Part shown: positions 1-64,000 of the stretch, one piece after another
Layout of the letters: each line of letters starts with the position of its first letter
How positions within the stretch are numbered: the first letter of the stretch is position 1
Source: Agromyces ramosus
Lineage (GTDB): Bacteria > Actinomycetota > Actinomycetes > Actinomycetales > Microbacteriaceae
Reading direction: 5' to 3'
DNA length: 64,000 nt
Assembly: GCF_004216665.1 (NCBI RefSeq)
Contig: NZ_SGWY01000002.1
Location: 968,685-1,032,684 of the forward strand
Translations under genes and position numbers: made by a program
The notes under the pieces: generated by a model
What the model saw: the letters and a program-made list of their open reading frames with translations, nothing else
Databases searched by the model: none
What the model was told of the DNA's origin: nothing

Positions 1-1
1 C

Positions 2-232
2 CTGAAGGACCGGGGGCCCTTCATCCGGGAGCACACGGCGACCGCCCTGAACTTCCAGATCACGATGGCGATCGCCTACGTGATCAGCTACGTCCTGTGG
101 CTGGCCGTCGTGGGCATCTTCCTCACGATCGCGATCGGCGTGGTCGTGATCGTGTTCAGCATCATCGCCGCGGTGAAGGCCAACCAGGGCCAGCTCTACA
201 CGTACCCGCTCTCGATCAAGTTCGTGAGCTGA
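2..232 (+). CDS. DUF4870 domain-containing membrane protein (C-terminal part, 5' cut by window)
   Basis: The reading frame is open from the window edge to a TGA at 230-232. The 76 visible residues read as a small membrane protein of the DUF4870 (Tic20-like) family: a charged stretch with REHT and ALNFQ, two hydrophobic helices (about residues 20-42 and 45-60 of the visible part), then a short KANQG and YPLSIKFV tail. The REHtxxALNFQ region and the YPLxIKFV ending are typical of the family. Its function is unknown. It converges on hemW with only a 6-bp gap. The true start lies outside the window. Confidence 0.8.
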   Translation: MKDRGPFIREHTATALNFQITMAIAYVISYVLWLAVVGIFLTIAIGVVVIVFSIIAAVKANQGQLYTYPLSIKFVS

Positions 233-238
233 TCGGGT

Positions 239-1465
239 TCACTCCTCCAGCAGGCGCCTGACGACGGCGTCCGCGAGCAGCCGCCCCCGCCTGGTGAGCG
301 TCAGCACACCGGCGAGGGCGGCTTTCGCGTCCACGAGGTCGTCGGCGATGAGGCCCGCGACCGCGTGCCGGCCTCCGACGTGCAGCGATGGGATCTCGAT
401 CCCGTCGCGGATGCGCGTGAGGAGCAGCACGCGCTCGGTCTCGCGCGTGGGATCGTCGAGGCGCTCGCGGCCGACCGCGGGCGAGAGGCCCGCGGTCACG
501 CGCTCGGCGTAGGCGGCCGGGTGCTTCGCGTTCCACCACCGCACGCCGCCGACGTGGCTGTGCGCCCCCGGGCCGACGCCCCACCAGTCGTCGCCGCGCC
601 AGTATCCGAGGTTGTGCCGGGATCGGTGCGCGGCATCCGTCGCCCAGTTGCTCACCTCGTACCACTCGTAGCCCGCGGCACCGAGGAGCTCGTCGGCCAG
701 CTCGTACATGTCGGCCTCGAGGTCGTCGGAGGGCTCGGCGAGCTCGCCGCGGCGGATCCGGCGAGCGAGGCTGGTGCCGTCCTCGACGATGAGGGCGTAG
801 GCGCTCACGTGGTCGGGCCGGTGCGCGACCACCGCCTCCACACTCCGCCGCCAGTCGGCGAGCGACTCCCCCGGCGTGCCGTAGATGAGGTCGAGGCTCA
901 CGTCGAGTCCCGCGTCGCGCGCCCAGCCGACGACGAACGGGATGCGGTCGGGGTCGTGCGTGCGATCGAGGGCGGCGAGCACGTGCGGCACGGCCGACTG
1001 CATGCCGAACGACACCCGCGTGAACCCGCCGTCGGCGAGGCGCCGCAGGTCGTCGGGGCCGACCGAGTCGGGGTTCGCCTCGGTGGTCACCTCGGCATCG
1101 GGTGCGAGCCCGAACTCGTCGCGTACGGCGGCGAGCATCCGCACGAGGTCGTCGGCCGGCAGCAGGGTCGGGGTCCCGCCGCCGAAGAAGACCGTGTCGG
1201 CCCGACGTGCGGGGACTCCGGATGCCTCGAGCACGCCCCGCGAGATCCGGATCTCGCCGATGGCATGATCGGCGTAGTCGACCTGGCGGGCGCCGCGGAG
1301 CTCCCCGGCGGTGTAGGTGTTGAAGTCGCAGTACCCGCAGCGGACGCGGCAGAAGGGCACGTGCACGTACACCCCGAACGCGCGGTCGGGCGCACCGTCG
1401 GCCGCCGAGGGCGGCAGCAGGCCGTCGAGCGGGGCGGGCTCGCCCAGCGGCAGGGCGGATGCCAC
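239..1465 (-). CDS. hemW: Radical SAM heme chaperone HemW
   Basis: 408 aa. HemW belongs to the HemN-like radical SAM family but acts in heme trafficking or insertion rather than as coproporphyrinogen dehydrogenase. The iron-sulfur motif CxxxCxYC is visible at Cys39, Cys43 and Cys46 (PFCRVRCGYC), followed by the GGGTPT S-adenosylmethionine-binding motif near residue 95 and a C-terminal HemN-type domain. The extra Cys that true HemN carries right after the cluster motif is absent (CGYCDF), which favours HemW. It is the last gene of a minus-strand lepA-DUF1990-hemW group and starts 3 bp after the DUF1990 stop. Older annotations may call it coproporphyrinogen III oxidase. Confidence 0.9.
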   Translation of the reverse strand: MASALPLGEPAPLDGLLPPSAADGAPDRAFGVYVHVPFCRVRCGYCDFNTYTAGELRGARQVDYADHAIGEIRISRGVLEASGVPARRADTVFFGGGTPTLLPADDLVRMLAAVRDEFGLAPDAEVTTEANPDSVGPDDLRRLADGGFTRVSFGMQSAVPHVLAALDRTHDPDRIPFVVGWARDAGLDVSLDLIYGTPGESLADWRRSVEAVVAHRPDHVSAYALIVEDGTSLARRIRRGELAEPSDDLEADMYELADELLGAAGYEWYEVSNWATDAAHRSRHNLGYWRGDDWWGVGPGAHSHVGGVRWWNAKHPAAYAERVTAGLSPAVGRERLDDPTRETERVLLLTRIRDGIEIPSLHVGGRHAVAGLIADDLVDAKAALAGVLTLTRRGRLLADAVVRRLLEE

Positions 1466-1468
1466 CGG

Positions 1469-2119
1469 CTACACGCCGCCCGCGGGGTGCAGCGCGCGGA
1501 GCTCGACGCGGGTGAGCTCGCGGCGCTTGCGGCGCTGGCGCGGCGCGCCGAGGCGATGGATGCCGCCCCGTGTGCCGAGGAGCGAGCGGATCGTGAGCCA
1601 CACGGTGTCGTCCTCGCGGTGCTCGAGGATGAACGACTCCTCGCCGCTCTCCGGACCCTCGGCGGTCGTGCCGTAGGCGAAGCCGATGCGGTCGGGCTCG
1701 TCGATGACGTACACGACGAGCACGGGTGTGTCGTGGGCGCGGAAACGCCCCCTGCGACGGAGGGTCGCCGTCACCCCGGCCGTGATGTAGGGCGTGCCGT
1801 CGGCGCCGAAGCGGTCCTCGGAGCGCGGCGCGGGCTGCTCGGCGAGCGGCATGCCCTCGGCGTCGTAGACGATGCCGGGGTACTGCGCACCCGTGCCTGC
1901 GGAGACGTCGACGACCTCGAACCCGGCGCCCTGCTGGACGCCCCAGGTCATGAGCGCCTCGGCGGCGCGATCGAAGCGCTCCTGCCCGCTGCCGAGGCGC
2001 ACCGAGTCCTCCGCCGGGCGGTAGCCCGCGGGCGGGTAGCGCAGCAGGTCGGGTGCGAGGGTCGCCCCGATGGCGCCATAGGTGACCGACTGGTCGGTGA
2101 AGGTGCTGCGTCGGGTCAT
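1469..2119 (-). CDS. DUF1990 family protein
   Basis: 216 aa, matching the usual length of the DUF1990 (YndJ/At2g37760-like) family. Recognisable segments are the N-terminal YGAIGAT, RYPPAGYRP with a following aromatic and charged stretch, the central FEVVDV, and a C-terminal region of the type IGFAYGTTAEGPESGEE followed by a hydrophobic strand. No catalytic role is established for the family. It has no signal peptide or membrane segment. It lies between lepA (stop 7 bp upstream) and hemW (start 3 bp downstream), so it is probably co-transcribed with both. The C-terminal tail is arginine-rich. Confidence 0.75.
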   Translation of the reverse strand: MTRRSTFTDQSVTYGAIGATLAPDLLRYPPAGYRPAEDSVRLGSGQERFDRAAEALMTWGVQQGAGFEVVDVSAGTGAQYPGIVYDAEGMPLAEQPAPRSEDRFGADGTPYITAGVTATLRRRGRFRAHDTPVLVVYVIDEPDRIGFAYGTTAEGPESGEESFILEHREDDTVWLTIRSLLGTRGGIHRLGAPRQRRKRRELTRVELRALHPAGGV

Positions 2120-2126
2120 CCGGTAC

Positions 2127-3983
2127 CTACTTCTTCGCGTCCTTCTTCTCGGTGTCGCCCGAGAGTGCGGCGATGAACGCCTCCTGGGGCACTTCGACGC
2201 GGCCCACCATCTTCATGCGCTTCTTGCCCTCCTTCTGCTTCTCGAGCAGCTTGCGCTTGCGGGTGATGTCGCCGCCGTAGCACTTGGCCAGGACGTCCTT
2301 GCGCATGGCGCGGATCGACTCGCGGGCGATGATGCGAGCGCCGATGGCCGCCTGGATCGGCACCTCGAACTGCTGGCGCGGGATGAGCTCCCGCAGCCGG
2401 CCGGTCATCAGCACCCCGTAGGCGTAGGCCTTGTCGCGGTGGACGATCGCGCTGAACGCGTCGACCTGCTCGCCCTGCAGCAGGATGTCGACCTTCACGA
2501 GGTCGGCGGCCTGGTCGCCCGTCGGCTCGTAGTCGAGGCTCGCGTAGCCGGCGGTCTTCGACTTCAGCTGGTCGAAGAAGTCGAACACGATCTCGCCGAG
2601 CGGCATGTTGTAGCGGATCTCCACGCGGTCCTCGCCGAGGTATTCCATGCCGAGCATGGTGCCGCGGCGCGACTGGCAGAGCTCCATGATCGTGCCCACG
2701 TAGTCTTTCGGTGCGAGGATCGCGGCGCGCACCATGGGCTCGCGCACCTCGGAGATCTTCGCGCCGGTCGGGAACTCGCTCGGGTTCGTGACCGTGACGG
2801 ACTTCTTGTCCTCCGTGGTGACCTCGTAGACCACCGACGGCGCCGTCGCGATGATGTCGAGCCCGAACTCGCGGCGCAGCCGCTCGGTGACGATCTCGAG
2901 GTGCAGCAGGCCGAGGAATCCGGCGCGGAAGCCGAAGCCGAGGGCGACCGAGGTCTCGGGCTCGTAGACGAGCGCCGCGTCCGAGAGCTTCAGCTTGTCG
3001 AGCGCCTCGCGGAGCTCGGGGTAGTCGCTGCCGTCGATCGGGTAGAGGCCCGAGAACACCATCGGCAACGGCTCGGTGTAGCCGGGGAGCGCCTCGGTGG
3101 CGGACTTCGCCGCAGTGGTGACCGTGTCGCCCACCTTGGACTGCCGCACGTCCTTCACGCCCGTGATGAGGTAGCCGACCTCGCCGACGCCGAGGCCCTT
3201 GGTGGGCGTGGGCTCGGGAGCGCTCACGCCGATCTCGAGGATCTCGTGGGTCGCCCGGGTCGACATCATCTGGATGCGCTCGCGCGGGTTCAGGTGTCCG
3301 TCGACCATGCGCACGTAGGTCACCACGCCGCGGTAGCTGTCGTAGACGGAGTCGAAGATCATGGCCCGCGCCGGGGCATCCGCTCGGCCGACCGGCGCCG
3401 GGATGCGCTCGACGACGCGGTCGAGGAGCTCCTCGACGCCGATGCCCGTCTTGCCCGAGACCCGCATCACGTCGTCGGGCGAGCCGCCGATGAGGTCGGC
3501 GAGCTCCTTCGCGTACTTCTCGGGCTCCGCCGCGGGCAGGTCGATCTTGTTGAGCACCGGGATGATCTCGAGGTCGTTCTCGAGGGCGAGATAGAGGTTC
3601 GCGAGGGTCTGCGCCTCGATGCCCTGCGCCGCGTCGACGAGCAGGATCGCGCCCTCGCAGGCGGCGAGGGAGCGGGAGACCTCGTAGCTGAAGTCGACGT
3701 GGCCCGGGGTGTCGATCATGTTCAGCGCGTACGACGTGTCGCCGACCTGCCATGGCATGCGCACGGCCTGGCTCTTGATGGTGATGCCGCGCTCGCGCTC
3801 GATGTCCATGCGGTCGAGGTACTGCGCCCGCATGTCCCGGTCGCTCACGACGCCGGTGATGCCGAGCATGCGGTCGGCGAGGGTCGACTTGCCGTGGTCG
3901 ATGTGCGCGATGATGCAGAAGTTGCGGATCAGCGCGGGGTCGGTGGCAGCGGGCACCGGAGGATTGGCGGCTCGAGGGGACAT
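2127..3983 (-). CDS. lepA: Elongation factor 4 (LepA) GTPase
   Basis: 618 aa, close to the usual 600. LepA is a translational GTPase that binds ribosomes and affects elongation or initiation under stress. G1 is AHIDHGKST at residues 26-34, G3 is DTPGH, G4 is NKID, and the LepA-specific C-terminal domain ends in a lysine-rich tail ([16 protein letters not shown]). I chose the ATG at 3983 (MSPRAANPP). The frame stays open further upstream, but that extension has no family similarity and would run into the divergent kinase promoter. It is the first gene of the lepA-DUF1990-hemW group and diverges from the histidine kinase at 4064, with an 80-bp spacer. Confidence 0.96.
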
Positions 3984-4048
3984 CCTGACGATTCTCCCAT
4001 GACTTCGCTTCCCACTTTCGACGGATGCCGCGTCGCCGGCGCCGGGGC

Positions 4049-4054
4049 TACGCT
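4049..4054 (+). promoter_or_regulatory. Candidate -10 element (TACGCT) of the kinase-regulator operon
   Basis: TACGCT fits the actinobacterial TANNNT -10 pattern and lies 9 bp before the kinase ATG, which would give a 5' leader of about 3 nt. No convincing -35 element is seen. nrdR and hisD have the same 9-bp spacing. Confidence 0.4.
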
Positions 4055-4063
4055 GACAGCACC

Positions 4064-5287
4064 ATGACCGTGATCGACGAGACCGACGCGCGCGTGGCGC
4101 CATCGGCCCTGCGCCCGGTCTTCCTGACCCTCCGGCTGGGACTGCACCTGCTCGTCGTCGGGCTCACGCTCTTCGTGGTCGTGCGAGCGCTGCTCGCCGA
4201 CGCGCCGACCGAGGTCTCCGTCACGATCCTCGCGGTGGCCTTCCTCGCCTGGTACGGCGCGGGTGTGGCCGCCGCGCACCGGCACTTCCCCACGTGGGCG
4301 CGCGTCGCGTGGCTCGTGGCGCTGCTCGGCCTGTGGGTGGCGATGTCGTTCCTCACCCCCGATGCCGCGTTCCTCGCGTTCCCCCTGTTCTTCCTCGAGC
4401 TGCACGTGCTCGAGGCCCCCATCGCGGTGCCGCTCGTCGTGATCACCTTCGGGCTGTCGGTCTGGGGCACGGCGACCCACCTCGGGTTCGAGGTTGGCAC
4501 CATCCTCGGGCCCCTCATCAGCGCAGGGGTCGCCATCGTGATCGGGCTCGGCTATCGGGCCATGTCGCAGGAGACCAGCGACCGGCAGGCGCTCATCCTC
4601 GACCTGCTGGCGACCCGAGAGGAGCTCGCGGCCGCGAGCCGCGAGGCGGGGACGCTCGCCGAGCGCGAACGCCTCGCGCGTGAGATCCACGACACGGTGG
4701 CGCAGGGCCTCTCGAGCATCCAGATGCTGCTGCACGCGGCCGAGCGCGATGTCGACGACGAGCGCACCCGTGAGAAGCTCCGGCTCGCGCGGGAGACCGC
4801 AGCCGAGAACCTCGGCGAGACGCGCCGGTTCATCCGCGAGCTCACTCCCCCGTCCCTCGACGAGCAGACCCTGCCCGCCGCGCTCGGGCGGCTGGCCGAA
4901 GCGGTCAACGAGCAGGCGGAGCAGTCGGGCTCGGCGACCAGGGTCACGTTCCGCACCAGCGGCGACCCCGTGATGCTGCCGATGGCGGTCGACGCGACCC
5001 TGCTGCGCATCGCCCAGGGTTCGCTCGCGAACGTGCTGCGTCACGCGGATGCCGCTCGAGCCGAGCTGACCCTCAGCTACCTCGGCGACGAGGTCGCGCT
5101 CGACGTGGTCGACGACGGGATCGGGTTCGACCCCCGGGCGGCGCACCGCGAGGAGGTCGACGGGATCGCGTTCGGCCTGCGCGCGATGCGGCAGCGGGCA
5201 GAGCGCCAGGGCGGCTCGATCGAGATCGAGTCCGCACCGGGCCAGGGCACGGCGGTCTCCGCTCGCATCCCGGTGGAGGCACCGTGA
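4064..5287 (+). CDS. NarL-type sensor histidine kinase
   Basis: 407 aa. Four to five hydrophobic helices fill residues 18-165 (membrane input domain with little exposed loop). They are followed by a HisKA_3 dimerisation domain with the phospho-acceptor His209 in [13 protein letters not shown], and a HATPase_c domain with the N-box (NVLRHADAA) and a DDGIGFD G-box near residue 355. The HDTVAQGL box places it with LiaS/DesK/NarL-type kinases. The stop overlaps the GTG start of the LuxR-type regulator by 3 bp (5285-5287), so the two form a cognate pair. The signal sensed cannot be told from sequence. The start is the ATG at 4064, preferred over an in-frame ATG at 4025 that lies upstream of the candidate -10. 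Confidence 0.92.
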
Positions 5288-5907
5288 TCCGGCTGTTGCT
5301 GAGCGACGACCACCCGGTGGTGCGGGCGGGCATCCGCGCGCTCCTCGAGTCGGAAGCCGACCTCCAGGTCGTCGCCGAGGCGGCGACGGCCGAGGACGCG
5401 GTGCGGCTCGCCGCGGCATCCGACGTCGACCTCGTGCTCATGGACCTGCAGTTCCCGGGCGCGATGCAGGGCGCGGAGGCGACCCGCCGGATCCGCTCGC
5501 ACGCGGCCGCGCCACGCGTGCTGGTGCTCACGAACTACGACACCGACGCGGACATCCTCGGCGCGATCGAGGCCGGCGCGAGCGGCTACCTGCTGAAGGA
5601 CGCACCGCCCGCGGAGCTCGTCGCGGCGGTCCGGGCGGCCGCGGTGGGCGAGTCGGCCCTCGCACCGGCGGTGTCGTCGCGGCTCGACGCGTCCATGGCG
5701 TCGGGCGACCGGCTCACCGTGCGTGAGGCCGAGGTGCTCTCGCTCGTCGCCGACGGTCGCTCGAATCGCGACATCGGCCGCGAGCTGTTCCTCAGCGAGG
5801 CGACGGTGAAGTCGCACCTCGTGCACATCTTCACGAAGCTCGGCGTCGGCTCGCGCACGGCGGCGGTCGCGCGCGCCCGCGAGCTCGGGGCGATCAGGGC
5901 GGGCTGA
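5284..5907 (+). CDS. LuxR/NarL family response regulator
   Basis: 207 aa, GTG start overlapping the kinase stop. The receiver domain (about 1-120) has the acidic pocket Asp8/Asp9, the phosphorylation site Asp54 in [10 protein letters not shown], and the conserved Lys in GYLLKD. The C-terminal LuxR helix-turn-helix (about 140-200) has [15 protein letters not shown] and the recognition region [19 protein letters not shown]. It is the output partner of the upstream kinase. Its targets are unknown. The gene 3 bp downstream (alpha/beta hydrolase) is probably in the same transcript. Confidence 0.93.
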
Positions 5908-5910
5908 CGG

Positions 5911-6678
5911 ATGCCGCGCGCCCGCGTCGTGCTCGTGCACGGACTCCGCACCTCGGCGACGATGTGGCGGCGGCAGCTCGCGGCCCTCGCGCGCCATGAC
6001 GTCGACGCGACCGCCGTAGACCTGCCCGGACACGGGACTCGCATGGACGAGGCCTTCACGCTCGACGCCGCGATGGAGGTCATCGACGCGGCGCTGGCTG
6101 CGGCGGCCGACGGCCCCCGTGTTCCCCGGCTGCTCGTCGGGCTGAGCCTCGGCGGCTACCTGGCGATCGAGTACGCGGCGACGCATCGGGGCCGGCTCGA
6201 TGGACTGGTCGCCGCCTCGTGCGGCACGCGGCCCCGCGGCGCCGGCCTCGCCGGCTACCGGCGGCTCGCGGCGGCGATCGGGAGGCTGCCCGATCGCGGA
6301 CGTGCGCTCAACGACCTGATGGTGCAGGCGTTCCTCTCCGAGGAGGGGGTCGACGACGTGCTCGCCGGCGGCGTCGCGCTCGACGTGATGGCGCCGGCGC
6401 TCGAGGCGGTCGGCTCGCTGGACCCCGAGGCCGCGTTGCGTCGCATCGACCTGCCGGTGTGGTTCGTCAACGGCCGGTTCGACCACTTCCGCTTCGAGGA
6501 ACGGCGCATGCTCCGCGCCGCCCACGAGGGTCGGCTCGTCGTCGTGCCCGGCGCGACGCACCTGGTGAGCCTGGCACGGCCCGACGACTTCACGGCCGTG
6601 GTGCTCGGCGTCGCCGCGGAACTCGAGGCACGCGCGGCGCGCGACCGCCGCCGCCAACCCGTCGCACCGCCCGGGTAA
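5911..6678 (+). CDS. Alpha/beta hydrolase
   Basis: 255 aa, cytosolic. Early oxyanion segment LVHGLRTS (8-15), nucleophile elbow GLSLGG with Ser79, a late acidic residue in NGRFDHFR and the catalytic His in GATHLVSL complete the triad. The substrate cannot be inferred. The start ATG at 5911 comes 3 bp after the response regulator stop and lies inside a GGATGCC heptamer (5909-5915). Its position directly after the two-component genes suggests one transcript. No signal peptide is seen. The C-terminal tail is Arg-rich. Confidence 0.85.
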   Translation: MPRARVVLVHGLRTSATMWRRQLAALARHDVDATAVDLPGHGTRMDEAFTLDAAMEVIDAALAAAADGPRVPRLLVGLSLGGYLAIEYAATHRGRLDGLVAASCGTRPRGAGLAGYRRLAAAIGRLPDRGRALNDLMVQAFLSEEGVDDVLAGGVALDVMAPALEAVGSLDPEAALRRIDLPVWFVNGRFDHFRFEERRMLRAAHEGRLVVVPGATHLVSLARPDDFTAVVLGVAAELEARAARDRRRQPVAPPG

Positions 6679-6764
6679 CGCGCCGCCGCCGCCCCCGCCA
6701 CCCCTTGCGGCACCTTGCGGATCGGACGATCGTCGAGAGGCGACGGAGGGACGGGAGACCGCTG

Positions 6765-7604
6765 ATGACCGGGACCAGGACGTACCCCGAGGGCGTGCCC
6801 TCGTGGATCGACATCGAGCAGGCCGACCTGCCCGCGGCGCAGGAGTTCTACGGTGGGCTGTTCGGCTGGGACTTCGACTCCGCCGCAGGACCCGACACCC
6901 GCGCGGCGTACGTGATCGCTCGGCTGGACGGGAGGTTGGCCGCCGGCCTCGGCGAGGCGCGGGATGACGGCACCCCGGGCGCACCGACCTGGAACACCTA
7001 TGTGGCCGCGGCCGACGCCGATGCCGTCGGCCGGCGCATCGTGGAGGCGGGCGGGCGGATCGTCACGGCGCCGACCGACGTCGACGGCGCAGGACGTGCA
7101 GCGGGAGCGGTCGACCCCGCCGGCGCCCCGTTCCGGCTCTGGCAGGCCGGGCAGCGACCGGGGGTGCAGGCGGTGAACGTGCCCGGCGGATGGAACTTCG
7201 CCGACCTGCACACGTCGGACCCGGCCGAGCCCGGGTTCTACGTGACCGTGTTCGGGTGGGAGTTCGACGACCTCGGCTTCGGGACCCTCATCCGCTGCCC
7301 GGGCTACGGCGACCACCTGGCGGCGACGGTCGATCCCGACATCCGGGAGCGCCAGTCGAGCGACGTCACGCCGACTCGCTTCGAGGACGCGATCGGCTGG
7401 CTCGCCCCGGCGCACGACGACGAGCCGCCGCACTGGCACGTGAGCTTCACGGTCGCCGACCGCGATGAGAGCGCGGCGGCGGCGGAGCGGCTCGGCGGCA
7501 CCGTGCTGGCGACGACCGACACGGTCTGGACGCGTGAGGCGCTCGTGCGCGATCCGCAGGGCGGCGTCTTCACGGCGAGCCAGTTCATCCCGCCCGAGCG
7601 ATGA
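6765..7604 (+). CDS. Tandem VOC (glyoxalase-fold) family protein
   Basis: 279 aa, built of two vicinal-oxygen-chelate half-domains (about 10-130 and 145-275). Each opens with a short strand plus a paired-helix signature: WIDIEQADLPAAQEFYGGLFGW in the first (quoted here in part, residues 11 onwards) and FADLHTSDPAEPGFYVTVFGW in the second. This layout resembles mycobacterial CFP30B-type proteins. No metal-binding triad is obvious, so enzymatic activity is uncertain. The ATG at 6765 is chosen because the family begins just before the first VOC strand; the upstream open frame lies inside the hydrolase gene. An 86-bp spacer separates it from the hydrolase. Confidence 0.8.
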   Translation: MTGTRTYPEGVPSWIDIEQADLPAAQEFYGGLFGWDFDSAAGPDTRAAYVIARLDGRLAAGLGEARDDGTPGAPTWNTYVAAADADAVGRRIVEAGGRIVTAPTDVDGAGRAAGAVDPAGAPFRLWQAGQRPGVQAVNVPGGWNFADLHTSDPAEPGFYVTVFGWEFDDLGFGTLIRCPGYGDHLAATVDPDIRERQSSDVTPTRFEDAIGWLAPAHDDEPPHWHVSFTVADRDESAAAAERLGGTVLATTDTVWTREALVRDPQGGVFTASQFIPPER

Positions 7605-7647
7605 GCCGCTGCGGAGCTGCGCGGTCCGGTGCCGCGCGTCGCCCGCT

Positions 7648-7677
7648 TTGGTGAGGTCGGCACCCTACTGGTATCGT
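7648..7677 (+). promoter_or_regulatory. Candidate rpsT promoter
   Basis: TTGGTG (7648-7653) and TATCGT (7672-7677) are separated by 18 bp, upstream of rpsT. The -35 matches only the TTG core; the -10 is good. This would give a leader of about 100 nt. Confidence 0.45.
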
Positions 7678-7684
7678 TGTCTGT

Positions 7685-7783
7685 TGGCTTGCGTGTGGGT
7701 CCCACCCCGCACGATTCGCCGGCGAGGCCCCTCTACCTTCGCTCGGCACATCCGGTACCCACACACGAACGAAAGATAACCAC
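7685..7783 (+). promoter_or_regulatory. rpsT 5' leader with long-range pairing
   Basis: Between the candidate promoter and the GTG start is a leader of about 100 nt. GTGTGGGT at 7693-7700 is an exact complement of ACCCACAC at 7757-7764, and two more G-C pairs follow past one mismatch. The second arm lies about 20 nt before the start codon, near the purine-rich GAAAGATA. Ribosomal protein genes often have autoregulatory leaders; whether this one binds S20 is inference. Confidence 0.35.
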
Positions 7784-8044
7784 GTGGCAAACATCAAGTC
7801 GCAGATCAAGCGCATCCGCACCAACCTGAAGGCGCAGGAGCGCAACAAGGCCGTCAAGAGCGAGGTCAAGAGCGCCGTCCGCGCCGCGCGCGAGGCGATC
7901 GCCTCGGGCGACAAGGAGAAGGCGACGACCGCTCTCCGCGCCGCCACCCGCAAGCTCGACAAGGCCGCCAGCAAGGGCGTCATCCACAAGAACCAGGCCG
8001 CGAACCGCAAGTCGGCGATCGCGAAGCAGGTCGCTGCGCTCTGA
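7784..8044 (+). CDS. rpsT: 30S ribosomal protein S20 (bS20)
   Basis: 86 aa, the normal length. It starts at GTG ([11 protein letters not shown]) with the family-typical [11 protein letters not shown]-terminus, a basic helical body ([16 protein letters not shown]) and the ending [21 protein letters not shown]20 binds 16S rRNA and supports early 30S assembly. The gene is monocistronic: a candidate promoter and leader lie upstream, and a strong hairpin terminator starts 17 bp after the stop. It converges with holA. Confidence 0.98.
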
Positions 8045-8060
8045 CGCACGCCATCCCGCT

Positions 8061-8097
8061 CGAAGGCCCCGCACGTCGTGCGGGGCCTTCGGCGTTT
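8061..8097 (+). terminator. Rho-independent terminator of rpsT
   Basis: A 14-bp perfect stem (8061-8074 with 8078-8091, CGAAGGCCCCGCAC arm) closes a 3-nt loop and is followed by a short T stretch (GCGTTTC). It lies 17 bp after the rpsT stop. Confidence 0.85.
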
Positions 8098-8121
8098 CGG
8101 GTCCCGTGCCGACCCGACCGG

Positions 8122-9183
8122 TCAGGAGACGGTGCGCCCCCGCGCGGCGATGACGGCGACCAGGCGTTCGAGCGCGAACACGGGGTCGCGCTCGGCGCCC
8201 TTGACGGCGGCATCCGTCGCGGCGAGCGACTCGATCGCCCGCTGCAGGCCCTCGTCGGTCCAGCCGGCGAGGTCGCGGCGGGCGCGGTCGACCTGCCAGG
8301 GCGCCAGCCCGAGGGAGGATGCCACTTGCGGGCCGCCGCCGCGCACCCCCGACACCTTCGCCATCGTGCGCACCTTCATCGCGAACGCGGCGACCATGGG
8401 CACGGGATCGGCGCCGCTTTCGAGCGCATGGCGCAGGGCGATGAGCGCCTCGCCGTGACGGCCGGCGATGGCCGCGTCGGCCACCGCGAAGGCGTTGGTC
8501 TCGACGCGGCCGCCGTAGTACCGCGCCACGACGGCTTCGGTGATCTCGCCCGGCGCGTCGGCGATGAGCTGCCGAGACGCGGCGGACAGCTCCGCGAGGT
8601 CGTCGGCGAATGCGGCGACGAGCGCCCGGAGCGCCCGCGGGTGGATCGAACGCCCGGCGGCGCGGAACTCGGCCGCGGCGAAGTCCTGCTTCTCGACGTC
8701 CTTCTTCAGTTCGGCGCAGACGATCTCGACCCCGCCGCCGACTCCCGCGCGGATCGCGTCGAGGAGCTTCTTGCCGCGCTGCCCGCCCGCGTGCCGGAGC
8801 ACCAGCGTGGTGGACTCGGCGGTCTGCTCGAGGTACTCGAGCGCGTCGATGAGGAAGTCGTCGCTCGCCCGCTCGACCGCGCCGACGCGGATGAGGCGCG
8901 GCTCGCCGAACAGCGACGGACTCGCGAGCGTGAGGAGCTCGCCCCGCCGGTAGTCGTCGGCCTCGAGATCGCTCACCTCGAGCGCCGGGTCCTCGGATCG
9001 GAGGAAGTCGCGCAGCATGCCGCTGGCCCGCTCTGCCAGTACGGTCTCAGGTCCGGTGATGAGCACCACCGGTGCGGGACGCACCTCGTTCCAGGCGAGC
9101 TGCGGAATCGCGGCCGCCTTCGCGCGCGTGGGTGCGCCGGCCCGTGACGCGCCGGATCGCACCGCTCCTGTTCGTGCCGCCAA
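8122..9183 (-). CDS. holA: DNA polymerase III subunit delta
   Basis: 353 aa. HolA is the clamp-loader delta subunit that opens the sliding clamp. The N-terminus carries the PVVLITGPE strand that replaces the P-loop (no functional Walker A), followed by the DLEADDYRRGELLTLASPSLFGEPRLI region typical of delta (quoted here in part). Middle and C-terminal helical domains follow. The only plausible start is TTG at 9183 or a GTG about seven codons later; I took the TTG because it keeps the frame close to comEC (stop at 9208). It is the last gene of comEA-comEC-holA, the usual actinobacterial order, and its end converges on rpsT. Confidence 0.9.
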   Translation of the reverse strand: MAARTGAVRSGASRAGAPTRAKAAAIPQLAWNEVRPAPVVLITGPETVLAERASGMLRDFLRSEDPALEVSDLEADDYRRGELLTLASPSLFGEPRLIRVGAVERASDDFLIDALEYLEQTAESTTLVLRHAGGQRGKKLLDAIRAGVGGGVEIVCAELKKDVEKQDFAAAEFRAAGRSIHPRALRALVAAFADDLAELSAASRQLIADAPGEITEAVVARYYGGRVETNAFAVADAAIAGRHGEALIALRHALESGADPVPMVAAFAMKVRTMAKVSGVRGGGPQVASSLGLAPWQVDRARRDLAGWTDEGLQRAIESLAATDAAVKGAERDPVFALERLVAVIAARGRTVS

Positions 9184-9207
9184 CGCACCTCCCCGTCCCG
9201 GTCAAGT

Positions 9208-11550
9208 CTACGGGCGGGGACCGACCTCGCCCCGCTCCGACCAGAGCCGGAACCCGCCCTCGCCGTCGGCGGTGAGCGTCGCCGTACCCGACCGATCCGT
9301 CCGCACCGCGGTCGTGCCGGACTCGAGCAGGAGGCCGAGCAGGCGATCGGTCGGATGTCCGTAGCCGTTGTCGGCGCCGACCCCGATGACCCCGACCGTC
9401 GCGTCGAGCTCCTCGTACAGCCGTTCGCTCTGGTCGGCGGATCCGTGGTGCGCCACCTTCACGAGGTCGACCGGACCCAGCTCGACCGAGGCGAGCATCC
9501 GCTCCTGGGCACCCTCGCCGAGGTCGCCCAGGAACGCGGCGCGGTACGTCGGAGCATCGAGGGCGATCACGACGCTGGCATCGTTGCCCGGGGCGGCCCG
9601 AGGCTTCGGCCAGACCACGCGCCAACCGGCGTCGCCGAGTCGCCCCTGGTGGCCGGCCACGACCTCGACGGCCTCCGCTCCGCCGCGCACGAGCGGACCC
9701 AGCACGCGATCCGAGCGCCCGCCGTCGAGCGGGCCGTGGATGACGGTGTCGACGCGGCCCACCACGGCGGCCGCCCCGCCGGCGTGGTCGGCGTCCCAGT
9801 GCGTCACGACGAGCAGGTCGATGCGGTCGACCCCGAGCAGTGCGAGGCAGCGCTCGAGCGCTGCCGGTTCGGGGCCGGTGTCGATGAGCGCAGTGGCCTG
9901 CGCCGACCGCACGACGACCGCATCGCCCTGTCCGATGTCGCACGCGGCGACATCCCAGCGACCCGGGCGCGTCGCGCCGATCACCGCGGGTGCTCCGAGC
10001 CCGCTGCCGATCGGCACGGCGAGGCACACCGCGAGCAGGGCCGCTGCGACCGCACGCGCCCGAGGATGCCGCCGACCCGTCATGGCCAGGCCGAGGGCGA
10101 GCGCCGTGCAGCCTGCGAGCAGCAGCGCACCGGCGGCATCCGGAAGCCATGGCAACCGGCCGCCCGGGAGCGCGGCGGCACCGTGCGCCACGAGCGCGAT
10201 CCACGACGCGGGCAGCCACGCGACCTGCAGGAGGCCCACGCCGACCGACGGCAGCACCGGCAGGACGAGGCAGCCGAGGAGTCCGACGACCGTGGCCACG
10301 GGAGCCGCCGGCGCTGCGAGCAGGTTGGAGGGCACGCCGTACAGGGCGATCGCCGGGTCGAGCAGGATGAGGATGGGCTGGCACGCGAGCTGGGCTGAGA
10401 GCGGCACCGCGAGGACGACCGCGAGCGGCGTCGGCATCACCCGGGCGAGCCGGCCGGCGAGCGGGCCTGCCAGGAGCAGCAGTCCTGCCGTCGCCGCGGC
10501 GGACAGCGCGAACCCGTAGTCGCGGGCGAGCCACGGGTCGAACGCGAGCAGTCCGATGACGGCGACGGCGAGGGCCGCGATGCCGCCGCCCGGGCGTCCC
10601 ACCGCGATGGCCACGAGCACCGCGATGGCCATCGCACCCGCGCGGACCACGCTGGGCTGGGGCGTCACGAGCACGACGAAGCCGCACAGTGCGGCGAGGG
10701 CCGCGACGACGCGCGTTCCCCTGCCGAGTCGGCAGAGGGCGGCGAGGGCGAACGCGGCGGCGGTGACGATGGCGCAGTTCGCTCCGGATACCGCGGTGAG
10801 GTGGCTGAGCGAGCTCGCCCGCATCGCCGCGTCGAGCTCCTCGTCGACCCCGCTCGTGTCGCCGATGGCGAGTCCGGGCACGAGTGCGCCGCCATCGCCA
10901 CCGAGTCCGCCTGCGGCACCTGCGAAGCCGGTGCGCAGGCCGACCGCCCAGCCGAGCCAGGCGGGGGGCACCGCGGCGACCCGTACGTCGCCTGCGGGGC
11001 GCAGCTCGAACCCGCTCTGCTCGGCACCGGGCAGCGGCGTGACGCGTGCGGCGAACGCGAGGCGCGCGCCGATCGAGAGGGCCGTGGGCGGGAGGTCGAC
11101 CGTGGTCGTGATCGGAACGGCGACCGCCGGCCGCGCGTCGACGGCGACGAGGCGGGCGTCGACGCGGAACGACGGCGCCTGCGCCGGATCACCCCACGCC
11201 GGCGGGCGGATCGGCCGCGGAGCCGAGACCACCTCGACGACGACGTCGGCGACACGATGCGAGTCCGCCACGACGGCGAGTGGGGACTCCGCTCGTTGCT
11301 GCAGCCCGACGGCCGTGGTTGCGGAGACGAGGCCCGCCGCGGCGAGCAGCACGAGCGCGATGGCCGCCGCGGAGGTCCAGCGAGCTGCGCGGCTCGATCC
11401 GATCAGGACCGCGGCGAGCGTCGCGGTGCCCAGCCCCCAGATCGCCCACGCCACGACGGCGGCGGGGACTCCCACATCCGGTGCCGCCACCGTGCACCAG
11501 GCGGTCGCCCACGCCGCCCCGGCAGGGGCGAGCAGCCGCAGGTCGCGCAC
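9208..11550 (-). CDS. comEC: ComEC/Rec2 family DNA-uptake channel protein
   Basis: 780 aa with a GTG start. A membrane part of about ten helices (the Competence domain, about 220-490, including the SHLTAVSGANCAIV motif) is followed by a C-terminal metallo-beta-lactamase-fold domain with the metal motif HWDADHAGG. In transformable bacteria ComEC conducts single-stranded DNA across the membrane and the C-terminal domain is a candidate nuclease. The protein is full length and looks intact. It starts immediately after the comEA stop (11551-11553). No type IV pilus genes are in the window, so competence of this organism cannot be judged here. Confidence 0.92.
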   Translation of the reverse strand: MRDLRLLAPAGAAWATAWCTVAAPDVGVPAAVVAWAIWGLGTATLAAVLIGSSRAARWTSAAAIALVLLAAAGLVSATTAVGLQQRAESPLAVVADSHRVADVVVEVVSAPRPIRPPAWGDPAQAPSFRVDARLVAVDARPAVAVPITTTVDLPPTALSIGARLAFAARVTPLPGAEQSGFELRPAGDVRVAAVPPAWLGWAVGLRTGFAGAAGGLGGDGGALVPGLAIGDTSGVDEELDAAMRASSLSHLTAVSGANCAIVTAAAFALAALCRLGRGTRVVAALAALCGFVVLVTPQPSVVRAGAMAIAVLVAIAVGRPGGGIAALAVAVIGLLAFDPWLARDYGFALSAAATAGLLLLAGPLAGRLARVMPTPLAVVLAVPLSAQLACQPILILLDPAIALYGVPSNLLAAPAAPVATVVGLLGCLVLPVLPSVGVGLLQVAWLPASWIALVAHGAAALPGGRLPWLPDAAGALLLAGCTALALGLAMTGRRHPRARAVAAALLAVCLAVPIGSGLGAPAVIGATRPGRWDVAACDIGQGDAVVVRSAQATALIDTGPEPAALERCLALLGVDRIDLLVVTHWDADHAGGAAAVVGRVDTVIHGPLDGGRSDRVLGPLVRGGAEAVEVVAGHQGRLGDAGWRVVWPKPRAAPGNDASVVIALDAPTYRAAFLGDLGEGAQERMLASVELGPVDLVKVAHHGSADQSERLYEELDATVGVIGVGADNGYGHPTDRLLGLLLESGTTAVRTDRSGTATLTADGEGGFRLWSERGEVGPRP

Positions 11551-12246
11551 TCAGGGCGCGACCTTGTCGGCGAGCCCCGAGAAGACCGTGTCGCCGATCC
11601 CGGCGACCTCGAGCAGCTGGTCGATGCTCGTGAACGGCCCGTTGGCCTCGCGCCAGTCGATGATGCGCTGGGCGAGGGCCGGACCGATGCGCGGCAGCGT
11701 GTCGAGCGCGGCCACGTCGGCCGTGTTCAGGTGCACGGTTCCGTCGGCGGTCGCACCGCTGGAAGCGCCCGCACCGCCGGTGGCGGGCGGCGGAGCCTGG
11801 CCGACGGCGAGCACCATGAGCTGCTCGCCGTCGACCACCGGTCGTGCCAGGTTCACTCCGGCAGGATCCGCCTCGGCGGTGAACCCGCCGGCCGCGGCCA
11901 CGGCGTCGACGACGCGGGCGCCCGCGGCCAGCTCGACGAGCCCCGGACGCGTCACCGCCCCCAGCACGTGCACCAGCAGCGGCGGCGTCGCGACGCGGGG
12001 CGAGCCGCTCGCCCCGCCATCGGAGGCCGCTGCCACGCCCAGGTCGGTCGCGGGGGCACCGCCACCGGCGACGATCGTGCCCTGCGCTCCACCACCGGTC
12101 GCCGCGGACGAGACGAGGGCGGCGATGGCCACCGCGGCGATGAACAGCACGACGGCCGCGCCGACCGCGATGCGGACGCGGGGCGTCGCCCGGCGTGCGA
12201 CGGGGTCGAGCGCGTCGAACGGGTCGGCAACGGGGGTCGCGGGCAT
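11551..12246 (-). CDS. comEA: ComEA family DNA-binding competence protein
   Basis: 231 aa. Domains in order: cytoplasmic tail, one membrane helix (about 27-50), an Ala/Gly-rich linker, an SLBB-type strand region (PLLVHVLGAVTRPGLVEL), and a C-terminal helix-hairpin-helix pair (VHLNTADVAALDTLPRIG and the following ITDWREANGPF-like helix). The HhH pair binds double-stranded DNA outside the membrane and passes it to ComEC, which starts directly at its stop. The ATG at 12246 is 6 bp after a TAGCGT -10 hexamer, so the transcript is probably leaderless. Confidence 0.9.
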   Translation of the reverse strand: MPATPVADPFDALDPVARRATPRVRIAVGAAVVLFIAAVAIAALVSSAATGGGAQGTIVAGGGAPATDLGVAAASDGGASGSPRVATPPLLVHVLGAVTRPGLVELAAGARVVDAVAAAGGFTAEADPAGVNLARPVVDGEQLMVLAVGQAPPPATGGAGASSGATADGTVHLNTADVAALDTLPRIGPALAQRIIDWREANGPFTSIDQLLEVAGIGDTVFSGLADKVAP

Positions 12247-12252
12247 GCCCGC

Positions 12253-12258
12253 ACGCTA
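12253..12258 (-). promoter_or_regulatory. -10 element (TAGCGT) of comEA, leaderless layout
   Basis: TAGCGT on the minus strand, then exactly 6 bases, then the comEA ATG (12244-12246). A transcript would begin at or next to the start codon. No ribosome-binding site is seen. Confidence 0.55.
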
Positions 12259-12356
12259 CGCCCGCGTCCCACGGTCTCGACGCACCCGGCCCCGGATGAG
12301 CACCGGCGACGAGGGATCGGCGCTGTCGAGGAGGAGTCAGCCCGTCGAAGCGGAAA

Positions 12357-14930
12357 TCAGGCGCGCGTGGCGATGTTCACGATGCGCGGCGCGCGCACGA
12401 TGACGTTCACGATCTCGCGCTCGCCGATCGCCCGGGCCACCCCGGCCGACGCGCGCGCGAGCCCCTCGAGCTCCTCGCCCGAGATCTTCGGCGACACCAC
12501 GAGTCGATCGCGCACCTTGCCGTCGACCTGCACGATGGCCGTCACCGACTCCTCCACGAGGAGCGCGGGGTCGGCCTTGCGCCACGCCACGAGGGCCACG
12601 CTCGGCTGGTAGCCGAGGCGCTCCCACATGTCCTCGGCCGTGTACGGGGCGAAGAGGTCGAGGATCATGGCGGTGACTTCGGATGCCTCCCGCACCGCGG
12701 CATCCGCCGGGCCGGCGCCCGAGTCGATCACCTTGCGCGTCGCGTTCACGAGCTCCATGAGGCGCGCGACCACAACGTTGAACTTGAACGCCTCGACGAG
12801 CGAGGGGGCATCGGCGAGGAGGCGATGCGTCATGCGGCGCAGCGCGGCGTCGCCGGTCTTCCACTCGACGTCGGGGCTCGACGTGACCTCGCCGGAGATG
12901 CGCCACGCACGTGCGAGGAACTTGGCGGCGCCGACGGGCGAGACATCCGCCCAGTCGATGTCGTCCTCGGGCGGGCCGGCGAACGCGAGCGTCACGCGGA
13001 GCGCGTCGGCGCCGTGCGCGCCCAGCTCGCTCGCGAACTCGACGAGGTTGCCCTTCGACTTCGACATCTTCGTGCCGTCCATGATCACCATGCCCTGGTT
13101 GAGCAGGGACGTGAACGGCTCGGTGAAGCTCAGGTAGCCGAGGTCGAACAGCACCTTGGTGATGAACCGCGAGTAGAGCAGGTGCAGGATGGCGTGCTCG
13201 ACGCCGCCCACGTACTGGTCGACGGGCATCCACTTCTCGGCCTCGGCCGTGTCGAACGCCTTGGTGTCGTCGTTCGGGTTCAGGTAGCGCAGGTAGTACC
13301 ACGAGCTGTCGACGAACGTGTCCATCGTGTCCGAGTCGCGGCGGGCGGCTCCGCCGCAGGTCGGGCAGGCGACGTTCGCCCAGTCCTCGGCCGCCCCGAG
13401 CGGGCTCGACCCCTTCGGCTTCAGGTCGAGGCCCGCGGCATCCGGCAGTCGAACCGGGAGGTCGGCCTCGGGGACCGGCACCTCGCCGCACTCGGCGCAG
13501 TGGATGATCGGGATCGGCGTGCCCCAGTAGCGCTGGCGCGAGATGAGCCAGTCGCGCAGGCGGAAGTTCTTGGCGGCGCGCCCGAGGCCGCGCTGCTCGA
13601 GCAGCTCGATGACCCGGCGGATCGCGTTCGACTTCGAGAGCCCGTCGAGAGGCCCCGAGTTCACGAGCCGCCCCTCGCCGGCCAGGGCGATGCCCGTGGA
13701 TGCGGGATCGACGGCCGGCAGGTCCTCGGGGAGGATCGGGTCGCCCTGCTCGTCGAGCTGGATCACGGGGATGACGCCCGTGACGGGCGCGTTCGTGTCC
13801 ACCACGACGCGCACCGGCAGCCCGAACGCGCGCGCGAAGTCGAGGTCGCGCTGGTCGTGCGCGGGCACGGCCATGATGGCGCCGTGGCCGTAGTCCGCGA
13901 GCACGTAGTCCGCGGCCCAGATCGGCATCCGCTCGCCGTTCACGGGGTTCACGGCGTAGCGGTCGAGGAAGACGCCGGTCTTCGGCCGTTCGGTCGACAG
14001 CCGGTCGATGTCGCTCTCGGCGCGCACCGAGTCGAGGTAGTCCTGGAACCGGGTGCGGACGTCGGCGGATGCCCCGGCCGCGAGTTCGGCGGCGAGCTCG
14101 GAGTCGGGTGCGACGACCATGAACGTCGCGCCGTAGAGCGTGTCGGGTCGGGTCGTGAAGACCGTGACCCGCTCGTCGCGGCCCTCGATCTCGAACTCGA
14201 CGTCGGCGCCCGACGAGCGGCCGATCCAGTTGCGCTGCATCGTGACGACCTTCGACGGCCACGAGCCTTCGAGCTGGTTCAGGTCGTCGAGGAGGCGGTC
14301 GGCGTAGTCGGTGACGCGGAAGTACCACTGCGTCAGCGCCTTCTTCGTGACGACGTAGCCGCAGCGCTCGCAGTGCCCGTCGACGACCTGCTCGTTCGCG
14401 AGCACGGTCTGGTCGTTCGGGCACCAGTTCACGAGGCCGGCCTTGCGGTAGGCGATGCCCTTCTCGTAGAGCTTCAGGAACAGCCACTGGTTCCAGGTGT
14501 AGTACTCGGGATCGCTCGTGTGGAGCTCTCGTGACCAGTCGAAGGAGGGCGCGTACTGGCGGAACGACCGCTTCTGCTGCTCGATGTTCTCGTAGGTCCA
14601 GGCGCGCGGGTCGATGCCGCGCTTGATGGCCGCGTTCTCGGCGGGCAGCCCGAACGAGTCCCAGCCCACCGGGTGCAGCACGTCGAAGCCCTGGTGGCGC
14701 CAGTAGCGCGCCACGGTGTCGCCGTAGCCGAACGCCTCGGCGTGACCCATGTGCAGGTCGCCCGACGGGTACGGGAACATGTCGAGGATGTACTTGCGCG
14801 GCTTGGTCTCGCCGGGTCGCCCGGCGCGGAAGGGCTCGAGTTCGTCCCACACGGGAAGCCACTTCGCCTGCAGTGCGGCGAAGTCGTACGCGCCGGCATC
14901 GGCGTGGGCCTGATCCTGATCGTGTGCCAC
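12357..14930 (-). CDS. leuS: Leucyl-tRNA synthetase
   Basis: 857 aa class I synthetase that charges tRNA-Leu. The HIGH motif appears as MGHAEAF after PYPSGDLH, the KMSKS motif as KMSKSKGN, with the CP1 editing domain between them and a C-terminal VDGKVRDRL segment. Two cysteine pairs (CPNDQT..CERC and CAEC..CPTC) are zinc-ribbon-like insertions common in bacterial LeuRS. I chose GTG at 14930 ([13 protein letters not shown]). The open frame continues to 15008, but that stretch is unlike the family and would abut pabB. A purine-rich GAGAG precedes the GTG. It sits alone between comEA and pabB on the minus strand. Confidence 0.96.
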
Positions 14931-15017
14931 GTGACTCTCAATCGTGTCGCTGCGGGGGTTCGCTCCGCACATCTTCCGGGCACGCCGGAACCCGGCGCAC
15001 TCGGACAACCAGCCTAC

Positions 15018-16496
15018 TCACTCCAGCGGTGTGGATGCCGCGCCGAGCACCGCGAGCAGGGCCCGCGCCTTCACCCGGGTCTCCTCGATCTCCTCCGCCG
15101 CGACCGAGAGTGCGGTGATGCCGCCGCCCGTGCCGATGCTCGCCCCGTCGGGTGTGAGCACGATCGATCGGATGACCATCGCGAGGTCTGCGCTGCCGTC
15201 GATCCCGAGGTAGCCGAACGCTCCCGAGTAGATGCCGCGCGGGCCCTCCTCGAGCTCGTGCAGGATCGTCATCGCGCTGCGCTTCGGCGCACCCGTCATC
15301 GACCCGGCCGGGAACGCCGCCTGCACGACGTCGAGCACGGTCAGCGGATGCCGGATCCGGGCCCGCACGGTCGAGACGAGCTGGTGCACGTGGGCGTACT
15401 CCTCCACGTCGAGCAGGCTCGGAACGCTGACCGTGCCGAGCTCGGCGATGCGTCCGAGGTCGTTGCGCATGAGGTCGACGATCATGAGGTTCTCGGCGCG
15501 CTCCTTCTCGCTCTCGAGGAGCTCGCGCCGCAGCTCGGCGTCCCGTCGCGGATCCGACCCGCGCGGGCGCGTGCCCTTCATCGGCTTCGTCGACACGATG
15601 CCGTCGGCGTCGACCTGCAGGAACTGCTCTGGCGAGGCGCTGAGCAGGGCGACGTCGCCGAATCGCACGTATCCGCCGTGATGGCTGGGACTCGACCCGC
15701 GCAGCGCGAGGTATGCCGCGGCGGGATCGGGGTGCACCTCGACGTCGATGCGATTCGTGAGGCACAGCTGGTAGGCGTCGCCGCGCACGATCGCCTCCTG
15801 GCAGCGCGCGATGAGCTCGGCGTACCGCCGCGCATCGTGTCGCCATCGCGCCGGCGCCGCAGCGGTGTGCGCCGTCGGGCCCGCGACCGGCGACGCAGAG
15901 GGCGCGGATGCCGACGACGCGGATGCCGCGGGCACCTGCTGCAGCGCCGCCGCGAGCTCGTCCGCCCAACGCTCCCCCTCGTCGCCGACCGGCTCCGCCG
16001 ACGCGAGCCACACGAGTCGCACGGTGCGGGCGCCGTGGTCGAACACGACGGCCCGGTCGACGAAGAGGAACGCGGCATCCGGTGTCTCGGCCGGCGAGGT
16101 CGGCACGTCGTCGAGGGCGGCGCCGAGCTCGTACCCGAACCACCCGAACCAGCCGAGCGGGCCGCCGTCGCCCGCGTCCGGCGCGAGCGCTTCCGACGAC
16201 CCCTCGGCGCGGCGCAGTGGCAGCCGCTCGGCCAGCACGTCGAAGACCGATCCCGCGACCGTCGACCCGGCGGCATCGACGCCGAGCGGCGTCGAGCGCG
16301 TGACGGTTCCGTGCGCGACGTCGGCCGTGACGAGCTCGCTCGCCCGGTGGGCCGCGGCCATGACGCTCACCCCGGTCGCGGCATCCGCGCCGCCGTCGAG
16401 CCACACGGCGTACGCGGCATCCGAATACCGGGCCGTGAAGACGGCCTCGGGGTCGCGCCACCCCTCGAGCAGGCGTGAGCGGATGCGGCGTGGCAT
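15018..16496 (-). CDS. pabB: Aminodeoxychorismate synthase component I (chorismate-binding)
   Basis: 492 aa. PabB converts chorismate to 4-amino-4-deoxychorismate on the path to folate, using ammonia from a glutamine amidotransferase encoded elsewhere. The chorismate-binding core (about 230-490) shows GDAYQLCLTNRI, KPMKGTRPRG, ERAENLMIVDLMRNDLGRI and FPAGSMTGAPK. The Lys in PMKGT is the nucleophile that marks PabB; anthranilate synthase TrpE has Ala there (PIAGT). That decides between the two. The variable N-terminal half is Ala-rich. The ATG at 16496 is 6 bp from a TAGGCT hexamer, suggesting a leaderless message. Confidence 0.85.
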   Translation of the reverse strand: MPRRIRSRLLEGWRDPEAVFTARYSDAAYAVWLDGGADAATGVSVMAAAHRASELVTADVAHGTVTRSTPLGVDAAGSTVAGSVFDVLAERLPLRRAEGSSEALAPDAGDGGPLGWFGWFGYELGAALDDVPTSPAETPDAAFLFVDRAVVFDHGARTVRLVWLASAEPVGDEGERWADELAAALQQVPAASASSASAPSASPVAGPTAHTAAAPARWRHDARRYAELIARCQEAIVRGDAYQLCLTNRIDVEVHPDPAAAYLALRGSSPSHHGGYVRFGDVALLSASPEQFLQVDADGIVSTKPMKGTRPRGSDPRRDAELRRELLESEKERAENLMIVDLMRNDLGRIAELGTVSVPSLLDVEEYAHVHQLVSTVRARIRHPLTVLDVVQAAFPAGSMTGAPKRSAMTILHELEEGPRGIYSGAFGYLGIDGSADLAMVIRSIVLTPDGASIGTGGGITALSVAAEEIEETRVKARALLAVLGAASTPLE

Positions 16497-16502
16497 CCTC
16501 TC

Positions 16503-16508
16503 AGCCTA
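16503..16508 (-). promoter_or_regulatory. -10 element (TAGGCT) of pabB, leaderless layout
   Basis: TAGGCT on the minus strand, 6 bases (GAGAGG), then the pabB ATG. The GAGAGG could also serve as a ribosome-binding site, but it would be too close to the start codon to be ideal. Confidence 0.55.
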
Positions 16509-16544
16509 GAGCCGCGGCGTGCCCCGATCCCGGCGGGCCGGCGA

Positions 16545-18350
16545 TCACGCATCGCGCAGCGGCCGCGTCGACCGGAGGTCGGTCTCCGCTTCGCGGGCCG
16601 CGGATTCCACCAGCCTTCCGGCATCGAGCGTCACCGCGCGGTCGACCAGTCCGGCGGGCGCTCCGGTGTGCGAGATGAGCACCACCGTGCGTCCCGATCC
16701 TGTGGCGGCATCCGTGAGATCACGGAGGAGTGCATCGGCGCGACCCGGGTCGACGCTCGCCGTCGGTTCGTCCAGCACGAGCACCGGGAAGTCGGCGAGC
16801 ATGGCGCGGGCCAGGGCGATGCGCTGCGCCTGCCCGCCCGACACCAGCGCCCCGCGCTCGCCGACCTTCGCGTCGAGTCCGCCGCGTTCCGCGAGCCACC
16901 CTCGCAGCCCGACGCGGTCGAGCACGTCGAGGAGGTCATCGTCGGTCGCCGTGTCGCGTGCGAACAGGAGGTTCTGGCGCACATCCTCGTCGAAGAGCCA
17001 CGGGCGCTGCTCCACGAGCCCCACGATCCGCCGCACGGCCGACGGCTCGAGGTCGGATGCCTCGACGTCGCCGATCCGGTACGACCCCCGGTAGTCGAGG
17101 AACCGCACCAGCACGTGCGCGAGCGTCGTCTTGCCGGCGCCGGAGGCCCCGCGGACGAGGATCCGCTCGCCCGACGCGATCGTGAGGTCGAGGCCCTCGA
17201 GGGCTGGGGGCCGGCCGACGTGCGCGGAGGTCGCGGTGCGCGACTCCGCCCCGTCGCCCGCTCCGGATGCCCCGTGCACCTCGCCCGTCGCGGCCGGCCA
17301 CTGCGCTTGGACTCCGCGCAGCCTGATGGCCGGCGCACGACCCGTCGCGGGCGCATCGACCGGGTCGACCGGCGGAATCGGAATGCCCGCGGGCACGTCG
17401 GCGGGGACGGCATGGGCGACCCGCTCGGCGCTCGCCCGTGACAGGCGCAGTGCGCTCGTCGCCAGGGGGATCGCCGCAGCGACCTCCGCGATGGCGAGCG
17501 GCACGAGGCAGAGCACGGCGAACGTGGGACCGCTGATCCGTCCCGCGTCGAGCAGCGGTGCCGCGGCCGCGAGGCTCGCGGCGACGGCGATTCCGCCGAT
17601 CGCCGTCATCGAAGCGGATGCCGCGCCCGTCGCCGCGGCACGCGCTCGCGTGGCGCGGCCGAGCCGCGCCCCGAGGTCGTCGATCCGCCGCCGACTCGCA
17701 TCGGCCGCATCGAACGCGATGAGCACGTCGAGCGCCTGCACGTGCTCGACCACGGCCGCCTGCAGGTCGCCGCGGAGCGGCGCCAGCGTGCGCTCCGCCC
17801 GAGCCGCGGCACGACGCTGCACGAGGAGGGTCGCTCCGATGCCGAGGACGAGGCAGGCGAGCACCGCCCACGCGGAGGCCGGAGCGAGCAGTCCGATGCC
17901 CACGACCGCCAGCACGAGCACGATCACGGCGCTCACGAGGGGCTGCACGACGCGAAGCGGCACGTTCTGGAGCTCGTCGACGTCGCCGACGAACCGCGCA
18001 AGCAGGTCGCCGCGCCGACTCGAGGCGAGTCCGTCGGGGGCGAGCGGCAGCATCCGCTCGAACACCCCCGAGCGGATCGTCGCGAGCTGCCGGAAGGAGG
18101 CGTCATGGCCCGAGAGCCGTTCGAGGTAGCGGAAGGTGGCACGCCCGAGCGCGAACGCGCGGACGCCGACGATCCCCAGCGACAGGTAGAGCACCGGCGG
18201 CTGCTCGGCGGCGCGGGCGATGAGCCAGGCGGAGCACGCGAGCAGGGCCACGCTGGAGGCGGCCGATCCGATGCCCAGCAGGATCGACGGCGCCAGCCGC
18301 GAGAACCGCGGCACGGCACCGCGCAGCATCGCCCGCGTCGGATCAGGCAT
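16545..18350 (-). CDS. cydC: Thiol reductant ABC exporter subunit CydC
   Basis: 601 aa half-transporter: six membrane helices (about 20-310) and a nucleotide-binding domain with Walker A RGASGAGKTT, signature VSGGQAQR and Walker B VLVLDEPTAS. With CydD it forms the heterodimer that exports cysteine or glutathione (or transports heme) and is needed to assemble cytochrome bd. The linker between membrane and ATPase parts (about 330-390) is unusually long and Gly/Ala/Pro-rich. Its start overlaps the cydD stop by 8 bp, so translation is coupled. It is the last gene of cydA-cydB-cydD-cydC. Confidence 0.93.
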   Translation of the reverse strand: MPDPTRAMLRGAVPRFSRLAPSILLGIGSAASSVALLACSAWLIARAAEQPPVLYLSLGIVGVRAFALGRATFRYLERLSGHDASFRQLATIRSGVFERMLPLAPDGLASSRRGDLLARFVGDVDELQNVPLRVVQPLVSAVIVLVLAVVGIGLLAPASAWAVLACLVLGIGATLLVQRRAAARAERTLAPLRGDLQAAVVEHVQALDVLIAFDAADASRRRIDDLGARLGRATRARAAATGAASASMTAIGGIAVAASLAAAAPLLDAGRISGPTFAVLCLVPLAIAEVAAAIPLATSALRLSRASAERVAHAVPADVPAGIPIPPVDPVDAPATGRAPAIRLRGVQAQWPAATGEVHGASGAGDGAESRTATSAHVGRPPALEGLDLTIASGERILVRGASGAGKTTLAHVLVRFLDYRGSYRIGDVEASDLEPSAVRRIVGLVEQRPWLFDEDVRQNLLFARDTATDDDLLDVLDRVGLRGWLAERGGLDAKVGERGALVSGGQAQRIALARAMLADFPVLVLDEPTASVDPGRADALLRDLTDAATGSGRTVVLISHTGAPAGLVDRAVTLDAGRLVESAAREAETDLRSTRPLRDA

Positions 18351-20025
18351 GCACGGCCTCCAGCTCGATGGTGCGATCGGCGGCGGCGGCGAGACCGGAA
18401 CGGTGCGTCGTCACGAGCACCACGTGCCCGTCGGCGGCGAGCTCCCGCAGGCGCTCGCCCAGCACCGCCTCCCGGCCGGGGTCCTGCGCCGAGCCGGGCT
18501 CGTCGAGGAGCAGCAGCCGGGCGTGCCTGGCCAGCAGTCGGTGCATCGCGCGCGCGGTCGCGACGCGCTGGGCCTGCCCGCCCGAGAGTCCGCCGCCGGC
18601 CGGTCCGAATACGCGTTCGGGGTCGAGCTCGACCCCGGCGAGCTGCAGGGCGCGCGCGAGCAGCTCGGGCCGGGCATCGGGGTCGCCGAGGCGCACGTTC
18701 GAGGCGATCGTGCCGCCGAGGAGCGACGGCGACTGCCCGGCCCAGGCGATCGACGACCGGTCCCCCGGCGCCAGGGCCCGGCCGGCGAGCGTGATGCTCC
18801 CGTCCGCGTCGGCGAATCCGAGCAGGGCGGCGAGCAGGCTCGACTTGCCGGAGCCGCTCGCGCCCGTGACCGCGATGACCTCCCCGGGGCGGGCCTCGAG
18901 GTCGAATCCGTCGAGCACCACGCGGGCCCCCCGGCGCACGCGGAGATGCTCGACCACGAGTCCGTGATGGACAGCGGATGCCGCGGCCGGCCGTGCGCCG
19001 GCAGGGCCGGCGCTGCTCGCGCCGACGCCGTCGGACGGTGCCGCACCGCGTTCGCCCGCACCGGGTCCGCTCCCCCGCGCGGCCGCCAGCAGGTCGAACG
19101 CATCGCCCGACGCCGTGACCCCCGCGGCCGAGGCGTGGAAGGCGGCGCCGACGTTGCGCAGCGGCAGGAACACCTCGGGTGCGAGCACGAGCACGAAGAG
19201 CCCCGGAGCCAGCGACATGTCGCCCGCCACCAGCCGCAGCCCGATCGACACGGCCACGAGCGCCACCGAGAGGCTCGCCGCGAGCTCGAGCGTGAACCCC
19301 GACAGGAACGTGATCCGCAGCACCTTCATCGTGCCCCGGCGGTACTCGTCGGTGACCGCCCGGATGCGCGCGGCCTGCCGCTCGGCACGGCCGAACACCA
19401 TGAGCGTCGAGAGCCCGCCGACGACCTCGAGGAATCCCCGCGACAGCGCGGCGAGGCTGTCCCACTGCCGGCGCTGCACCGCCGCCGTGGCCATGCCGAT
19501 GAGCGCCATGAACACGGGGATGAGCGGCAGCACGATGACGAGCACGAGGCCCGACAGGGGGTCGGCGATCCACGCGGCGACCACGAACGCGGGCGTCGCC
19601 ACGAGCGTGAGCACCAGCTGCGGGAGGTAGCGTCCGAAGTACTCGTCGAGGGCGTCGAGGCCGGGGCCGAGGAGGGTCGCGACCCGGGCCGTCGGGAAGC
19701 CCGGCACACCGCCCGGCCTCGCCTCCAGCGCGGCCAGGAGCTCCGATCGCAGCTCGGCCTTCACGCGCATCGCGCCCGCAGAGCCCACCAGGTCCCAGAG
19801 CCACGCGGCCCCGGCGCGAGCGGATGCCGCGGCGACGAGCGTCGCGAGCAGTGGCCAGGCCTGCGGCATCCGCATGCCGTCGACGAACCCGGCCACGAGC
19901 GACGCGAGCGCCGACGCGAACACGATGACCGCGGCGGCCTGCGCGACCGCGAGGGCTCCTCCCGCGAGGAGGAACCAGCGCGCGGCGCGGGAGCGGCGCA
20001 CGAGCCTCGGATCGAGTGGCTTCAC
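18343..20025 (-). CDS. cydD: Thiol reductant ABC exporter subunit CydD
   Basis: 560 aa half-transporter, partner of CydC. An N-terminal membrane domain of six helices (about 15-300) contains the conserved coupling region DALDEYFGRYLPQL. The ATPase domain has Walker A VTGASGSGKSS, signature LSGGQAQRVATARA and Walker B LLLLDEPGSA. The C-terminus ends within the cydC start (8-bp overlap). It starts 4 bp after the cydB stop. The separate cydD and cydC genes, in the order A-B-D-C, are as in mycobacteria. Confidence 0.93.
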   Translation of the reverse strand: MKPLDPRLVRRSRAARWFLLAGGALAVAQAAAVIVFASALASLVAGFVDGMRMPQAWPLLATLVAAASARAGAAWLWDLVGSAGAMRVKAELRSELLAALEARPGGVPGFPTARVATLLGPGLDALDEYFGRYLPQLVLTLVATPAFVVAAWIADPLSGLVLVIVLPLIPVFMALIGMATAAVQRRQWDSLAALSRGFLEVVGGLSTLMVFGRAERQAARIRAVTDEYRRGTMKVLRITFLSGFTLELAASLSVALVAVSIGLRLVAGDMSLAPGLFVLVLAPEVFLPLRNVGAAFHASAAGVTASGDAFDLLAAARGSGPGAGERGAAPSDGVGASSAGPAGARPAAASAVHHGLVVEHLRVRRGARVVLDGFDLEARPGEVIAVTGASGSGKSSLLAALLGFADADGSITLAGRALAPGDRSSIAWAGQSPSLLGGTIASNVRLGDPDARPELLARALQLAGVELDPERVFGPAGGGLSGGQAQRVATARAMHRLLARHARLLLLDEPGSAQDPGREAVLGERLRELAADGHVVLVTTHRSGLAAAADRTIELEAVHA

Positions 20026-20029
20026 GTGA

Positions 20030-21034
20030 TCAGTGCGCCGACGCCTCGATGGAGGCGCGCGTCACCCGCTTGCGGAACACCCAGTACGTCCAGCCCTGGT
20101 AGAGGAGCACGAGCGGGAGGAAGACGAGCGCGAGCCAGCTCATGACCGTGAGCGTATAGGTCGTGCTCGACGCGTTCGCGACGGTGAGGCTGTTCGCGGG
20201 GTCGTTCGACGCGGGCATCACGTCGGGGAACAACGACGCGAAGAGGGCGAGCACGGCGGCCGCGACCGTGACCGCGAGGAGCGTGAAGGCGGTGCCCTCG
20301 GCTCCGCGCGCGTTGGCGAGCCACCCGCCGATCAGCGCCAGCGCGGCGACGGCGGCGAAGATCCAGAACCACGGCGTGCCGAAGGCGAGTCCGGTCCAGG
20401 CCAGGAACCCGGCGGCCACGACGATGGTGATGAGCCCCGAACGCGCGGCGAGCCGCCGTGCCCGCTCGCGGAGGTCCCCCTCCGTCTTCAGCGAGACGAA
20501 CACCACGCCGTGCGTGAAGAAGAGGAGCAGGGTCGTGAGCCCGCCGACCAGCGCGTAGGGGTTCAGCAGGTCGAAGAGGGTGCCCGTGTAGTTGTGGTCG
20601 GCGTCGAGCGGCACGCCCTGGACGATGTTCGCGAAGGCGACGCCCCAGAGGAGGGCGGGAACCGCCGAGCCGACGATGATCATGCCGTCGAACCACCGCT
20701 TCCACCGGGACTCGGGACGCTGGTGACGGTACTCGAAGGAGACGCCACGGGCGATGAGCGCGAGCAGGATCAGCAGCAGGGCGAGGTAGAACCCCGAGAA
20801 GAGCGTCGCGTACCACTCCGGGAACGCCGCGAACAGTGATGCACCGGCGACGATGACCCAGGTCTCGTTGAGGTCCCACACCGGGCCGATGGTGTTGATG
20901 AGCACGCGCCGATCGGTGTCGTCCCTGCCGAGGAACGGCAGTGACATGCCGACGCCGAAGTCGAACCCGTCGAGTACGAAGTAGCCCACGAAGAGGAACG
21001 CGACGATCCAGAACCAGAGCACCGAGAGATCCAT
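20030..21034 (-). CDS. cydB: Cytochrome bd oxidase subunit II
   Basis: 334 aa, eight to nine membrane helices, the subunit that pairs with CydA in the high-affinity quinol oxidase. The N-terminus MDLSVLWFWIVAFLFVGYF and the GFDFGVGMSLPFLG segment (near residue 30) are typical. I chose the ATG at 21034: an AGGAGG box lies 8 bp before it. The GTG at 21040 would be only 2 bp from that box. The gene follows cydA with a 12-bp spacer and precedes cydD by 4 bp. Confidence 0.95.
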   Translation of the reverse strand: MDLSVLWFWIVAFLFVGYFVLDGFDFGVGMSLPFLGRDDTDRRVLINTIGPVWDLNETWVIVAGASLFAAFPEWYATLFSGFYLALLLILLALIARGVSFEYRHQRPESRWKRWFDGMIIVGSAVPALLWGVAFANIVQGVPLDADHNYTGTLFDLLNPYALVGGLTTLLLFFTHGVVFVSLKTEGDLRERARRLAARSGLITIVVAAGFLAWTGLAFGTPWFWIFAAVAALALIGGWLANARGAEGTAFTLLAVTVAAAVLALFASLFPDVMPASNDPANSLTVANASSTTYTLTVMSWLALVFLPLVLLYQGWTYWVFRKRVTRASIEASAH

Positions 21035-21046
21035 GTCCACTTCCTC

Positions 21047-22459
21047 CTAGTACACCGTGGCGGCGGGTTCGACGCGACCGGTCTCGGGATCGGGCTCGCC
21101 GACGTCGGGCGGCCCCTTCCTGATCGCGCGGATGACCAGCCGCACCTCGACGACCGCGAGCGCTCCGTAGACCAGCGTGAACGCCACGAGCGAGATCAGC
21201 ACGTCGAGGCCGGTGACGTTCGGCGAGACGGCCGACGCGGTCGGCAGCAGGCTGAACACGATCCAGGGCTGCCGGCCCATCTCGGTGAAGATCCAGCCGA
21301 CGATCATGGCGGCGAGCGAGAGCGGGAAGCTCCAGATCGCGATCTTCCAGATCCAGGCCTGCCTCGGCATCCGACCCTTGCGCGTGAGCCACAGCCCGAC
21401 GACCGCGATCAGCACGTGCAGTACGCCGAGCCCGATCATCCAGCGGAACGACCAGTAGGTGATCCAGATGATCGGCGCGTAGTCGCCCGGGCCGTACAGC
21501 GCCGTGTACTCGGCCTGCAGGTCGTTGATGCCCTCCACGCAGCCGTCGAACGTGTGCGTCGAGAGGAAGGAGAGCAGGTAGGGGACGCGGATCGAGAACA
21601 GCTCCGTGGAGCCGTCGGGCGTGCCGAGCGTGAAGAGGGAGAACGACGCCGCGGCTCCGCAGACGGTGTCGTACGTCGCCTCCGCCGCGGCCATCTTCAT
21701 CGGCTGCGTCGCGACCATGGCGAGGCTCAGCTGGTCTCCGAACAGCGTCGTCAGGATGCCGGCGCCCACCATCGTCCAGAGGCCGAACTTCAGGGCCGGC
21801 CGCATGGTGTCGAGGTGCTGGTTGCGGGCGAGATGCCATGCGGACGCGCTGATGATCAGGCCGGCCGCGACCATGAAGCTCGCGGCGATCGTGTGCGGGA
21901 ACGCCGCGAGGGCCACCGGATTCGAGAGCAGGGCCCAGATGTCCACGAGCTCGGCCCTGCCCCGCTCGGCGTTCATCTCGTAGCCGACCGGGTTCTGCAT
22001 GAAGGCGTTCGCCGCGATGATGAAGTACGCCGACAGGATGCTGCCGATCGCAGTGGCCCAGATGGTGGCGAGGTGGAGGCCGCGCGGCAGCTTGTCCCAG
22101 CCGAAGATCCAGAGCCCGATGAACGTCGCCTCGAAGAAGAATGCGAGCAGGCCCTCCATGGCGAGCGGCGCACCGAACACGTCGCCGACGAAGCGGGAGT
22201 ACTCCGACCAGTTCATGCCGAACTGGAACTCCTGGACGATGCCGGTGACCACGCCCATCGCGAAGTTGATGAGGAAGATCGTGCCGAAGAAGCGGGTGAT
22301 GCGCAGGTACTCGGCCTTGCCGGTGCGGTACCACGCGGTCTGGAAGACGGCCGCGGTGGTGGCGAGGCCGATCGTGATGGGGACGAACAGGAAGTGGTAG
22401 ACGGTGGTGAGTCCGAACTGCCACCTGGCGAGGAGCAGCGGGTCGAGCAGTTCGTTCAC
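21047..22459 (-). CDS. cydA: Cytochrome bd oxidase subunit I
   Basis: 470 aa, about nine membrane helices. Subunit I binds the three hemes and the quinol. The N-terminus (MNELLDPLLLARWQFG) leads to a His near residue 22 in TTVYHFLFVP, the expected high-spin heme ligand, and the GRQPW motif is present in GWIFTEMGRQPWIV. The length points to the short-Q-loop form usual in Gram-positives. The start is GTG with AAAGGGAC 6-7 bp upstream. It is the first gene of cydABDC and diverges from the BlaI-type repressor, with an inverted repeat between them that overlaps its candidate -10. Confidence 0.95.
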   Translation of the reverse strand: MNELLDPLLLARWQFGLTTVYHFLFVPITIGLATTAAVFQTAWYRTGKAEYLRITRFFGTIFLINFAMGVVTGIVQEFQFGMNWSEYSRFVGDVFGAPLAMEGLLAFFFEATFIGLWIFGWDKLPRGLHLATIWATAIGSILSAYFIIAANAFMQNPVGYEMNAERGRAELVDIWALLSNPVALAAFPHTIAASFMVAAGLIISASAWHLARNQHLDTMRPALKFGLWTMVGAGILTTLFGDQLSLAMVATQPMKMAAAEATYDTVCGAAASFSLFTLGTPDGSTELFSIRVPYLLSFLSTHTFDGCVEGINDLQAEYTALYGPGDYAPIIWITYWSFRWMIGLGVLHVLIAVVGLWLTRKGRMPRQAWIWKIAIWSFPLSLAAMIVGWIFTEMGRQPWIVFSLLPTASAVSPNVTGLDVLISLVAFTLVYGALAVVEVRLVIRAIRKGPPDVGEPDPETGRVEPAATVY

Positions 22460-22499
22460 GGATGTCCCTTTCGCACGTGGCGACGTCCCGGAGTCTTTC

Positions 22500-22516
22500 T
22501 TCTACAGAGCGTAGAA
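22500..22516. promoter_or_regulatory. Inverted repeat in the cydA/blaI divergent region, candidate BlaI operator
   Basis: TTCTAC (22500-22505) and GTAGAA (22511-22516) form perfect 6-bp arms around 5 bp. On the minus strand TACGCT (22508-22513) inside it is a plausible cydA -10. On the plus strand it lies 19 bp before the blaI -10 (TAGTCT). BlaI/MecI repressors bind short symmetric sites containing a TACA/TGTA core, and this site shares the CTACA half. Confidence 0.5.
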
Positions 22517-22534
22517 CATTCGGCCGCACGGCGG

Positions 22535-22540
22535 TAGTCT
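22535..22540 (+). promoter_or_regulatory. -10 element (TAGTCT) of the BlaI-type gene, leaderless layout
   Basis: TAGTCT, 6 bases (GGTGAC), then the ATG at 22547. No separate ribosome-binding site is visible. Confidence 0.55.
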
Positions 22541-22546
22541 GGTGAC

Positions 22547-22918
22547 ATGGCGAGTCTCGGCGAGTTGGAACGCTCCGTGATGGAGGTGCTCTGGACGACC
22601 GACGCCGACCTGTCGGCGAACGAGCTGCGCGACGCGCTCGCGCTGCGCGACGAGCCCGGCCGATCCGTCGCCACCACCACGGTGCTCACGGTGCTCTCCC
22701 GCCTCGAGCGCAAGGGCTTCGTCACGCGCACCCGCGAGGTGCGACCCCACCGCTACCGCGCGCTGCTCAGCCGCGAGGAGCACACCGCCGAGTTGATGCA
22801 CGAGGTGCTCGACCGCACCACCGATCGCGACGCCGCGCTCGCCCGGTTCGTCGGCACCGCGACCGCGGGTGAGGCGGCCACCCTGCGCCGCCTCCTCGAC
22901 GAGCTCGCGCGCAGCTGA
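22547..22918 (+). CDS. BlaI/MecI/CopY family transcriptional repressor
   Basis: 123 aa, the normal length. N-terminal winged helix (about 1-75): the GELERSVMEVLW helix, recognition-helix region SVATTTVLTVLSRLERKGFV and the wing with RPHRYRA, followed by a C-terminal dimerisation part (EEHTAELMHEVLDRT onwards). Such repressors are inactivated by proteolysis triggered by a BlaR/MecR-type M56 membrane peptidase, and such a peptidase is the next gene, 2 bp away. No beta-lactamase or penicillin-binding target is adjacent; the neighbour it faces is cydABDC. Confidence 0.88.
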   Translation: MASLGELERSVMEVLWTTDADLSANELRDALALRDEPGRSVATTTVLTVLSRLERKGFVTRTREVRPHRYRALLSREEHTAELMHEVLDRTTDRDAALARFVGTATAGEAATLRRLLDELARS

Positions 22919-22920
22919 GC

Positions 22921-23877
22921 ATGCTCGCCGTCTCGGCGGTGCTCGGCGCCCTCGCCGTCGCGCTCGCCTGGCCCGTGCCGGTGGCGCTCTCGCGCGCGGC
23001 ATGGCCGACGCGCGCTCCGGCGGCGGCGCTCGCGCTCTGGCAGGCGATCGCGCTCGCGGGCGGGCTGTCGATGATCGGATGCCTCCTCGCGTTCGGTTCG
23101 GCACCTGCGGGTTCCCTGCCCGCGGCCGTCGCCGCGCTCGCCCCGCACCTGTTCACCGGGCCGCTGCCCGCCGGATTCGGGGTGGCACAGGTCGCGGCGC
23201 TCACGCTCGCCGCGGCCGTCGCACTGCTGCTCATGCTCAACCTCGCCCTCACCGCCGTGCGGGCCGAGCGCGAGCGCCGCCGCCAGCACCAGCTCATCGA
23301 CCTCCTGAGCGACCCGCTGCCGGGCGAGCCCCGCACGCGCGTGCTCGCGCACCCCGTGCCGCTGGCGTACTGCGTACCCGGCATCCGCACCGCGACCGTG
23401 CTCACCGACGGACTCATCGAGGCGCTCGAACACGACGAGCTCGCTGCCGTGATCGCGCACGAGCGCACCCACCTCGACCAGCTCCACCACCTCGTGCGCC
23501 TCGCCTTCCGCGCCTGGCACAGCGCCATCCCGTGGTTCCCCATCGCGAATCGCGCCGAGCGAGCGGTCATCACGCTGACCGAGATGCTCGCCGACGACGG
23601 CGCCCGGCGCGCCGTCGGAACGGACGCGCTCCGTCGGGCGCTGGAGCGGGTCGGCGATGCCGGTGAGTCGGGTGCGTATCCCGAGTCCTCGTCCGGCGCG
23701 AATCCCGATGCGGCCATGCTCGACGCTCGACTCCGCCGGCTGGGCGTCGATCCGTCGGTCGCCGAGCGCCGGGAGCGCGACATCCGGTCCGTTCGCGCGG
23801 CGGCGCTCGCGGCATCCGTCGCACTCGTCATGGTGCCCGTGGTCGCGCTGATCGCGATCCTCGGAATCGTCCCCTAG
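22921..23877 (+). CDS. M56 family membrane metallopeptidase (BlaR1-like, no sensor domain)
   Basis: 318 aa. Helices at about 5-25, 38-60, 88-112 and 295-318 flank a cytoplasmic protease domain with the zinc motif HERTH (His180-Glu181-His184) and the downstream EMLADD segment (221-226) that should supply the third ligand. The family member BlaR1 cleaves BlaI. Here the extracellular penicillin-binding sensor domain of BlaR1 is missing: the protein ends in a membrane helix. The stimulus must therefore be different or act through another protein. It starts 2 bp after the repressor gene. Confidence 0.85.
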   Translation: MLAVSAVLGALAVALAWPVPVALSRAAWPTRAPAAALALWQAIALAGGLSMIGCLLAFGSAPAGSLPAAVAALAPHLFTGPLPAGFGVAQVAALTLAAAVALLLMLNLALTAVRAERERRRQHQLIDLLSDPLPGEPRTRVLAHPVPLAYCVPGIRTATVLTDGLIEALEHDELAAVIAHERTHLDQLHHLVRLAFRAWHSAIPWFPIANRAERAVITLTEMLADDGARRAVGTDALRRALERVGDAGESGAYPESSSGANPDAAMLDARLRRLGVDPSVAERRERDIRSVRAAALAASVALVMVPVVALIAILGIVP

Positions 23878-23904
23878 GGTGACGCGCGGAGTCCGGGGCG
23901 TGGA

Positions 23905-23910
23905 TACGCT
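23905..23910 (+). promoter_or_regulatory. -10 element (TACGCT) of dedA, leaderless layout
   Basis: TACGCT, 6 bases (CGAACC), then the GTG at 23917. Confidence 0.5.
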
Positions 23911-23916
23911 CGAACC

Positions 23917-24687
23917 GTGAACGAGCTCCTCGACTGGGTCCTCGACACGGTGCAGGCCGTGGATCCGGTCGCGCGCACGCTCCTCGCGGGGCTGGGCATC
24001 ATGCTCGAGACCTCGGTGCTGGTCGGCCTGGTGGTGCCGGGCGACACGATCGTGCTCGTGGCGTCGACCGCCGTGGACGGCGTCGGCGAGTACCTCGCCC
24101 TCACGTTCGCGGTGATCGCGGGTGCGCTCATCGGCGAGAGCATCGGGTTCGCCCTCGGACGCTGGTTCGGGCCGCACATCCAGCGCTCGCGGGTCGGACA
24201 GCGCATCGGCCAGGAGAACTGGGCGAAGGCGCAGCGCTACCTCGACCGCCGCGGCGGTCCGGCCGTGTTCATCTCGCGGTTCCTCCCGGTGCTGCACTCC
24301 CTCATCCCGCTCACCGTCGGCATGAGCACCATGCGATACCGGCGATTCATGGCCTGGACGGTGCCGGCCTGCGTGATCTGGTCGTTCTCGTACGTCACGG
24401 TCGGCTGGCTCGCGGCCGGCAGCTACCGGGAGCTCAGCCGCGAGCTGCACTGGGCCGGATACCTGTTCGTCGCCGTCATCGCGGCGTTCCTGCTGGTCGT
24501 CTGGGGCGTGAAGAAGCTCATCGTGCGGTCGGAGGCGAAGCACATGGCGGTCGTCCTCGACGCGCCGGCGCGCGACGAGGACGACCTGCTCGACGCCGTC
24601 GGCTCGGTGCCCGCGGGCGTCGACCCCGACGACGAAGGGCCGGATGCCGAAGCATCCGACCCCTCGAACCGCGACCGGAACCGCTAG
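23917..24687 (+). CDS. DedA family membrane protein
   Basis: 256 aa with a GTG start. DedA (SNARE-associated/VTT) proteins are polytopic membrane proteins linked to envelope homeostasis and lipid-carrier recycling. Typical features are GVVVPGDTIVLVAS-like helix 2 (residues 36-50), the GESIGFALGRWFG segment near residue 75, and the RFLPVLHSLIPLTVGMS arginine-proline motif (about 118-135), followed by two C-terminal helices. The C-terminal 50 residues are acidic and disordered. Its stop overlaps the stop of the convergent substrate-binding protein gene by 3 bp. Confidence 0.88.
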   Translation: MNELLDWVLDTVQAVDPVARTLLAGLGIMLETSVLVGLVVPGDTIVLVASTAVDGVGEYLALTFAVIAGALIGESIGFALGRWFGPHIQRSRVGQRIGQENWAKAQRYLDRRGGPAVFISRFLPVLHSLIPLTVGMSTMRYRRFMAWTVPACVIWSFSYVTVGWLAAGSYRELSRELHWAGYLFVAVIAAFLLVVWGVKKLIVRSEAKHMAVVLDAPARDEDDLLDAVGSVPAGVDPDDEGPDAEASDPSNRDRNR

Positions 24688-25610
24688 AAGAGCGACTTCT
24701 CCGCGAGCCAGTCGCTCGCGATCTGGTCGGCCGACTCCTGGTCGTTCACGCTCAGCGAGTTGAGGGCCACGAGGTCCTCGGCGGAGAGCGCCGCGCTGAC
24801 GGTGTTGATGATCTCCGCGATCTCGTCGGTGACCTTCTCGCTCACGACCGGCACGACGTTCGAGGCCAGGAACAGGCCCTCGGGGTCCTCGAGCGTGACG
24901 AGGTCGTTCGCCGCGATGTTCGGGTCGGCGCTGTAGATGTTGACCATCTGCACCTGGTTGTCGACGAGCGCCTTGAGGGTGAGCGGGCCGCCGCTGTCCT
25001 CGATCGGCGTGAAGGCGACGTCGACGCCGTACACCGACTTGAGGCCTTCGGGGCCGTACGGACGCGTCGCGAGCTCGGAGTTGCCTCCGAGCGTGATCGG
25101 CGTCGTCACGTTCTTGAGGTCGGCCAGGCTCGTGACGCCGTTCTCGTCGGAGAAGGCCCTCGTCACGTTGTACGAGTCCTGGTCGGTCGCGGGCGACTGG
25201 TCGAGCACCCTGAGCCCGTCGGGCAGCGAGGTCTCGAGCTCGGCGTACACGTCGTCGCTCGTGGTGGCCTCGGTGTCGGGCACGTAGTACTGGAGGAGGT
25301 TGCCCGTGTACTCGGGGAACACGTCGATGGCGCCGTCCTCGATCTCGGGGACGTACACCTCGCGCTGGCCGATGCGGAAGTCGCGCTCGACGGTGTAGCC
25401 GTTCTCCTCGAGCGCCTGCGCGTACAGCTCGGCGATGATCTCGTTGGAGTAGTAGTCCTGCGAGCCGACGACGATCGTCTCCGACGACGCGCCGTCGCCT
25501 GTCGATCCACCGTCGAGCGGATCGCCCGACGCACACCCTGCCAGGGCCACTGTCGCCCCGACCGCGACCGCTGCGAACGCAACGAGCCGGCCCTTTCCTG
25601 CTGTGATCAT
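24684..25610 (-). CDS. Glycine betaine/choline-type ABC transporter substrate-binding lipoprotein
   Basis: 308 aa. A lipoprotein signal with lipobox LAGC (Cys26) is followed by an OpuAC-type binding domain: GSQDYYSNEIIAELYAQALE near the start, EDGAIDVFPEYTGNLLQYY in the middle, and a C-terminal helix with DQIASDWLAEKSLF. The family captures glycine betaine, carnitine, choline or related quaternary amines; the exact ligand is not decided by sequence reading. I chose the ATG at 25610, which gives a proper signal peptide. It overlaps the upstream permease stop by 4 bp and is the last gene of the ATPase-permease-permease-lipoprotein operon. Confidence 0.9.
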   Translation of the reverse strand: MITAGKGRLVAFAAVAVGATVALAGCASGDPLDGGSTGDGASSETIVVGSQDYYSNEIIAELYAQALEENGYTVERDFRIGQREVYVPEIEDGAIDVFPEYTGNLLQYYVPDTEATTSDDVYAELETSLPDGLRVLDQSPATDQDSYNVTRAFSDENGVTSLADLKNVTTPITLGGNSELATRPYGPEGLKSVYGVDVAFTPIEDSGGPLTLKALVDNQVQMVNIYSADPNIAANDLVTLEDPEGLFLASNVVPVVSEKVTDEIAEIINTVSAALSAEDLVALNSLSVNDQESADQIASDWLAEKSLF

Positions 25611-26350
25611 TCTGGATTCCCTTCGGTGATGGGTCGCCCCACGGCCGCCCGCGGCCGGGTCGGCCGGGAGCGGAGATCGGTGGCCATCGCGGCCCGCACG
25701 CCGGCGGGGACGACGAGGCGCTGCGTGATCGCGAAGCATCCGTCGACGACGAGCGCGAGGATGATCACGAGGATGGAGCCGCCGAGCATCTCGGCGTAGT
25801 CGCGGGTCTTCAGGCCGGCGAAGATGAAGCGGCCGAGGCCGAAGTCGGCGACATAGGCGGCCAGCGTCGCGGTCGCGATGATCTGGAGGGTCGCGGAACG
25901 GATGCCCCCGACGACGATCGGCATGCCGAGCGGGAGCTCCACCCGGCCGACGATCTGGCCCTCTCGCATGCCCATCGCGCGCGCCGCGTCGATCGTGCGC
26001 CGATCGACGGACTCGAGCCCCGCGTAGGCGCCGGCGAGCAGCGGTGGGATGGCGAGGATGACGAGCGCGATGATCGGCGCCTGCAGCCCGATGCCCAGCC
26101 AGAGGGCGAACAGGGTGAGCACGCCGAGGGTCGGCAGTGCCCGGAGTCCTCCCGAGACCATCACCGACAGGTCTTTGCCGCGCCCCGTGTGGCCCACCGC
26201 CCCGCCGACGGGAAGGGCGATGATCGAGGCGATCACGAGCACGACGGCCGAGATCACGAGGTGCTGGCCGATGCGCTCGGGAATGCTGCCCGGGCCGGTC
26301 CAGTTCGTCGGGTCGAGGATCCAGGCGATGCCGTCGAAGAAGAGGTTCAT
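25607..26350 (-). CDS. Osmoprotectant-type ABC transporter permease (second)
   Basis: 247 aa, about six membrane helices, of the OpuCD/ProW type. The EAA-like loop facing the ATPase reads ESVDRRTIDAARAMGMREGQI (about 120-140, quoted in part) and is followed by VELPLGMPIVVGGIRSA. The ATG at 26350 (MNLFFDGIAWIL) is preferred because the upstream permease ends at 26347, giving the 4-bp overlap seen throughout this operon. The basic C-terminal tail lies in the cytoplasm. Confidence 0.9.
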   Translation of the reverse strand: MNLFFDGIAWILDPTNWTGPGSIPERIGQHLVISAVVLVIASIIALPVGGAVGHTGRGKDLSVMVSGGLRALPTLGVLTLFALWLGIGLQAPIIALVILAIPPLLAGAYAGLESVDRRTIDAARAMGMREGQIVGRVELPLGMPIVVGGIRSATLQIIATATLAAYVADFGLGRFIFAGLKTRDYAEMLGGSILVIILALVVDGCFAITQRLVVPAGVRAAMATDLRSRPTRPRAAVGRPITEGNPE

Positions 26351-27033
26351 GCGGCATCCACCCGCTCGACCCGTGCGACCGAGAGCCGCCGTGCGGACGC
26401 GCTCGGTCGCGACCACGGCAGGAGCAGCCGGCCGATGAGCACGCTCGCCCAGTCGAGGGCCAGGGCGAGCACGATCGTCGCGACGATGCCGGTGACGATC
26501 TCGGCCTGGATGCCGCGCTGGAACCCGTCGGTGAAGAGGCTGCCCAGGCTCGGCACCCCGATGACCGCCCCGACCGTCGCGAGGCTGACCGTGCTCACGA
26601 TCACCACGCGGACGCCGGAGAGCAGCACCGGACCGGCGAGCGGCAGCTCGACGCCCCAGAACCGGCCCACCGCGGAGTACCCCACGGCCGTGGCCGACTG
26701 CCGGATGTCGGGCTCGACCGAATCGAACGCGTCCGCCGAGGTGCGCACGATGACCGCGATGCCGTACAGCGTGAGGGCGATCACGAGGTTGAGGGGGGAT
26801 CGCAGGCTCAGGCCGGTGATCGGCGGCAGGGCGACGAAGAGCGCCAGGGACGGGATGGCGTAGAGGAGCCCGCAGAGCGAGAGCAGCACGCCGCGCGACC
26901 AGCGATAGCGGTGCGCGAGCCATCCGATCGGGACCGAGATCACGAAGCTCAGTATGATCGCGGGCACCGACAATGCCAGGTGCACGAGCATGAGCTCGCC
27001 GACGAGGTCGAGGTTCGACCAGAGCCAGTTCAC
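26347..27033 (-). CDS. Osmoprotectant-type ABC transporter permease (first)
   Basis: 228 aa with a GTG start, about six membrane helices. The N-terminal LVHLALSVPAIILSFVISVPIGW helix (quoted in part) and the cytoplasmic loop DSVEPDIRQSATAVGYSAVGRFWGVELPLAGPVLLSG (in part: QSATAVGYS) are the usual permease features of OpuCB/ProW proteins. It overlaps the ATPase gene upstream by 4 bp and the second permease downstream by 4 bp, so translation is probably coupled. The two permeases would pair in the membrane. Confidence 0.9.
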   Translation of the reverse strand: MNWLWSNLDLVGELMLVHLALSVPAIILSFVISVPIGWLAHRYRWSRGVLLSLCGLLYAIPSLALFVALPPITGLSLRSPLNLVIALTLYGIAVIVRTSADAFDSVEPDIRQSATAVGYSAVGRFWGVELPLAGPVLLSGVRVVIVSTVSLATVGAVIGVPSLGSLFTDGFQRGIQAEIVTGIVATIVLALALDWASVLIGRLLLPWSRPSASARRLSVARVERVDAA

Positions 27034-27842
27034 GACGTCAGGACTCCCGCCGGGCGCCCGTCGGCGTCGACCACGACGTTGCGCCCGTCGACCTCGGTGA
27101 CGTGCAGCGCCCGCTTGCCTCGGTCGGCCCCGACGAAGTCGGCCACGAAGTCGTCGGCCGGATGCGCGAGGATCTCGGCCGGCGACGCGGCCTGCGAGAT
27201 CTTGCCCCCCTGCTGCATGATGACGACCTGGTCGCCCAGCAGGAACGCCTCGTCGATGTCGTGCGTCACGAAGACCACCGTCTTGCCCAGTTCGCCCTGC
27301 AGGCGGAGCAGCTCCTGCTGCAGCTCCGCCCGGACGATCGGGTCGACCGCGCCGAAGGGTTCGTCCATCAGGAGGATGTTCGGGTCCACCGCGAGCCCAC
27401 GGGCCACGCCGACGCGCTGCTGCTGGCCGCCCGAGAGCTGGCTCGGATAGCGATCCGCGAGGGACCGGTCCAACCCGACGGTGTCGAGCAGCTCGAGGGC
27501 GTGGGCGTACGCCTCCCGCTTGCCGACCCCGCGGAGGAGCGGCACGGTGGCCACGTTGTCGATCACCTTGCGGTGCGGCAGCAGGCCGGAGTTCTGCATG
27601 ACGTACCCGATGCCCCGACGCAGCTGCACCGGATCCTGGGTGGCGACATCCATGCCGTCGATGAGCACCTGCCCGCCGGTCGGGTCGACCATGCGGTTGA
27701 TCATGCGCAGCAGGGTCGTCTTGCCCGAGCCGGACGACCCGACGAGGACCGTCGTCTTGTGCGGGGGCATGACGATGTCGACGTCCTCGACCGCGACGGT
27801 GCCGTCTGGGAACTGCTTGGTGACGCGGCGGAACTCGATCAT
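27030..27842 (-). CDS. Osmoprotectant-type ABC transporter ATPase
   Basis: 270 aa. Walker A VGSSGSGKTT (about 35-44), Q-loop near GYVMQNSG, signature LSGGQQQRVGVARGL, Walker B NILLMDEPFGAVDPI and switch His in VTHDIDEA. It resembles ProV/OpuCA, but these usually have about 400 residues with two C-terminal CBS domains that sense ionic strength. Here only about 35 residues follow the ATPase domain, so the CBS pair is absent and osmotic gating, if any, must differ. It is the first gene of the four-gene importer; the TetR-type gene lies upstream on the same strand. Confidence 0.9.
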   Translation of the reverse strand: MIEFRRVTKQFPDGTVAVEDVDIVMPPHKTTVLVGSSGSGKTTLLRMINRMVDPTGGQVLIDGMDVATQDPVQLRRGIGYVMQNSGLLPHRKVIDNVATVPLLRGVGKREAYAHALELLDTVGLDRSLADRYPSQLSGGQQQRVGVARGLAVDPNILLMDEPFGAVDPIVRAELQQELLRLQGELGKTVVFVTHDIDEAFLLGDQVVIMQQGGKISQAASPAEILAHPADDFVADFVGADRGKRALHVTEVDGRNVVVDADGRPAGVLTS

Positions 27843-27926
27843 GGCTGCCTCACTCCAAGCACCGGGCGGAGCCCCGGATGCCGGAGTTCAAGCCAAACAC
27901 CATTCCCAGTCGAGGGCAAACGCGTT

Positions 27927-27939
27927 GACACCGCGTGTC
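27927..27939. promoter_or_regulatory. Inverted repeat between tetR and the ABC importer operon
   Basis: GACAC (27927-27931), 3 bp, GTGTC (27935-27939), in the 137-bp spacer between the TetR gene and the ABC operon. It is a candidate operator for the TetR regulator upstream of the importer. A GGATGCC heptamer lies in the same spacer at 27876-27882. No clear -10/-35 pair was found here. Confidence 0.3.
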
Positions 27940-27979
27940 GTGTCGGCCATGGTCGTCGGCCGGCGGGCCGCGAACCCGA

Positions 27980-28642
27980 TCAGGCGGCGGAGCTGGCCGC
28001 ACGCGCCTCGCCGAGGTGCTCGGCGAGGTAGTCGTGCACGAGGCGCTTCGCCTCGGAGAGGTAGCGCTCATCGCCCGCGGGATCGCGCTCGAACGCCCGG
28101 CTGATCAGGGCGTCGGCGAGCTCGATGATGACGCCGAGCCGGAAGCGCAGCTCCTCGGCGTCGGCGCCGAGGTCGAACTCGGCCTCGATCAGCTTCGCCA
28201 TGCGATGCGCGAACTCGGGCTCGATGTCGCCCTCCGCGAGTTCGCGTCGGCCCGCGTGCACCACCGTGAAGCCCGGCTCGTCGCGGTAGAGCGCCGCGCA
28301 CGCATCGAGCGCGACGTCGATGACGTCCCACCAGGTCGCGAGCTCGGTGCCTTCGAGGTCATCGGCGACGCGCTCGCGGAATCGACGGATCGCGCGCTCG
28401 CGCAGCGCGTGCAGCACGGCCACGCGATCGGGGAAGTAGCGGTAGACCGTGCCGATCGAGGCGCCCGCGCGCTCGGCGACCATCTGGGTCGTCAGGCGCT
28501 CGAATCCGGTCTCGTCGACGATCTCGGCGGCAGCATCGAGCAGCGCGTCGAGCCGCTGGGTGCTGCGCCGCTGGGTCGGCTCGGTGCGAACCGAGCGCTT
28601 CCGGCGCGGATCGGCCCCTAGGATCAGGTCGACATTCGGCAC
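27980..28642 (-). CDS. TetR/AcrR family transcriptional regulator
   Basis: 220 aa. N-terminal helix-turn-helix (about 30-75): RLDALLDAAAEIVDETGF, then MVAERAGASIGTVYRYFPDR with the YRYF recognition signature. The C-terminal ligand-binding domain is helical. I chose the GTG at 28642 (VPNVDLILG), which has GGGAGG about 5 bp upstream; the open frame further up lacks a ribosome-binding site and is low complexity. It lies just upstream of the osmoprotectant-type importer on the same strand and diverges from the App1-like gene, so either could be its target. Confidence 0.88.
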   Translation of the reverse strand: MPNVDLILGADPRRKRSVRTEPTQRRSTQRLDALLDAAAEIVDETGFERLTTQMVAERAGASIGTVYRYFPDRVAVLHALRERAIRRFRERVADDLEGTELATWWDVIDVALDACAALYRDEPGFTVVHAGRRELAEGDIEPEFAHRMAKLIEAEFDLGADAEELRFRLGVIIELADALISRAFERDPAGDERYLSEAKRLVHDYLAEHLGEARAASSAA

Positions 28643-28740
28643 GGAACCTCCCTCACTTTGCGGCCTCCACTCTACCCGGCGCGCCGCCGCGGCCCGACCA
28701 GAACGGGCGGCGCGTTTTCCGGCGCGGCCGGGCCGCATGA

Positions 28741-28746
28741 CAGACT
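28741..28746 (+). promoter_or_regulatory. -10-like element (CAGACT) of the App1-like gene, leaderless layout
   Basis: CAGACT, 6 bases (GAGTGG), then the ATG at 28753. The first base is C rather than T. Confidence 0.4.
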
Positions 28747-28752
28747 GAGTGG

Positions 28753-29811
28753 ATGTCGGCCAGTCCTCCCACCCCGGCCGGATCCCTGGAGCGCCAGGTC
28801 CGGCACCGTGCCGCGCGCCTCGAGGACTGGGTCCACGACCTCCGGGAGCGCTGGGCCCGGCGACGCGGCCACGTTCCCACGATCGTCCCCTATACGGGCT
28901 ACGGTTCCACCGAATGGGTGCGCGTGCTCTGCCGGGTGCTCCTCAGCAAGCCGATCGACCCCGACGAGACCTCGAAGCGCCGCCGCCGGCGCGGCGAGCA
29001 GGGCATCCGCGGTTGGCGCAGCTTCACGAGCGTGCCGGTCGGCGACGTCCCCGTCGTGATCGAGGTCGGCGCCGAGCGGATCGAGGTGCTCGCCGACCGC
29101 GGCGGCGTCGTCGACACGCGGGTCCCCGTGGCCCTCACACCGGGGTGGCACCAGGCGATCCTGCGCACCGAGGGATCCGAGGACGTCGAGGCGCCGATCT
29201 GGATCGTCGGGCCCGACGTCGACTTCGGCATCATCTCGGATGTCGATGACACGGTGATGGTCACCGCCCTCCCCCGTCCGCTCGTCGCCGCCTGGAACAC
29301 CTTCGTGCTCGACGAGCACGCGCGCATCCCGACCCCCGGCATGGCCGTGCTCTACGAGCGCCTCGTGCGCGCGCACCCGGGCTCACCCGTCATCTACCTG
29401 TCGACGGGCGCGTGGAACGTCGCACCGACGCTCACGCGCTTCCTGTCGCGGAACCTCTATCCCGCGGGCCCGCTGCTCCTGACGGACTGGGGACCGACCC
29501 ACGACCGGTTGTTCCGGAGCGGGCGCGCCCACAAGGAGGAGAACCTCCGCCGGCTGGCCGAGGAGTTCCCGCAGGTCCGGTGGCTCCTCATCGGCGACGA
29601 CGGCCAGCACGATGAGGAACTCTACGCGCGGTTCGCCGCGGAGCATCCCGACCGCGTCGCCGCGGTCGCCATCCGGCGCCTCTCCACGGGCGAGGCGGTG
29701 CTGGCCGGTGGCCGCACCAAGGCCGAGCAGCACGGCGCCGACGTGCCGTGGGTGTCGGCGAGCGACGGCGCGACGCTCGACGACCTGCTCACCGAGGCCG
29801 GCCTCCTGTGA
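28753..29811 (+). CDS. App1-like phosphatidate phosphatase (DUF2183)
   Basis: 352 aa, no membrane segment. The C-terminal half is a HAD-like catalytic domain with DVDDT at residues 163-167 (SDVDDTVMVT), the DxDxT nucleophile motif of App1-type phosphatidate phosphatases, followed by VIYLSTGAWNVAPTL and LLIGDDGQHDEELY, the third HAD motif. The N-terminal part (about 50-150) includes a beta-rich segment with ALTPGWHQAILR. In yeast App1 acts on phosphatidate; the substrate of bacterial members is not established. It diverges from the TetR gene and converges on pyrD. Confidence 0.85.
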   Translation: MSASPPTPAGSLERQVRHRAARLEDWVHDLRERWARRRGHVPTIVPYTGYGSTEWVRVLCRVLLSKPIDPDETSKRRRRRGEQGIRGWRSFTSVPVGDVPVVIEVGAERIEVLADRGGVVDTRVPVALTPGWHQAILRTEGSEDVEAPIWIVGPDVDFGIISDVDDTVMVTALPRPLVAAWNTFVLDEHARIPTPGMAVLYERLVRAHPGSPVIYLSTGAWNVAPTLTRFLSRNLYPAGPLLLTDWGPTHDRLFRSGRAHKEENLRRLAEEFPQVRWLLIGDDGQHDEELYARFAAEHPDRVAAVAIRRLSTGEAVLAGGRTKAEQHGADVPWVSASDGATLDDLLTEAGLL

Positions 29812-29860
29812 GCGCTGCGGGCGCCTGACGGCACCGCGGCGGCCTGTCGCCGGCCTCGGC

Positions 29861-30925
29861 TCAGGCGGGAGCGGCGACCGCCGCGCGATCGGCGCGGGTC
29901 CGCCGGATGCGCGAGAGTCCGCGGTTCACCTGGCGGGCCCACGTCGGTCCGCGATAGACGAACGCCGAGTACCCCTGCACGAGCGTCGCACCCGCGTCGA
30001 GGCGGTTCTGCACGTCGGCCGCCGTCTCCACGCCGCCGACGGAGATCACGCAGAGTCCGGGGGGCACGTTGGCCCTCACCAGCCGCAGCACCTCGAGCGA
30101 GCGGGCGGCGAGCGGCGCGCCCGACAGCCCACCCGCCCCGATCCCCTCGACGACGGATGCCGGTGCCCGGAGCCCCTCGCGGGAGATCGTGGTGTTCGTG
30201 GCGATGATCCCGTCGAGTCCGAGCCGCGCGACGAGCTCGCAGATGCGGACCACCTCCTCGTCGGCGAGGTCGGGTGCGATCTTCACGAGCAGCGGCGTCG
30301 AGGCCGCGACGGCGCGCACGGCCTCGAGGAGCGGTGCGAGGGCATCGAGCTCCTGCAGGCCGCGAAGCCCGGGCGTGTTGGGCGAGCTCACGTTCACGAC
30401 GAGGTAGTCGGCGTAGGGCGCGAGCACGCGGGCGCTGCGCTCGTAGTCGCCGACCGCGTCCTCGACGGCCGTCACCCGGCTCTTGCCGATGTTCACGCCG
30501 AGCACCGGCCGGTGCCGGCGGCGCGCGAGCCGCGAGAGGCGGCCGACCGCGGCATCCGCCCCGCCGTTGTTGAAGCCCATGCGATTGACCAGCGCGCGAT
30601 CGTCGATGAGGCGGAACAGGCGCGGGCGCGCGTTGCCCGGCTGCGCGACGGCGGTGATGGTGCCCACCTCGACGTGCCCGAAGCCGAGCTGGCCGAGCCC
30701 CTGCACCGCGACGGCGTCCTTGTCGAACCCCGCGGCCAGGCCGAACGGCGACGGGAACCGCAGGCCGAGGGCTTCGACCGCCAGGTCGGGGTCGGGTCGC
30801 GTGAACAGCTCGACCAGGCGGCCGAAGCCGAGCGTCGGGAGCATCCGGATGACCCGGAACGCGACGTGATGGGCGTCCTCGGGATCCATGCGGGAGAAGA
30901 CGAGGGAGAAGAGGAGTCGATACAT
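29861..30925 (-). CDS. pyrD: Dihydroorotate dehydrogenase, quinone-dependent (class 2)
   Basis: 354 aa. Oxidises dihydroorotate to orotate in pyrimidine synthesis, passing electrons to the quinone pool. The N-terminal amphipathic helix (MYRLLFSLVFSRMDPEDAHH) that reaches the membrane is present and marks class 2. FMN-binding segments include GLAAGFDKDA, GFGHVEVGTIT, VNVSSPNTPGLR with the catalytic Ser region, and a late TLVQGYSAFVYRGP. The ATG at 30925 fits the family start; a TAGCCT hexamer lies 10 bp before it, suggesting a very short leader. Its 3' end converges on the App1-like gene, 49 bp away. Confidence 0.94.
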   Translation of the reverse strand: MYRLLFSLVFSRMDPEDAHHVAFRVIRMLPTLGFGRLVELFTRPDPDLAVEALGLRFPSPFGLAAGFDKDAVAVQGLGQLGFGHVEVGTITAVAQPGNARPRLFRLIDDRALVNRMGFNNGGADAAVGRLSRLARRRHRPVLGVNIGKSRVTAVEDAVGDYERSARVLAPYADYLVVNVSSPNTPGLRGLQELDALAPLLEAVRAVAASTPLLVKIAPDLADEEVVRICELVARLGLDGIIATNTTISREGLRAPASVVEGIGAGGLSGAPLAARSLEVLRLVRANVPPGLCVISVGGVETAADVQNRLDAGATLVQGYSAFVYRGPTWARQVNRGLSRIRRTRADRAAVAAPA

Positions 30926-30935
30926 GCCGGGATTC

Positions 30936-30941
30936 AGGCTA
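30936..30941 (-). promoter_or_regulatory. Candidate -10 element (TAGCCT) of pyrD
   Basis: TAGCCT on the minus strand, 10 bp before the pyrD ATG, predicting a leader of only a few bases. Confidence 0.35.
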
Positions 30942-30991
30942 TCGGAGGCGCCTGTGCGCCGATGACGGCGCCGAGCGCCCACGCGACGGCG

Positions 30992-31465
30992 TCACTCCAC
31001 CGGGCGTGCGGGGAGGCGCCCGTGCTCGGCGCGGAGCTGGCCGATGGCGGCCTCGAAGTCGTCGAGCGACTCGAACGCCTGGTACACGCTCGCGAAGCGG
31101 AGGTAGGCCACCTCGTCGAGCTCGCGCAACGGCGGCAGGATCGCGAGGCCGATGTCGTTCGCCTCGATCTGCGAGGCGCCGGTCGAGCGGATCGTCTCCT
31201 CCACCTTCTGTGCGAGCACGGCGAGGTCCGAGTCCGTGACCGGGCGGCCCTGGCACGCCTTCTTCACGCCGAGCACGACCTTCTCGCGGCTGAACGGCTC
31301 GATCACGCCGCTGCGCTTGATCACGGCCAAGCTCGCCGTCTCGGTCGTGGAGAAGCGACGGCCGCACTCGGGGCACTGCCTGCGGCGCCGGATGGAGAGT
31401 CCGTCGTCACTCGTGCGCGAGTCGATGACGCGGGAATCCGGGTGACGGCAGAACGGACAGTACAT
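30992..31465 (-). CDS. nrdR: Transcriptional repressor NrdR
   Basis: 157 aa, the normal length. NrdR represses ribonucleotide reductase genes when it binds ATP/dATP. The N-terminal zinc ribbon uses Cys3, Cys6, Cys31 and Cys34 (CPFC and CPEC), and the ATP-cone domain follows (about 46-136, with [16 protein letters not shown]). No ribonucleotide reductase gene or NrdR box is in the window. Many actinomycetes place nrdR near dnaE and hisD as here. A TAGGCT hexamer lies 9 bp before the ATG. Confidence 0.96.
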
Positions 31466-31474
31466 GGTGCTCCC

Positions 31475-31480
31475 AGCCTA
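31475..31480 (-). promoter_or_regulatory. Candidate -10 element (TAGGCT) of nrdR
   Basis: TAGGCT on the minus strand, 9 bp before the ATG; the implied leader is about 3 nt. GGGAGC within those 9 bp could alternatively act as a ribosome-binding site. Confidence 0.4.
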
Positions 31481-31508
31481 GCGGGGCGGGATCGGCGTAC
31501 GGCCGACG

Positions 31509-32816
31509 TCAGCGCTCGAAGCGCGCCGAGACGGCCTCGCCATGCGCGGGGAGGTCCTCCTCGGCCGAGAGCGCGGCGATCACCGGCGCGACCTCGCGCA
31601 GGGCGTGCTCGTCATAGCGCACGACCTGCTGCGGCCGGAGGAACGTCGCCGCGGAGAGGCCCGCCGCGGAGCGTGCCTGACCTCCCGTCGGCAGCACGTG
31701 GTTCGACCCTGCCGCGTAGTCGCCCAGGCTCACGGGCGAGTACGGGCCGATGAAGATCGCGCCCGCGTTCTCGATGCGCGCGAGCACCGCGTCGGGATCG
31801 CGCACCTGGATCTCGAGGTGCTCGGGACCGAACGCGTTCGAGAAGTCGGCGGCCTGCTCGAGGTCGTCGACGAGCACGACGGCCGACTGCCGGCCCGCGA
31901 CGGCGTTGCGGATCCGCTCCGCGTGCTTCGTCGCCGCAATGCGCGCGGCGAGGTGGACGCGCACGCTCGCTGCGAAGTCGGCCGAGTCGGTGACGAGCAC
32001 GGATGCCGCGAGCTCGTCGTGCTCCGCCTGGCTCACCAGGTCGGCCGCCACGAAGTCGGCGTCGGCCGCGTCGTCGGCGATCACGAGGATGTCGGTGGGA
32101 CCCGCCTCGGCGTCGATTCCCGTGACGCCCTGGACGAGCCGCTTGGCCGCCGCGACGTACACGTTTCCCGGACCCGTCACGCGCTGCACGGGCTCGAGCC
32201 CGATACCCGGAACCCCGTAGGCCAGGGCGCCGATGGCTCCGGCTCCGCCCATCGCGTAAACCTCGTCGATGCCGAGCAGTGCGGCCGCGGCGGCGATCGA
32301 GGGGTGGATGCGCCCGCCCGCGGCGGACTGCGCCGGCGACGCGAGCGCGATCGAGCGGACGCCCGCCACCTGGGCGGGCACGACGTTCATGACGACGCTC
32401 GACGGGTACACGGCCTTGCCGCCCGGCACGTAGAGCCCGACGCGGCCCACGGGCTGCCAGCGCTGCTCCACGATCGCGCCGTCGCCGAGCTCGGTGCGCT
32501 CGGGCGCCGGCACCTGCGCGGCGCTCGCGGCCTGCACCCGTGCGATGGTCGATTCCAGGGCGGCCCGCGTCTGCGGAGCGAGCGACTCGAGCGCCTCGGC
32601 GAGCTCGTCGGCCGGCACGCGCACCGCCGCTGGGCGCACCCCGTCGAAGCGCTCGGCCTGGTCGAGGAGCGCCGCCTCCCCGCGCTCGCGCACGTCGTCG
32701 ATGAGGGCGCGGGCGGAGTTCAGCGCGGCCGTGACGTCGGTCGCGGCGCGCGGGACGAGAGCGAGCAGCTCGCTCGCGGACGGGCGTATTCCCCGGAGGT
32801 CGATCGTTCGCAGCAT
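31509..32816 (-). CDS. hisD: Histidinol dehydrogenase
   Basis: 435 aa. Catalyses the last two oxidation steps of histidine synthesis with zinc and NAD. Family segments include GRVGLYVPGGKAVYPSSVVM (about 125-145), the NAD-binding GVTGIDAEAGPTDILVIAD stretch, LVSQAEHDELA with zinc-site residues, FGPEHLEI and SNHVLPTGGQAR. I chose the ATG at 32816 (MLRTIDLRG); a GTG two codons upstream would lie only 3 bp from the TAGGCT hexamer at 32826-32831, which favours the ATG. No other his gene is in the window. Confidence 0.93.
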   Translation of the reverse strand: MLRTIDLRGIRPSASELLALVPRAATDVTAALNSARALIDDVRERGEAALLDQAERFDGVRPAAVRVPADELAEALESLAPQTRAALESTIARVQAASAAQVPAPERTELGDGAIVEQRWQPVGRVGLYVPGGKAVYPSSVVMNVVPAQVAGVRSIALASPAQSAAGGRIHPSIAAAAALLGIDEVYAMGGAGAIGALAYGVPGIGLEPVQRVTGPGNVYVAAAKRLVQGVTGIDAEAGPTDILVIADDAADADFVAADLVSQAEHDELAASVLVTDSADFAASVRVHLAARIAATKHAERIRNAVAGRQSAVVLVDDLEQAADFSNAFGPEHLEIQVRDPDAVLARIENAGAIFIGPYSPVSLGDYAAGSNHVLPTGGQARSAAGLSAATFLRPQQVVRYDEHALREVAPVIAALSAEEDLPAHGEAVSARFER

Positions 32817-32825
32817 GGCCACACC

Positions 32826-32831
32826 AGCCTA
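32826..32831 (-). promoter_or_regulatory. Candidate -10 element (TAGGCT) of hisD
   Basis: TAGGCT on the minus strand, 9 bp before the hisD ATG. Confidence 0.4.
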
Positions 32832-32863
32832 CCGAGCCGCGCCCCGCCGGAGCGCCGCCCCCG

Positions 32864-35800
32864 TCACACGAGGCAGTTCGGACCGAGCAGGCTCTTCAGT
32901 TCGCCGTAGAGGTCGGCGGTCACCTGCACGGGGTATGGCAGCTCGAACACGCGCGCGGTTCGCCCGCGCACGAGGCGGAGCCGTACCTCGGTGTCGCCCC
33001 GGTGCCGGATGAGCACGTCGCCGAGGGCCGTGATGGTGTCGGTGGTCGCGCGGATGTCGGGCAGCGAGATGACGACGGGTCCGGACTCGTCGCCCTGCCC
33101 GAGCTCGGGGCTGAAGACGCTGTAGGCGTGCAGGTTCATGCCGTCGTCGCGCATGCTGACCCTGCCCCGCACGACCGCGATCGAGTCGGCCTTCAGGCCC
33201 GGCGCGAACTCCTGGTACGCCTTGCCCATGAACATGACCGTGATCTCGCCCGAGAAGTCCTCGACCTGGATCATGCCGTACTGGTTGCCGCTCTGCCGGG
33301 CGACGCGGTGCTGCACGCTCGTGACGAGGCCGGCGATCGTGACGGTGTCGCCGTCCTGCGTGGCATCCGACGACATCAGCTCGGTGATGGTGGTCGACGC
33401 GTGCTTCGCGAGCGGCACCTCGAGGCCGGCGAGCGGGTGGTCCGAGACGTACAGTCCGAGCATCTCGCGCTCGAACGCCAGCTTGTCGCGCTTGGCCCAC
33501 TCGGGCCGGTCGGGCACGAGCGATGGTGCCGCCTCGCGCTCATGCTCTTCGAAGAGGCTGTCGAAGTCGAACCCGATGTCGCCGACCTCCTCGGCGCGCT
33601 TCTCCTTCACGGCGGACTCGACGGCGCCCTCGTGGATCTCGACGAGCGCACGGCGCGTGTGCCCGAGCGAGTCGAACGCACCCGCCTTCACCAGCGACTC
33701 CACCGTGCGCTTGTTGGCGACCTGGATGGGGACCTTCTTCAGGAAGTCGTGGAACGACTCGAAGCGGCCCTTCTCCTCTCGCGCAGCACGGATGGCGTCG
33801 ACCACGTTGAAGCCGACGTTGCGCACCGCGCCGAGGCCGAAGCGGATGTCGTCGCCGACGGCCGCGAAGTAGCCGATCGACTCGTTGACGTCGGGCGGCA
33901 GCACCCTGATGCCCATGCGGCGACACTCGTTCAGGTAGAGCGCGAGCTTGTCGCGCGCGTCGCCGACGCTCGTGAGCAGCGCGGCCATGTATTCGGCCGG
34001 GAAGTGGGCCTTGAGGTAGGCCGTCCAGTAGCTGAGCACGCCGTAGGCGGCCGAGTGCGCCTTGTTGAACGCGTAGTCGGAGAACGGCAGCAGGATGTCC
34101 CAGAGCGTCTTGACCGCGGCATCCGAGAAGCCGTTGGCCTTCATGCCGCCCGAGAATCCCTCGTACTGCTTGTCGAGCTCGGACTTCTTCTTCTTGCCCA
34201 TGGCGCGACGCAGGATGTCGGCCTGGCCGAGCGAGAAGCCCGCCACCCGCTGCGCGATCGCCATGACCTGTTCCTGGTAGATGATCAGGCCGTAGCTCGT
34301 GTCGAGGATGTCCTTCAGCGGTTCCTCGAGCTCGGGGTGGATCGGCGAGATCGGCTGCAGGCCGTTCTTGCGCAGTGCGTAGTTGATGTGCGAGTTCGCG
34401 CCCATCGGCCCCGGGCGGTAGAGCGCGATGACGGCCGAGATGTCCTCGAAGTTGTCGGGCTTCATCTGGCGGAGCAGGGAGCGCATGGGCCCGCCGTCGA
34501 GCTGGAACACCCCGAGCGTGTCGCCCCTGGAGAGCAGCTCGTAGGCGCCCGCATCGTCGAGGGCCAGGTCTTCGAGCACGGGGCGGAAGCCGCGGTTCGC
34601 CTCGATGTTGTCGAGCGCGTCATCGATGATGGTGAGGTTGCGCAGCCCCAGGAAGTCCATCTTGATGAGGCCGAGCGCCTCGCACGCCGGATAGTCGAAC
34701 TGCGTGACGATCTGGCCGTCCTGCTCCCGCTTCATGATCGGGATGATGTCGATGAGCGGGTCGCTCGACATGATGACGCCCGCGGCATGCACGCCCCACT
34801 GGCGCTTCAGGTTCTCGAGTCCGAGCGCCGTCTCGAAGACGGTCTTCGCCTCGGCGTCGGTCTCGATGAGTGCCCGGATGTCGCCCGCCTCCTTGAAGCG
34901 GGGATGGTCCTTGTCGAGGATGCCGGCCAACGGGATGTCCTTGCCCATGATGGCCGGCGGCATCGCCTTGGTGAGCTTCTCGCCCATGCCGAAGGGGAAG
35001 CCGAGCACGCGGCTCGAGTCCTTCAGCGCCTGCTTGGCCTTGATCGTGCCGTACGTCACGATCTGGGCGACGCGCTCGTCGCCGTACTTCTCAGTGACGT
35101 AGCGGATCACCTCGCCGCGCCGACGCTCGTCGAAGTCCACGTCGAAGTCGGGCATCGACACGCGGTCGGGGTTCAGGAAGCGCTCGAAGATGAGTCCGTG
35201 CTGCAGCGGGTCGAGGTCGGTGATGCGCATGGCGTAGGCGGCCATCGAGCCCGCACCCGACCCGCGGCCGGGCCCCACCCGGATGCCGTTGTTCTTCGAC
35301 CAGTTGATGAAGTCGGCGACGACGAGGAAGTAGCCCGGGAACCCCATCTGCGTGATGACGCCCACCTCGTAGTCCGCCTGCCGGCGCACGTCGTCGGGGA
35401 TGCCGTTCGGGTACCGCACGTGCAGGCCGCGCTCGACCTCCTTGACGAACCAGCTCTCCTCGCTCTCGCCCTCCGGCACCGGGAAGCGCGGCATGTAGTT
35501 GGCGCTCGTGTTGAACCGCACGTCGGCCCGCTCGGCGATGAGCAGGGTGTTGTCGCACGCCTCGGGGTGGTCGCGGAAGAGGTGCCGCATCTCGGCCGCG
35601 GTCTTGAGGTAGAACTCGTCGGCGTCGAACTTGAAGCGGTTGGGGTCGTCGAGCGTGGAGCCCGACTGCACGCACAGCAGTGCCGCGTGGCTCTTCGCGT
35701 CGTCGGCGTGGGTGTAGTGCAGGTCGTTGGTGGCGACGAGCGGCAGGTCGAGCTGCTTCGCGAGCCGGAGCAGGTCGTCCATGATGCGCTTCTCGATGCC

Positions 35801-36382
35801 GAGCCCGTGGTCCATGATCTCGGCGAAGTAGTTCTCGCGCCCGAAGATGTCGCGGTAGTCGGATGCCGCCCGCAACGCCTCGTCGTACTGCCCGAGTCGC
35901 AGGCGGGTCTGCACCTCGCCCGAGGCGCATCCGGTCGTGGCGATGAGCCCGCTCGAGTACGTCTGCAGCAGCTCGCGATCCATGCGCGGCTTGAAGTAGT
36001 ACCCCTCGATCGAGGCGCGGCTCGAGAGGCGGAACAGGTTGTGCATGCCCTCGGTCGTTTCCGACAGGAGCGTCATGTGCGTGTACGCACCGGAGCCGGA
36101 CACGTCGTCGCCGCCGCCGCTCCCCCACCGCACCCGGGTCTTGTCGCCGCGGTGGGTGCCCGGCGTGATGTACGCCTCGGTGCCGATGATCGGCTTGATG
36201 CCGGCGTCGGTCGCCTGCTTCCAGAAGTCGTACGCGCCGAACACGTTGCCGTGGTCGGTGACCGCCACCGCGGGCATGCCCTCGTCCTTCGCGGCCTGGA
36301 TGAGCTCCCCGACCCGGGCTGCGCCGTCGAGCATGGAGTACTCGCTGTGCACGTGGAGGTGGACGAAGGAATCGGCGGCCAC
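32864..36382 (-). CDS. dnaE: DNA polymerase III subunit alpha (replicative)
   Basis: 1172 aa, the DnaE1 type. An N-terminal PHP domain (FVHLHVHSEYSMLDGAAR at the start) is followed by the catalytic palm with PDFDVDFDERRR, fingers, a helix-hairpin-helix region and a C-terminal OB fold (VTIAGLVTSVQHRV). I chose GTG at 36382: an AGGAG box lies 5 bp before it. The ATG at 36394 would put that box inside the coding sequence. The gene stands between hisD (47 bp downstream) and the pseudouridine synthase gene (about 100 bp upstream), all on the minus strand. Confidence 0.96.
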   Translation of the reverse strand: MAADSFVHLHVHSEYSMLDGAARVGELIQAAKDEGMPAVAVTDHGNVFGAYDFWKQATDAGIKPIIGTEAYITPGTHRGDKTRVRWGSGGGDDVSGSGAYTHMTLLSETTEGMHNLFRLSSRASIEGYYFKPRMDRELLQTYSSGLIATTGCASGEVQTRLRLGQYDEALRAASDYRDIFGRENYFAEIMDHGLGIEKRIMDDLLRLAKQLDLPLVATNDLHYTHADDAKSHAALLCVQSGSTLDDPNRFKFDADEFYLKTAAEMRHLFRDHPEACDNTLLIAERADVRFNTSANYMPRFPVPEGESEESWFVKEVERGLHVRYPNGIPDDVRRQADYEVGVITQMGFPGYFLVVADFINWSKNNGIRVGPGRGSGAGSMAAYAMRITDLDPLQHGLIFERFLNPDRVSMPDFDVDFDERRRGEVIRYVTEKYGDERVAQIVTYGTIKAKQALKDSSRVLGFPFGMGEKLTKAMPPAIMGKDIPLAGILDKDHPRFKEAGDIRALIETDAEAKTVFETALGLENLKRQWGVHAAGVIMSSDPLIDIIPIMKREQDGQIVTQFDYPACEALGLIKMDFLGLRNLTIIDDALDNIEANRGFRPVLEDLALDDAGAYELLSRGDTLGVFQLDGGPMRSLLRQMKPDNFEDISAVIALYRPGPMGANSHINYALRKNGLQPISPIHPELEEPLKDILDTSYGLIIYQEQVMAIAQRVAGFSLGQADILRRAMGKKKKSELDKQYEGFSGGMKANGFSDAAVKTLWDILLPFSDYAFNKAHSAAYGVLSYWTAYLKAHFPAEYMAALLTSVGDARDKLALYLNECRRMGIRVLPPDVNESIGYFAAVGDDIRFGLGAVRNVGFNVVDAIRAAREEKGRFESFHDFLKKVPIQVANKRTVESLVKAGAFDSLGHTRRALVEIHEGAVESAVKEKRAEEVGDIGFDFDSLFEEHEREAAPSLVPDRPEWAKRDKLAFEREMLGLYVSDHPLAGLEVPLAKHASTTITELMSSDATQDGDTVTIAGLVTSVQHRVARQSGNQYGMIQVEDFSGEITVMFMGKAYQEFAPGLKADSIAVVRGRVSMRDDGMNLHAYSVFSPELGQGDESGPVVISLPDIRATTDTITALGDVLIRHRGDTEVRLRLVRGRTARVFELPYPVQVTADLYGELKSLLGPNCLV

Positions 36383-36434
36383 TGGGCTCCTCATCGGGGG
36401 TGCTGCGAGGTGGGTGTTCGGTGGGGGTGCTCAG

Positions 36435-36440
36435 AGTCTA
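36435..36440 (-). promoter_or_regulatory. Candidate -10 element (TAGACT) of dnaE
   Basis: TAGACT on the minus strand between the pseudouridine synthase gene and dnaE. It implies a leader of about 45 nt that contains AGGAG before the GTG start. No clear -35. Confidence 0.35.
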
Positions 36441-36484
36441 CGGCGACCGACCCACGTCGCGGCGGGTCGCACCGCGCGTCGCGT

Positions 36485-37405
36485 TCAGTCGCCGCGGAGC
36501 AGCTCGAGGGCGTGCGCGAGGTCGGCCGGGTACTCGGATCCGAAGGTCGTCCACTCCCCGTTGCCGGGGTGCGTGAGCGACAACTCCTTCGCGTGCAGCC
36601 ACTGGCGCTCGAGGCCGAGCCGCGCCGACAGGGTCGGGTCGGCGCCGTACATCGCATCGCCCGCGCACGGATGCCGCTGCGCCGCCATGTGCACGCGGAT
36701 CTGGTGCGTGCGGCCGGTCTCGAGGTGCACCTCGAGCAGCGACGCGTACGGGAACGCCTCGATCGTCTCGTAGTGCGTCACCGCGTGCTTGCCGTCGGCG
36801 ACCACGGCGAACTTCCACTCGGATCGCGGGTGTCGCCCGACGGGCGCGTCGATCGTGCCGGCGAGGGGGTCGGGATGGCCCTGGACGACCGTGTGGTAGA
36901 TCTTCTCCACCTCGCGGTCGTGGAACTGCCGCTTGAGCTCGGTGTAGGCGCGTTCCGACTTGGCGACGACCATCAGGCCGCTCGTCCCGGCGTCGAGCCG
37001 GTGCACGACGCCCTGGCGCTCGGGCGCACCCGACGTCGAGATGCGGAATCCGGCTGCGGCGAGGGCGCCCACGACCGTCGGCCCCTCCCAGCCGAGCGAG
37101 GGGTGCGCGGCGACGCCAGCCGGCTTGTCGACCACGACGAGGTCGTCGTCGTCGTGCACGATCCCGAGGTCGGGCACCGCGATCGCCTCGACCTCGAGCG
37201 TGCGCGGGGGCTGCCAGCTCACCTCGAGCCAGCCGCCGGCCCGCAGGCGGTCGGACTTGTCGACGGATGCCCCGTCGAGCACGGCACCCCCGGCTGCCGC
37301 GATGTCGGCCGCCTGCGTCCGCGAGAAGCCCAGGAGCTTCGCGAGGCCCTGGTCGACGCGCACGCCGTCGAGCCCGTCGGGCACGGGGAACGAGCGGTGC
37401 TCCAT
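36485..37405 (-). CDS. RluA/RluD family rRNA pseudouridine synthase
   Basis: 306 aa. N-terminal S4 RNA-binding domain (about 12-75, [21 protein letters not shown]), then the RluA-type catalytic domain with [16 protein letters not shown], whose Asp is the catalytic residue, and [13 protein letters not shown] near the C-terminus. RluD modifies helix 69 of 23S rRNA; the exact site here is not proved. I chose the ATG at 37405 ([11 protein letters not shown]), 2 bp before the lspA stop. This lspA-rluD pairing is common in bacteria. Confidence 0.92.
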
Positions 37406-37407
37406 GC

Positions 37408-38067
37408 TCAGGACTCGGCAGCGAGCGGCGAGCCCGCGAGCGGCGTTCGCCCGTCGCCGGCCGGGGCGGCGCCGGGACCGTCGGTCGTCGCCTGGCCGGT
37501 CGCCGGCGCGTCGGCCGCAGGCTCCGCCTCGGCCGCGGCATCCGTGCGCTTGGACTCGCGGATGCCGTCGAGCCCGACCCCGCGGATGGTCAGGATCATG
37601 AAGAGCACCATGCTCGACACGATCGCGATGTCGGCGACGTTGTAGATCGCGGGGATCAGCCACGGCGTCGAGATGAAGTCGATGACGTGGCCCAGCCCGA
37701 AGCTGGGCTCCCTGAGGAGCCGGTCGGTGAGGTTGCCGAGCACCCCGCCGAGCAGGAGCCCGAACACGAGCGCCCACGCGATCGAGCGGATGCGCCGGGC
37801 GAACCAGACGATGAACGTGATCACGCCGGCCGCGAGGATCGTGAAGATCCACGTCATGCCGCTCGCGAGCGAGAAGGCCGCGCCGGGGTTCCGCACGAAC
37901 TGCCACTGCAGCACCGTGCCGAGCACCGGCACGACCTCACCCTCGGTGAGGTTCGTGACGACGAGGAACTTGCTCAGCTGGTCGAGGCCGTACACCGCGA
38001 GGGCGCCGCCGACCAGGACGAGGAGTGCAGTGGTGGTGCCGACCTTCGCGGCCCGCTCAGCCGCCAA
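37408..38067 (-). CDS. lspA: Lipoprotein signal peptidase
   Basis: 219 aa, four membrane helices. LspA cleaves prolipoproteins before the lipidated Cys. Conserved segments: [11 protein letters not shown] near residue 27-37, [10 protein letters not shown] (58-67), GNLTDRL (111-117), HVIDF with catalytic Asp130, and YNVADIAI with Asp146. The start appears to be TTG at 38067, overlapping the divIVA stop by 11 bp; no ATG or GTG lies before the first helix. The C-terminus carries about 55 extra Ala/Pro/Gly-rich residues beyond the last helix. Confidence 0.93.
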
Positions 38068-38740
38068 AGCCCTGGAAGGTCGGTGCGGGTGCCTGCTCGC
38101 TCGCGCTCACGGGCGAGGAGAAGCCCTGGCCGCCCGAGACCTGCACGGGAGCGGCCGTGTCGAGCTCGCGGAGCTGGCCCTCGATGTAGCTCTTCAGCTT
38201 CAGGCGGTAGTCGCGCTCGAAGACACGCAGCTCGTCGACGCGCTTCTCGAGCGCGATGCGCTCCTGGTCGAGGATGCCCATCTGCGCACGCTGCTTGGCC
38301 TCGGCCTCGGCGACGACGCGCGCAGCCGTGGCGTGGCCCTCGGCGATCAGCGCGTCGCGCTTCTCGATGCCCTCGCGCACGTGCTCCTCGTGCAGGCGGC
38401 GTGCGAGCTGCAGGAGGTTCGTGGTCGACGTCTGCTCGTCGAGCTCGGACTGGGGCGCGGCGGGGGCCTGGGTCGGCACCGCGACGGTGGGCGGCGGTGC
38501 GGCCGGCTCCGTGTAGACCGCGGCGGGGGCCGGTGCGGCGGGGGCGCCCTTCGCGGCATCCGAGGCGCGGGCCTCGGCGGCCGAGAGGCGCTGGCGCAGC
38601 TCGTCGTTCTCCTGGTTCAGCCGGCGCAGCTCGACGACCACCTCGTCGAGGAAGTCGTCGACCTCGTCCTGGTCGTAGCCCTCCCGGAACTTCGTCGCCT
38701 GGAAGCGCTTGTTGACCACATCTTCCGGAGTTAGCGCCAT
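38057..38740 (-). CDS. divIVA: DivIVA/Wag31 polar growth and division protein
   Basis: 227 aa. DivIVA binds curved membrane at poles and septa and in actinomycetes directs polar wall synthesis. The N-terminal membrane-binding domain MALTPEDVVNKRF with GYDQDEVDDFLDEVV leads into a coiled coil (about 35-65). A Pro/Ala-rich linker (about 75-125) and a second coiled coil (about 130-195) follow. The ATG at 38740 is preferred over the upstream ATG at 38779 because the family begins at MxLTPxDV. Its stop overlaps the lspA start. A TACCGT -10-like element and an inverted repeat lie upstream. Confidence 0.94.
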   Translation of the reverse strand: MALTPEDVVNKRFQATKFREGYDQDEVDDFLDEVVVELRRLNQENDELRQRLSAAEARASDAAKGAPAAPAPAAVYTEPAAPPPTVAVPTQAPAAPQSELDEQTSTTNLLQLARRLHEEHVREGIEKRDALIAEGHATAARVVAEAEAKQRAQMGILDQERIALEKRVDELRVFERDYRLKLKSYIEGQLRELDTAAPVQVSGGQGFSSPVSASEQAPAPTFQGFGG

Positions 38741-38783
38741 GGCTTCCCATCCCTCGAATCTGTCGAACTGATCGATCACGTTC

Positions 38784-38797
38784 TGCTAACGGTAGCA
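38784..38797. promoter_or_regulatory. divIVA promoter region with an inverted repeat
   Basis: TGCTA (38784-38788) and TAGCA (38793-38797) are perfect 5-bp arms around 4 bp. On the minus strand the centre reads TACCGT (38789-38794), a plausible -10 about 48 bp before the divIVA start. A regulator bound here would cover the -10. Confidence 0.4.
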
Positions 38798-38856
38798 AAG
38801 ACCTCATCGGGGGCGCAGTGCCGAACGTCACGGCCTGCCACCCTCGCAGGAGATCG

Positions 38857-39174
38857 TCAGCCGGAGGCCGCCGCTCCGGCCGCCAGCCACGACACCAGGG
38901 TCATGGCGACGATGACGAGCAGCATGGCCAGGCTCCACCCGAGGTCGAGTGCGATCTGGCCGATGCGTATCGGCGGCACGAGCCGCCGGAAGAAGCGCAC
39001 GGGCGGATCCGTCACGCTGTAGACGACTTCCACGACCACGAGCCAGAAGCCGCGCGGACGCCACGAACGGTTGAACGTGCGCACCAGATCGAGCACGAAC
39101 CGCGCCCACATCAGGAAGAAGTAGATGAGGAGCAGCGTGTAGAGGATGTTCCAGACGACGGCCAGTGCGCCCAC
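38857..39174 (-). CDS. YggT family membrane protein
   Basis: 105 aa with a GTG start. Two membrane helices, one near the start (about 5-25) and one at the end (about 77-98), flank the family signature WRPRGFWLVVVEVVYSVTDPPVRFFRRLVPPIR (in part: SVTDPPVRFFRRLVPP). The function is not settled; the family is linked to division and osmotic tolerance. It lies 5 bp after sepF and before divIVA, the standard order in Gram-positive bacteria. Confidence 0.9.
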   Translation of the reverse strand: MGALAVVWNILYTLLLIYFFLMWARFVLDLVRTFNRSWRPRGFWLVVVEVVYSVTDPPVRFFRRLVPPIRIGQIALDLGWSLAMLLVIVAMTLVSWLAAGAAASG

Positions 39175-39179
39175 GACGG

Positions 39180-39650
39180 CTACGCGTGCGTGAAGAACGA
39201 GGCGTCGACGTCGCCCTCGGCCTCGCCGGCCTCACCCGAGACCACGACGTGGGCGGGCGAGAGCAGGAAGACCTTGCTCGTGACGCGCTCGATCTTGCCG
39301 TACAGGCCCTGGGAGAGCCCGCTGGCGAAGTCGATGAGTCGCCGGGCGTCGCCGTCGGACATCTGCGAGAGGTTGATGATGACCGGGACCCCCTCGCGGA
39401 AGGACTCGGCGATCACCTGGGCGTCACGGTACTGACGCGGGTGCACGGTGAGGATCTCGTTCATCTCCGCCTGCGGTGTGCTCGGTTGGACATGGTGCTT
39501 GCGGAGTGGCGTGACCGCCGCTCCCGTCTTGGGGGCCGGGGCGGCGTGCACGATCGGTGCAGCGGGCGCCGGAGCCTGCGGGGCCTCGTGCTCGAGCTCC
39601 TCATCGGCGAGGCCGAGGTAGACCATGGTCTTCTTGAGCGGGTTCGACAT
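39180..39650 (-). CDS. sepF: Cell division protein SepF
   Basis: 156 aa. SepF binds the membrane through its N-terminal amphipathic helix and tethers and bundles FtsZ; in actinomycetes, which lack FtsA, it is the main anchor. The N-terminal helix region ([18 protein letters not shown]), an acidic and Ala/Pro linker, and the C-terminal SepF core ([19 protein letters not shown], then [14 protein letters not shown]) are visible. GGAGG lies about 6 bp before the ATG. It is one gene away from ftsZ and shares its operon. Confidence 0.95.
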
Positions 39651-39683
39651 CGCTGCCTCCGTCTGTGTTCCGTCTCTTCGAGG

Positions 39684-40355
39684 CTAACCGGCGTCCGGCC
39701 GATTCCCGGTGATTGCGGTACCGATCCGCAGGTGTGTCGCGCCCTCCAGAATGGCCTCGCGGAAGTCATGCGACATCCCCATTGACAGCGACGCGGCATC
39801 CGGTGCGGTTCGCCGCACGCGCTCGGACAGCAGGCGCATGCGTCCGAACGCGGGGCGTGCCGGCTCCCCCAGGGGGGCCACCCCCATCAGCCCGCGCAGG
39901 CGGAGTCCGGGCGTGCCGAGCACGAGCTCGACGAGGTCGTCGAGCCCGTCGGGCTCGACGCCGCCACGAGCCGGGTCCTCGGTGAGGTTGACCTGGACGA
40001 AGCAGTCGATGGTGGACTCGTCGGAGCGGAGCGCCTCGACCAGCGCGGGCCGGTCCACCGAGTGGATGGCGTTCGCGTACGCGCGCACCTGCCTGGCCTT
40101 CTTGGTCTGGAGCTGCCCGACGAAGTGCCAGCGGAGGCCGAGCGACGCGAGCTCCGCGGCCTTCGCCTGCGCCTCCTGGTGGCGGTTCTCGCCGATGTCC
40201 TGCACGCCGAGGGCGGCGAGCTCGGCGACGAGCGACGCCGGCTGGAACTTGGTCACGACGATCGTGGTGATCTCGTTCGGGTGACGGCCCGCGTCGCGCG
40301 CGGCATCCGCGATGCTGCCCTGGACCGAGGCCAGTCGATCGGCGAGGGCGCTCAC
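39684..40355 (-). CDS. YggS/PLPBP pyridoxal phosphate homeostasis protein
   Basis: 223 aa with a GTG start. It has the fold of alanine racemase's N-terminal domain. The PLP-binding Lys36 is in VVTKFQP, with IGENRHQEAQ (about 53-62), WHFVGQLQTKK and a late SMGMSHDF phosphate-site segment. The family controls free PLP and affects amino acid balance rather than catalysing a known reaction. It lies between ftsZ (31 bp) and sepF (33 bp), its usual place. Confidence 0.93.
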   Translation of the reverse strand: MSALADRLASVQGSIADAARDAGRHPNEITTIVVTKFQPASLVAELAALGVQDIGENRHQEAQAKAAELASLGLRWHFVGQLQTKKARQVRAYANAIHSVDRPALVEALRSDESTIDCFVQVNLTEDPARGGVEPDGLDDLVELVLGTPGLRLRGLMGVAPLGEPARPAFGRMRLLSERVRRTAPDAASLSMGMSHDFREAILEGATHLRIGTAITGNRPDAG

Positions 40356-40386
40356 GTGCGACCCCGCTCGACCGACTCGCTCGCGA

Positions 40387-41586
40387 TCACTTCAGGAAGT
40401 CGGGGATGTCGAGGTCGTCGCCGTCGTCGTCGAACGCGGGGTCCGACACGATCTGGTCGGCGGCCGCCGTGGGCGCATCGCCCCAGTTCGCGGTCTCGAC
40501 GAGCTCGTCGATGTCGATCTCGCCGATCGCCTCGGCGGCGGCGTCGCTCCCCATGGAGGAGCCGCCGACCGCCGCGCCGACCGCCGCGGGAACGAAGCTC
40601 GTGCGCCTCGCCTCCACGGGCTGGGGCTTCGCGCCGGGCTCGCCGCCGTCGAAGCCCGCTGCGATGACGGTGACGCGCACCTCGTCGCCGAGCGTGTCGT
40701 CGATCACCGCGCCGAAGATGATGTTCGCCTCGGGGTGCACCGCCTCCTGCACGAGGCGTGCCGCGTCGTTGATCTCGAAGATGCCGAGGTTCGACCCGCC
40801 CTGGATGGAGAGCAGCACGCCGTGCGCGCCGTCGATCGACGCCTCGAGCAGCGGGCTCGCGACGGCGAGCTCGGCGGCCTTGATGGCGCGGTCGGCGCCT
40901 CGCGACGAGCCGATGCCCATGAGCGCGGAGCCCGCGCCCTGCATGACCGACTTGACGTCGGCGAAGTCGAGGTTGATGAGGCCGGGCGTCGTGATGAGGT
41001 CGGTGATGCCCTGCACACCGGCGAGCAGCACCTGGTCGGCGGTCGCGAAAGCCTCGAGCATCGAGATGCCACGATCGCTGATCTCGAGGAGCCGGTCGTT
41101 CGGCACGACGATGAGGGTGTCGACCTCCTCCTTCAGCCGCGCGACGCCCTGCTCGGCCTGCGTCTGCCGGCGCTTGCCCTCGAATCCGAAGGGCTTGGTG
41201 ACGACGCCGATGGTGAGGGCGCCGATCGACTTCGCGATGCGCGCCACGACGGGCGCGCCGCCCGTGCCCGTGCCGCCGCCCTCGCCCGCCGTCACGAAGA
41301 CCATGTCGGCGCCCGCGAGCGCCTCCTCGATCTCCTCGGCGTGGTCCTCGGCCGCCCGACGGCCGACCTCGGGGTCGGCACCCGCGCCGAGCCCGCGCGT
41401 GAGATCGCGGCCGACGTCGAGCTTGACGTCTGCATCGCTCATCAGCAGCGCCTGGGCGTCGGTGTTGATCGCGATGAACTCGACCCCGCGCAGGCCGAGT
41501 TCGATCATGCGGTTGACGGCGTTCACACCGCCGCCGCCGATGCCGACGACCTTGATGACGGCGAGGTAGTTCTGGTTAGACGACAT
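40387..41586 (-). CDS. ftsZ: Cell division protein FtsZ
   Basis: 399 aa tubulin-like GTPase that forms the division ring. The N-terminus [18 protein letters not shown] (15 onwards), the tubulin signature [15 protein letters not shown] (about 105-119) and the T7-loop region [11 protein letters not shown] are intact. An acidic variable linker leads to the C-terminal peptide [10 protein letters not shown] that binds SepF. The ATG at 41586 has GGAGGG 8 bp upstream. A 178-bp spacer from ftsQ, with tandem repeats, suggests ftsZ has its own promoter. Confidence 0.98.
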
Positions 41587-41602
41587 GTCCGGCCCTCCGT
41601 GC

Positions 41603-41640
41603 GAACTCTGAACCCTGAACCTCAAGTCGAAGGTTAAAGT
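41603..41640. repeat. Tandem CTGAACC repeat and inverted AACCT/AGGTT pair upstream of ftsZ
   Basis: Two exact head-to-tail copies of CTGAACC (41608-41621) follow a related CGAACT. The last copy runs into AACCT (41618-41622), paired with AGGTT (41631-41635) across 8 bp. All lie 17-50 bp before the ftsZ start, in the leader or promoter. Confidence 0.5.
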
Positions 41641-41764
41641 TTTGCTGAGTATGCAATTCCTGATTCGAAGGTAGGTGTCCACCGACCGCCCTCGGGAAAG
41701 GCGGGCCCGCGTGTCGCGAACCGCTCGGCAGACCGGGTGCCCGACGGCCCGATGAAGGACGGAC

Positions 41765-42898
41765 TCACTCCGTGACGGGGCTCGACGGTGCGGACACGTC
41801 GTACTGCGACACCGTGTCGGGCGGCGCGGCGCGCATGAGCGACGCGAGCACCGTGGCCTTCAGCGCGGAGTCCTCCGCGCTCCCCCACACCACGCTCGCG
41901 CCGCCCGCCAGCTCGAGCCGGACGTCGTCGGCGGTCGCGGCGGTCGCACCGGTCAGCTGGCCGCGCACGTCGGCAGGGAGGCTCCGGACCACCGCCGCGA
42001 CGGCGCGGAAGCCCTCGTCCGCGACGCCGCCGTCGACCTGGATCAGGGGCTGGCCGGCGGGAAGCGTGTCGGGACGGTCGATCACCACGCCCGCGGCATC
42101 CACGAGCTCGAGTCCGGAACCGGTGTCGATGACGCCCACCGGCGTGCGCTCGACGATGCGGACCACGAGCGTGCCTGGCGGGACGGTCTCGGTCGAGTAC
42201 GTCTCGATCAGGGGGAATCGCGCGAGTGCGGCATGCACCTCGGACGAGTCGATGAGCGGCAGCGGCGTGCCGACCACGTCGGCGAACGCCGCCTGCACGT
42301 CGGCGGCGGGGATGCGCTGGGCGCCCTCGATGCGCACGTCGCGCAGTGCCATGAGCGGCGAGTACGCGCCGACCCCGACCACGGCGACGAGGGCGAGCAG
42401 CGCACCCGCGACGACCGCCCAGGTGACGCGACGCCGGCGCGAGCGCTTCGTGAAGCGGCGCACCTCCTGGCGCTCGTAGCGTCGGCGTTCGCGCGCGGCT
42501 GCCGCCAGAGCGCGCTTGGCCGATCGGGCGTCGCCGGGTGCCGACGGCGCGGCATCCTCGTCGGGCCCCGACTCGACCGATGCCGCTCGCGTGCCGGGAT
42601 CCGCGAGGACGCCGACGCCCGACGCGACGGGGCCGCCGGCCGCAGCCGGGGCGGCTCGCCGCTGCGACGGGACGCTCGCACGCCCCGCCGGACCGGCCGA
42701 CGTCGAGACCACGGCGATCGGCTCGGTCGAGACCCGATCGGCGTCCGAGGCGCCGCGCGCACCCCGGCCCGGAAGCGGCGCGCTCGGCTGGGGCGCGGGT
42801 CGCCCCGGCGTGACGCGCTCCGCCGTCGGGCGCTCCCCCGCGGCACGATCGGCCGCCCGCGGTGCGGGAGGACGATCGAAGCCCTGCGGGCGCTTCAC
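41765..42898 (-). CDS. ftsQ: Cell division protein FtsQ
   Basis: 377 aa, longer than the usual 250-310, because of a cytoplasmic N-terminal region of about 155 residues that is Ala/Pro/Arg-rich and probably disordered. A single membrane helix (about 158-180) and a POTRA domain ([23 protein letters not shown], in part) follow, then the FtsQ beta domain. FtsQ scaffolds the FtsL-FtsB complex at the septum. The GTG at 42898 lies 13 bp after the murC stop. Despite the N-terminal extension the reading frame is clean. Confidence 0.9.
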
Positions 42899-42911
42899 GC
42901 GCGGAGCGTCC

Positions 42912-44312
42912 TCATCCGCGCTCCCGCTCGAGCGAGCCGAGCAGCTGCGGCACGATGCGGTAGACGTCGCCGCAGCCGAGGGTGATCACGAAGTCGCCCT
43001 CGCGGGCGATGCGCGCCGTGTGGTCGGCGGCCTCCTGCCAGTCGGGCACGAATGCGACGCGCTCGGGATCATCGAACCGCTCGCTGACGAGCGCCCCGGT
43101 GACACCGGGCACGGGATCCTCGCGGGCGCCGTACACGTCGAGCACGACCGTCTCGTCGGCGTACCGCTCGAGCACCTCGGCGAACTCCTTCGCGAACGTC
43201 TGCGTCCGGCTGTACGTGTGCGGCTGGTGCACCGCGATGATGCGCCCCGAGCCGACGACGGTGCGGGCCGCCGAGAGCGCCGCGGCCACCTCCGTGGGGT
43301 GGTGCGCGTAGTCGTCGTACACGCTCACGCCGCCGACCGTTCCGTGCAGCTCGAAGCGACGGCCGGTGCCCGCGAAGCGTGCGATGCCGGCGAGGGATGC
43401 CGCGGGGTCGAAGCCGAGCCCGACGAGGACGGCGAACGCGCCGGCGGCGTTGATGGCGTTGTGGCGGCCGGGGATGCGGAGCGTCGCCCGGTGCGTGACC
43501 CCGTCGTGGTCGATCGCGAACGACACGGGACCGTCGGTCTCGATCGAGTGCACGCGGACGGCGGCGTCCGCGGCCTCGCCGAAGCTGACGACCCGCGGGT
43601 GGGAGAGACGTTCGGCGACCCGCGTGGCGCCGGCGTCGTCGGAGGAGATGACGACGAGCTCCCGCGCCCGGTCGGCGAAGTCGACGAAGGCCTGCTCGAA
43701 CGCGTCGCGCGATCCGTAGTGGTCGAGGTGGTCGGGGTCGACGTTCGTGATGAGCGCGACGGACGTGTCGTAGAGCAGGAACGACCCGTCGGACTCGTCG
43801 GCCTCGACGACGAAGAGGTCGCCGTCACCGGATGCCGCGCTGACCCCGAGCTCCTCGATGACACCCCCGTTCACGAAGCTCGGGTCCTCCCCGAGCTCGA
43901 GGAGGCCCGTGATGATCATGCCCGTCGACGTGGTCTTGCCGTGCGCGCCGGCGACCGACACGAGCCGCTGCCCCGCGATCAGCCAGGCGAGCGCCTGCGA
44001 GCGGTGCAGCACGGGGAGTCCCCGCTCGAGCGCGAGCTGGTACTCGGGGTTGTCCTGCCAGAGCGCGCCCGTCACGACGACGGCCTCGGCATCGCCGACG
44101 TTGGCGGCGTCATGGCCGATCGCGATCTCGGCGCCGAGGTCCCGCAGCGCCGCGACGTTGGCCGAGTCGCGCACGTCGGACCCGGTGACGCGGTGCCCCG
44201 CGCCGAGGAACAGTCGCGCGATGCCGCTCATGCCCGAGCCGCCGATGCCGACGAAGTGCACGGCGCCGAGCTCGGCGGGGATCTGGGCGGTGAGGTCGGG
44301 CTTGATGGTCAC
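42912..44312 (-). CDS. murC: UDP-N-acetylmuramate-L-alanine ligase
   Basis: 466 aa. Adds the first residue, L-Ala, to UDP-MurNAc. The N-terminal Rossmann-like domain begins [19 protein letters not shown], the ATP loop is [13 protein letters not shown] (about 112-124), and the central [13 protein letters not shown] and DHLDHYGS segments are the Mur ligase signature. I chose the GTG at 44312 ([12 protein letters not shown]), with GAGGAAG about 8 bp upstream; the frame is open far upstream but that is the murG region in another frame. An 80-bp spacer with a 20-bp palindrome separates it from murG. Confidence 0.95.
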
Positions 44313-44362
44313 GTGCGGCGGGTCTTCCTCGGTGCGTCGGTCTGCGGTCGGGGGCTCGGGCG

Positions 44363-44382
44363 GCGGATGCCGCGGCATCCGC
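44363..44382. repeat. Perfect 20-bp palindrome between murG and murC
   Basis: GCGGATGCCG joined to its exact reverse complement, with no loop. It consists of two inverted copies of the GGATGCC heptamer that recurs through the window. No T-run follows, so it does not look like an ordinary terminator. Confidence 0.85.
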
Positions 44383-44392
44383 TCACTCCACG

Positions 44393-45493
44393 TTACGCGC
44401 CTTGCGCGGTGTCGCCGGCACCCCCGCCGAGTGCGGCGTCGACGAGGGCGATCATGCGGTCGGTGCCGTCGCGGTGGCCGACGGATGCAGCGGCGGCCGC
44501 CATCCGTGCGACGCGATCGCGATCGCCGAGCAGCGGCACCAGCTCGCCCCGCACCCAGTCGGGCACGAAGTCGGCGTCGTCGACGAGGACGCCCCCGCCC
44601 GCCGCCACCACGTCGGCCGCGTTGAAGCGCTGCTCGCCGTTGCCCACCGGGTACGGCACGTACACGGCCGGGATGCCGAGCGCGGCGAGCTCGCTCACGG
44701 TGGCGGCGCCGGCGCGCGACACTGCGGCGTCCGCGACCGCGAGTGCGAGGTCCATGCGGTCGGCGTACTCGGCCATGCGGTAGTCGGGGATGCCGGGATC
44801 GTCGACGTCGGACGCCGCGCCCGTGATGTGCAGCACCTGCCAGCCCGCTGCGGTGAGGTCGCCGGCGGTCTCGACCATCGTGCGGTTGATGCGCCGTGCG
44901 CCCAGCGAACCGCCCGTCGCGAGCAGCACCGGTCGCGCCGGGTCCAGTCCGAAGAAGCGGGCCGCCTCGTCGCGGAGCGCCGCCCGGTCGAGCGTCTCGA
45001 TCTCGCGGCGCAGCGGCATGCCCACGACCTCGGCACGGCGCAGCGGCGTGCCGCCGAAGGCCACGCCGACGGCGGCGGCCCAGCGGGAGCCGAGCCGGTT
45101 CGCGAGTCCCGGCCTGGCATTGGCCTCGTGGATCGCGACCGGGACGTGCGCTCGACGCGCGGCGAGGTACGCCGGCGTCGCGACGTAGCCGCCGAAGCCG
45201 ACGACGACGTCGACGCCGCGCTCGGCGATGATCGTCGACACGTCGTCGATCGACCCGCGGAACCGGGCGGGGAAGGCCACGGCCGCACGGTTCGGGCGAC
45301 GCGGGAACGGCACCTTCGCGATCGTGAGGAGCTCGTAGCCGCGGGCGGGCACGAGTCGCGACTCCAGGCCCTCGGCGGTGCCGAGCACGAGCACCACGTC
45401 GTCGGGCCGCCGCTCGCGCAGGCGATCGGCGACGGCGAGCAGGGGGTTCACATGGCCGGCCGTTCCGCCGCCGGCCAGGAGGTAGACGGTCAT
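44393..45493 (-). CDS. murG: Lipid II synthase MurG (GlcNAc transferase)
   Basis: 366 aa GT-B glycosyltransferase, peripheral on the inner membrane face, converting lipid I to lipid II. The N-terminal [16 protein letters not shown] glycine-rich loop, the [16 protein letters not shown] and [12 protein letters not shown] segments and the C-terminal donor site ([24 protein letters not shown], in part) are present. The ATG at 45493 overlaps the ftsW stop by 4 bp. The stop is followed by the 80-bp spacer before murC. Confidence 0.95.
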
Positions 45494-46743
45494 CGCGCCG
45501 GTCGCCCCGCCGCTCGTGCCGCAGCCCGCGCCTCGGCGCGCGCGGCAGCACGCGTCGCCGCCTCGGGATCGCGGGCGACCGAGAGCACCACGCCGATCGC
45601 GAAGAGCGTCGTGAGCAGGGCGGTGCCGCCCGCCGAGACGAGGGGCAACGGCACGCCGAGGACGGGGAAGACTCCGAGCACGACTCCGATATTGACACAT
45701 GCCTGGCCGACGACCCAGACGAGCACCGCCGCGGTGACGGCCCTGGCGAACGGGGTGCGGGCCGCGCGCAGCACCCTCGCGAACGCGACCGCGAGCACGA
45801 CGAACAGCCCGATCACGACGATCGCGCCGATGAGGCCGAGCTCCTCGCCGATGATCGCGAAGATGAAGTCGTTGTCGGCCGCGGGCAGCCACGACCACTT
45901 CGCCGTCGAGTTGCCGAGCCCCACGCCGAGGATGCCGCCGTTCGCGAGCGCGAACCGGCCGTGCTGGATCTGCCAGCAGTCCTCGTTGTCGAACCGGGTG
46001 CAGTTCTCCTGCAGGAACGCGGTGATGCGCCGCATCCGGCTGTCGCTGGAGACGGCGACGATCACGAAGACGGCCGAGCCCAGCAGCACCGGGGGCAGCA
46101 GCAGCCGGAACCTCACCCCGATCAGGAAGAGGGCGCCGAGCAGCATCGCGCCCATGATCATCACGGTGCCGAGGTCGCCGCCGAGGAGCACGAGGCCGAT
46201 CGCTCCGCCGCCGACGAGGAGGATCGGCAGGATGCCGCGCGTGAAGTCGCCGAGCAGCGCCTCCTTCTTCGTGACGATGAGCCCGAGCCAGATCACGAGC
46301 GCGACCTTGATGAGCTCCGACGGCTGGAACTGCACGGGCCCGATCGCGAGCCAGTTGGTATTGCCGCCGACGGTGATGCCCAGCGGAGTCGCCACCACGA
46401 GCAGCTGGAGGGCGCACGCGACGATGAGCAGCGGCCACGCGACCGTCATCCACATCCGCTCGGGCATCCGGCTCGCGATGAGCATGATGGGCACGCCGAA
46501 GAGCGCGTACAGGCCCTGTCGGGTCGCCTGCACGAAGAATCCGCCGTCCTCGAGGTTCGACTCGACCGACGACGACGAGAGCACCATGACGAGCCCGAAC
46601 ACCACGAGGAAGAGCGTCGTGCCGAGCAGGAGGAAGTAGTCCTTCGACTCGACGCGGAAGACGCGTCCGAGCCGGATGCGGGCGGTGGAGACGCCCGCTG
46701 GATCAGCCTTCGGGGGTCGGGCCGTGCGGGGCGGAGTCGCCAT
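45490..46743 (-). CDS. ftsW: Septal peptidoglycan polymerase FtsW
   Basis: 417 aa, about ten membrane helices, a SEDS glycosyltransferase that polymerises lipid II with FtsI. Typical segments: [23 protein letters not shown] (in part), the [24 protein letters not shown] region with the essential acidic residues, and a C-terminal [19 protein letters not shown] chose the ATG at 46743, which has GGAGGTGAGG just upstream. This makes it overlap the murD 3' end by 41 bp; no start codon lies between that ATG and the first conserved residues. Confidence 0.93.
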
Positions 46744-48259
46744 CCGCCTCACCTCCCAGCCTCGCTCTGACCGCCTCGTGGAATCGCCGGCCCCGATCGG
46801 CGTAGTCGGCGAACTGGTCCATCGACGCCGCGGCCGGCGCGAGGAGCACCGTGTCCCCCGCCTCGGCGACGGACGCCGCCAGCGCGACCGCCTCGGGCAT
46901 CACCGTTTCAGTGTCGTCGGTCACCACCTCGAACAGGGGCAGTTCGGGCGCGTGTCGCCGGAACGCCGCGACGAGGGCGGCACGGTCGACGCCGATGACG
47001 ATCGCGGCGCGCAGCCGGCCGACGTGCGCGGCGACCAATGCGTCCGCGTCGACGCCCTTCAGCAGTCCGCCGACGATCCACACCACCTGCCCGAAGGCGC
47101 GCAGCGACGCCTCGGCGGCGTGCGGATTCGTGGCCTTCGAGTCGTCGATCCAGCGGACGCCGCCGGCCACCGCCACCTGCTCGATCCGATGCGCGTCGAG
47201 GCGGAAGTCGCCGAGCGCATCGTGGATGACCCCCACCGGGACGCCGTACGACCGCACGAGCGCCGACGCCGCGAGGATGTTCTGCACCACGTGCGGAGCG
47301 CCGAGGCCCCGCGGCTCGAGCTCGTCGACGGTGATGATCTCCAGTGCCGCGGTGCGTCGCTCATCGAGGAACGCGCGATCGCAGAGGATCCCCTCGACCA
47401 CGCCGAAGTCGCTCGGGCCCGGCACGTCGAGCCCGAATCCGATCGCGCGGGCGCCCTCCTCGACGTCGGCGTCCTCCACCATGCGCATGGTGGCCTCGTC
47501 GGCGCGGTTGTAGACGCACGCCACCTTGGTGTTCTCGTACACGGTGGCCTTGGCGGCCCGGTAGGCCTCTGGCGATCCGTGCCAGTCGAGGTGGTCGTCG
47601 GCGACGTTCAGCACGACGCTGGCCCACGGATGCAGGGCACCGGGTCCCGTCCTCGGCAGGTGGTGCAACTGGTAGCTCGAGAGCTCGACGACGAGGACGT
47701 CGAAACCGCCCGGATCGCGCACGGCGTCGAGCACCGGCACGCCGATGTTGCCGCACGGCGCGGCGCGGAGGCCGTTGGCGGCCAGGAAGGTCGCGGCCAG
47801 CTGCACCGTGGTCGTCTTGCCGTTCGTGCCGGTGACGAGGATCCACTCGGCGGCGCTCACCTTGTCCCGCACCCGCCAGGCGAGCTCGATGTCGCCCCAC
47901 ACGGCGACGCCCTCCGCATCGGCCCACTCGAGCACCGCGTGATCGGGGTGGAACCCCGGCGAGGCCACGACGAGCTCGGGTGCGAACGCGACCAGCCCCT
48001 CGGGCACCGCGTCGAGCGGATGCCGCAGCAGCCGGGCTCCGATCACCTCGAGGATCCGCGCCCGATCGTCGTCGACCTCGGGTGCGAGCACGAGCACGTC
48101 GGCGCCGAGCTCGGTGAGCGTGTCAGCGACGGCGAAGCCGGTGACGCCGAGGCCGAGCACCGCGACGCGGAGCCCGCGCCAGTCGGCGTTCCAGCTCGTG
48201 AGCGTCTCGAGCCGGGCGGCGACGGCCGAGGCATCCGGGTCGGTCAACTCTGCAGCCAT
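46703..48259 (-). CDS. murD: UDP-N-acetylmuramoylalanine-D-glutamate ligase
   Basis: 518 aa, adds D-Glu to UDP-MurNAc-L-Ala. N-terminal domain with [21 protein letters not shown] loop [13 protein letters not shown] (about 147-159), a central [14 protein letters not shown] motif and the C-terminal [17 protein letters not shown]. The ATG at 48259 overlaps the mraY stop by 16 bp. The last 41 bp overlap ftsW. It is slightly longer than E. coli MurD (438 aa), mostly in loops of the C-terminal domain and its tail. Confidence 0.95.
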
Positions 48260-49341
48260 TCGAAGTAGAAGCTTCCGACGCCCGCCGCCACGAGCAGGCC
48301 GCCGATGATCCAGAATCGCACCACGATCGTGACCTCGGCCCACCCCTTCAGCTCGAAGTGGTGGTGGATGGGACTCATGAGGAAGATGCGCTTGCCCCCG
48401 CTGAGCTTGAAGTACGCCCGCTGCAGGATGACCGAGCCGGTCTCGATGACGAACAGCCCGCCGATGAGGAGCAGGAGCAGCTCGGTGTGGCTCACGATCG
48501 CGAGGGCGGCGAGGGCACCGCCGAGCGCGAGCGAGCCCGTGTCGCCCATGTAGATGTGCGCGGGGTTCGTGTTCCACCACAGGAACCCGATGAGGCCGCC
48601 CACGATGGCCGTGGCCACGATCGCGATGTCGAGCGGATCGCGCACGTCGTAGCAGCGGTACACGTCGCTCGGGTTCAGGTTCTCGCTGAAGCACGACTGG
48701 TTGAACTGCCAGAATCCGATGATGACGAACGACCCGATCGCGAGGATCGAGGCGCCGCCGGCGAGCCCGTCGAGTCCGTCGGTGACGTTCACGCCGTTCG
48801 AGGCGGCGACCGTGAGCAGGCAGATCCAGATGACGTACAGGATGATGCCGACGACCGTGCCGAAGACCATGAAGTCCAGCGGCAGGTCCCGGATGAACGA
48901 GATGCTCGTGTCGGCCGGAGTGACGTTCTCGTCGTTGGGGAACTGCAGGGCGAGCAACGCGAACGCCGCGGCGACCACCACCTGGCCGACGACCTTCGCC
49001 CAGCCGCCGAGGCCGAGGCTCTGCTTCTTGCGCGTCTTCAGGAAGTCGTCGATGAAGCCGACGATCCCGAGCCCGACCATCATGAACAGGATCAGCATGG
49101 CCGAGGCGGTCGGCGGCTCGTTCGAGACGAGCAGCGTCGACGTGAAGTAGCCGAAGAGGCTGCCCAGGATGAAGACGATGCCGCCCATCGTCGGGGTTCC
49201 GCGCTTCACGTGGTGGCTCTTGGGCCCGTCGTCGCGGATGAACTGCCCCCAGCCGAGGCGGGTGAACAGGCGGATGAAGAGCGGGGTCAGGAACAGCGTG
49301 AAGGCGAGCGACAACGCCCCGGCGGTCAGCAGTGCTCTCAC
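48244..49341 (-). CDS. mraY: Phospho-MurNAc-pentapeptide transferase
   Basis: 365 aa, ten membrane helices. Transfers phospho-MurNAc-pentapeptide to undecaprenyl phosphate to make lipid I. Signatures: [20 protein letters not shown] (about 46-65), the GFIDDFLK aspartate pair, [12 protein letters not shown], and the C-terminal [15 protein letters not shown] histidine motif. I chose the GTG at 49341, whose GTGA overlaps the murF stop; the in-frame ATG at 49350 would sit directly on the GGGAGA box. Confidence 0.96.
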
Positions 49342-50750
49342 GCGAACCATTCTCCCAGTCGGTCGCCGAGGTGGCGGAGACCCGCCGAGTTCGACGATTT
49401 CACGAGCACGGTGTCGCCCGGACGCGCCGAGGACACGACCAGCTCGTACGCCTCGTCGGCCGTCTCCACGTAGGCGGACTCGCCGTCCCACGATCCCTCG
49501 TTGATGGCGGTGATGTGCAGGCGCCGCGCGCCCTGGCCCACGACGATGAGCTGCGAGATGCCGAGTCGCACCGCGAGCAAGCCGATGCGATCGTGCTCCT
49601 CGCCCGAGAACTCCCCGAGCTCGCTCATCTCGCCGAGCACCGCGATCGTGCGCGTGCCCGGCGCCTGCACCTGCGCGAGGGTCTTCAGCGCCGCCGCCAT
49701 CGAGTCGGGGCTCGCGTTGTAGGCGTCGTTGATGACGGTGATCCCGTCGCGCCCGCCCATGAGCTGCATGCGCCAGCGCTCGGCGAGGGTGACGGACTCG
49801 AGCGCCTCGACGACGTCGTGCAGCGGCACGCCGAGCTGGAGCGCCGCCGCGGTGGCCGCCAGCGCGTTCATGACGTGGTGCTCGCCGAGCACGCCGAAGC
49901 GCACGCGAGCGGATGCCCCGCCGGGCGCGGCGATCGTGAACTCGGTGCCGCGTGCGTGCACGACGATGTCGGTGGCGCGCACGTCGGCGCCCTCGCCGAG
50001 GCCGAACCACACCACGCGGGCGGCGGTGAGCGCCGCCATGGACACGACCCGAGGGTCGTCGGCGTTCAGGACCGCCACCTCGCCCGGGGAGAGCTCGGTC
50101 ACCATCTCGGACTTCGCGCGGACGGTCTGCTCGATGCCGCCGAACTCGCCGGCGTGCGCGAGGCCGACCTTCAGCACGATGCCGACGTCGGGGTGCGCCA
50201 TGCGCACGAGGCGCGCGATCTCGCCGACCGCCGACGCGCCCATCTCGGCGACGAGGAACTCCGTGTCGTCGGTGAGCTCGAGCGCCGTGATGGGCCCGCC
50301 CACCTCGTTGTTGAACGACTTGCGCGATGCGACGGTGCTGCCGTGGCCGTGCAGGATCTCGCGGAGCAGGTTCTTGGTCGTCGTCTTGCCGTTCGAGCCC
50401 GTGACCCCGATGATCCTGAGGCGCCCGTGCGAGCGGACGCGGCGCACGACCTCGGTCGCGAGCGCGCCGAGCGCGTCGACGGTGTCGGCCACGATCACCT
50501 GGGGCGCGGCGACGTCGACCGGGTGCTCGACCACGAGCAGGGCGGCGCCCTGGTCGGCGGCGGCGGGGGCGAAGCGGTGTCCGTCGTCGAACTCGCCGCG
50601 CTTGGCGAAGAACACGTCGCCGGCGGCGATCTCACGCGAGTCGGTGGTGACGCTGCCCGTGACGACGGCGTCGCCCGCGGCATCCGTTCCGTCGAGGCGC
50701 AGCGTGCCGTCGACCGCCGAGGCGATCTCGGCGAGGGTCATGGCGATCAT
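49338..50750 (-). CDS. murF: UDP-MurNAc-tripeptide-D-alanyl-D-alanine ligase
   Basis: 470 aa. Adds D-Ala-D-Ala to the nucleotide tripeptide. Domains: N-terminal uridine-binding part, ATP loop [14 protein letters not shown] (about 115-128), central [15 protein letters not shown] and [11 protein letters not shown], and a C-terminal Rossmann-like domain. The ATG start overlaps the murE stop by 4 bp (ATGA) and the stop overlaps the mraY start, so translation is coupled through murE-murF-mraY. Residue 4 is a second Met (MIAMTLAEI). Confidence 0.95.
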
Positions 50751-52294
50751 GCGCCCCAGCCCGCCTCACGCAGTGCCTGCTTCGCATCGTCTCTTGCTGA
50801 GTACGGGATCTTCACGCCCTTCACCTCGTGGTAGTCCTCGTGGCCGGGGCCGGCGTAGAGGATCGCGTCGCCTTCGCCCGCGAGCTCGAGCGCCGCACGG
50901 AATGCCGCGCGGGGATCGGGGATCTCGTGGATCTCGCGCTCGGGCACCGCAGCGCGGGCCCCCGCGATCAGCGCGGCGCGGATGGCCGCGGGGTCCTCCC
51001 AGCGCGGGTGGAAGTCGGTGATCACGACGACGTCGGCCCCGCGCGCCGCGATCGCGCCCATCTCGGCCCGCTTCGTGGTGTCACGGTCGCCGTCGGCGCC
51101 GAAGAGCATGATCAGCTTGCCGGTCGTGAACCGGCGGATGGCGCCGAGCGTCTGCAGGAACGCATCGGGGCTGTGGCCGTAGTCGATGTACACGAGGGGG
51201 CCGCGGTCGCCGGAGATGCGCTCGGCCCGGCCGGGGATGTAGGCGTCGACGCCCCCGTCGCGTTCGAGCACGTGCGCGATCTGCTCGAGGTCGTATCCCG
51301 ACTCGACGAGCATGACGATCGCGAGCGCCGCATTGGCGGCCATGTACCAGCCGAGCAGCGGCACGAGCGTCTCGAGGCGGCGACCGCCCGTGCCCTCGAG
51401 CACGAACGACGTGTGGGTCGCGGTCTCCTCGAGCACCGTGAGCCGCCAGTCGGCGGCGACGTCGGGATCGGTCGAGAGCGTGGTCACGGGGATGCGCGAC
51501 TCGGCGACGAGGCGGCGTCCCCACTCCGAGTCGATCGTCACGACGCCCCGTCGCGAGCGCTCGGGCTGGAAGAGCTCGCGCTTCGCCTCGAAGTAGACGT
51601 CCATCGACGCGTAGTCGTCGAGGTGGTCGTGGGTGAGGTTCGTGAAGCCGACCACGTCGAAGACCAGGCCGTCGACCCGGTGGCGCGAGAGCGCCTGCGC
51701 CGACACCTCGACGCCCACGGCACGCACGTCGACCTCGCGCATGCGGGCCAGCAGCGCGTGCAGCTCGCTCGCCTCCGGGGTCGTCAGGGAGCTGGTGACG
51801 GCCTCGTCGCCGATGCGACGCTCGGCCGTCGACGTGAGCCCCGCGACGACCCCGAGCTGGCGCAGGATGCCGTAGAGCAGGTAGACCACGCTGGTCTTGC
51901 CATTGGTGCCGGTCACGGCGAACAGCGTCGCCGGGTTGTCGGCGGTCCGGTGGATCCATGCGGCCACCTCGCCGAGCGCGGCCCGCGCGTCGGGAGTGAC
52001 CAGCACCGGCAGTCCGGCGCCCGCCGCGAGCTCGGCGCCCGCGGCATCCGTGAGCACGGCGACCGCGCCGGCGTCGAGGGCGGCGGCGGCGAACGATGCC
52101 CCGTGCGCGTTGCGGCCGGGCACGCCGACGTACAGGTCGCCGGGCCGCACCGCGGACGAGGCGAGCACGACGCCGGTCACCTCGAGGTCGTCGATGTCGC
52201 CGTGCACCTCGAGGTCGAACGTCTCGGCCAGGCCGTGGAGCGATCGGGGGCTCGGATGCTGCGGCCGGAGTGCCGCGGGAGGCGATCCGGTCAC
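50747..52294 (-). CDS. murE: UDP-MurNAc-L-Ala-D-Glu:diamino acid ligase (MurE), atypical specificity motif
   Basis: 515 aa. Adds the third residue of the stem peptide. The ATP loop [14 protein letters not shown], the central HDHLDDYAS and the C-terminal domain are present. Enzymes that use diaminopimelate have DNPR followed by xEDP; here the same place reads DFHPRWEDP (Asp427-Pro435), and the usual GKGHE near the end reads GPGHE. Arg and the EDP part are kept. A substrate other than diaminopimelate is likely. Microbacteriaceae are known for B-type peptidoglycan with diaminobutyrate, ornithine, lysine or homoserine at this position. GTG start, 13 bp after ftsI. Confidence 0.9.
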   Translation of the reverse strand: MTGSPPAALRPQHPSPRSLHGLAETFDLEVHGDIDDLEVTGVVLASSAVRPGDLYVGVPGRNAHGASFAAAALDAGAVAVLTDAAGAELAAGAGLPVLVTPDARAALGEVAAWIHRTADNPATLFAVTGTNGKTSVVYLLYGILRQLGVVAGLTSTAERRIGDEAVTSSLTTPEASELHALLARMREVDVRAVGVEVSAQALSRHRVDGLVFDVVGFTNLTHDHLDDYASMDVYFEAKRELFQPERSRRGVVTIDSEWGRRLVAESRIPVTTLSTDPDVAADWRLTVLEETATHTSFVLEGTGGRRLETLVPLLGWYMAANAALAIVMLVESGYDLEQIAHVLERDGGVDAYIPGRAERISGDRGPLVYIDYGHSPDAFLQTLGAIRRFTTGKLIMLFGADGDRDTTKRAEMGAIAARGADVVVITDFHPRWEDPAAIRAALIAGARAAVPEREIHEIPDPRAAFRAALELAGEGDAILYAGPGHEDYHEVKGVKIPYSARDDAKQALREAGWGA

Positions 52295-52307
52295 GAACCC
52301 AACTTTC

Positions 52308-54113
52308 TCACCAGGTGGCTGGCAGCTCGGGCGCCGGGGCGCCGGATGGAACGGTCCGATACTTCTTCAGCACCTGGCTCATCACCTGTTGGAAGACGGG
52401 AGCGGATGCGGCGGACGAGTTCATCTTAACGGGATTCATGATGCTCACCGAAACGACGAACTGCGGATCGTCGGCCGGCGCGAACCCGGACACCGACACG
52501 AGGTAGCCGCTGAGGTACCCGCCGTTGCCGTCGGGGACCTGGGCGGTTCCCGTCTTCGCGGCAACCCGGTAGCCGGGGATCTCCCACTTGTCGGCGAGCC
52601 AGCCCTCGAGGTACACCCGCTCGAGCATCCGGCTCGTCTGGTCGGCGGCGTTCTCGGAGATCACGCGAGTCCCCTCGGACTGCGGGACGGTCGCCTCGCC
52701 GTCGGCGTCGGCGCAGCCGTCGACGAGCCGCACCGGCATCCGCACCCCGCCGTTGGCCAGGGTCTGGTACGAGCTCGCGATCTGCACCGCGGTGGTCGTG
52801 AGGCCCTGGCCGAACATCGTGGCGTACTTCGTCTGGTTGTCCCACTCGTCGGGCCCACCGTGCAGGTCGCCGGGCTCCTCGGCCGGGAAGTCGACCTCGG
52901 TGCGCTCGCCGAGCCCGAAGGCGAGCATGTCGTCGTAGCGCTCCTGGTCGGAGAGCCGCTCGCCGAACAGCGACATGCCCGTGTTGGACGAGTCGATGAG
53001 CACGCCCGTGAGCGTGTAGGGGGTGTCCTCGTGGAAGAAGCTGTCGTTGACGTCCGCGCCGTTCGCCGGGCGGTAGCGGTAGGGCGCGACGATCTGGCTG
53101 AGCGCGTCGGCCTTGCCCGCGTCGATGACGGATGCCGCGGTGACCGCCTTGAACGTCGAGCCCGGCTCGAACGGCGCCGTGAACGACCGCGAGCCGCGGT
53201 CGCCCTCGGGGGTGGCCGCCGGGTCGTTGGGGTCGACCGTCGGCACGTCGGCGACCGCGAGCAGCCGCCCGGTCTTCGCCTCCATCACGGTGACGGTGGC
53301 CCAGTCGGCGCCGACCGCCTGCACCTGGGCCTCGGCGATCCGCTGCACCATCCACTGGAGGTCGGAGTCGATCGTGAGGCGCAGGGTGCCGCCGTCGCGC
53401 GCCTGCTTGTGGATGACCTCCGTGCCGGGGATCTGGACCCAGTCCTCGAGGCTGTGCAGGTAGCTGTACTCGCCGTCCTCCCCCGCGAGGCACTCGTCCT
53501 CGGAGAGCTCGAGGCCCGCGAGGGCGTCGCCGTCGTCGCCGACGAATCCGAGCAGGTTGCCCGCGACGGCGCCGTTCGGGTAGCGGCGGCTCGGATGCTC
53601 CCACGGCACCACCCACGGGATGTCGAGCGCCTTCACCCGTTCGTAGGTCGCCGTGTCGACGAGCTTGGCCACGTAGGCGAAGTCGGACTCGGGGTTCTCC
53701 GCGAGCTTGGCGTCGATGATGCCCTTCACCTGCTCGCCGGTGAGGCCGAGGACCGCCCCGAGCTCGGCCGCCGACTGCTCGATCGGAATCTCGACGGCCA
53801 TCGTCGCGTCGGGGTCGTCGGGATCGGGCTGCTGGCGGACGATGGGACCGGCGCTCGCGTTCTTCGGCGAGACGGCGATGTCGTAGCGCATCACGCTGTC
53901 GGCCAGCACGATGCCGTTCGCGTCCACGATGTCACCGCGCGCGCCGTAGACCGTCACGGCCGTCGAACGCCGTCCCTCGGCCTCCTCGCTCAGCTCGGCG
54001 GCGCGAACGACCTGGATGTCGACCAGTCGGACGACGAACACGCCGACGAGCGCGACCAGCACGATCGCGGCGAGGATGATCCGCCGCATCGGGTGTCGGC
54101 TCGTGCGGTTCAT
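52308..54113 (-). CDS. ftsI: Septal transpeptidase FtsI (PBP3-type)
   Basis: 601 aa class B penicillin-binding protein. A short cytoplasmic tail and one membrane helix (about 10-32) are followed by the pedestal domain (about 50-260) and the transpeptidase domain. Active-site motifs: STFK with the nucleophile Ser319, SSN (DSSNTGMS) and KTGT (KTGTAQV). It cross-links septal wall together with FtsW. GAGGAAGG lies just before the ATG. It lies 19 bp after ftsL and 13 bp before murE. Confidence 0.95.
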   Translation of the reverse strand: MNRTSRHPMRRIILAAIVLVALVGVFVVRLVDIQVVRAAELSEEAEGRRSTAVTVYGARGDIVDANGIVLADSVMRYDIAVSPKNASAGPIVRQQPDPDDPDATMAVEIPIEQSAAELGAVLGLTGEQVKGIIDAKLAENPESDFAYVAKLVDTATYERVKALDIPWVVPWEHPSRRYPNGAVAGNLLGFVGDDGDALAGLELSEDECLAGEDGEYSYLHSLEDWVQIPGTEVIHKQARDGGTLRLTIDSDLQWMVQRIAEAQVQAVGADWATVTVMEAKTGRLLAVADVPTVDPNDPAATPEGDRGSRSFTAPFEPGSTFKAVTAASVIDAGKADALSQIVAPYRYRPANGADVNDSFFHEDTPYTLTGVLIDSSNTGMSLFGERLSDQERYDDMLAFGLGERTEVDFPAEEPGDLHGGPDEWDNQTKYATMFGQGLTTTAVQIASSYQTLANGGVRMPVRLVDGCADADGEATVPQSEGTRVISENAADQTSRMLERVYLEGWLADKWEIPGYRVAAKTGTAQVPDGNGGYLSGYLVSVSGFAPADDPQFVVSVSIMNPVKMNSSAASAPVFQQVMSQVLKKYRTVPSGAPAPELPATW

Positions 54114-54132
54114 TCCGGCCTTCCTCGTCGGG

Positions 54133-54720
54133 TCAGTGCGTGGCGGGCGTCGGCAGGCCGTCGGCCGGCGGCGGCGGGACGACCGGCGTCGCGCCGGGCG
54201 CTGAGGCCGACGCCTCCCCCGGAGTCCCCCCGCTCGGAGTCTGCACCGGCTGCTGCTCCGTCACGAGCGGCACGCCGCTGATCAGTGCATTCGGCACGAG
54301 CGGGGCGGATGCCGCGGCGCCCCCGATCGCGGCGGTGGGCTCGCCGAGCACGGCGCCGTCGGAGAGGCGAAGGTACACCGGGTTGGCGTTCGGCACCATG
54401 CCGAGTGCCTCCGCGTTCGCGGCCAGGAACTGCGGCGACTCGACGCGGTCGAGGTCCTCGGAGAGCTTCTGCTCCTCGCGGGCGAGCGTCGCCTGCTGCA
54501 CCTGGTAGGAGTCGATCTCGTACGCGCCCTGCGCCACTGCGATCGAGAGCAGCAGTTGCACCACCACGATGACCGCGACGCCGCCGAGGGCGATGATCGC
54601 GTAGGCGAGGCGGGGTTTCGCACGGCCGCCGGGTTCGGGCACCGGCCGCAGGCGGCGCTCCGGCTCGGGTGCGGGGGTCCTCCGGGGTGCGGGGGCGGAT
54701 CGGGCCGGCAGCGCAGTCAT
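54133..54720 (-). CDS. ftsL: FtsL-like division protein with proline-rich tail
   Basis: 195 aa. Pro/Arg-rich cytoplasmic tail (1-35), one membrane helix (about 37-60), then a predicted coiled coil (about 65-105: YQVQQATLAREEQKLSEDL) and an LSDGAVLG segment. This topology, with its position between rsmH and ftsI, identifies it as the FtsL-type bitopic protein. Beyond residue 130 the outside part is an unusual Ala/Pro/Gly/Thr-rich tail of about 65 residues with no visible fold. The ATG overlaps the rsmH stop by 4 bp. The name rests on position and topology, since FtsL is poorly conserved. Confidence 0.75.
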   Translation of the reverse strand: MTALPARSAPAPRRTPAPEPERRLRPVPEPGGRAKPRLAYAIIALGGVAVIVVVQLLLSIAVAQGAYEIDSYQVQQATLAREEQKLSEDLDRVESPQFLAANAEALGMVPNANPVYLRLSDGAVLGEPTAAIGGAAASAPLVPNALISGVPLVTEQQPVQTPSGGTPGEASASAPGATPVVPPPPADGLPTPATH

Positions 54721-55670
54721 GACGGCCTCCTCACTCGTTCGGCGGCGCGCAGTCGCACCGGCTTCGCACGCGGGTTCTCCGCCTGCTCGGATTCGCTCGC
54801 CAGCTCCGCCCCGCGCACGAGGAGCCGGAACTGCGGGCGGTGCTCGGGCAGTTCCATCGGGAGCCCGGCGGGAGCGGAGGAGCTCGCCGCCGCCTGGAGC
54901 ACGCGCTTGACGATCCGGTCCTCGAGCGACTGGTAGGCGAGCACGACGATCCGCCCGGCGACGGCGATGGTGTCGAGCGCGGCGGGCATCGCACGCTCCA
55001 GCACCGACAGCTCCTCGTTCACCTCGATGCGAAGCGCCTGGAACACCCGCTTGGCCGGATGCCCCTGGCGCTGCACGGCGACCGGGGTCGCCGCCGTGAT
55101 GATCGCGACGAGTTCGGCCGACCTGGTGATCGGCGCCTCGGCCCGTGCGCGGACGATGGCCCGCGCGTACCGGGCGGCGAGCCGCTCCTCCCCGAAGTCG
55201 TGGAAGATGCGCCGCAATTCGTCCTCGCTCGACTCGGCGATGACGTCCGCGGCGGTGCGCCCCCGCGTGAAGTCCATGCGCATGTCGAGCGGTGCGTCCT
55301 TCGAGTAGGCGAACCCGCGCTCCGCGCGGTCGAGCTGCAGCGACGAGACGCCGAGGTCGAACAGCACTCCCTGCACCTCGTCGAATCCCTCGGATCGGAC
55401 GGCCGCCGCGATGCCGTCGTACACCGTGTGCACGAACCGCGCGCGGTCGCCGAACGGTGCGAGCCGCTCGCGCGCGATCTCCAGCGCATCGGGATCGCGG
55501 TCGAGGCCGATGACGGTGAGGTTCGGGAACCGCTCGAGGAGCGCGAGGCTGTGGCCGCCCATGCCCAGCGTGGCGTCCACCACGACGGCGTCGTCGGCCT
55601 CCACGGCCGGCGCCAGCAGGGCGAGCGTGCGCTCGAGCATCACGGGGGTGTGGATGCGTCCGATGTCCAT
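54717..55670 (-). CDS. rsmH: 16S rRNA (cytosine1402-N4)-methyltransferase
   Basis: 317 aa, also called MraW. Methylates C1402 of 16S rRNA. The S-adenosylmethionine site is DATLGMGGHSLALLERFP (about 32-49), with LDRDPDALEIARERL, the FDLGVSSLQLDRAERGFAY segment (in part), RMDFTRGRTAADV and a C-terminal VVLAYQSLEDRIVK. I chose the ATG at 55670 (MDIGRIHTPVML), the usual beginning with HxPVML. A 101-bp spacer with long complementary arms separates it from mraZ. Its stop overlaps ftsL by 4 bp. Confidence 0.95.
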   Translation of the reverse strand: MDIGRIHTPVMLERTLALLAPAVEADDAVVVDATLGMGGHSLALLERFPNLTVIGLDRDPDALEIARERLAPFGDRARFVHTVYDGIAAAVRSEGFDEVQGVLFDLGVSSLQLDRAERGFAYSKDAPLDMRMDFTRGRTAADVIAESSEDELRRIFHDFGEERLAARYARAIVRARAEAPITRSAELVAIITAATPVAVQRQGHPAKRVFQALRIEVNEELSVLERAMPAALDTIAVAGRIVVLAYQSLEDRIVKRVLQAAASSSAPAGLPMELPEHRPQFRLLVRGAELASESEQAENPRAKPVRLRAAERVRRPS

Positions 55671-55691
55671 GATTCCGCCCTGTCTTCGGGG

Positions 55692-55770
55692 CCTCGGGTC
55701 CCGATCCCCATCCGTTCGTCCTGATGCGGGGAAGTGCACCAGGCGGCCGGCTGGGAGTCGGGGCCCGAGG
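55692..55770 (-). repeat. Complementary 13-nt arms in the mraZ-rsmH spacer
   Basis: CCTCGGGTCCCGA (55692-55704) and TCGGGGCCCGAGG (55758-55770) are complementary at 12 of 13 positions and 53 bp apart. In the mRNA they could form one large hairpin between the mraZ stop and the rsmH start. No T-run follows. Confidence 0.55.
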
Positions 55771-55771
55771 A

Positions 55772-56203
55772 CTAGAAGAGTCCGGGGATCACCTCCTCCG
55801 CCGTTTCCGCGAAGGCCGCCTCCTGCTCGGCGAGGTACGTCTGCCACGCCGTGGCATCCCAGATCTCCACCCGGCTGCCGGCACCGATGACCGTCAGGTC
55901 CCGGTCGAGCCCCGCGTAACCGCGGAGCGTGGCGGGGATGGTGACCCGATGCTGCTTGTCGGGGGTCTCCGCGGACGCCCCCGAGAGGAAGACGCGCATG
56001 TAATCGCGCGCCTGCTTGCTCGTGACCGGGGCTTGGCGGATCTTGTCGCTCATGCTCTCGAACTCCCGTGCGCTGAACACGTAGATGCAGCGCTCCTGCC
56101 CGCGCGTGAGCACGAGGCCGCTCGACAGCTCATCCCGGAACTTCGCCGGAAGAATGACACGGCCCTTCTCGTCGAGCTTCGGCTCGTAGGTCCCGAGGAA
56201 CAC
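55772..56203 (-). CDS. mraZ: Transcriptional regulator MraZ
   Basis: 143 aa, the normal length. Two AbrB-type half-domains: the first has [17 protein letters not shown] (about 8-24), the second the equivalent [16 protein letters not shown] (about 79-94). MraZ forms ring-shaped oligomers and binds repeats upstream of its own gene, controlling the dcw operon. I chose the GTG at 56203 ([14 protein letters not shown]), preceded by GGGGGTGG; an open frame upstream would run through the operator. Three 10-bp-spaced boxes lie 38-63 bp upstream. It is the first gene of the cluster. Confidence 0.96.
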
Positions 56204-56240
56204 CGCACCACCCCCTTCCTCCGGCCAGGATCCAGGTGAC

Positions 56241-56266
56241 CCCACTTTACTCCACTCTCATCCACT
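56241..56266 (-). promoter_or_regulatory. MraZ operator: three boxes with a 10-bp period
   Basis: On the minus strand AGTGGA, AGTGGA and AGTGGG occur at 56266-56261, 56256-56251 and 56246-56241, each starting exactly 10 bp after the last. Known MraZ operators are 3-4 direct repeats with a (G)TGG(G/A) core spaced about one helical turn. The boxes overlap the candidate promoter. Confidence 0.8.
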
Positions 56267-56272
56267 GATCAA
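56244..56272 (-). promoter_or_regulatory. Candidate promoter of the mraZ/dcw operon
   Basis: TTGATC (56272-56267) and TAAAGT (56249-56244) are 17 bp apart on the minus strand, 4 of 6 matches each to the sigma-70-type consensus. The MraZ boxes fill the spacer and cover the -10, which fits repression by MraZ. The implied leader is about 30-35 nt. Confidence 0.6.
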
Positions 56273-56460
56273 CGACATTGGCTCGATTTCGACGCGGATC
56301 AGGTGTGAGATGCCTGTGAATACGGGACCTTCAGCCCGTGGAGGGCGGTGGAGGGAAATCCCACACCGACGGGCGTGGTGGGTCCGCTCGTCGGGCGAAT
56401 GCGCCGTCGTCGGGTCAGCGGATGTCGCGGCGCCGGGCTCGTGGAACTCCCCGGCACGAC
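56273..56460. other. Non-coding region between DUF3040 and the mraZ promoter
   Basis: Together with the mraZ promoter and the DUF3040 terminator this makes a 309-bp gene-free gap (56204-56512). Besides those elements it contains GTGGAGGG twice, 9 bp apart, at about 56339-56354 on the plus strand, which resembles MraZ boxes but with the wrong orientation and period. I see no ORF with a plausible start and no RNA gene here. Confidence 0.5.
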
Positions 56461-56490
56461 GAAAACGGGCCGATCCGAAGATCGACCCGT
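56461..56490 (-). terminator. Rho-independent terminator of DUF3040
   Basis: On the minus strand an 11-bp stem (ACGGGTCGATC with GATCGGCCCGT, one G-U pair) closes a TTCG tetraloop and is followed by TTTTC. It lies 23 bp after the DUF3040 stop and insulates the mraZ promoter. Confidence 0.85.
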
Positions 56491-56512
56491 CGCAGTGGTG
56501 CGAAGTGGAGGA

Positions 56513-56896
56513 CTAGTCGCGGCCCTCCTGGCGGCGGTCCCAACGGTCGTTGAGGCGGTCCATGAAGCCGCCGCCCGTGCGCTTCGCCTTGGTGGCCGGC
56601 GACGGCTCCGTCGGGGCGGCTGCGGCGGCGCCGCGCTTGCTGGGTGTGATGGCGATGAGCACGCCGGCGAACATGAGCGCGAAGCCGATGACGCCGACGA
56701 TGAGCAGTTGCAGGGCCACGCCCGCGATGAGCGCGCCGACCCCGGCGACGGCGAGCAGCACGCCGAGCACGATCGCCCGGTAGTTCGGCCGTCGTCCGCG
56801 GACACCGCCCACCGCGTGGACGAAGTCCGCGTCGTTGCGGTAGAGGTTCCGCTCCATCTCCTCGAGAAGACGTTGCTCCTGCTCTGAAAGCGGCAT
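56513..56896 (-). CDS. DUF3040 membrane protein
   Basis: 127 aa. The N-terminal motif MPLSEQEQRLLEEMERNLYRND defines DUF3040 (quoted in part: LSEQEQRLLEEMER). Two adjacent membrane helices (about 40-60 and 65-82) and a basic C-terminal tail follow. The function is unknown; M. tuberculosis Rv2169c is a homologue in the same place between mraZ and the polyprenyl synthase. A GGGGAATGAG stretch precedes the ATG and a TAGAAT -10-like hexamer (56936-56941) lies 39 bp upstream. The gene is probably monocistronic, ending in a clear terminator. Confidence 0.88.
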   Translation of the reverse strand: MPLSEQEQRLLEEMERNLYRNDADFVHAVGGVRGRRPNYRAIVLGVLLAVAGVGALIAGVALQLLIVGVIGFALMFAGVLIAITPSKRGAAAAAPTEPSPATKAKRTGGGFMDRLNDRWDRRQEGRD

Positions 56897-56935
56897 CTCA
56901 TTCCCCTCAGGCTCGGGATCGACGCATCCGAGGCC

Positions 56936-56941
56936 ATTCTA
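56936..56941 (-). promoter_or_regulatory. Candidate -10 element (TAGAAT) of DUF3040
   Basis: TAGAAT on the minus strand, 39 bp before the ATG, giving a leader of about 32 nt with a ribosome-binding site. It lies back-to-back with the polyprenyl synthase -10. Confidence 0.45.
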
Positions 56942-56958
56942 GCGCCGCGCCGCCTCGC

Positions 56959-56964
56959 TAGGCT
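56959..56964 (+). promoter_or_regulatory. -10 element (TAGGCT) of the polyprenyl synthase gene, leaderless layout
   Basis: TAGGCT, 6 bases (AGGCGG), then the GTG at 56971. The AGGCGG abuts the start codon, too close for a normal ribosome-binding site. Confidence 0.55.
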
Positions 56965-56970
56965 AGGCGG

Positions 56971-58083
56971 GTGGCTCACGGTTCCCGGCTGGTCGATCTG
57001 GTGCATGCGCGCATCGAGGGCTTCCTCGCCGAACGCACTTCCATTCTCCGCTCGATCAGTCCCGACCTGGAGCCGCTCGACGCGTTCTCAAAGCGGTTTC
57101 TCAGCGGCGGCAAGCGATTCCGGGCCCTGTTCTGCTACTGGGGCTGGGACGCGGTGGCCGGCCGGGGCTTCGACCCGTTCGAGGCGGAGGGCGGCCGCGA
57201 CCGGTTCCCGGTGGTCTCGGCCGCCGCCGCGCTCGAGGTGTTCCACGCCGCCGCCCTGGTGCACGACGACATCATCGACAACTCCGACACCCGAAGGGGC
57301 GCACCCTCGGCCCATCGGCTGTTCGAGGGGCTCCATGCCGAATCGGGGTGGGCCGGCAGCAGCGCGGACTTCGGCCGCGCATCGGCCATCCTGCTCGGCG
57401 ACCTGCTGCTCGGGTGGAGCGACGAGTTGCTCGACGAGGGCCTCGAACCGCTCCCCGACCGGCAGGCAGCCCGGGCGGCGCGCGCCGAGTTCGTCAGGAT
57501 GCGCGCGGAGGTGACCGCCGGACAGTACCTCGACATCCTCGAGGAGCGCGCGTGGGTCGTCCAGTCCGACGAGGAGCAGCGCACCCGCGCAGAACGCGTG
57601 ATCGTGTACAAGGCGGCGAAGTACTCGGTCGAGTCGCCGCTCGCCATCGGCGGCACGATCGCCGGCGCGACGACGGCCCAGCTCGACGCGCTGCGCGGGT
57701 TCGGCCTGCCCCTCGGCATCGCCTACCAGCTGCGCGACGACCTGCTCGGCGTCTACGGCGACACCGAGCTCACCGGAAAGCCGAGCGGCGACGATCTCCG
57801 CGAGGGCAAGCGCACCATGCTCATCGCGATCGCCCGCGAACGCCTCGCCCTCGGGCAGCGACGCCTGCTCGACGAGCTCCTCGGCGATCCCGAGCTCGAT
57901 GCCGGGCAGGTCTCCATGCTGCAGCGCACCATCTCCGACTGCGGCGCCGTCGACGAGATCGAACGCCTCATCGCCGACAACGTCGCTCGCGCCACCGCGG
58001 TGCTGGCCGAAGCGCCGTTCAGCCAGGACGCCCGCGCCGAGCTCGGCGCGCTGGCGAAGGCGGTCACCCGCCGGTCGAGCTGA
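56971..58083 (+). CDS. Polyprenyl diphosphate synthase (IdsA-type)
   Basis: 370 aa, all-helical trans-prenyltransferase that extends allylic diphosphates with isopentenyl diphosphate. The first aspartate motif is DDIID (99-103) in ALVHDDIIDNSDTRRG; the second is RDDLLGVYGD, where DDxxD is replaced by DDLLG, as in many actinobacterial geranylgeranyl diphosphate synthases. GGKRFR (46-51) binds diphosphate. Two bulky aromatics before the first motif (VFH) limit chain length, so a C20-type product is plausible but not proved. GTG start. M. tuberculosis idsA2 (Rv2173) holds the same position. Confidence 0.9.
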   Translation: MAHGSRLVDLVHARIEGFLAERTSILRSISPDLEPLDAFSKRFLSGGKRFRALFCYWGWDAVAGRGFDPFEAEGGRDRFPVVSAAAALEVFHAAALVHDDIIDNSDTRRGAPSAHRLFEGLHAESGWAGSSADFGRASAILLGDLLLGWSDELLDEGLEPLPDRQAARAARAEFVRMRAEVTAGQYLDILEERAWVVQSDEEQRTRAERVIVYKAAKYSVESPLAIGGTIAGATTAQLDALRGFGLPLGIAYQLRDDLLGVYGDTELTGKPSGDDLREGKRTMLIAIARERLALGQRRLLDELLGDPELDAGQVSMLQRTISDCGAVDEIERLIADNVARATAVLAEAPFSQDARAELGALAKAVTRRSS

Positions 58084-58089
58084 GCGGCG

Positions 58090-58428
58090 TCAGGCGAGCG
58101 CCTGGGCGATGCGGCGCACCTCCGCTTTGCGCCCGGCGCGGAGTGCCGCGATCGGAGTCGTGCCGAGGCTGTCCTCCTCCTCGAGCAGCCATTCGAGCGC
58201 CTCGGCGTCGGTGAAGCCGGCATCCGAGAGCACCATGGCCGTGCCGTGGAGCTCGGTCAGCGGCGCGCCGTCGCGCAGGAACAGCGCGGGCACCTTCAGC
58301 ACGCCGTCGACGCGCGCCGCCAGCAGGTGGCGATCGTCGATGAGGCGGCGGATGCGGCTCGGGGTCTGCCCGAGCAGCTCGACGAGGTCGGGAACGGTCA
58401 GCCAGTCGGTCTGGGCGTCGTCGGTCAC
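58090..58428 (-). CDS. Rv2175c-like DNA-binding regulator
   Basis: 112 aa. N-terminal helix-turn-helix (WLTVPDLVELLGQTPSRIRRLI, about 9-30, in part), a short wing (HLLAARVDGVLKVPALFL) and a C-terminal Rv2175c-type domain (DAEALEWLLEEEDSL). M. tuberculosis Rv2175c is a DNA-binding substrate of the Ser/Thr kinase PknL, phosphorylated on a Thr in its acidic N-terminus; Thr7 in TDDAQTDW is the matching candidate here. The GTG at 58428 lies 6 bp after CAGGCT. It converges with the polyprenyl synthase gene and diverges from the LysM gene. Confidence 0.82.
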   Translation of the reverse strand: MTDDAQTDWLTVPDLVELLGQTPSRIRRLIDDRHLLAARVDGVLKVPALFLRDGAPLTELHGTAMVLSDAGFTDAEALEWLLEEEDSLGTTPIAALRAGRKAEVRRIAQALA

Positions 58429-58434
58429 GTGACC

Positions 58435-58440
58435 AGCCTG
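58435..58440 (-). promoter_or_regulatory. -10-like element (CAGGCT) of the Rv2175c-like gene, leaderless layout
   Basis: CAGGCT on the minus strand, 6 bases (GGTCAC), then the GTG. The first base is C rather than T, as at the App1-like gene. Confidence 0.4.
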
Positions 58441-58599
58441 CCAGACGCACGCGGCCCTGCGGAAGCGGTGGCCCCCGCGGCGTGGCGACGGGTTCCCGGA
58501 CGGAGTCGGGAGACGCGCGGCGAGGTCGTTGACTCGACCCATGCCGTGTGCGACGTTGGCCACGGACGAGGAGGTCCGACGCCGGCCTGAGGGGGAACG

Positions 58600-59841
58600 A
58601 TGGCGAGCGAGACGGAGCAGATCCGGCGCGACTCCCCGGCGCGCGCCGACGCCTCCGATCGACCCCGTCGGCGCGGGATCCGGGCCGTGCTCAGCGTGCC
58701 GCTCGCGATCGTGAGCACGGTCGCCGTGACCTTGGGCATCGCCCACCCCGCCGAGGCCGCGACGCCGCAGGTCAAGCGGCACGCGAAGGCGAAGGCGCAG
58801 GGCTCCGCCGTGCACCGGACCGCCGCGGTCGCCGCGGTCGCGCCGGCGCCCGCCGAGTACGTCGTGGCGGAGGGCGACACCGTGAGCGGCATCGCCGAGC
58901 GATTCGGACTCGCGACGGCGGAGGTCCTCGCGGCGAACGGGCTCGGCTGGTCGAGCCTCATCTTCGCCGGCCAGCGGCTCGCGCTGCCCGCCGGCGCTCC
59001 GGGCGCCGACGCGGCCATTGCACCCCTTCCCGTCGCGCCCGAGATCGCGCGGCACGTCGTCGTCGAGGGCGACACCATCGGGGGGATCGCCGCCAGGTAC
59101 GGACTCGACGTCGCGAGCGTGCTCAGCGCGAACGGACTCGGACCCTCGAGCCTCATCTTCCCCGGCGAGGCGATCGTCCTCCCGCTCACCGACCCCTCCG
59201 CCGTCGCGCCCGAGCCGGTCCCACGGTCCGGGCCCGCCCCGCCTGCCCCCGCCCCGGCTTCCGTCGAGGCGCACGTCGTGGTCGAGGGCGAGACGCTCAT
59301 CGCGATCGCCGATCGCTACGGCGTCACGGTGGCCGAACTCGACGCGAACAACGGACTCGGCGGGTCGAACGTCATCCTGCCGGGCCAGTCGCTCGTCGTC
59401 CGCCGCCCCACGCCGGTCGTGTCGGTCACGATGCCGCTCGACGACGAGACCCGCGCCAACGCCAGGATCGTCATCGACGTCGGGCGGGCGCTCGGCGTCC
59501 CCGACCAGGGCATCGTCATCGCCCTCGCGGCCGCGGCGCAGGAGTCGGGCCTCCGGAACGTGCACCACGGCGACCTCGACTCGCTCGGACTCTTCCAGCA
59601 GCGGCCGAGCCAGGGCTGGGGCGCACCCCATGAGGTGCTCGATCCGGTGCAGGCGGCGACCGCGTTCTACGTCGGACACGGCGAGCCCGGCGCGGGCGGC
59701 ACGCTCGGCCTGCTCGACATCCCGGGTTGGGAGTCATTGAGCGTCACCCAGGCCGCGCAGGCGGTGCAGCGATCCGCGCATCCCGATCACTACGCGAAGT
59801 GGGAGACGCAGGCGCGGGCCTGGCTGTCGGAGCTGGGCTGA
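58600..59841 (+). CDS. Secreted triple-LysM protein with lysozyme-like C-terminal domain
   Basis: 413 aa. Signal peptide or anchor at about 28-50 (VPLAIVSTVAVTLGIA, cut near AEAA). Three LysM repeats follow at about 88-130, 150-192 and 226-268, each starting V(V)xEGDT/ET and containing an NGLGxSxLI-like core. The C-terminal domain (about 285-413) has AAAAQESGLRNVHHGDLDS and LGLFQQRPSQGWG, a form seen in actinobacterial wall hydrolases of the lysozyme/transglycosylase type, in which the Glu of QESG is the likely catalytic acid. AGGGGGAA precedes the ATG. It lies between the Rv2175c-like gene and the kinase. Confidence 0.82.
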   Translation: MASETEQIRRDSPARADASDRPRRRGIRAVLSVPLAIVSTVAVTLGIAHPAEAATPQVKRHAKAKAQGSAVHRTAAVAAVAPAPAEYVVAEGDTVSGIAERFGLATAEVLAANGLGWSSLIFAGQRLALPAGAPGADAAIAPLPVAPEIARHVVVEGDTIGGIAARYGLDVASVLSANGLGPSSLIFPGEAIVLPLTDPSAVAPEPVPRSGPAPPAPAPASVEAHVVVEGETLIAIADRYGVTVAELDANNGLGGSNVILPGQSLVVRRPTPVVSVTMPLDDETRANARIVIDVGRALGVPDQGIVIALAAAAQESGLRNVHHGDLDSLGLFQQRPSQGWGAPHEVLDPVQAATAFYVGHGEPGAGGTLGLLDIPGWESLSVTQAAQAVQRSAHPDHYAKWETQARAWLSELG

Positions 59842-59946
59842 GCCCGCGATTCCGCGCGGCGCCGGGACGCGGCATCCGTCATCACGAAGCCATTGCGATC
59901 TCGCCGTTCTGCGGCGTTTAGTCGGCTTGCGGCATGTGCGCCTTCG

Positions 59947-59952
59947 TAGACT
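59947..59952 (+). promoter_or_regulatory. -10 element (TAGACT) of the PASTA kinase gene, leaderless layout
   Basis: TAGACT, 6 bases (CGAAGG), then the GTG at 59959. A GGCATCC heptamer lies upstream at 59871-59877 in the same 117-bp spacer. Confidence 0.55.
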
Positions 59953-59958
59953 CGAAGG

Positions 59959-61881
59959 GTGACCACCGCGCCTGCCGACCCGATGATCGGCCGTCTCGTC
60001 GACGGCCGGTACCAGGTGCGCTCGCGGATCGCACGCGGGGGCATGGCCACCGTCTACCTCGCGACCGACCTCAGGCTCGAGCGCCGGGTCGCGATCAAGA
60101 TCATGCACGGCCACCTCGCCGACGACAACACGTTCAAGACGCGGTTCGTCCAGGAGGCGCGTTCGGCCGCACGGCTCGCGCACCCGAACGTCGTGAACGT
60201 CTTCGACCAGGGCCAGGACTCCGACATGGCGTACCTCGTCATGGAGTACCTGCCCGGCATCACCCTGCGCGAGCTGCTGAAGGACTACAAGAAGCTCACG
60301 CCCGAGCAGACCGTCGACATCATGGACGCGGTGCTCTCCGGCCTCGCGGCCGCGCACAAGGCCGGCATCGTGCACCGCGACCTGAAGCCCGAGAACGTGC
60401 TGCTCGCCGACGACGGCCGCATCAAGCTCGGCGACTTCGGCCTCGCACGCGCCGCGAGCGCGAACACGGCGACCGGGCAGGCGCTGCTCGGCACGATCGC
60501 GTACCTCTCCCCCGAGCTCGTGACCCGCGGCGTCGCCGACGCGCGCAGCGACATTTACGCGGTGGGCATCATGATGTACGAGATGCTCACGGGTGAGCAG
60601 CCCTACGTCGGCGAGGCGCCCATGGCGATCGCCTACCAGCACGCGAACGAAACGGTGCCCACGCCGAGCTCGAAGAATCCCGCCGTCCCAACCGAGCTCG
60701 ACGAGCTCGTCCTGTGGGCGACGGCGCGCGACCCCGAGGAGCGCCCGAACGACGCCCGCGTCATGCTCGACCGGCTGCGCGAGGTGGAGCCCGGCATCCG
60801 CGCGTCGCGCACCCCGCTCCGCACGCAGGCCACCATGGTGATCGCGGATGCCGCGATGCCCATCGGTGCCGCCACGGCCGAGACCAGCGTGATCGGCGCC
60901 GCCGCCGTCGCGCCAGCCGCCCCCGCCGTCGCGCTCGCGACATCCGACGGCGGCGAGGACGCGGCCGCGCTCACCTCGACGGCCGCTCGTCGCCGGCGCC
61001 GCGGCTACTGGATCTTCGCCCTCGTGCTCCTGCTCACCGGCCTCGCCGCCGGAACCGGCTGGTACTTCGGCGCCGGCCCCGGTGCGCTCGCGACCGTGCC
61101 CGAGACGGCGACGCTGCTCCCCGACAACGCCCGGCAGGTGCTCGAGGCCGAGGGCTTCGAGGTGGTCGACGGCGAACGGAACGACCCGCGGGTGCCCGCC
61201 GGCCAGGTGTCCGGCACGGATCCGGCAGGCGGCCAGCAGGCGCGGCGGGGGTCAGCGGTGACGATGTTCGTGTCGCTCGGGCCGCGCATGCTGCCCGTGC
61301 CCGACGTGATCGGGCAGCCCGAGGCCGACGCGCGGGCGGCCCTCGCCGAGTTCGCCGTCGCGGAGGCGAGCGCACCGCAGTTCTCCGGTGACATCGCCGC
61401 CGGCTCCGTGATCGCCGTGCTCGGCGCCGATGGCAATCCCCTCGGCGCGGAGTACCCCGAGCTCGGCGACGTCACCCTGGTGGTGTCGGTCGGGTCGGTT
61501 CCCGACGTCACGGGCCTGCCCGTCGCCGAGGCCGAGGCGGCGATCACCGGCGCGGGCCTCGCGGTCGGCCGTGCCGAGCCCGAGTTCAGCGACGAGGTTC
61601 CCCTCGACCACGTGATCGCGGCGACCCCCACCACCGACCCGGTGCGCCCGGGCGACACGATCGTGCTCACGGTCTCGAAGGGCGAGGACCTCGTCGAGGT
61701 GCCCAACGTCATCACCGGCCAGACGATCGCCCAGGCGCGCGAGCAGCTCGAGGCGCTCGGCTTCACGGTGGCCTCGAACGTGCCGTCGTTCCTCGAGGGC
61801 GCCGTGGTGGCCTCCGTGCAGAGCCCGGCCCCGGGCGAACGCCTCAAGCGAGGATCCGAGGTCACGGTCAACTTCGGCTGA
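59959..61881 (+). CDS. Ser/Thr protein kinase with four PASTA repeats (PknL position)
   Basis: 640 aa. Kinase domain (about 16-280): GRYQVRSRIARGGMATVY glycine loop, catalytic Lys47 (VAIK), HRDLKPEN with Asp141, DFGLA at 159-163, and a TATGQ-containing activation loop (170-174). A Thr/Ala-rich juxtamembrane part and Arg cluster lead to one membrane helix (350-370). Outside are about four PASTA repeats (380-640) ending KRGSEVTVNFG. PASTA domains bind wall fragments or lipid II. The neighbours match M. tuberculosis PknL (Rv2176), but that protein lacks PASTA repeats. GTG start. Confidence 0.92.
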   Translation: MTTAPADPMIGRLVDGRYQVRSRIARGGMATVYLATDLRLERRVAIKIMHGHLADDNTFKTRFVQEARSAARLAHPNVVNVFDQGQDSDMAYLVMEYLPGITLRELLKDYKKLTPEQTVDIMDAVLSGLAAAHKAGIVHRDLKPENVLLADDGRIKLGDFGLARAASANTATGQALLGTIAYLSPELVTRGVADARSDIYAVGIMMYEMLTGEQPYVGEAPMAIAYQHANETVPTPSSKNPAVPTELDELVLWATARDPEERPNDARVMLDRLREVEPGIRASRTPLRTQATMVIADAAMPIGAATAETSVIGAAAVAPAAPAVALATSDGGEDAAALTSTAARRRRRGYWIFALVLLLTGLAAGTGWYFGAGPGALATVPETATLLPDNARQVLEAEGFEVVDGERNDPRVPAGQVSGTDPAGGQQARRGSAVTMFVSLGPRMLPVPDVIGQPEADARAALAEFAVAEASAPQFSGDIAAGSVIAVLGADGNPLGAEYPELGDVTLVVSVGSVPDVTGLPVAEAEAAITGAGLAVGRAEPEFSDEVPLDHVIAATPTTDPVRPGDTIVLTVSKGEDLVEVPNVITGQTIAQAREQLEALGFTVASNVPSFLEGAVVASVQSPAPGERLKRGSEVTVNFG

Positions 61882-61892
61882 CCCGGGCGGCG

Positions 61893-61927
61893 GTCGCGGG
61901 GCATCGGTGCGCCGGACGCCCCGCGAC
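61893..61927. terminator. Possible bidirectional hairpin between the kinase and DAHP synthase genes
   Basis: GTCGCGGGGC (61893-61902) and its exact complement GCCCCGCGAC (61918-61927) form a 10-bp stem around 15 nt in the 51-bp gap between convergent genes. Neither side has a T-run. Confidence 0.4.
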
Positions 61928-61932
61928 GTCGC

Positions 61933-63303
61933 TCAGCGGGCGGTGAGCTCCTCGGCCACCAGGAAGGCGAGCTCGAGCGACTGCATGTGGTTGAGGCGCG
62001 GGTCGCAGAGCGATTCGTATCGCGTGGCGAGGGTCTCCTCGTCGATGTGCTCGGAGCCCCCGAGGCACTCGGTCACGTCGTCGCCGGTGAGCTCGACGTG
62101 GATGCCGCCGGGGTACGTGCCCGCGGCCCGGTGCGCCTCGAAGAACCCGCGCACCTCGTCGACCACGTCGTCGAAGCGCCGGGTCTTGTAGCCGTTCGGC
62201 GTCGTGTACCCGTTGCCGTGCATGGGATCGGTGACCCAGAGCGGATTCGCATCACTGCGCTTGATGGCCTCGAGCAGCGGCGGCAGCGCCTCGCGGATCC
62301 TGCCCGCGCCCATGCGCGTGATGAACGTGAGGCGGCCCGGCTCGCGGTTCGGATCGAGCTTCTCGACGAGCTCGAGCATGGTCTCGGGCGTCGTCGACGG
62401 GCCGAGCTTCACGCCGATCGGGTTGCGCACCCGCGAGAGGAAGTCGACGTGCGCGCCGTCGAGGTCGCGCGTGCGCTCGCCGATCCAGATGAAGTGCGAC
62501 GACGTGTCGTATGGCGTGCCGGTGCGCGAGTCGATCCGCGTCATCGGCCGCTCGTAGTCCATGAGGAGGCCCTCGTGGCCGGTGTAGAACTCGGTGTGCT
62601 TGAGCGCCTCGAAGTCGGCGCCGCACGCCTCCATGAACTTGATGGCGCGGTCGATCTCACGGGCGAGGGACTCGTAGCGCGCGTTCGCCGGATTCACCGA
62701 GAAGCCCTGGTTCCACGAGTGCACCTGGCGGAGGTCGGCGAACCCGCCCTGGGTGAACGCGCGGATCAGGTTCAGCGTGGAGGCGGCCATGTGGTAGCCG
62801 CGCACGAGACGCGCCGGGTCGGCCGCGCGCGACTCCGCCGTGAAGTCGTAGCCGTTCACGATGTCGCCCCGGTAGGCGGGTAGCGTGACGTCGCCGCGGG
62901 TCTCGGTGTCGCTCGAGCGGGGCTTTGCGAACTGGCCCGCCATCCGGCCCATCTTCACGACGGGCATCGACGCGCCGTACGTGAGCACGACCGCCATCTG
63001 GAGCACCGTCTTCACGCGATTGCGGATCTGGTCGGCCGTCGCGCCCGCGAAGGTCTCGGCGCAGTCGCCGCCCTGCAGCAGGAACGCCTCGCCGCGCGAG
63101 GCCGCCGCGAGTCGCGTGCGCAGCATGTCGACCTCGCCGGCGAACACGAGCGGCGGCAGCGTCGCGAGCTCGGCGGATGCCGCGTGCGCGGCGTCGGGGT
63201 CGGGCCACTGGGGCTGCTGCTTGATCGGCAGCGTGCGCCAATAGTCGAGGCCGTCGATCACGGAGGGATCTGCGTTGACGACGGGCTCGACGAGCTGTAC
63301 CAC
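61933..63303 (-). CDS. 3-deoxy-7-phosphoheptulonate synthase, class II
   Basis: 456 aa. The first enzyme of the shikimate pathway, condensing phosphoenolpyruvate and erythrose 4-phosphate. Class II (plant/mycobacterial AroG) features: LPIKQQPQWPD near the start, the metal-site motif LLQGGDCAETF (about 85-95), KMGRMAGQFAKPRSS, YDTSSHFIWIGERTR and DPMHGNGYTTPNGYKTR. I chose the GTG at 63303 (VVQLVEPVVNADP) with AGGACA about 8 bp upstream; an extension to 63360 is open but unlike the family. It matches Rv2178c in position. Confidence 0.93.
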   Translation of the reverse strand: MVQLVEPVVNADPSVIDGLDYWRTLPIKQQPQWPDPDAAHAASAELATLPPLVFAGEVDMLRTRLAAASRGEAFLLQGGDCAETFAGATADQIRNRVKTVLQMAVVLTYGASMPVVKMGRMAGQFAKPRSSDTETRGDVTLPAYRGDIVNGYDFTAESRAADPARLVRGYHMAASTLNLIRAFTQGGFADLRQVHSWNQGFSVNPANARYESLAREIDRAIKFMEACGADFEALKHTEFYTGHEGLLMDYERPMTRIDSRTGTPYDTSSHFIWIGERTRDLDGAHVDFLSRVRNPIGVKLGPSTTPETMLELVEKLDPNREPGRLTFITRMGAGRIREALPPLLEAIKRSDANPLWVTDPMHGNGYTTPNGYKTRRFDDVVDEVRGFFEAHRAAGTYPGGIHVELTGDDVTECLGGSEHIDEETLATRYESLCDPRLNHMQSLELAFLVAEELTAR

Positions 63304-63383
63304 GGGAGTGTCCTGAGAGTTCGGGCGCTGGGCGCCGGGAATGGGAACGCGGCGCCGCACGTCGCGCCGCCGCTGTTTCGAGC

Positions 63384-64000
63384 CTACCCCGAAGGCGTGG
63401 CGCGTTGCTCCCGCACGGAGCTCGCGTAGACGTCGACGTACGGCTGGCCGCTCAGTGCGCGGAGTTCGTAGACGAGCTCGTCGGTCACGGAGCGCAACAC
63501 GAACCGGTCGCCCTCGAGTCCCTGGAAACGCGTGAAGTCGAGCGGCTCGCCGATGATGATACCGATGCGGCGCACCTTCGGCAGCCTGGTGCCGATCGGC
63601 ATGACCTTCTCCGTGCCGATCATCGCGACCGGCAGCACGGGGACGCCCGCCTCGAGCACCATGCGGGCGACGCCCGTGCGACCCCGGTACAGCCGGGCGT
63701 CGGGGCTGCGCGTGCCCTCGGGGTAGATGCCGAGGATGCCGCCCTCGCCGAGCACCCGCAGGCCGGTCTCGAGGGAGGCCTCCGACGCCTTGCCGCCCGA
63801 GCGGTCGATGGGCAGCTGGCCCGCGGCCTGGAAGAAGACGCGCGTCGCCCAGCCCTTCAGGCCCTTGCCCGTGAAGTACTCGCTCTTCGCGAGGAAGACC
63901 ACCGGGCGATCGACGACGAGCGGCAGGAAGATCGAGTCGATGAACGAGAGGTGGTTCGAGGCGAGCACGACCGCGCCATCCCTGGGCACGTGCTCCAGCC
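63384..64000 (-). CDS. plsC: 1-acylglycerol-3-phosphate acyltransferase (5' cut by window)
   Basis: At least 205 aa; the frame runs off the window edge, so the N-terminus is missing. Motif I is NHLSFID, with the His and Asp of the HX4D catalytic pair; motif III appears as GIYPEGTRSPDARLYRGRTG and motif IV as VLPVAMIGT. The family transfers an acyl chain to lysophosphatidate in phospholipid synthesis; some members act in mannosylated lipid synthesis. M. tuberculosis Rv2182c is in the same relative place. An in-frame GTG at 63989 exists, but motif I would then be only about 12 residues from the start, so the real start is upstream. Confidence 0.88.
   Translation of the reverse strand, partial: LEHVPRDGAVVLASNHLSFIDSIFLPLVVDRPVVFLAKSEYFTGKGLKGWATRVFFQAAGQLPIDRSGGKASEASLETGLRVLGEGGILGIYPEGTRSPDARLYRGRTGVARMVLEAGVPVLPVAMIGTEKVMPIGTRLPKVRRIGIIIGEPLDFTRFQGLEGDRFVLRSVTDELVYELRALSGQPYVDVYASSVREQRATPSG

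Follow-up and report, generated by a model that had tools for sequence, protein, structure and literature searches.

The heptamer GGATGCC in Microbacteriaceae: an over-represented word spelled differently by lineage and a possible Chi-like signal

Why is one short word, GGATGCC or its complement GGCATCC, written so often in the DNA of Agromyces ramosus, and largely in codons that its genes otherwise seldom use? In the window (the whole stretch of 64,000 nt analyzed here) we counted 92 copies, 52 as GGATGCC and 40 as GGCATCC (Table 1), or about 1.4 per kb; a first-pass annotation of the same DNA had tallied 48 and 39 (87) by eye, and the recount confirms the observation. The strong enrichment it claimed is borne out by an expectation of 15.3 copies at Markov order 1 (18.6, 23.8, 46.0, and 71.7 at orders 2 to 5), and no other 7-mer of the window has a higher z at order 1 or order 3. 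Like Chi, it is thus over-represented relative to oligonucleotide composition, if weakly at order 5 (92 against 71.7); the expectation climbs at orders 4 and 5, and the excess at maximal order is small, because the sub-words themselves mostly derive from the motif. The 3.84-Mb genome of A. ramosus holds 5,251 copies, 2633 in one orientation and 2618 in the other, which is the high, two-stranded copy number of an uptake sequence; the reversed word occurs 344 times (186 + 158). The ten coding and five intergenic positions cited as examples all proved correct, and the flanks, described as often C and G, give the A. ramosus form CGGATGCCGCG (C.73, G.71, C.71, and G.62 in 553 copies). Gaps between copies are Poisson distributed, ruling out regular spacing. 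The word thins out where GC falls below 66%: such windows, which may represent acquired DNA, hold 0.30 against 1.35 copies per kb in A. ramosus and 0.93 against 2.03 in genome G227.

Table 1. Copies of the word and neighboring genes in the window
Feature	Position	Strand	Remarks
GGATGCC, first half	1220, 1457, 1558, 4023, 5047, 5909, 8317, 10064, 12681, 14067, 15033, 15346, 15906, 15921, 17055, 17265, 17616, 18976, 19822, 21754, 23077, 24642, 25900, 26508, 27876, 30155	+	
GGATGCC, second half	32001, 34918, 35281, 35398, 35861, 36669, 37265, 37560, 38272, 43395, 43830, 44365, 44671, 44788, 45930, 46230, 48018, 49911, 51865, 53130, 54307, 55057, 60846, 62100, 63175, 63734	+	
GGCATCC	632, 3375, 5329, 5415, 8209, 10135, 12699, 13225, 13437, 13924, 16074, 16380, 16416, 16492, 16707, 19865, 21366, 23380, 23811, 26353, 29002, 30551, 33362, 34118, 37537, 38555, 39795, 40302, 42095, 42551, 44374, 46463, 48230, 50679, 52043, 52735, 55853, 58219, 59871, 60793	+	
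Extended word as a perfect inverted pair, GCGGATGCCGCGGCATCCGC	44363..44382		Between genes that we take, from gene order and start sequences, to be murC-like and murG-like
Copy outside called genes	4023..4029	+	
Copy outside called genes	27876..27882	+	
Copy outside called genes	59871..59877	-	
Two direct copies, 15 nt apart, in one gene	15906..15927	+	Coding strand reads GCA-TCC
comEC-like gene	9208..11550	-	Pfam Competence PF03772, E 3.4e-40; candidate component only if the word is an uptake sequence
comEA-like gene	11551..12246	-	Pfam HHH_3 and SLBB; candidate component only if the word is an uptake sequence

Codon choice leaves this excess unexplained. The rare-codon spelling noted for about 53 of 87 copies holds for at least 52 of the 92, which place GAT before GCC (27) or GCA before TCC (25); 18 more read GGC-ATC-C, that is, ordinary codons. 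Simple gene calls in the window give 1268 Asp codons, 166 of them GAT, and 2847 Ala codons, 181 of them GCA; in the contexts xxG_GCC and xxG_TCC, however, GAT takes up 27 of 38 and GCA 25 of 35. A shuffle that preserves codon context had been named as an analysis that could refute the claim, and it does not reproduce the count: 467 coding copies lie in a sampled 424 kb of A. ramosus, where shuffling synonymous codons with their junctions kept leaves 191±8. This excess rules out codon choice or codon-junction context as a sufficient cause and supports a recognized word instead. That copies also occur outside genes stands in part, with 11 of the 92 outside the genes called by our own simple and imperfect caller; fewer are truly intergenic because the caller missed frames. 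Thus 45930, 46230, and 46463 fall in a missed open frame (45490-46752, minus strand), and 42551 falls within a called gene once its frame is extended.

Abundance of GGATGCC is family-wide, with the small genomes of Microbacteriaceae poor in the word. GGATGCC-poor members of the family are enriched for GGATGCT(G), GGATGCG, GGATCC, or GGAGGCGCGG (the last numbering 17-157 outside g36), so that the spelling varies by lineage and differs, by one or a few bases, even within a single genus. Dialects around a constant core, as known from uptake sequences, are therefore present: GGATGC is common to the C, T, and G spellings and absent from GGATCC and GGAGGCGCGG. In six genomes (G033, G014, G016, G031, G068, and G045; 40 kb examined in each) we found no clear replacement word, so dialect does not explain every motif-poor genome. 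The enriched words of G051 were discarded, being mostly tandem repeats on one contig. These lineage spellings, together with the phage contrast described below, go beyond what the first-pass annotation had found. The cyanobacterial word HIP1, a palindrome whose function is unsettled and which may have a role in protein binding or modification, is likewise very abundant genome-wide; unlike it, GGATGCC is asymmetric in most lineages, and the GGATCC spelling alone is palindromic.

The dialects also bear on the proposal that biased mutation or repair of GGACGCC, amplified by codon preference, yields a word without function, which we regard as very improbable. GGACGCC/GGCGTCC does still occur, as annotated, with 29 copies in the window (the two examples given lie at 18161 and 26610) against 46.1, 29.3, and 23.3 expected at orders 1, 2, and 3. 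In keeping with such a bias, GGACGCC falls below the synonymous-shuffle expectation (148 compared to 228), and at A. ramosus GGACGCC sites the aligned relative carries GGATGCC in 14 of 120 comparisons with seven relatives. However, A. ramosus GGATGCC sites correspond to varied words in relatives (GCATGCC, CGACGCC, GGGTGCC, AGATGCC, and GAATGCC), and in the nine-word list of each comparison GGACGCC appears for G142 (2/50) and G194 (2/19) only. Where relatives have lost the word, then, no single replacement prevails and GGACGCC is seldom found, so that mutation from GGACGCC to GGATGCC is not supported as the main source. Moreover, the excess withstands the junction-preserving shuffle and reaches the flanking bases, and a single C-to-T bias would yield neither GGATCC nor GGAGGCGCGG. 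Retention of the word at orthologous sites is modest, and sites turn over.

Motifs of chromosome segregation of the KOPS type are strongly skewed to one strand between origin and terminus. No such skew was found in G227, the only closed genome tested, where 437 copies are leading and 418 lagging (.511, compared to.512±.042 for matched words), and this rules out a replication-oriented motif; by a GC-skew proxy, A. ramosus gives.557 against.517±.050 for matched words. In G227 the word also lacks the polarization along the leading strand that is among the published criteria for Chi, according to passages of PMC8022716.

Six small Microbacterium phages, which form a single family of about three diverged lineages, carry the word at host-like density (122 copies compared to 20.7 expected; 112 coding copies compared to 52.4), and no recombination gene was identified in them; none of the ten Noelani proteins examined is RecE-like or RecT-like. 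Eight larger phages, which have annotated or detected exonuclease or recombinase genes, show little excess (139 compared to 92.8; coding, 122 compared to 92.8). This contrast repeats the pattern of lambdoid phages, in which Chi is over-represented where recombinases are lacking, as stated in an excerpt of PMC3784561. A DNA polymerase gene is present as well in six of these eight larger genomes, so that dependence on host replication is confounded with dependence on host recombination. The bias of orientation in the small phages (44 forward, 78 reverse) does not exceed that of A. ramosus coding copies (181 of 467 sense). Barebow, a small Curtobacterium phage, is enriched for GGATCC instead (20 coding copies compared to 12.3, a value reached in 0 of 200 shuffles), and Min1, which has RecE-like and RecT-like proteins, is word-poor (16 compared to 12.8), having been scored for GGATGCC, which may not be its host's word; the spelling in the Curtobacterium, M. 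foliorum, M. paraoxydans, and M. nematophilum chromosomes may differ from that scored in phages. The word lends itself to testing: it has thousands of copies and several spellings in nature, and Microbacterium foliorum NRRL B-24224, a single laboratory host, has many phages in culture.

Its density, its dialects, and its occurrence in small phages suggest a signal for the host's own DNA-handling machinery. The reading we favor, at somewhat less than an even chance, is that the word acts like Chi and that its candidate reader is the helicase-nuclease AdnAB. An AdnAB-type enzyme entering from a broken or linear DNA end would meet the word and be switched by it from degradation to recombination-promoting resection; weak selection spread over the genome could then keep thousands of copies in whatever synonymous codons permit them, small phages relying on host recombination would retain the word too, and an altered specificity of the reader would let a genome drift toward a new spelling. 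We put forward more tentatively the fuller proposition of an unpolarized, family-wide Chi-like signal whose spelling switches with its AdnAB-type reader; phages that lack a recombinase would adopt the host spelling, and recombination dialects would mark self DNA and limit gene exchange. Two adjacent A. ramosus genes match the PDB chains 6ppj_A and 6ppr_B, which we take to be mycobacterial AdnAB. Helicase-nuclease genes of this kind are present in the panel genomes, with PF12705 matches in 36 of 36 (two or more in 35), and the corresponding stretches of G106, G484, and G164 were examined for ORFs and Walker motifs only; PDDEXK_1 helicase-nuclease genes do not discriminate, as all 36 genomes have them.

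The word resembles the Chi of RecBCD and AddAB in that (i) it is short, contains G, and is over-represented in the chromosome; (ii) it may be rarer in acquired DNA, to judge by low-GC windows; (iii) it is over-represented in phages without recombinases (PMC3784561); and (iv) its spellings vary between species, as those of Chi do in passages of PMC8022716. Unlike Chi, it is denser (∼1.4 per kb compared to one per 5 kb for Escherichia coli Chi in the same passages) and unpolarized in the genome tested, one of its spellings is palindromic, and Microbacteriaceae have an AdnAB-like enzyme in place of RecBCD or AddAB. The response of AdnAB to Chi is called unknown in an excerpt of PMC4824097, and our literature search for Chi motifs in Actinobacteria returned work on Proteobacteria only. 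Several observations count against a Chi-like signal: a palindrome such as GGATCC is a poor fit to a directional signal, polarity is missing, helicase-nuclease genes also occur in genomes without any word that we found, and the phage MementoMori is enriched (33 compared to 14.8) despite its RecE and ERF genes.

A DNA uptake sequence is our second choice, although an unlikely one: a receptor would prefer word-bearing fragments in natural transformation, their recombination would raise the copy number, and dialects would arise as they have in Neisseriaceae. The resemblance raised by the first-pass annotation holds for the architecture: the density is comparable to that of known uptake sequences, strand polarity is absent, the dialects share a constant start, sites are modestly retained, and close inverted pairs lie under 20 nt apart in 10 of 15 cases in A. 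ramosus and 14 of 21 in G227. Uptake sequences of Neisseriaceae and Pasteurellaceae likewise occur in thousands of copies on both strands, with core-sharing dialects and inverted pairs; unlike them, our word belongs to a Gram-positive family and is also enriched in small phages. If it were an uptake sequence, it would be, to our knowledge, the first in a Gram-positive family. Several Neisseriaceae dialects reach about 1900-3269 copies per genome in passages of PMC3630211. The window encodes ComEC and ComEA, and an excerpt of PMC11577799 reports two naturally transformable Microbacteriaceae. Against uptake, ComEC is encoded by all 36 panel genomes, motif-rich or motif-poor, and thus cannot serve as a discriminator; host-like density in small phages would be unexpected; and both transformable species have genomes below 2 Mb (PMC11577799, same excerpt), a size class in which other genomes of the family are word-poor. 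In a search that covered few subscription journals or preprints, we found no description of an uptake sequence in Microbacteriaceae or over-represented in Actinobacteria, nor of an over-represented motif or of GGATGCC in Microbacterium; the papers inspected among those matching GGATGCC itself were unrelated by title, and others may mention it.

The remaining alternative, rather unlikely in our judgment, is a site for another host protein (a nucleoid protein, an orphan methyltransferase, or a topoisomerase) that would be useful to small phages dependent on host replication. No candidate protein was found, and Min1 is unenriched despite having no annotated polymerase, with the caveat on its host's spelling given above. 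Consistent with such a site are the family-wide abundance and dialects of the word, its excess in small phages that have no gene for a polymerase, and an Lsr2-like protein encoded by Noelani and some other phages.

The heptamer GGATGCC/GGCATCC occurs 92 times in the window, against 15 to 24 copies expected at Markov orders 1 to 3; orders 4 and 5 expect more (46 to 72) because they already contain pieces of the word. The Agromyces ramosus genome carries 5,251 copies (2,633 + 2,618) compared to 344 of the reversed word (186 + 158), which bears out the strong enrichment proposed in the first-pass annotation. A 424-kb sample of this genome (18 stretches of 20 kb plus the window) holds 553 copies where order 2 predicts 119, while CGGATGCCG is found 287 times versus 27 expected; with its flanks, the word reads CGGATGCCGCG.

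Its spelling with uncommon codons, suggested earlier, was confirmed in the window: GAT makes up 13% of Asp codons overall compared to 27/38 where it makes the word, and GCA 6% of Ala codons compared to 25/35. Codon choice is ruled out as a sufficient source of the excess, as the same annotation had argued: A. ramosus coding DNA holds 467 copies, and 191±8 remain after a shuffle in which codons trade places solely where the encoded amino acid and both neighboring bases agree. The same shuffle gave 749 observed versus 247±10 in the closed genome G227 and 111 versus 39±4 in genome G106. Words one base off were mostly near expectation, with, in A. ramosus, GGATGTC (130 versus 97) and GGATGCT (57 versus 34) mildly high and GGACGCC, flagged earlier for a depletion check, low (148 versus 228). 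CGCGCGC (605 versus 914) and several GGAC-containing words were also depleted. When a simple codon model is used for gene calling, A. ramosus has 1.28 copies per kb within genes and 1.48 between them (68 of the 553), the latter a soft figure because the caller missed some genes (see table); density is lower between genes than inside them in G227 (1.41 versus 1.92) and G106 (1.55 versus 2.19).

The FtsZ of A. ramosus matched Agromyces subbeticus with 92% identity. Across 299 family genomes, A. ramosus included, density ranges from ∼0.04 to 1.9 per kb, and in other families of the order from ∼0.05 to 0.5 (0.39 to 0.68 in genus g88 of family f4). Within genus g85 alone (149 genomes), the extremes are 434 copies (2.4 Mb) and 9,877 copies (4.4 Mb). 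Ten of 11 named Microbacterium loci showed a 2.5- to 7.9-fold excess, the one without being M. oxydans (1.1-fold). A 465-kb record labelled a Microbacterium plasmid (NZ_CP072877.1), itself motif-rich (57 versus 16.3 in 45 kb), carries ftsZ-sepF and cell-wall genes and so may be a chromosome piece.

Some GGATGCC-poor genomes carry another word. In genus g2, GGATGCT outnumbers GGATGCC in G085 (4,020 versus 2,103) and G148 (3,234 versus 1,415; both genomes pooled, 148 GGATGCT versus 22±3 after the context-preserving shuffle), the two are alike in number in G199 and G244, and GGATGCC predominates in G001. Within g85, GCAGCATCC reaches 28 versus 1.2 expected in G484, and GGATGCTG exceeds GGATGCC in G626 (1,625 versus 1,468) and G713 (1,611 versus 1,488); it numbers 1,971 beside 3,484 GGATGCC in G612 and over 1,200 in several GGATGCC-rich species. 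Elsewhere we found GGATGCG in G073 (59 versus 19.6) and GGATCC in G164 (118 versus 39.3, both strands counted). CGGATCCG occupies 1,494 to 1,745 sites in all five g35 genomes and GGAGGCGCGG 842 to 1,378 in all five g36 genomes, compared to 23 to 529 and 17 to 157, respectively, in the 15 other genomes of each comparison; in G035, two stretches contain 30 scattered GGAGGCGCGG copies between them, and a third has none. Judging from resemblance and their replacement of GGATGCC, GGATCC and GGAGGCGCGG would belong to the same system. Six other motif-poor genomes screened for a replacement word (40 kb each) yielded none that was clear. An actinomycete MAG locus (78 versus 34.0) and a Leucobacter locus (50 versus 25.0) also show an excess of GGATCC, so this spelling may be more widespread.

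Gaps between copies are Poisson distributed, and pairs less than 20 nt apart are mostly GGATGCC...GGCATCC (10/15 in A. ramosus, 14/21 in G227). Windows below 66% GC hold fewer copies per kb (0.30 versus 1.35 in A. ramosus, 0.93 versus 2.03 in G227). The two sparsest stretches of the A. ramosus sample (see table) are possibly acquired DNA. In the cell-wall cluster, seven congeners keep 17/48, 21/50, 19/46, 22/50, 15/47, 19/48, and 3/19 of the A. ramosus sites, slightly above 7-mer controls that contain a single A and a single T (25 to 33%) in six congeners and below them in G194. In g2, GGATGCC and GGATGCT share an aligned site in 4/16 (G001 to G148) and 4/15 (G199 to G244) cases. Copy number is maintained while sites shift.

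We compared 14 Microbacterium phages, with expectations at Markov order 2 and, for coding DNA, by conservative shuffle. The six small ones (about 17.4 kb; Efeko, Noelani, Quaker, Naby, VitulaEligans, and Hulk) carry 0.92 to 1.32 copies per kb, pooled 122 versus 20.7 (coding, 112 versus 52.4), compared to 0.14 to 0.66 per kb, pooled 139 versus 92.8 (coding, 122 versus 92.8), in the eight larger ones (for MementoMori, its first 50 kb). The rank test for this difference (p 0.0012) overstates independence, because the small phages are one family of about three diverged lineages. No recombinase is annotated in the small phages, and a scan of ten Noelani and three Naby proteins found none. Among the larger phages, Min1 encodes proteins resembling RecE (E 3e-11) and RecT (E 2.3e-5); SanaSana, Clayda5, SansAfet, and Quenya have annotated exonucleases and a Holliday-junction resolvase; Kauala and Luna18, exonucleases and a RecA-like recombinase; and MementoMori, an exonuclease and ERF. 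DNA polymerase, present in 6/8 of them, confounds this contrast. MementoMori is nonetheless enriched (33 versus 14.8), resembling a class with a recombinase and without a RecBCD inhibitor described in PMC3784561. Control Arthrobacter phages gave 0 versus 3.3 (the small Yank) and 14 versus 9.7 (Galaxy). The small Curtobacterium phage Barebow shows no GGATGCC excess (5 versus 4.4) but carries 21 GGATCC sites (coding, 20 versus 12.3±2.5); the larger Buldak has no GGATCC (0 versus 37.9, both strands counted). GGATCC is strongly avoided, as for a restriction target, in Buldak and six of the eight larger Microbacterium phages (together L208, L209, L227, L228, L230, L233, and L235; MementoMori, 0 versus 46.8), as well as in the six small ones (L210, L212 to L216). 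The terminase of Exiguobacterium phage phiExGM16 (PP475795.1) is 74.6% identical to that of the small Microbacterium phages, and its stated host looks doubtful.

A Chi-like role, with the helicase-nuclease AdnAB as candidate reader, is tentatively our best explanation of a word that is retained on chromosomes, unpolarized, respelled in close species, and shared with phages lacking known recombination genes. PF12705 was found in 36/36 genomes of a mixed panel, with at least two matches in 35; the pairs lie about 3.2 to 3.8 kb apart in A. ramosus, G106, G484, G227, G148, and G034, and the A. ramosus pair matches PDB 6ppj_A and 6ppr_B, which we take to be AdnAB. PF03772 (ComEC) is likewise present in 36/36 panel genomes. 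The main rivals are a role in DNA uptake and another host DNA-binding function. Unlike Chi, for which strand polarity is a published criterion, the word is unpolarized in G227 (437 sampled copies leading, 418 lagging, a split like that of composition-matched words); we therefore propose that the word works in the manner of Chi, without calling it an established Chi.

Coordinates of features discussed in the text or observed alongside
Sequence	Position	Feature
Window	8589-8686	tRNA-Pro(cgg) across from the end region of a minus-strand gene; placed between called genes 7784-8044 and 8122-9018, with overlap of 8122-9018 on the other strand
Window	45490-46752	Open frame missed by the gene caller
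A. ramosus C1 (L085)	1200001-1220000	0.75 copies per kb; about 67% GC
A. ramosus C2 (L095)	900001-920000	0.80 copies per kb; about 67% GC
G227	2.79 Mb	dnaA, used for strand assignment; terminus assumed opposite
G051 C2, 1-20000 (L113)	around 1-170 and 3800-4020 within the stretch	Dense tandem repeats with GAGGAGCC
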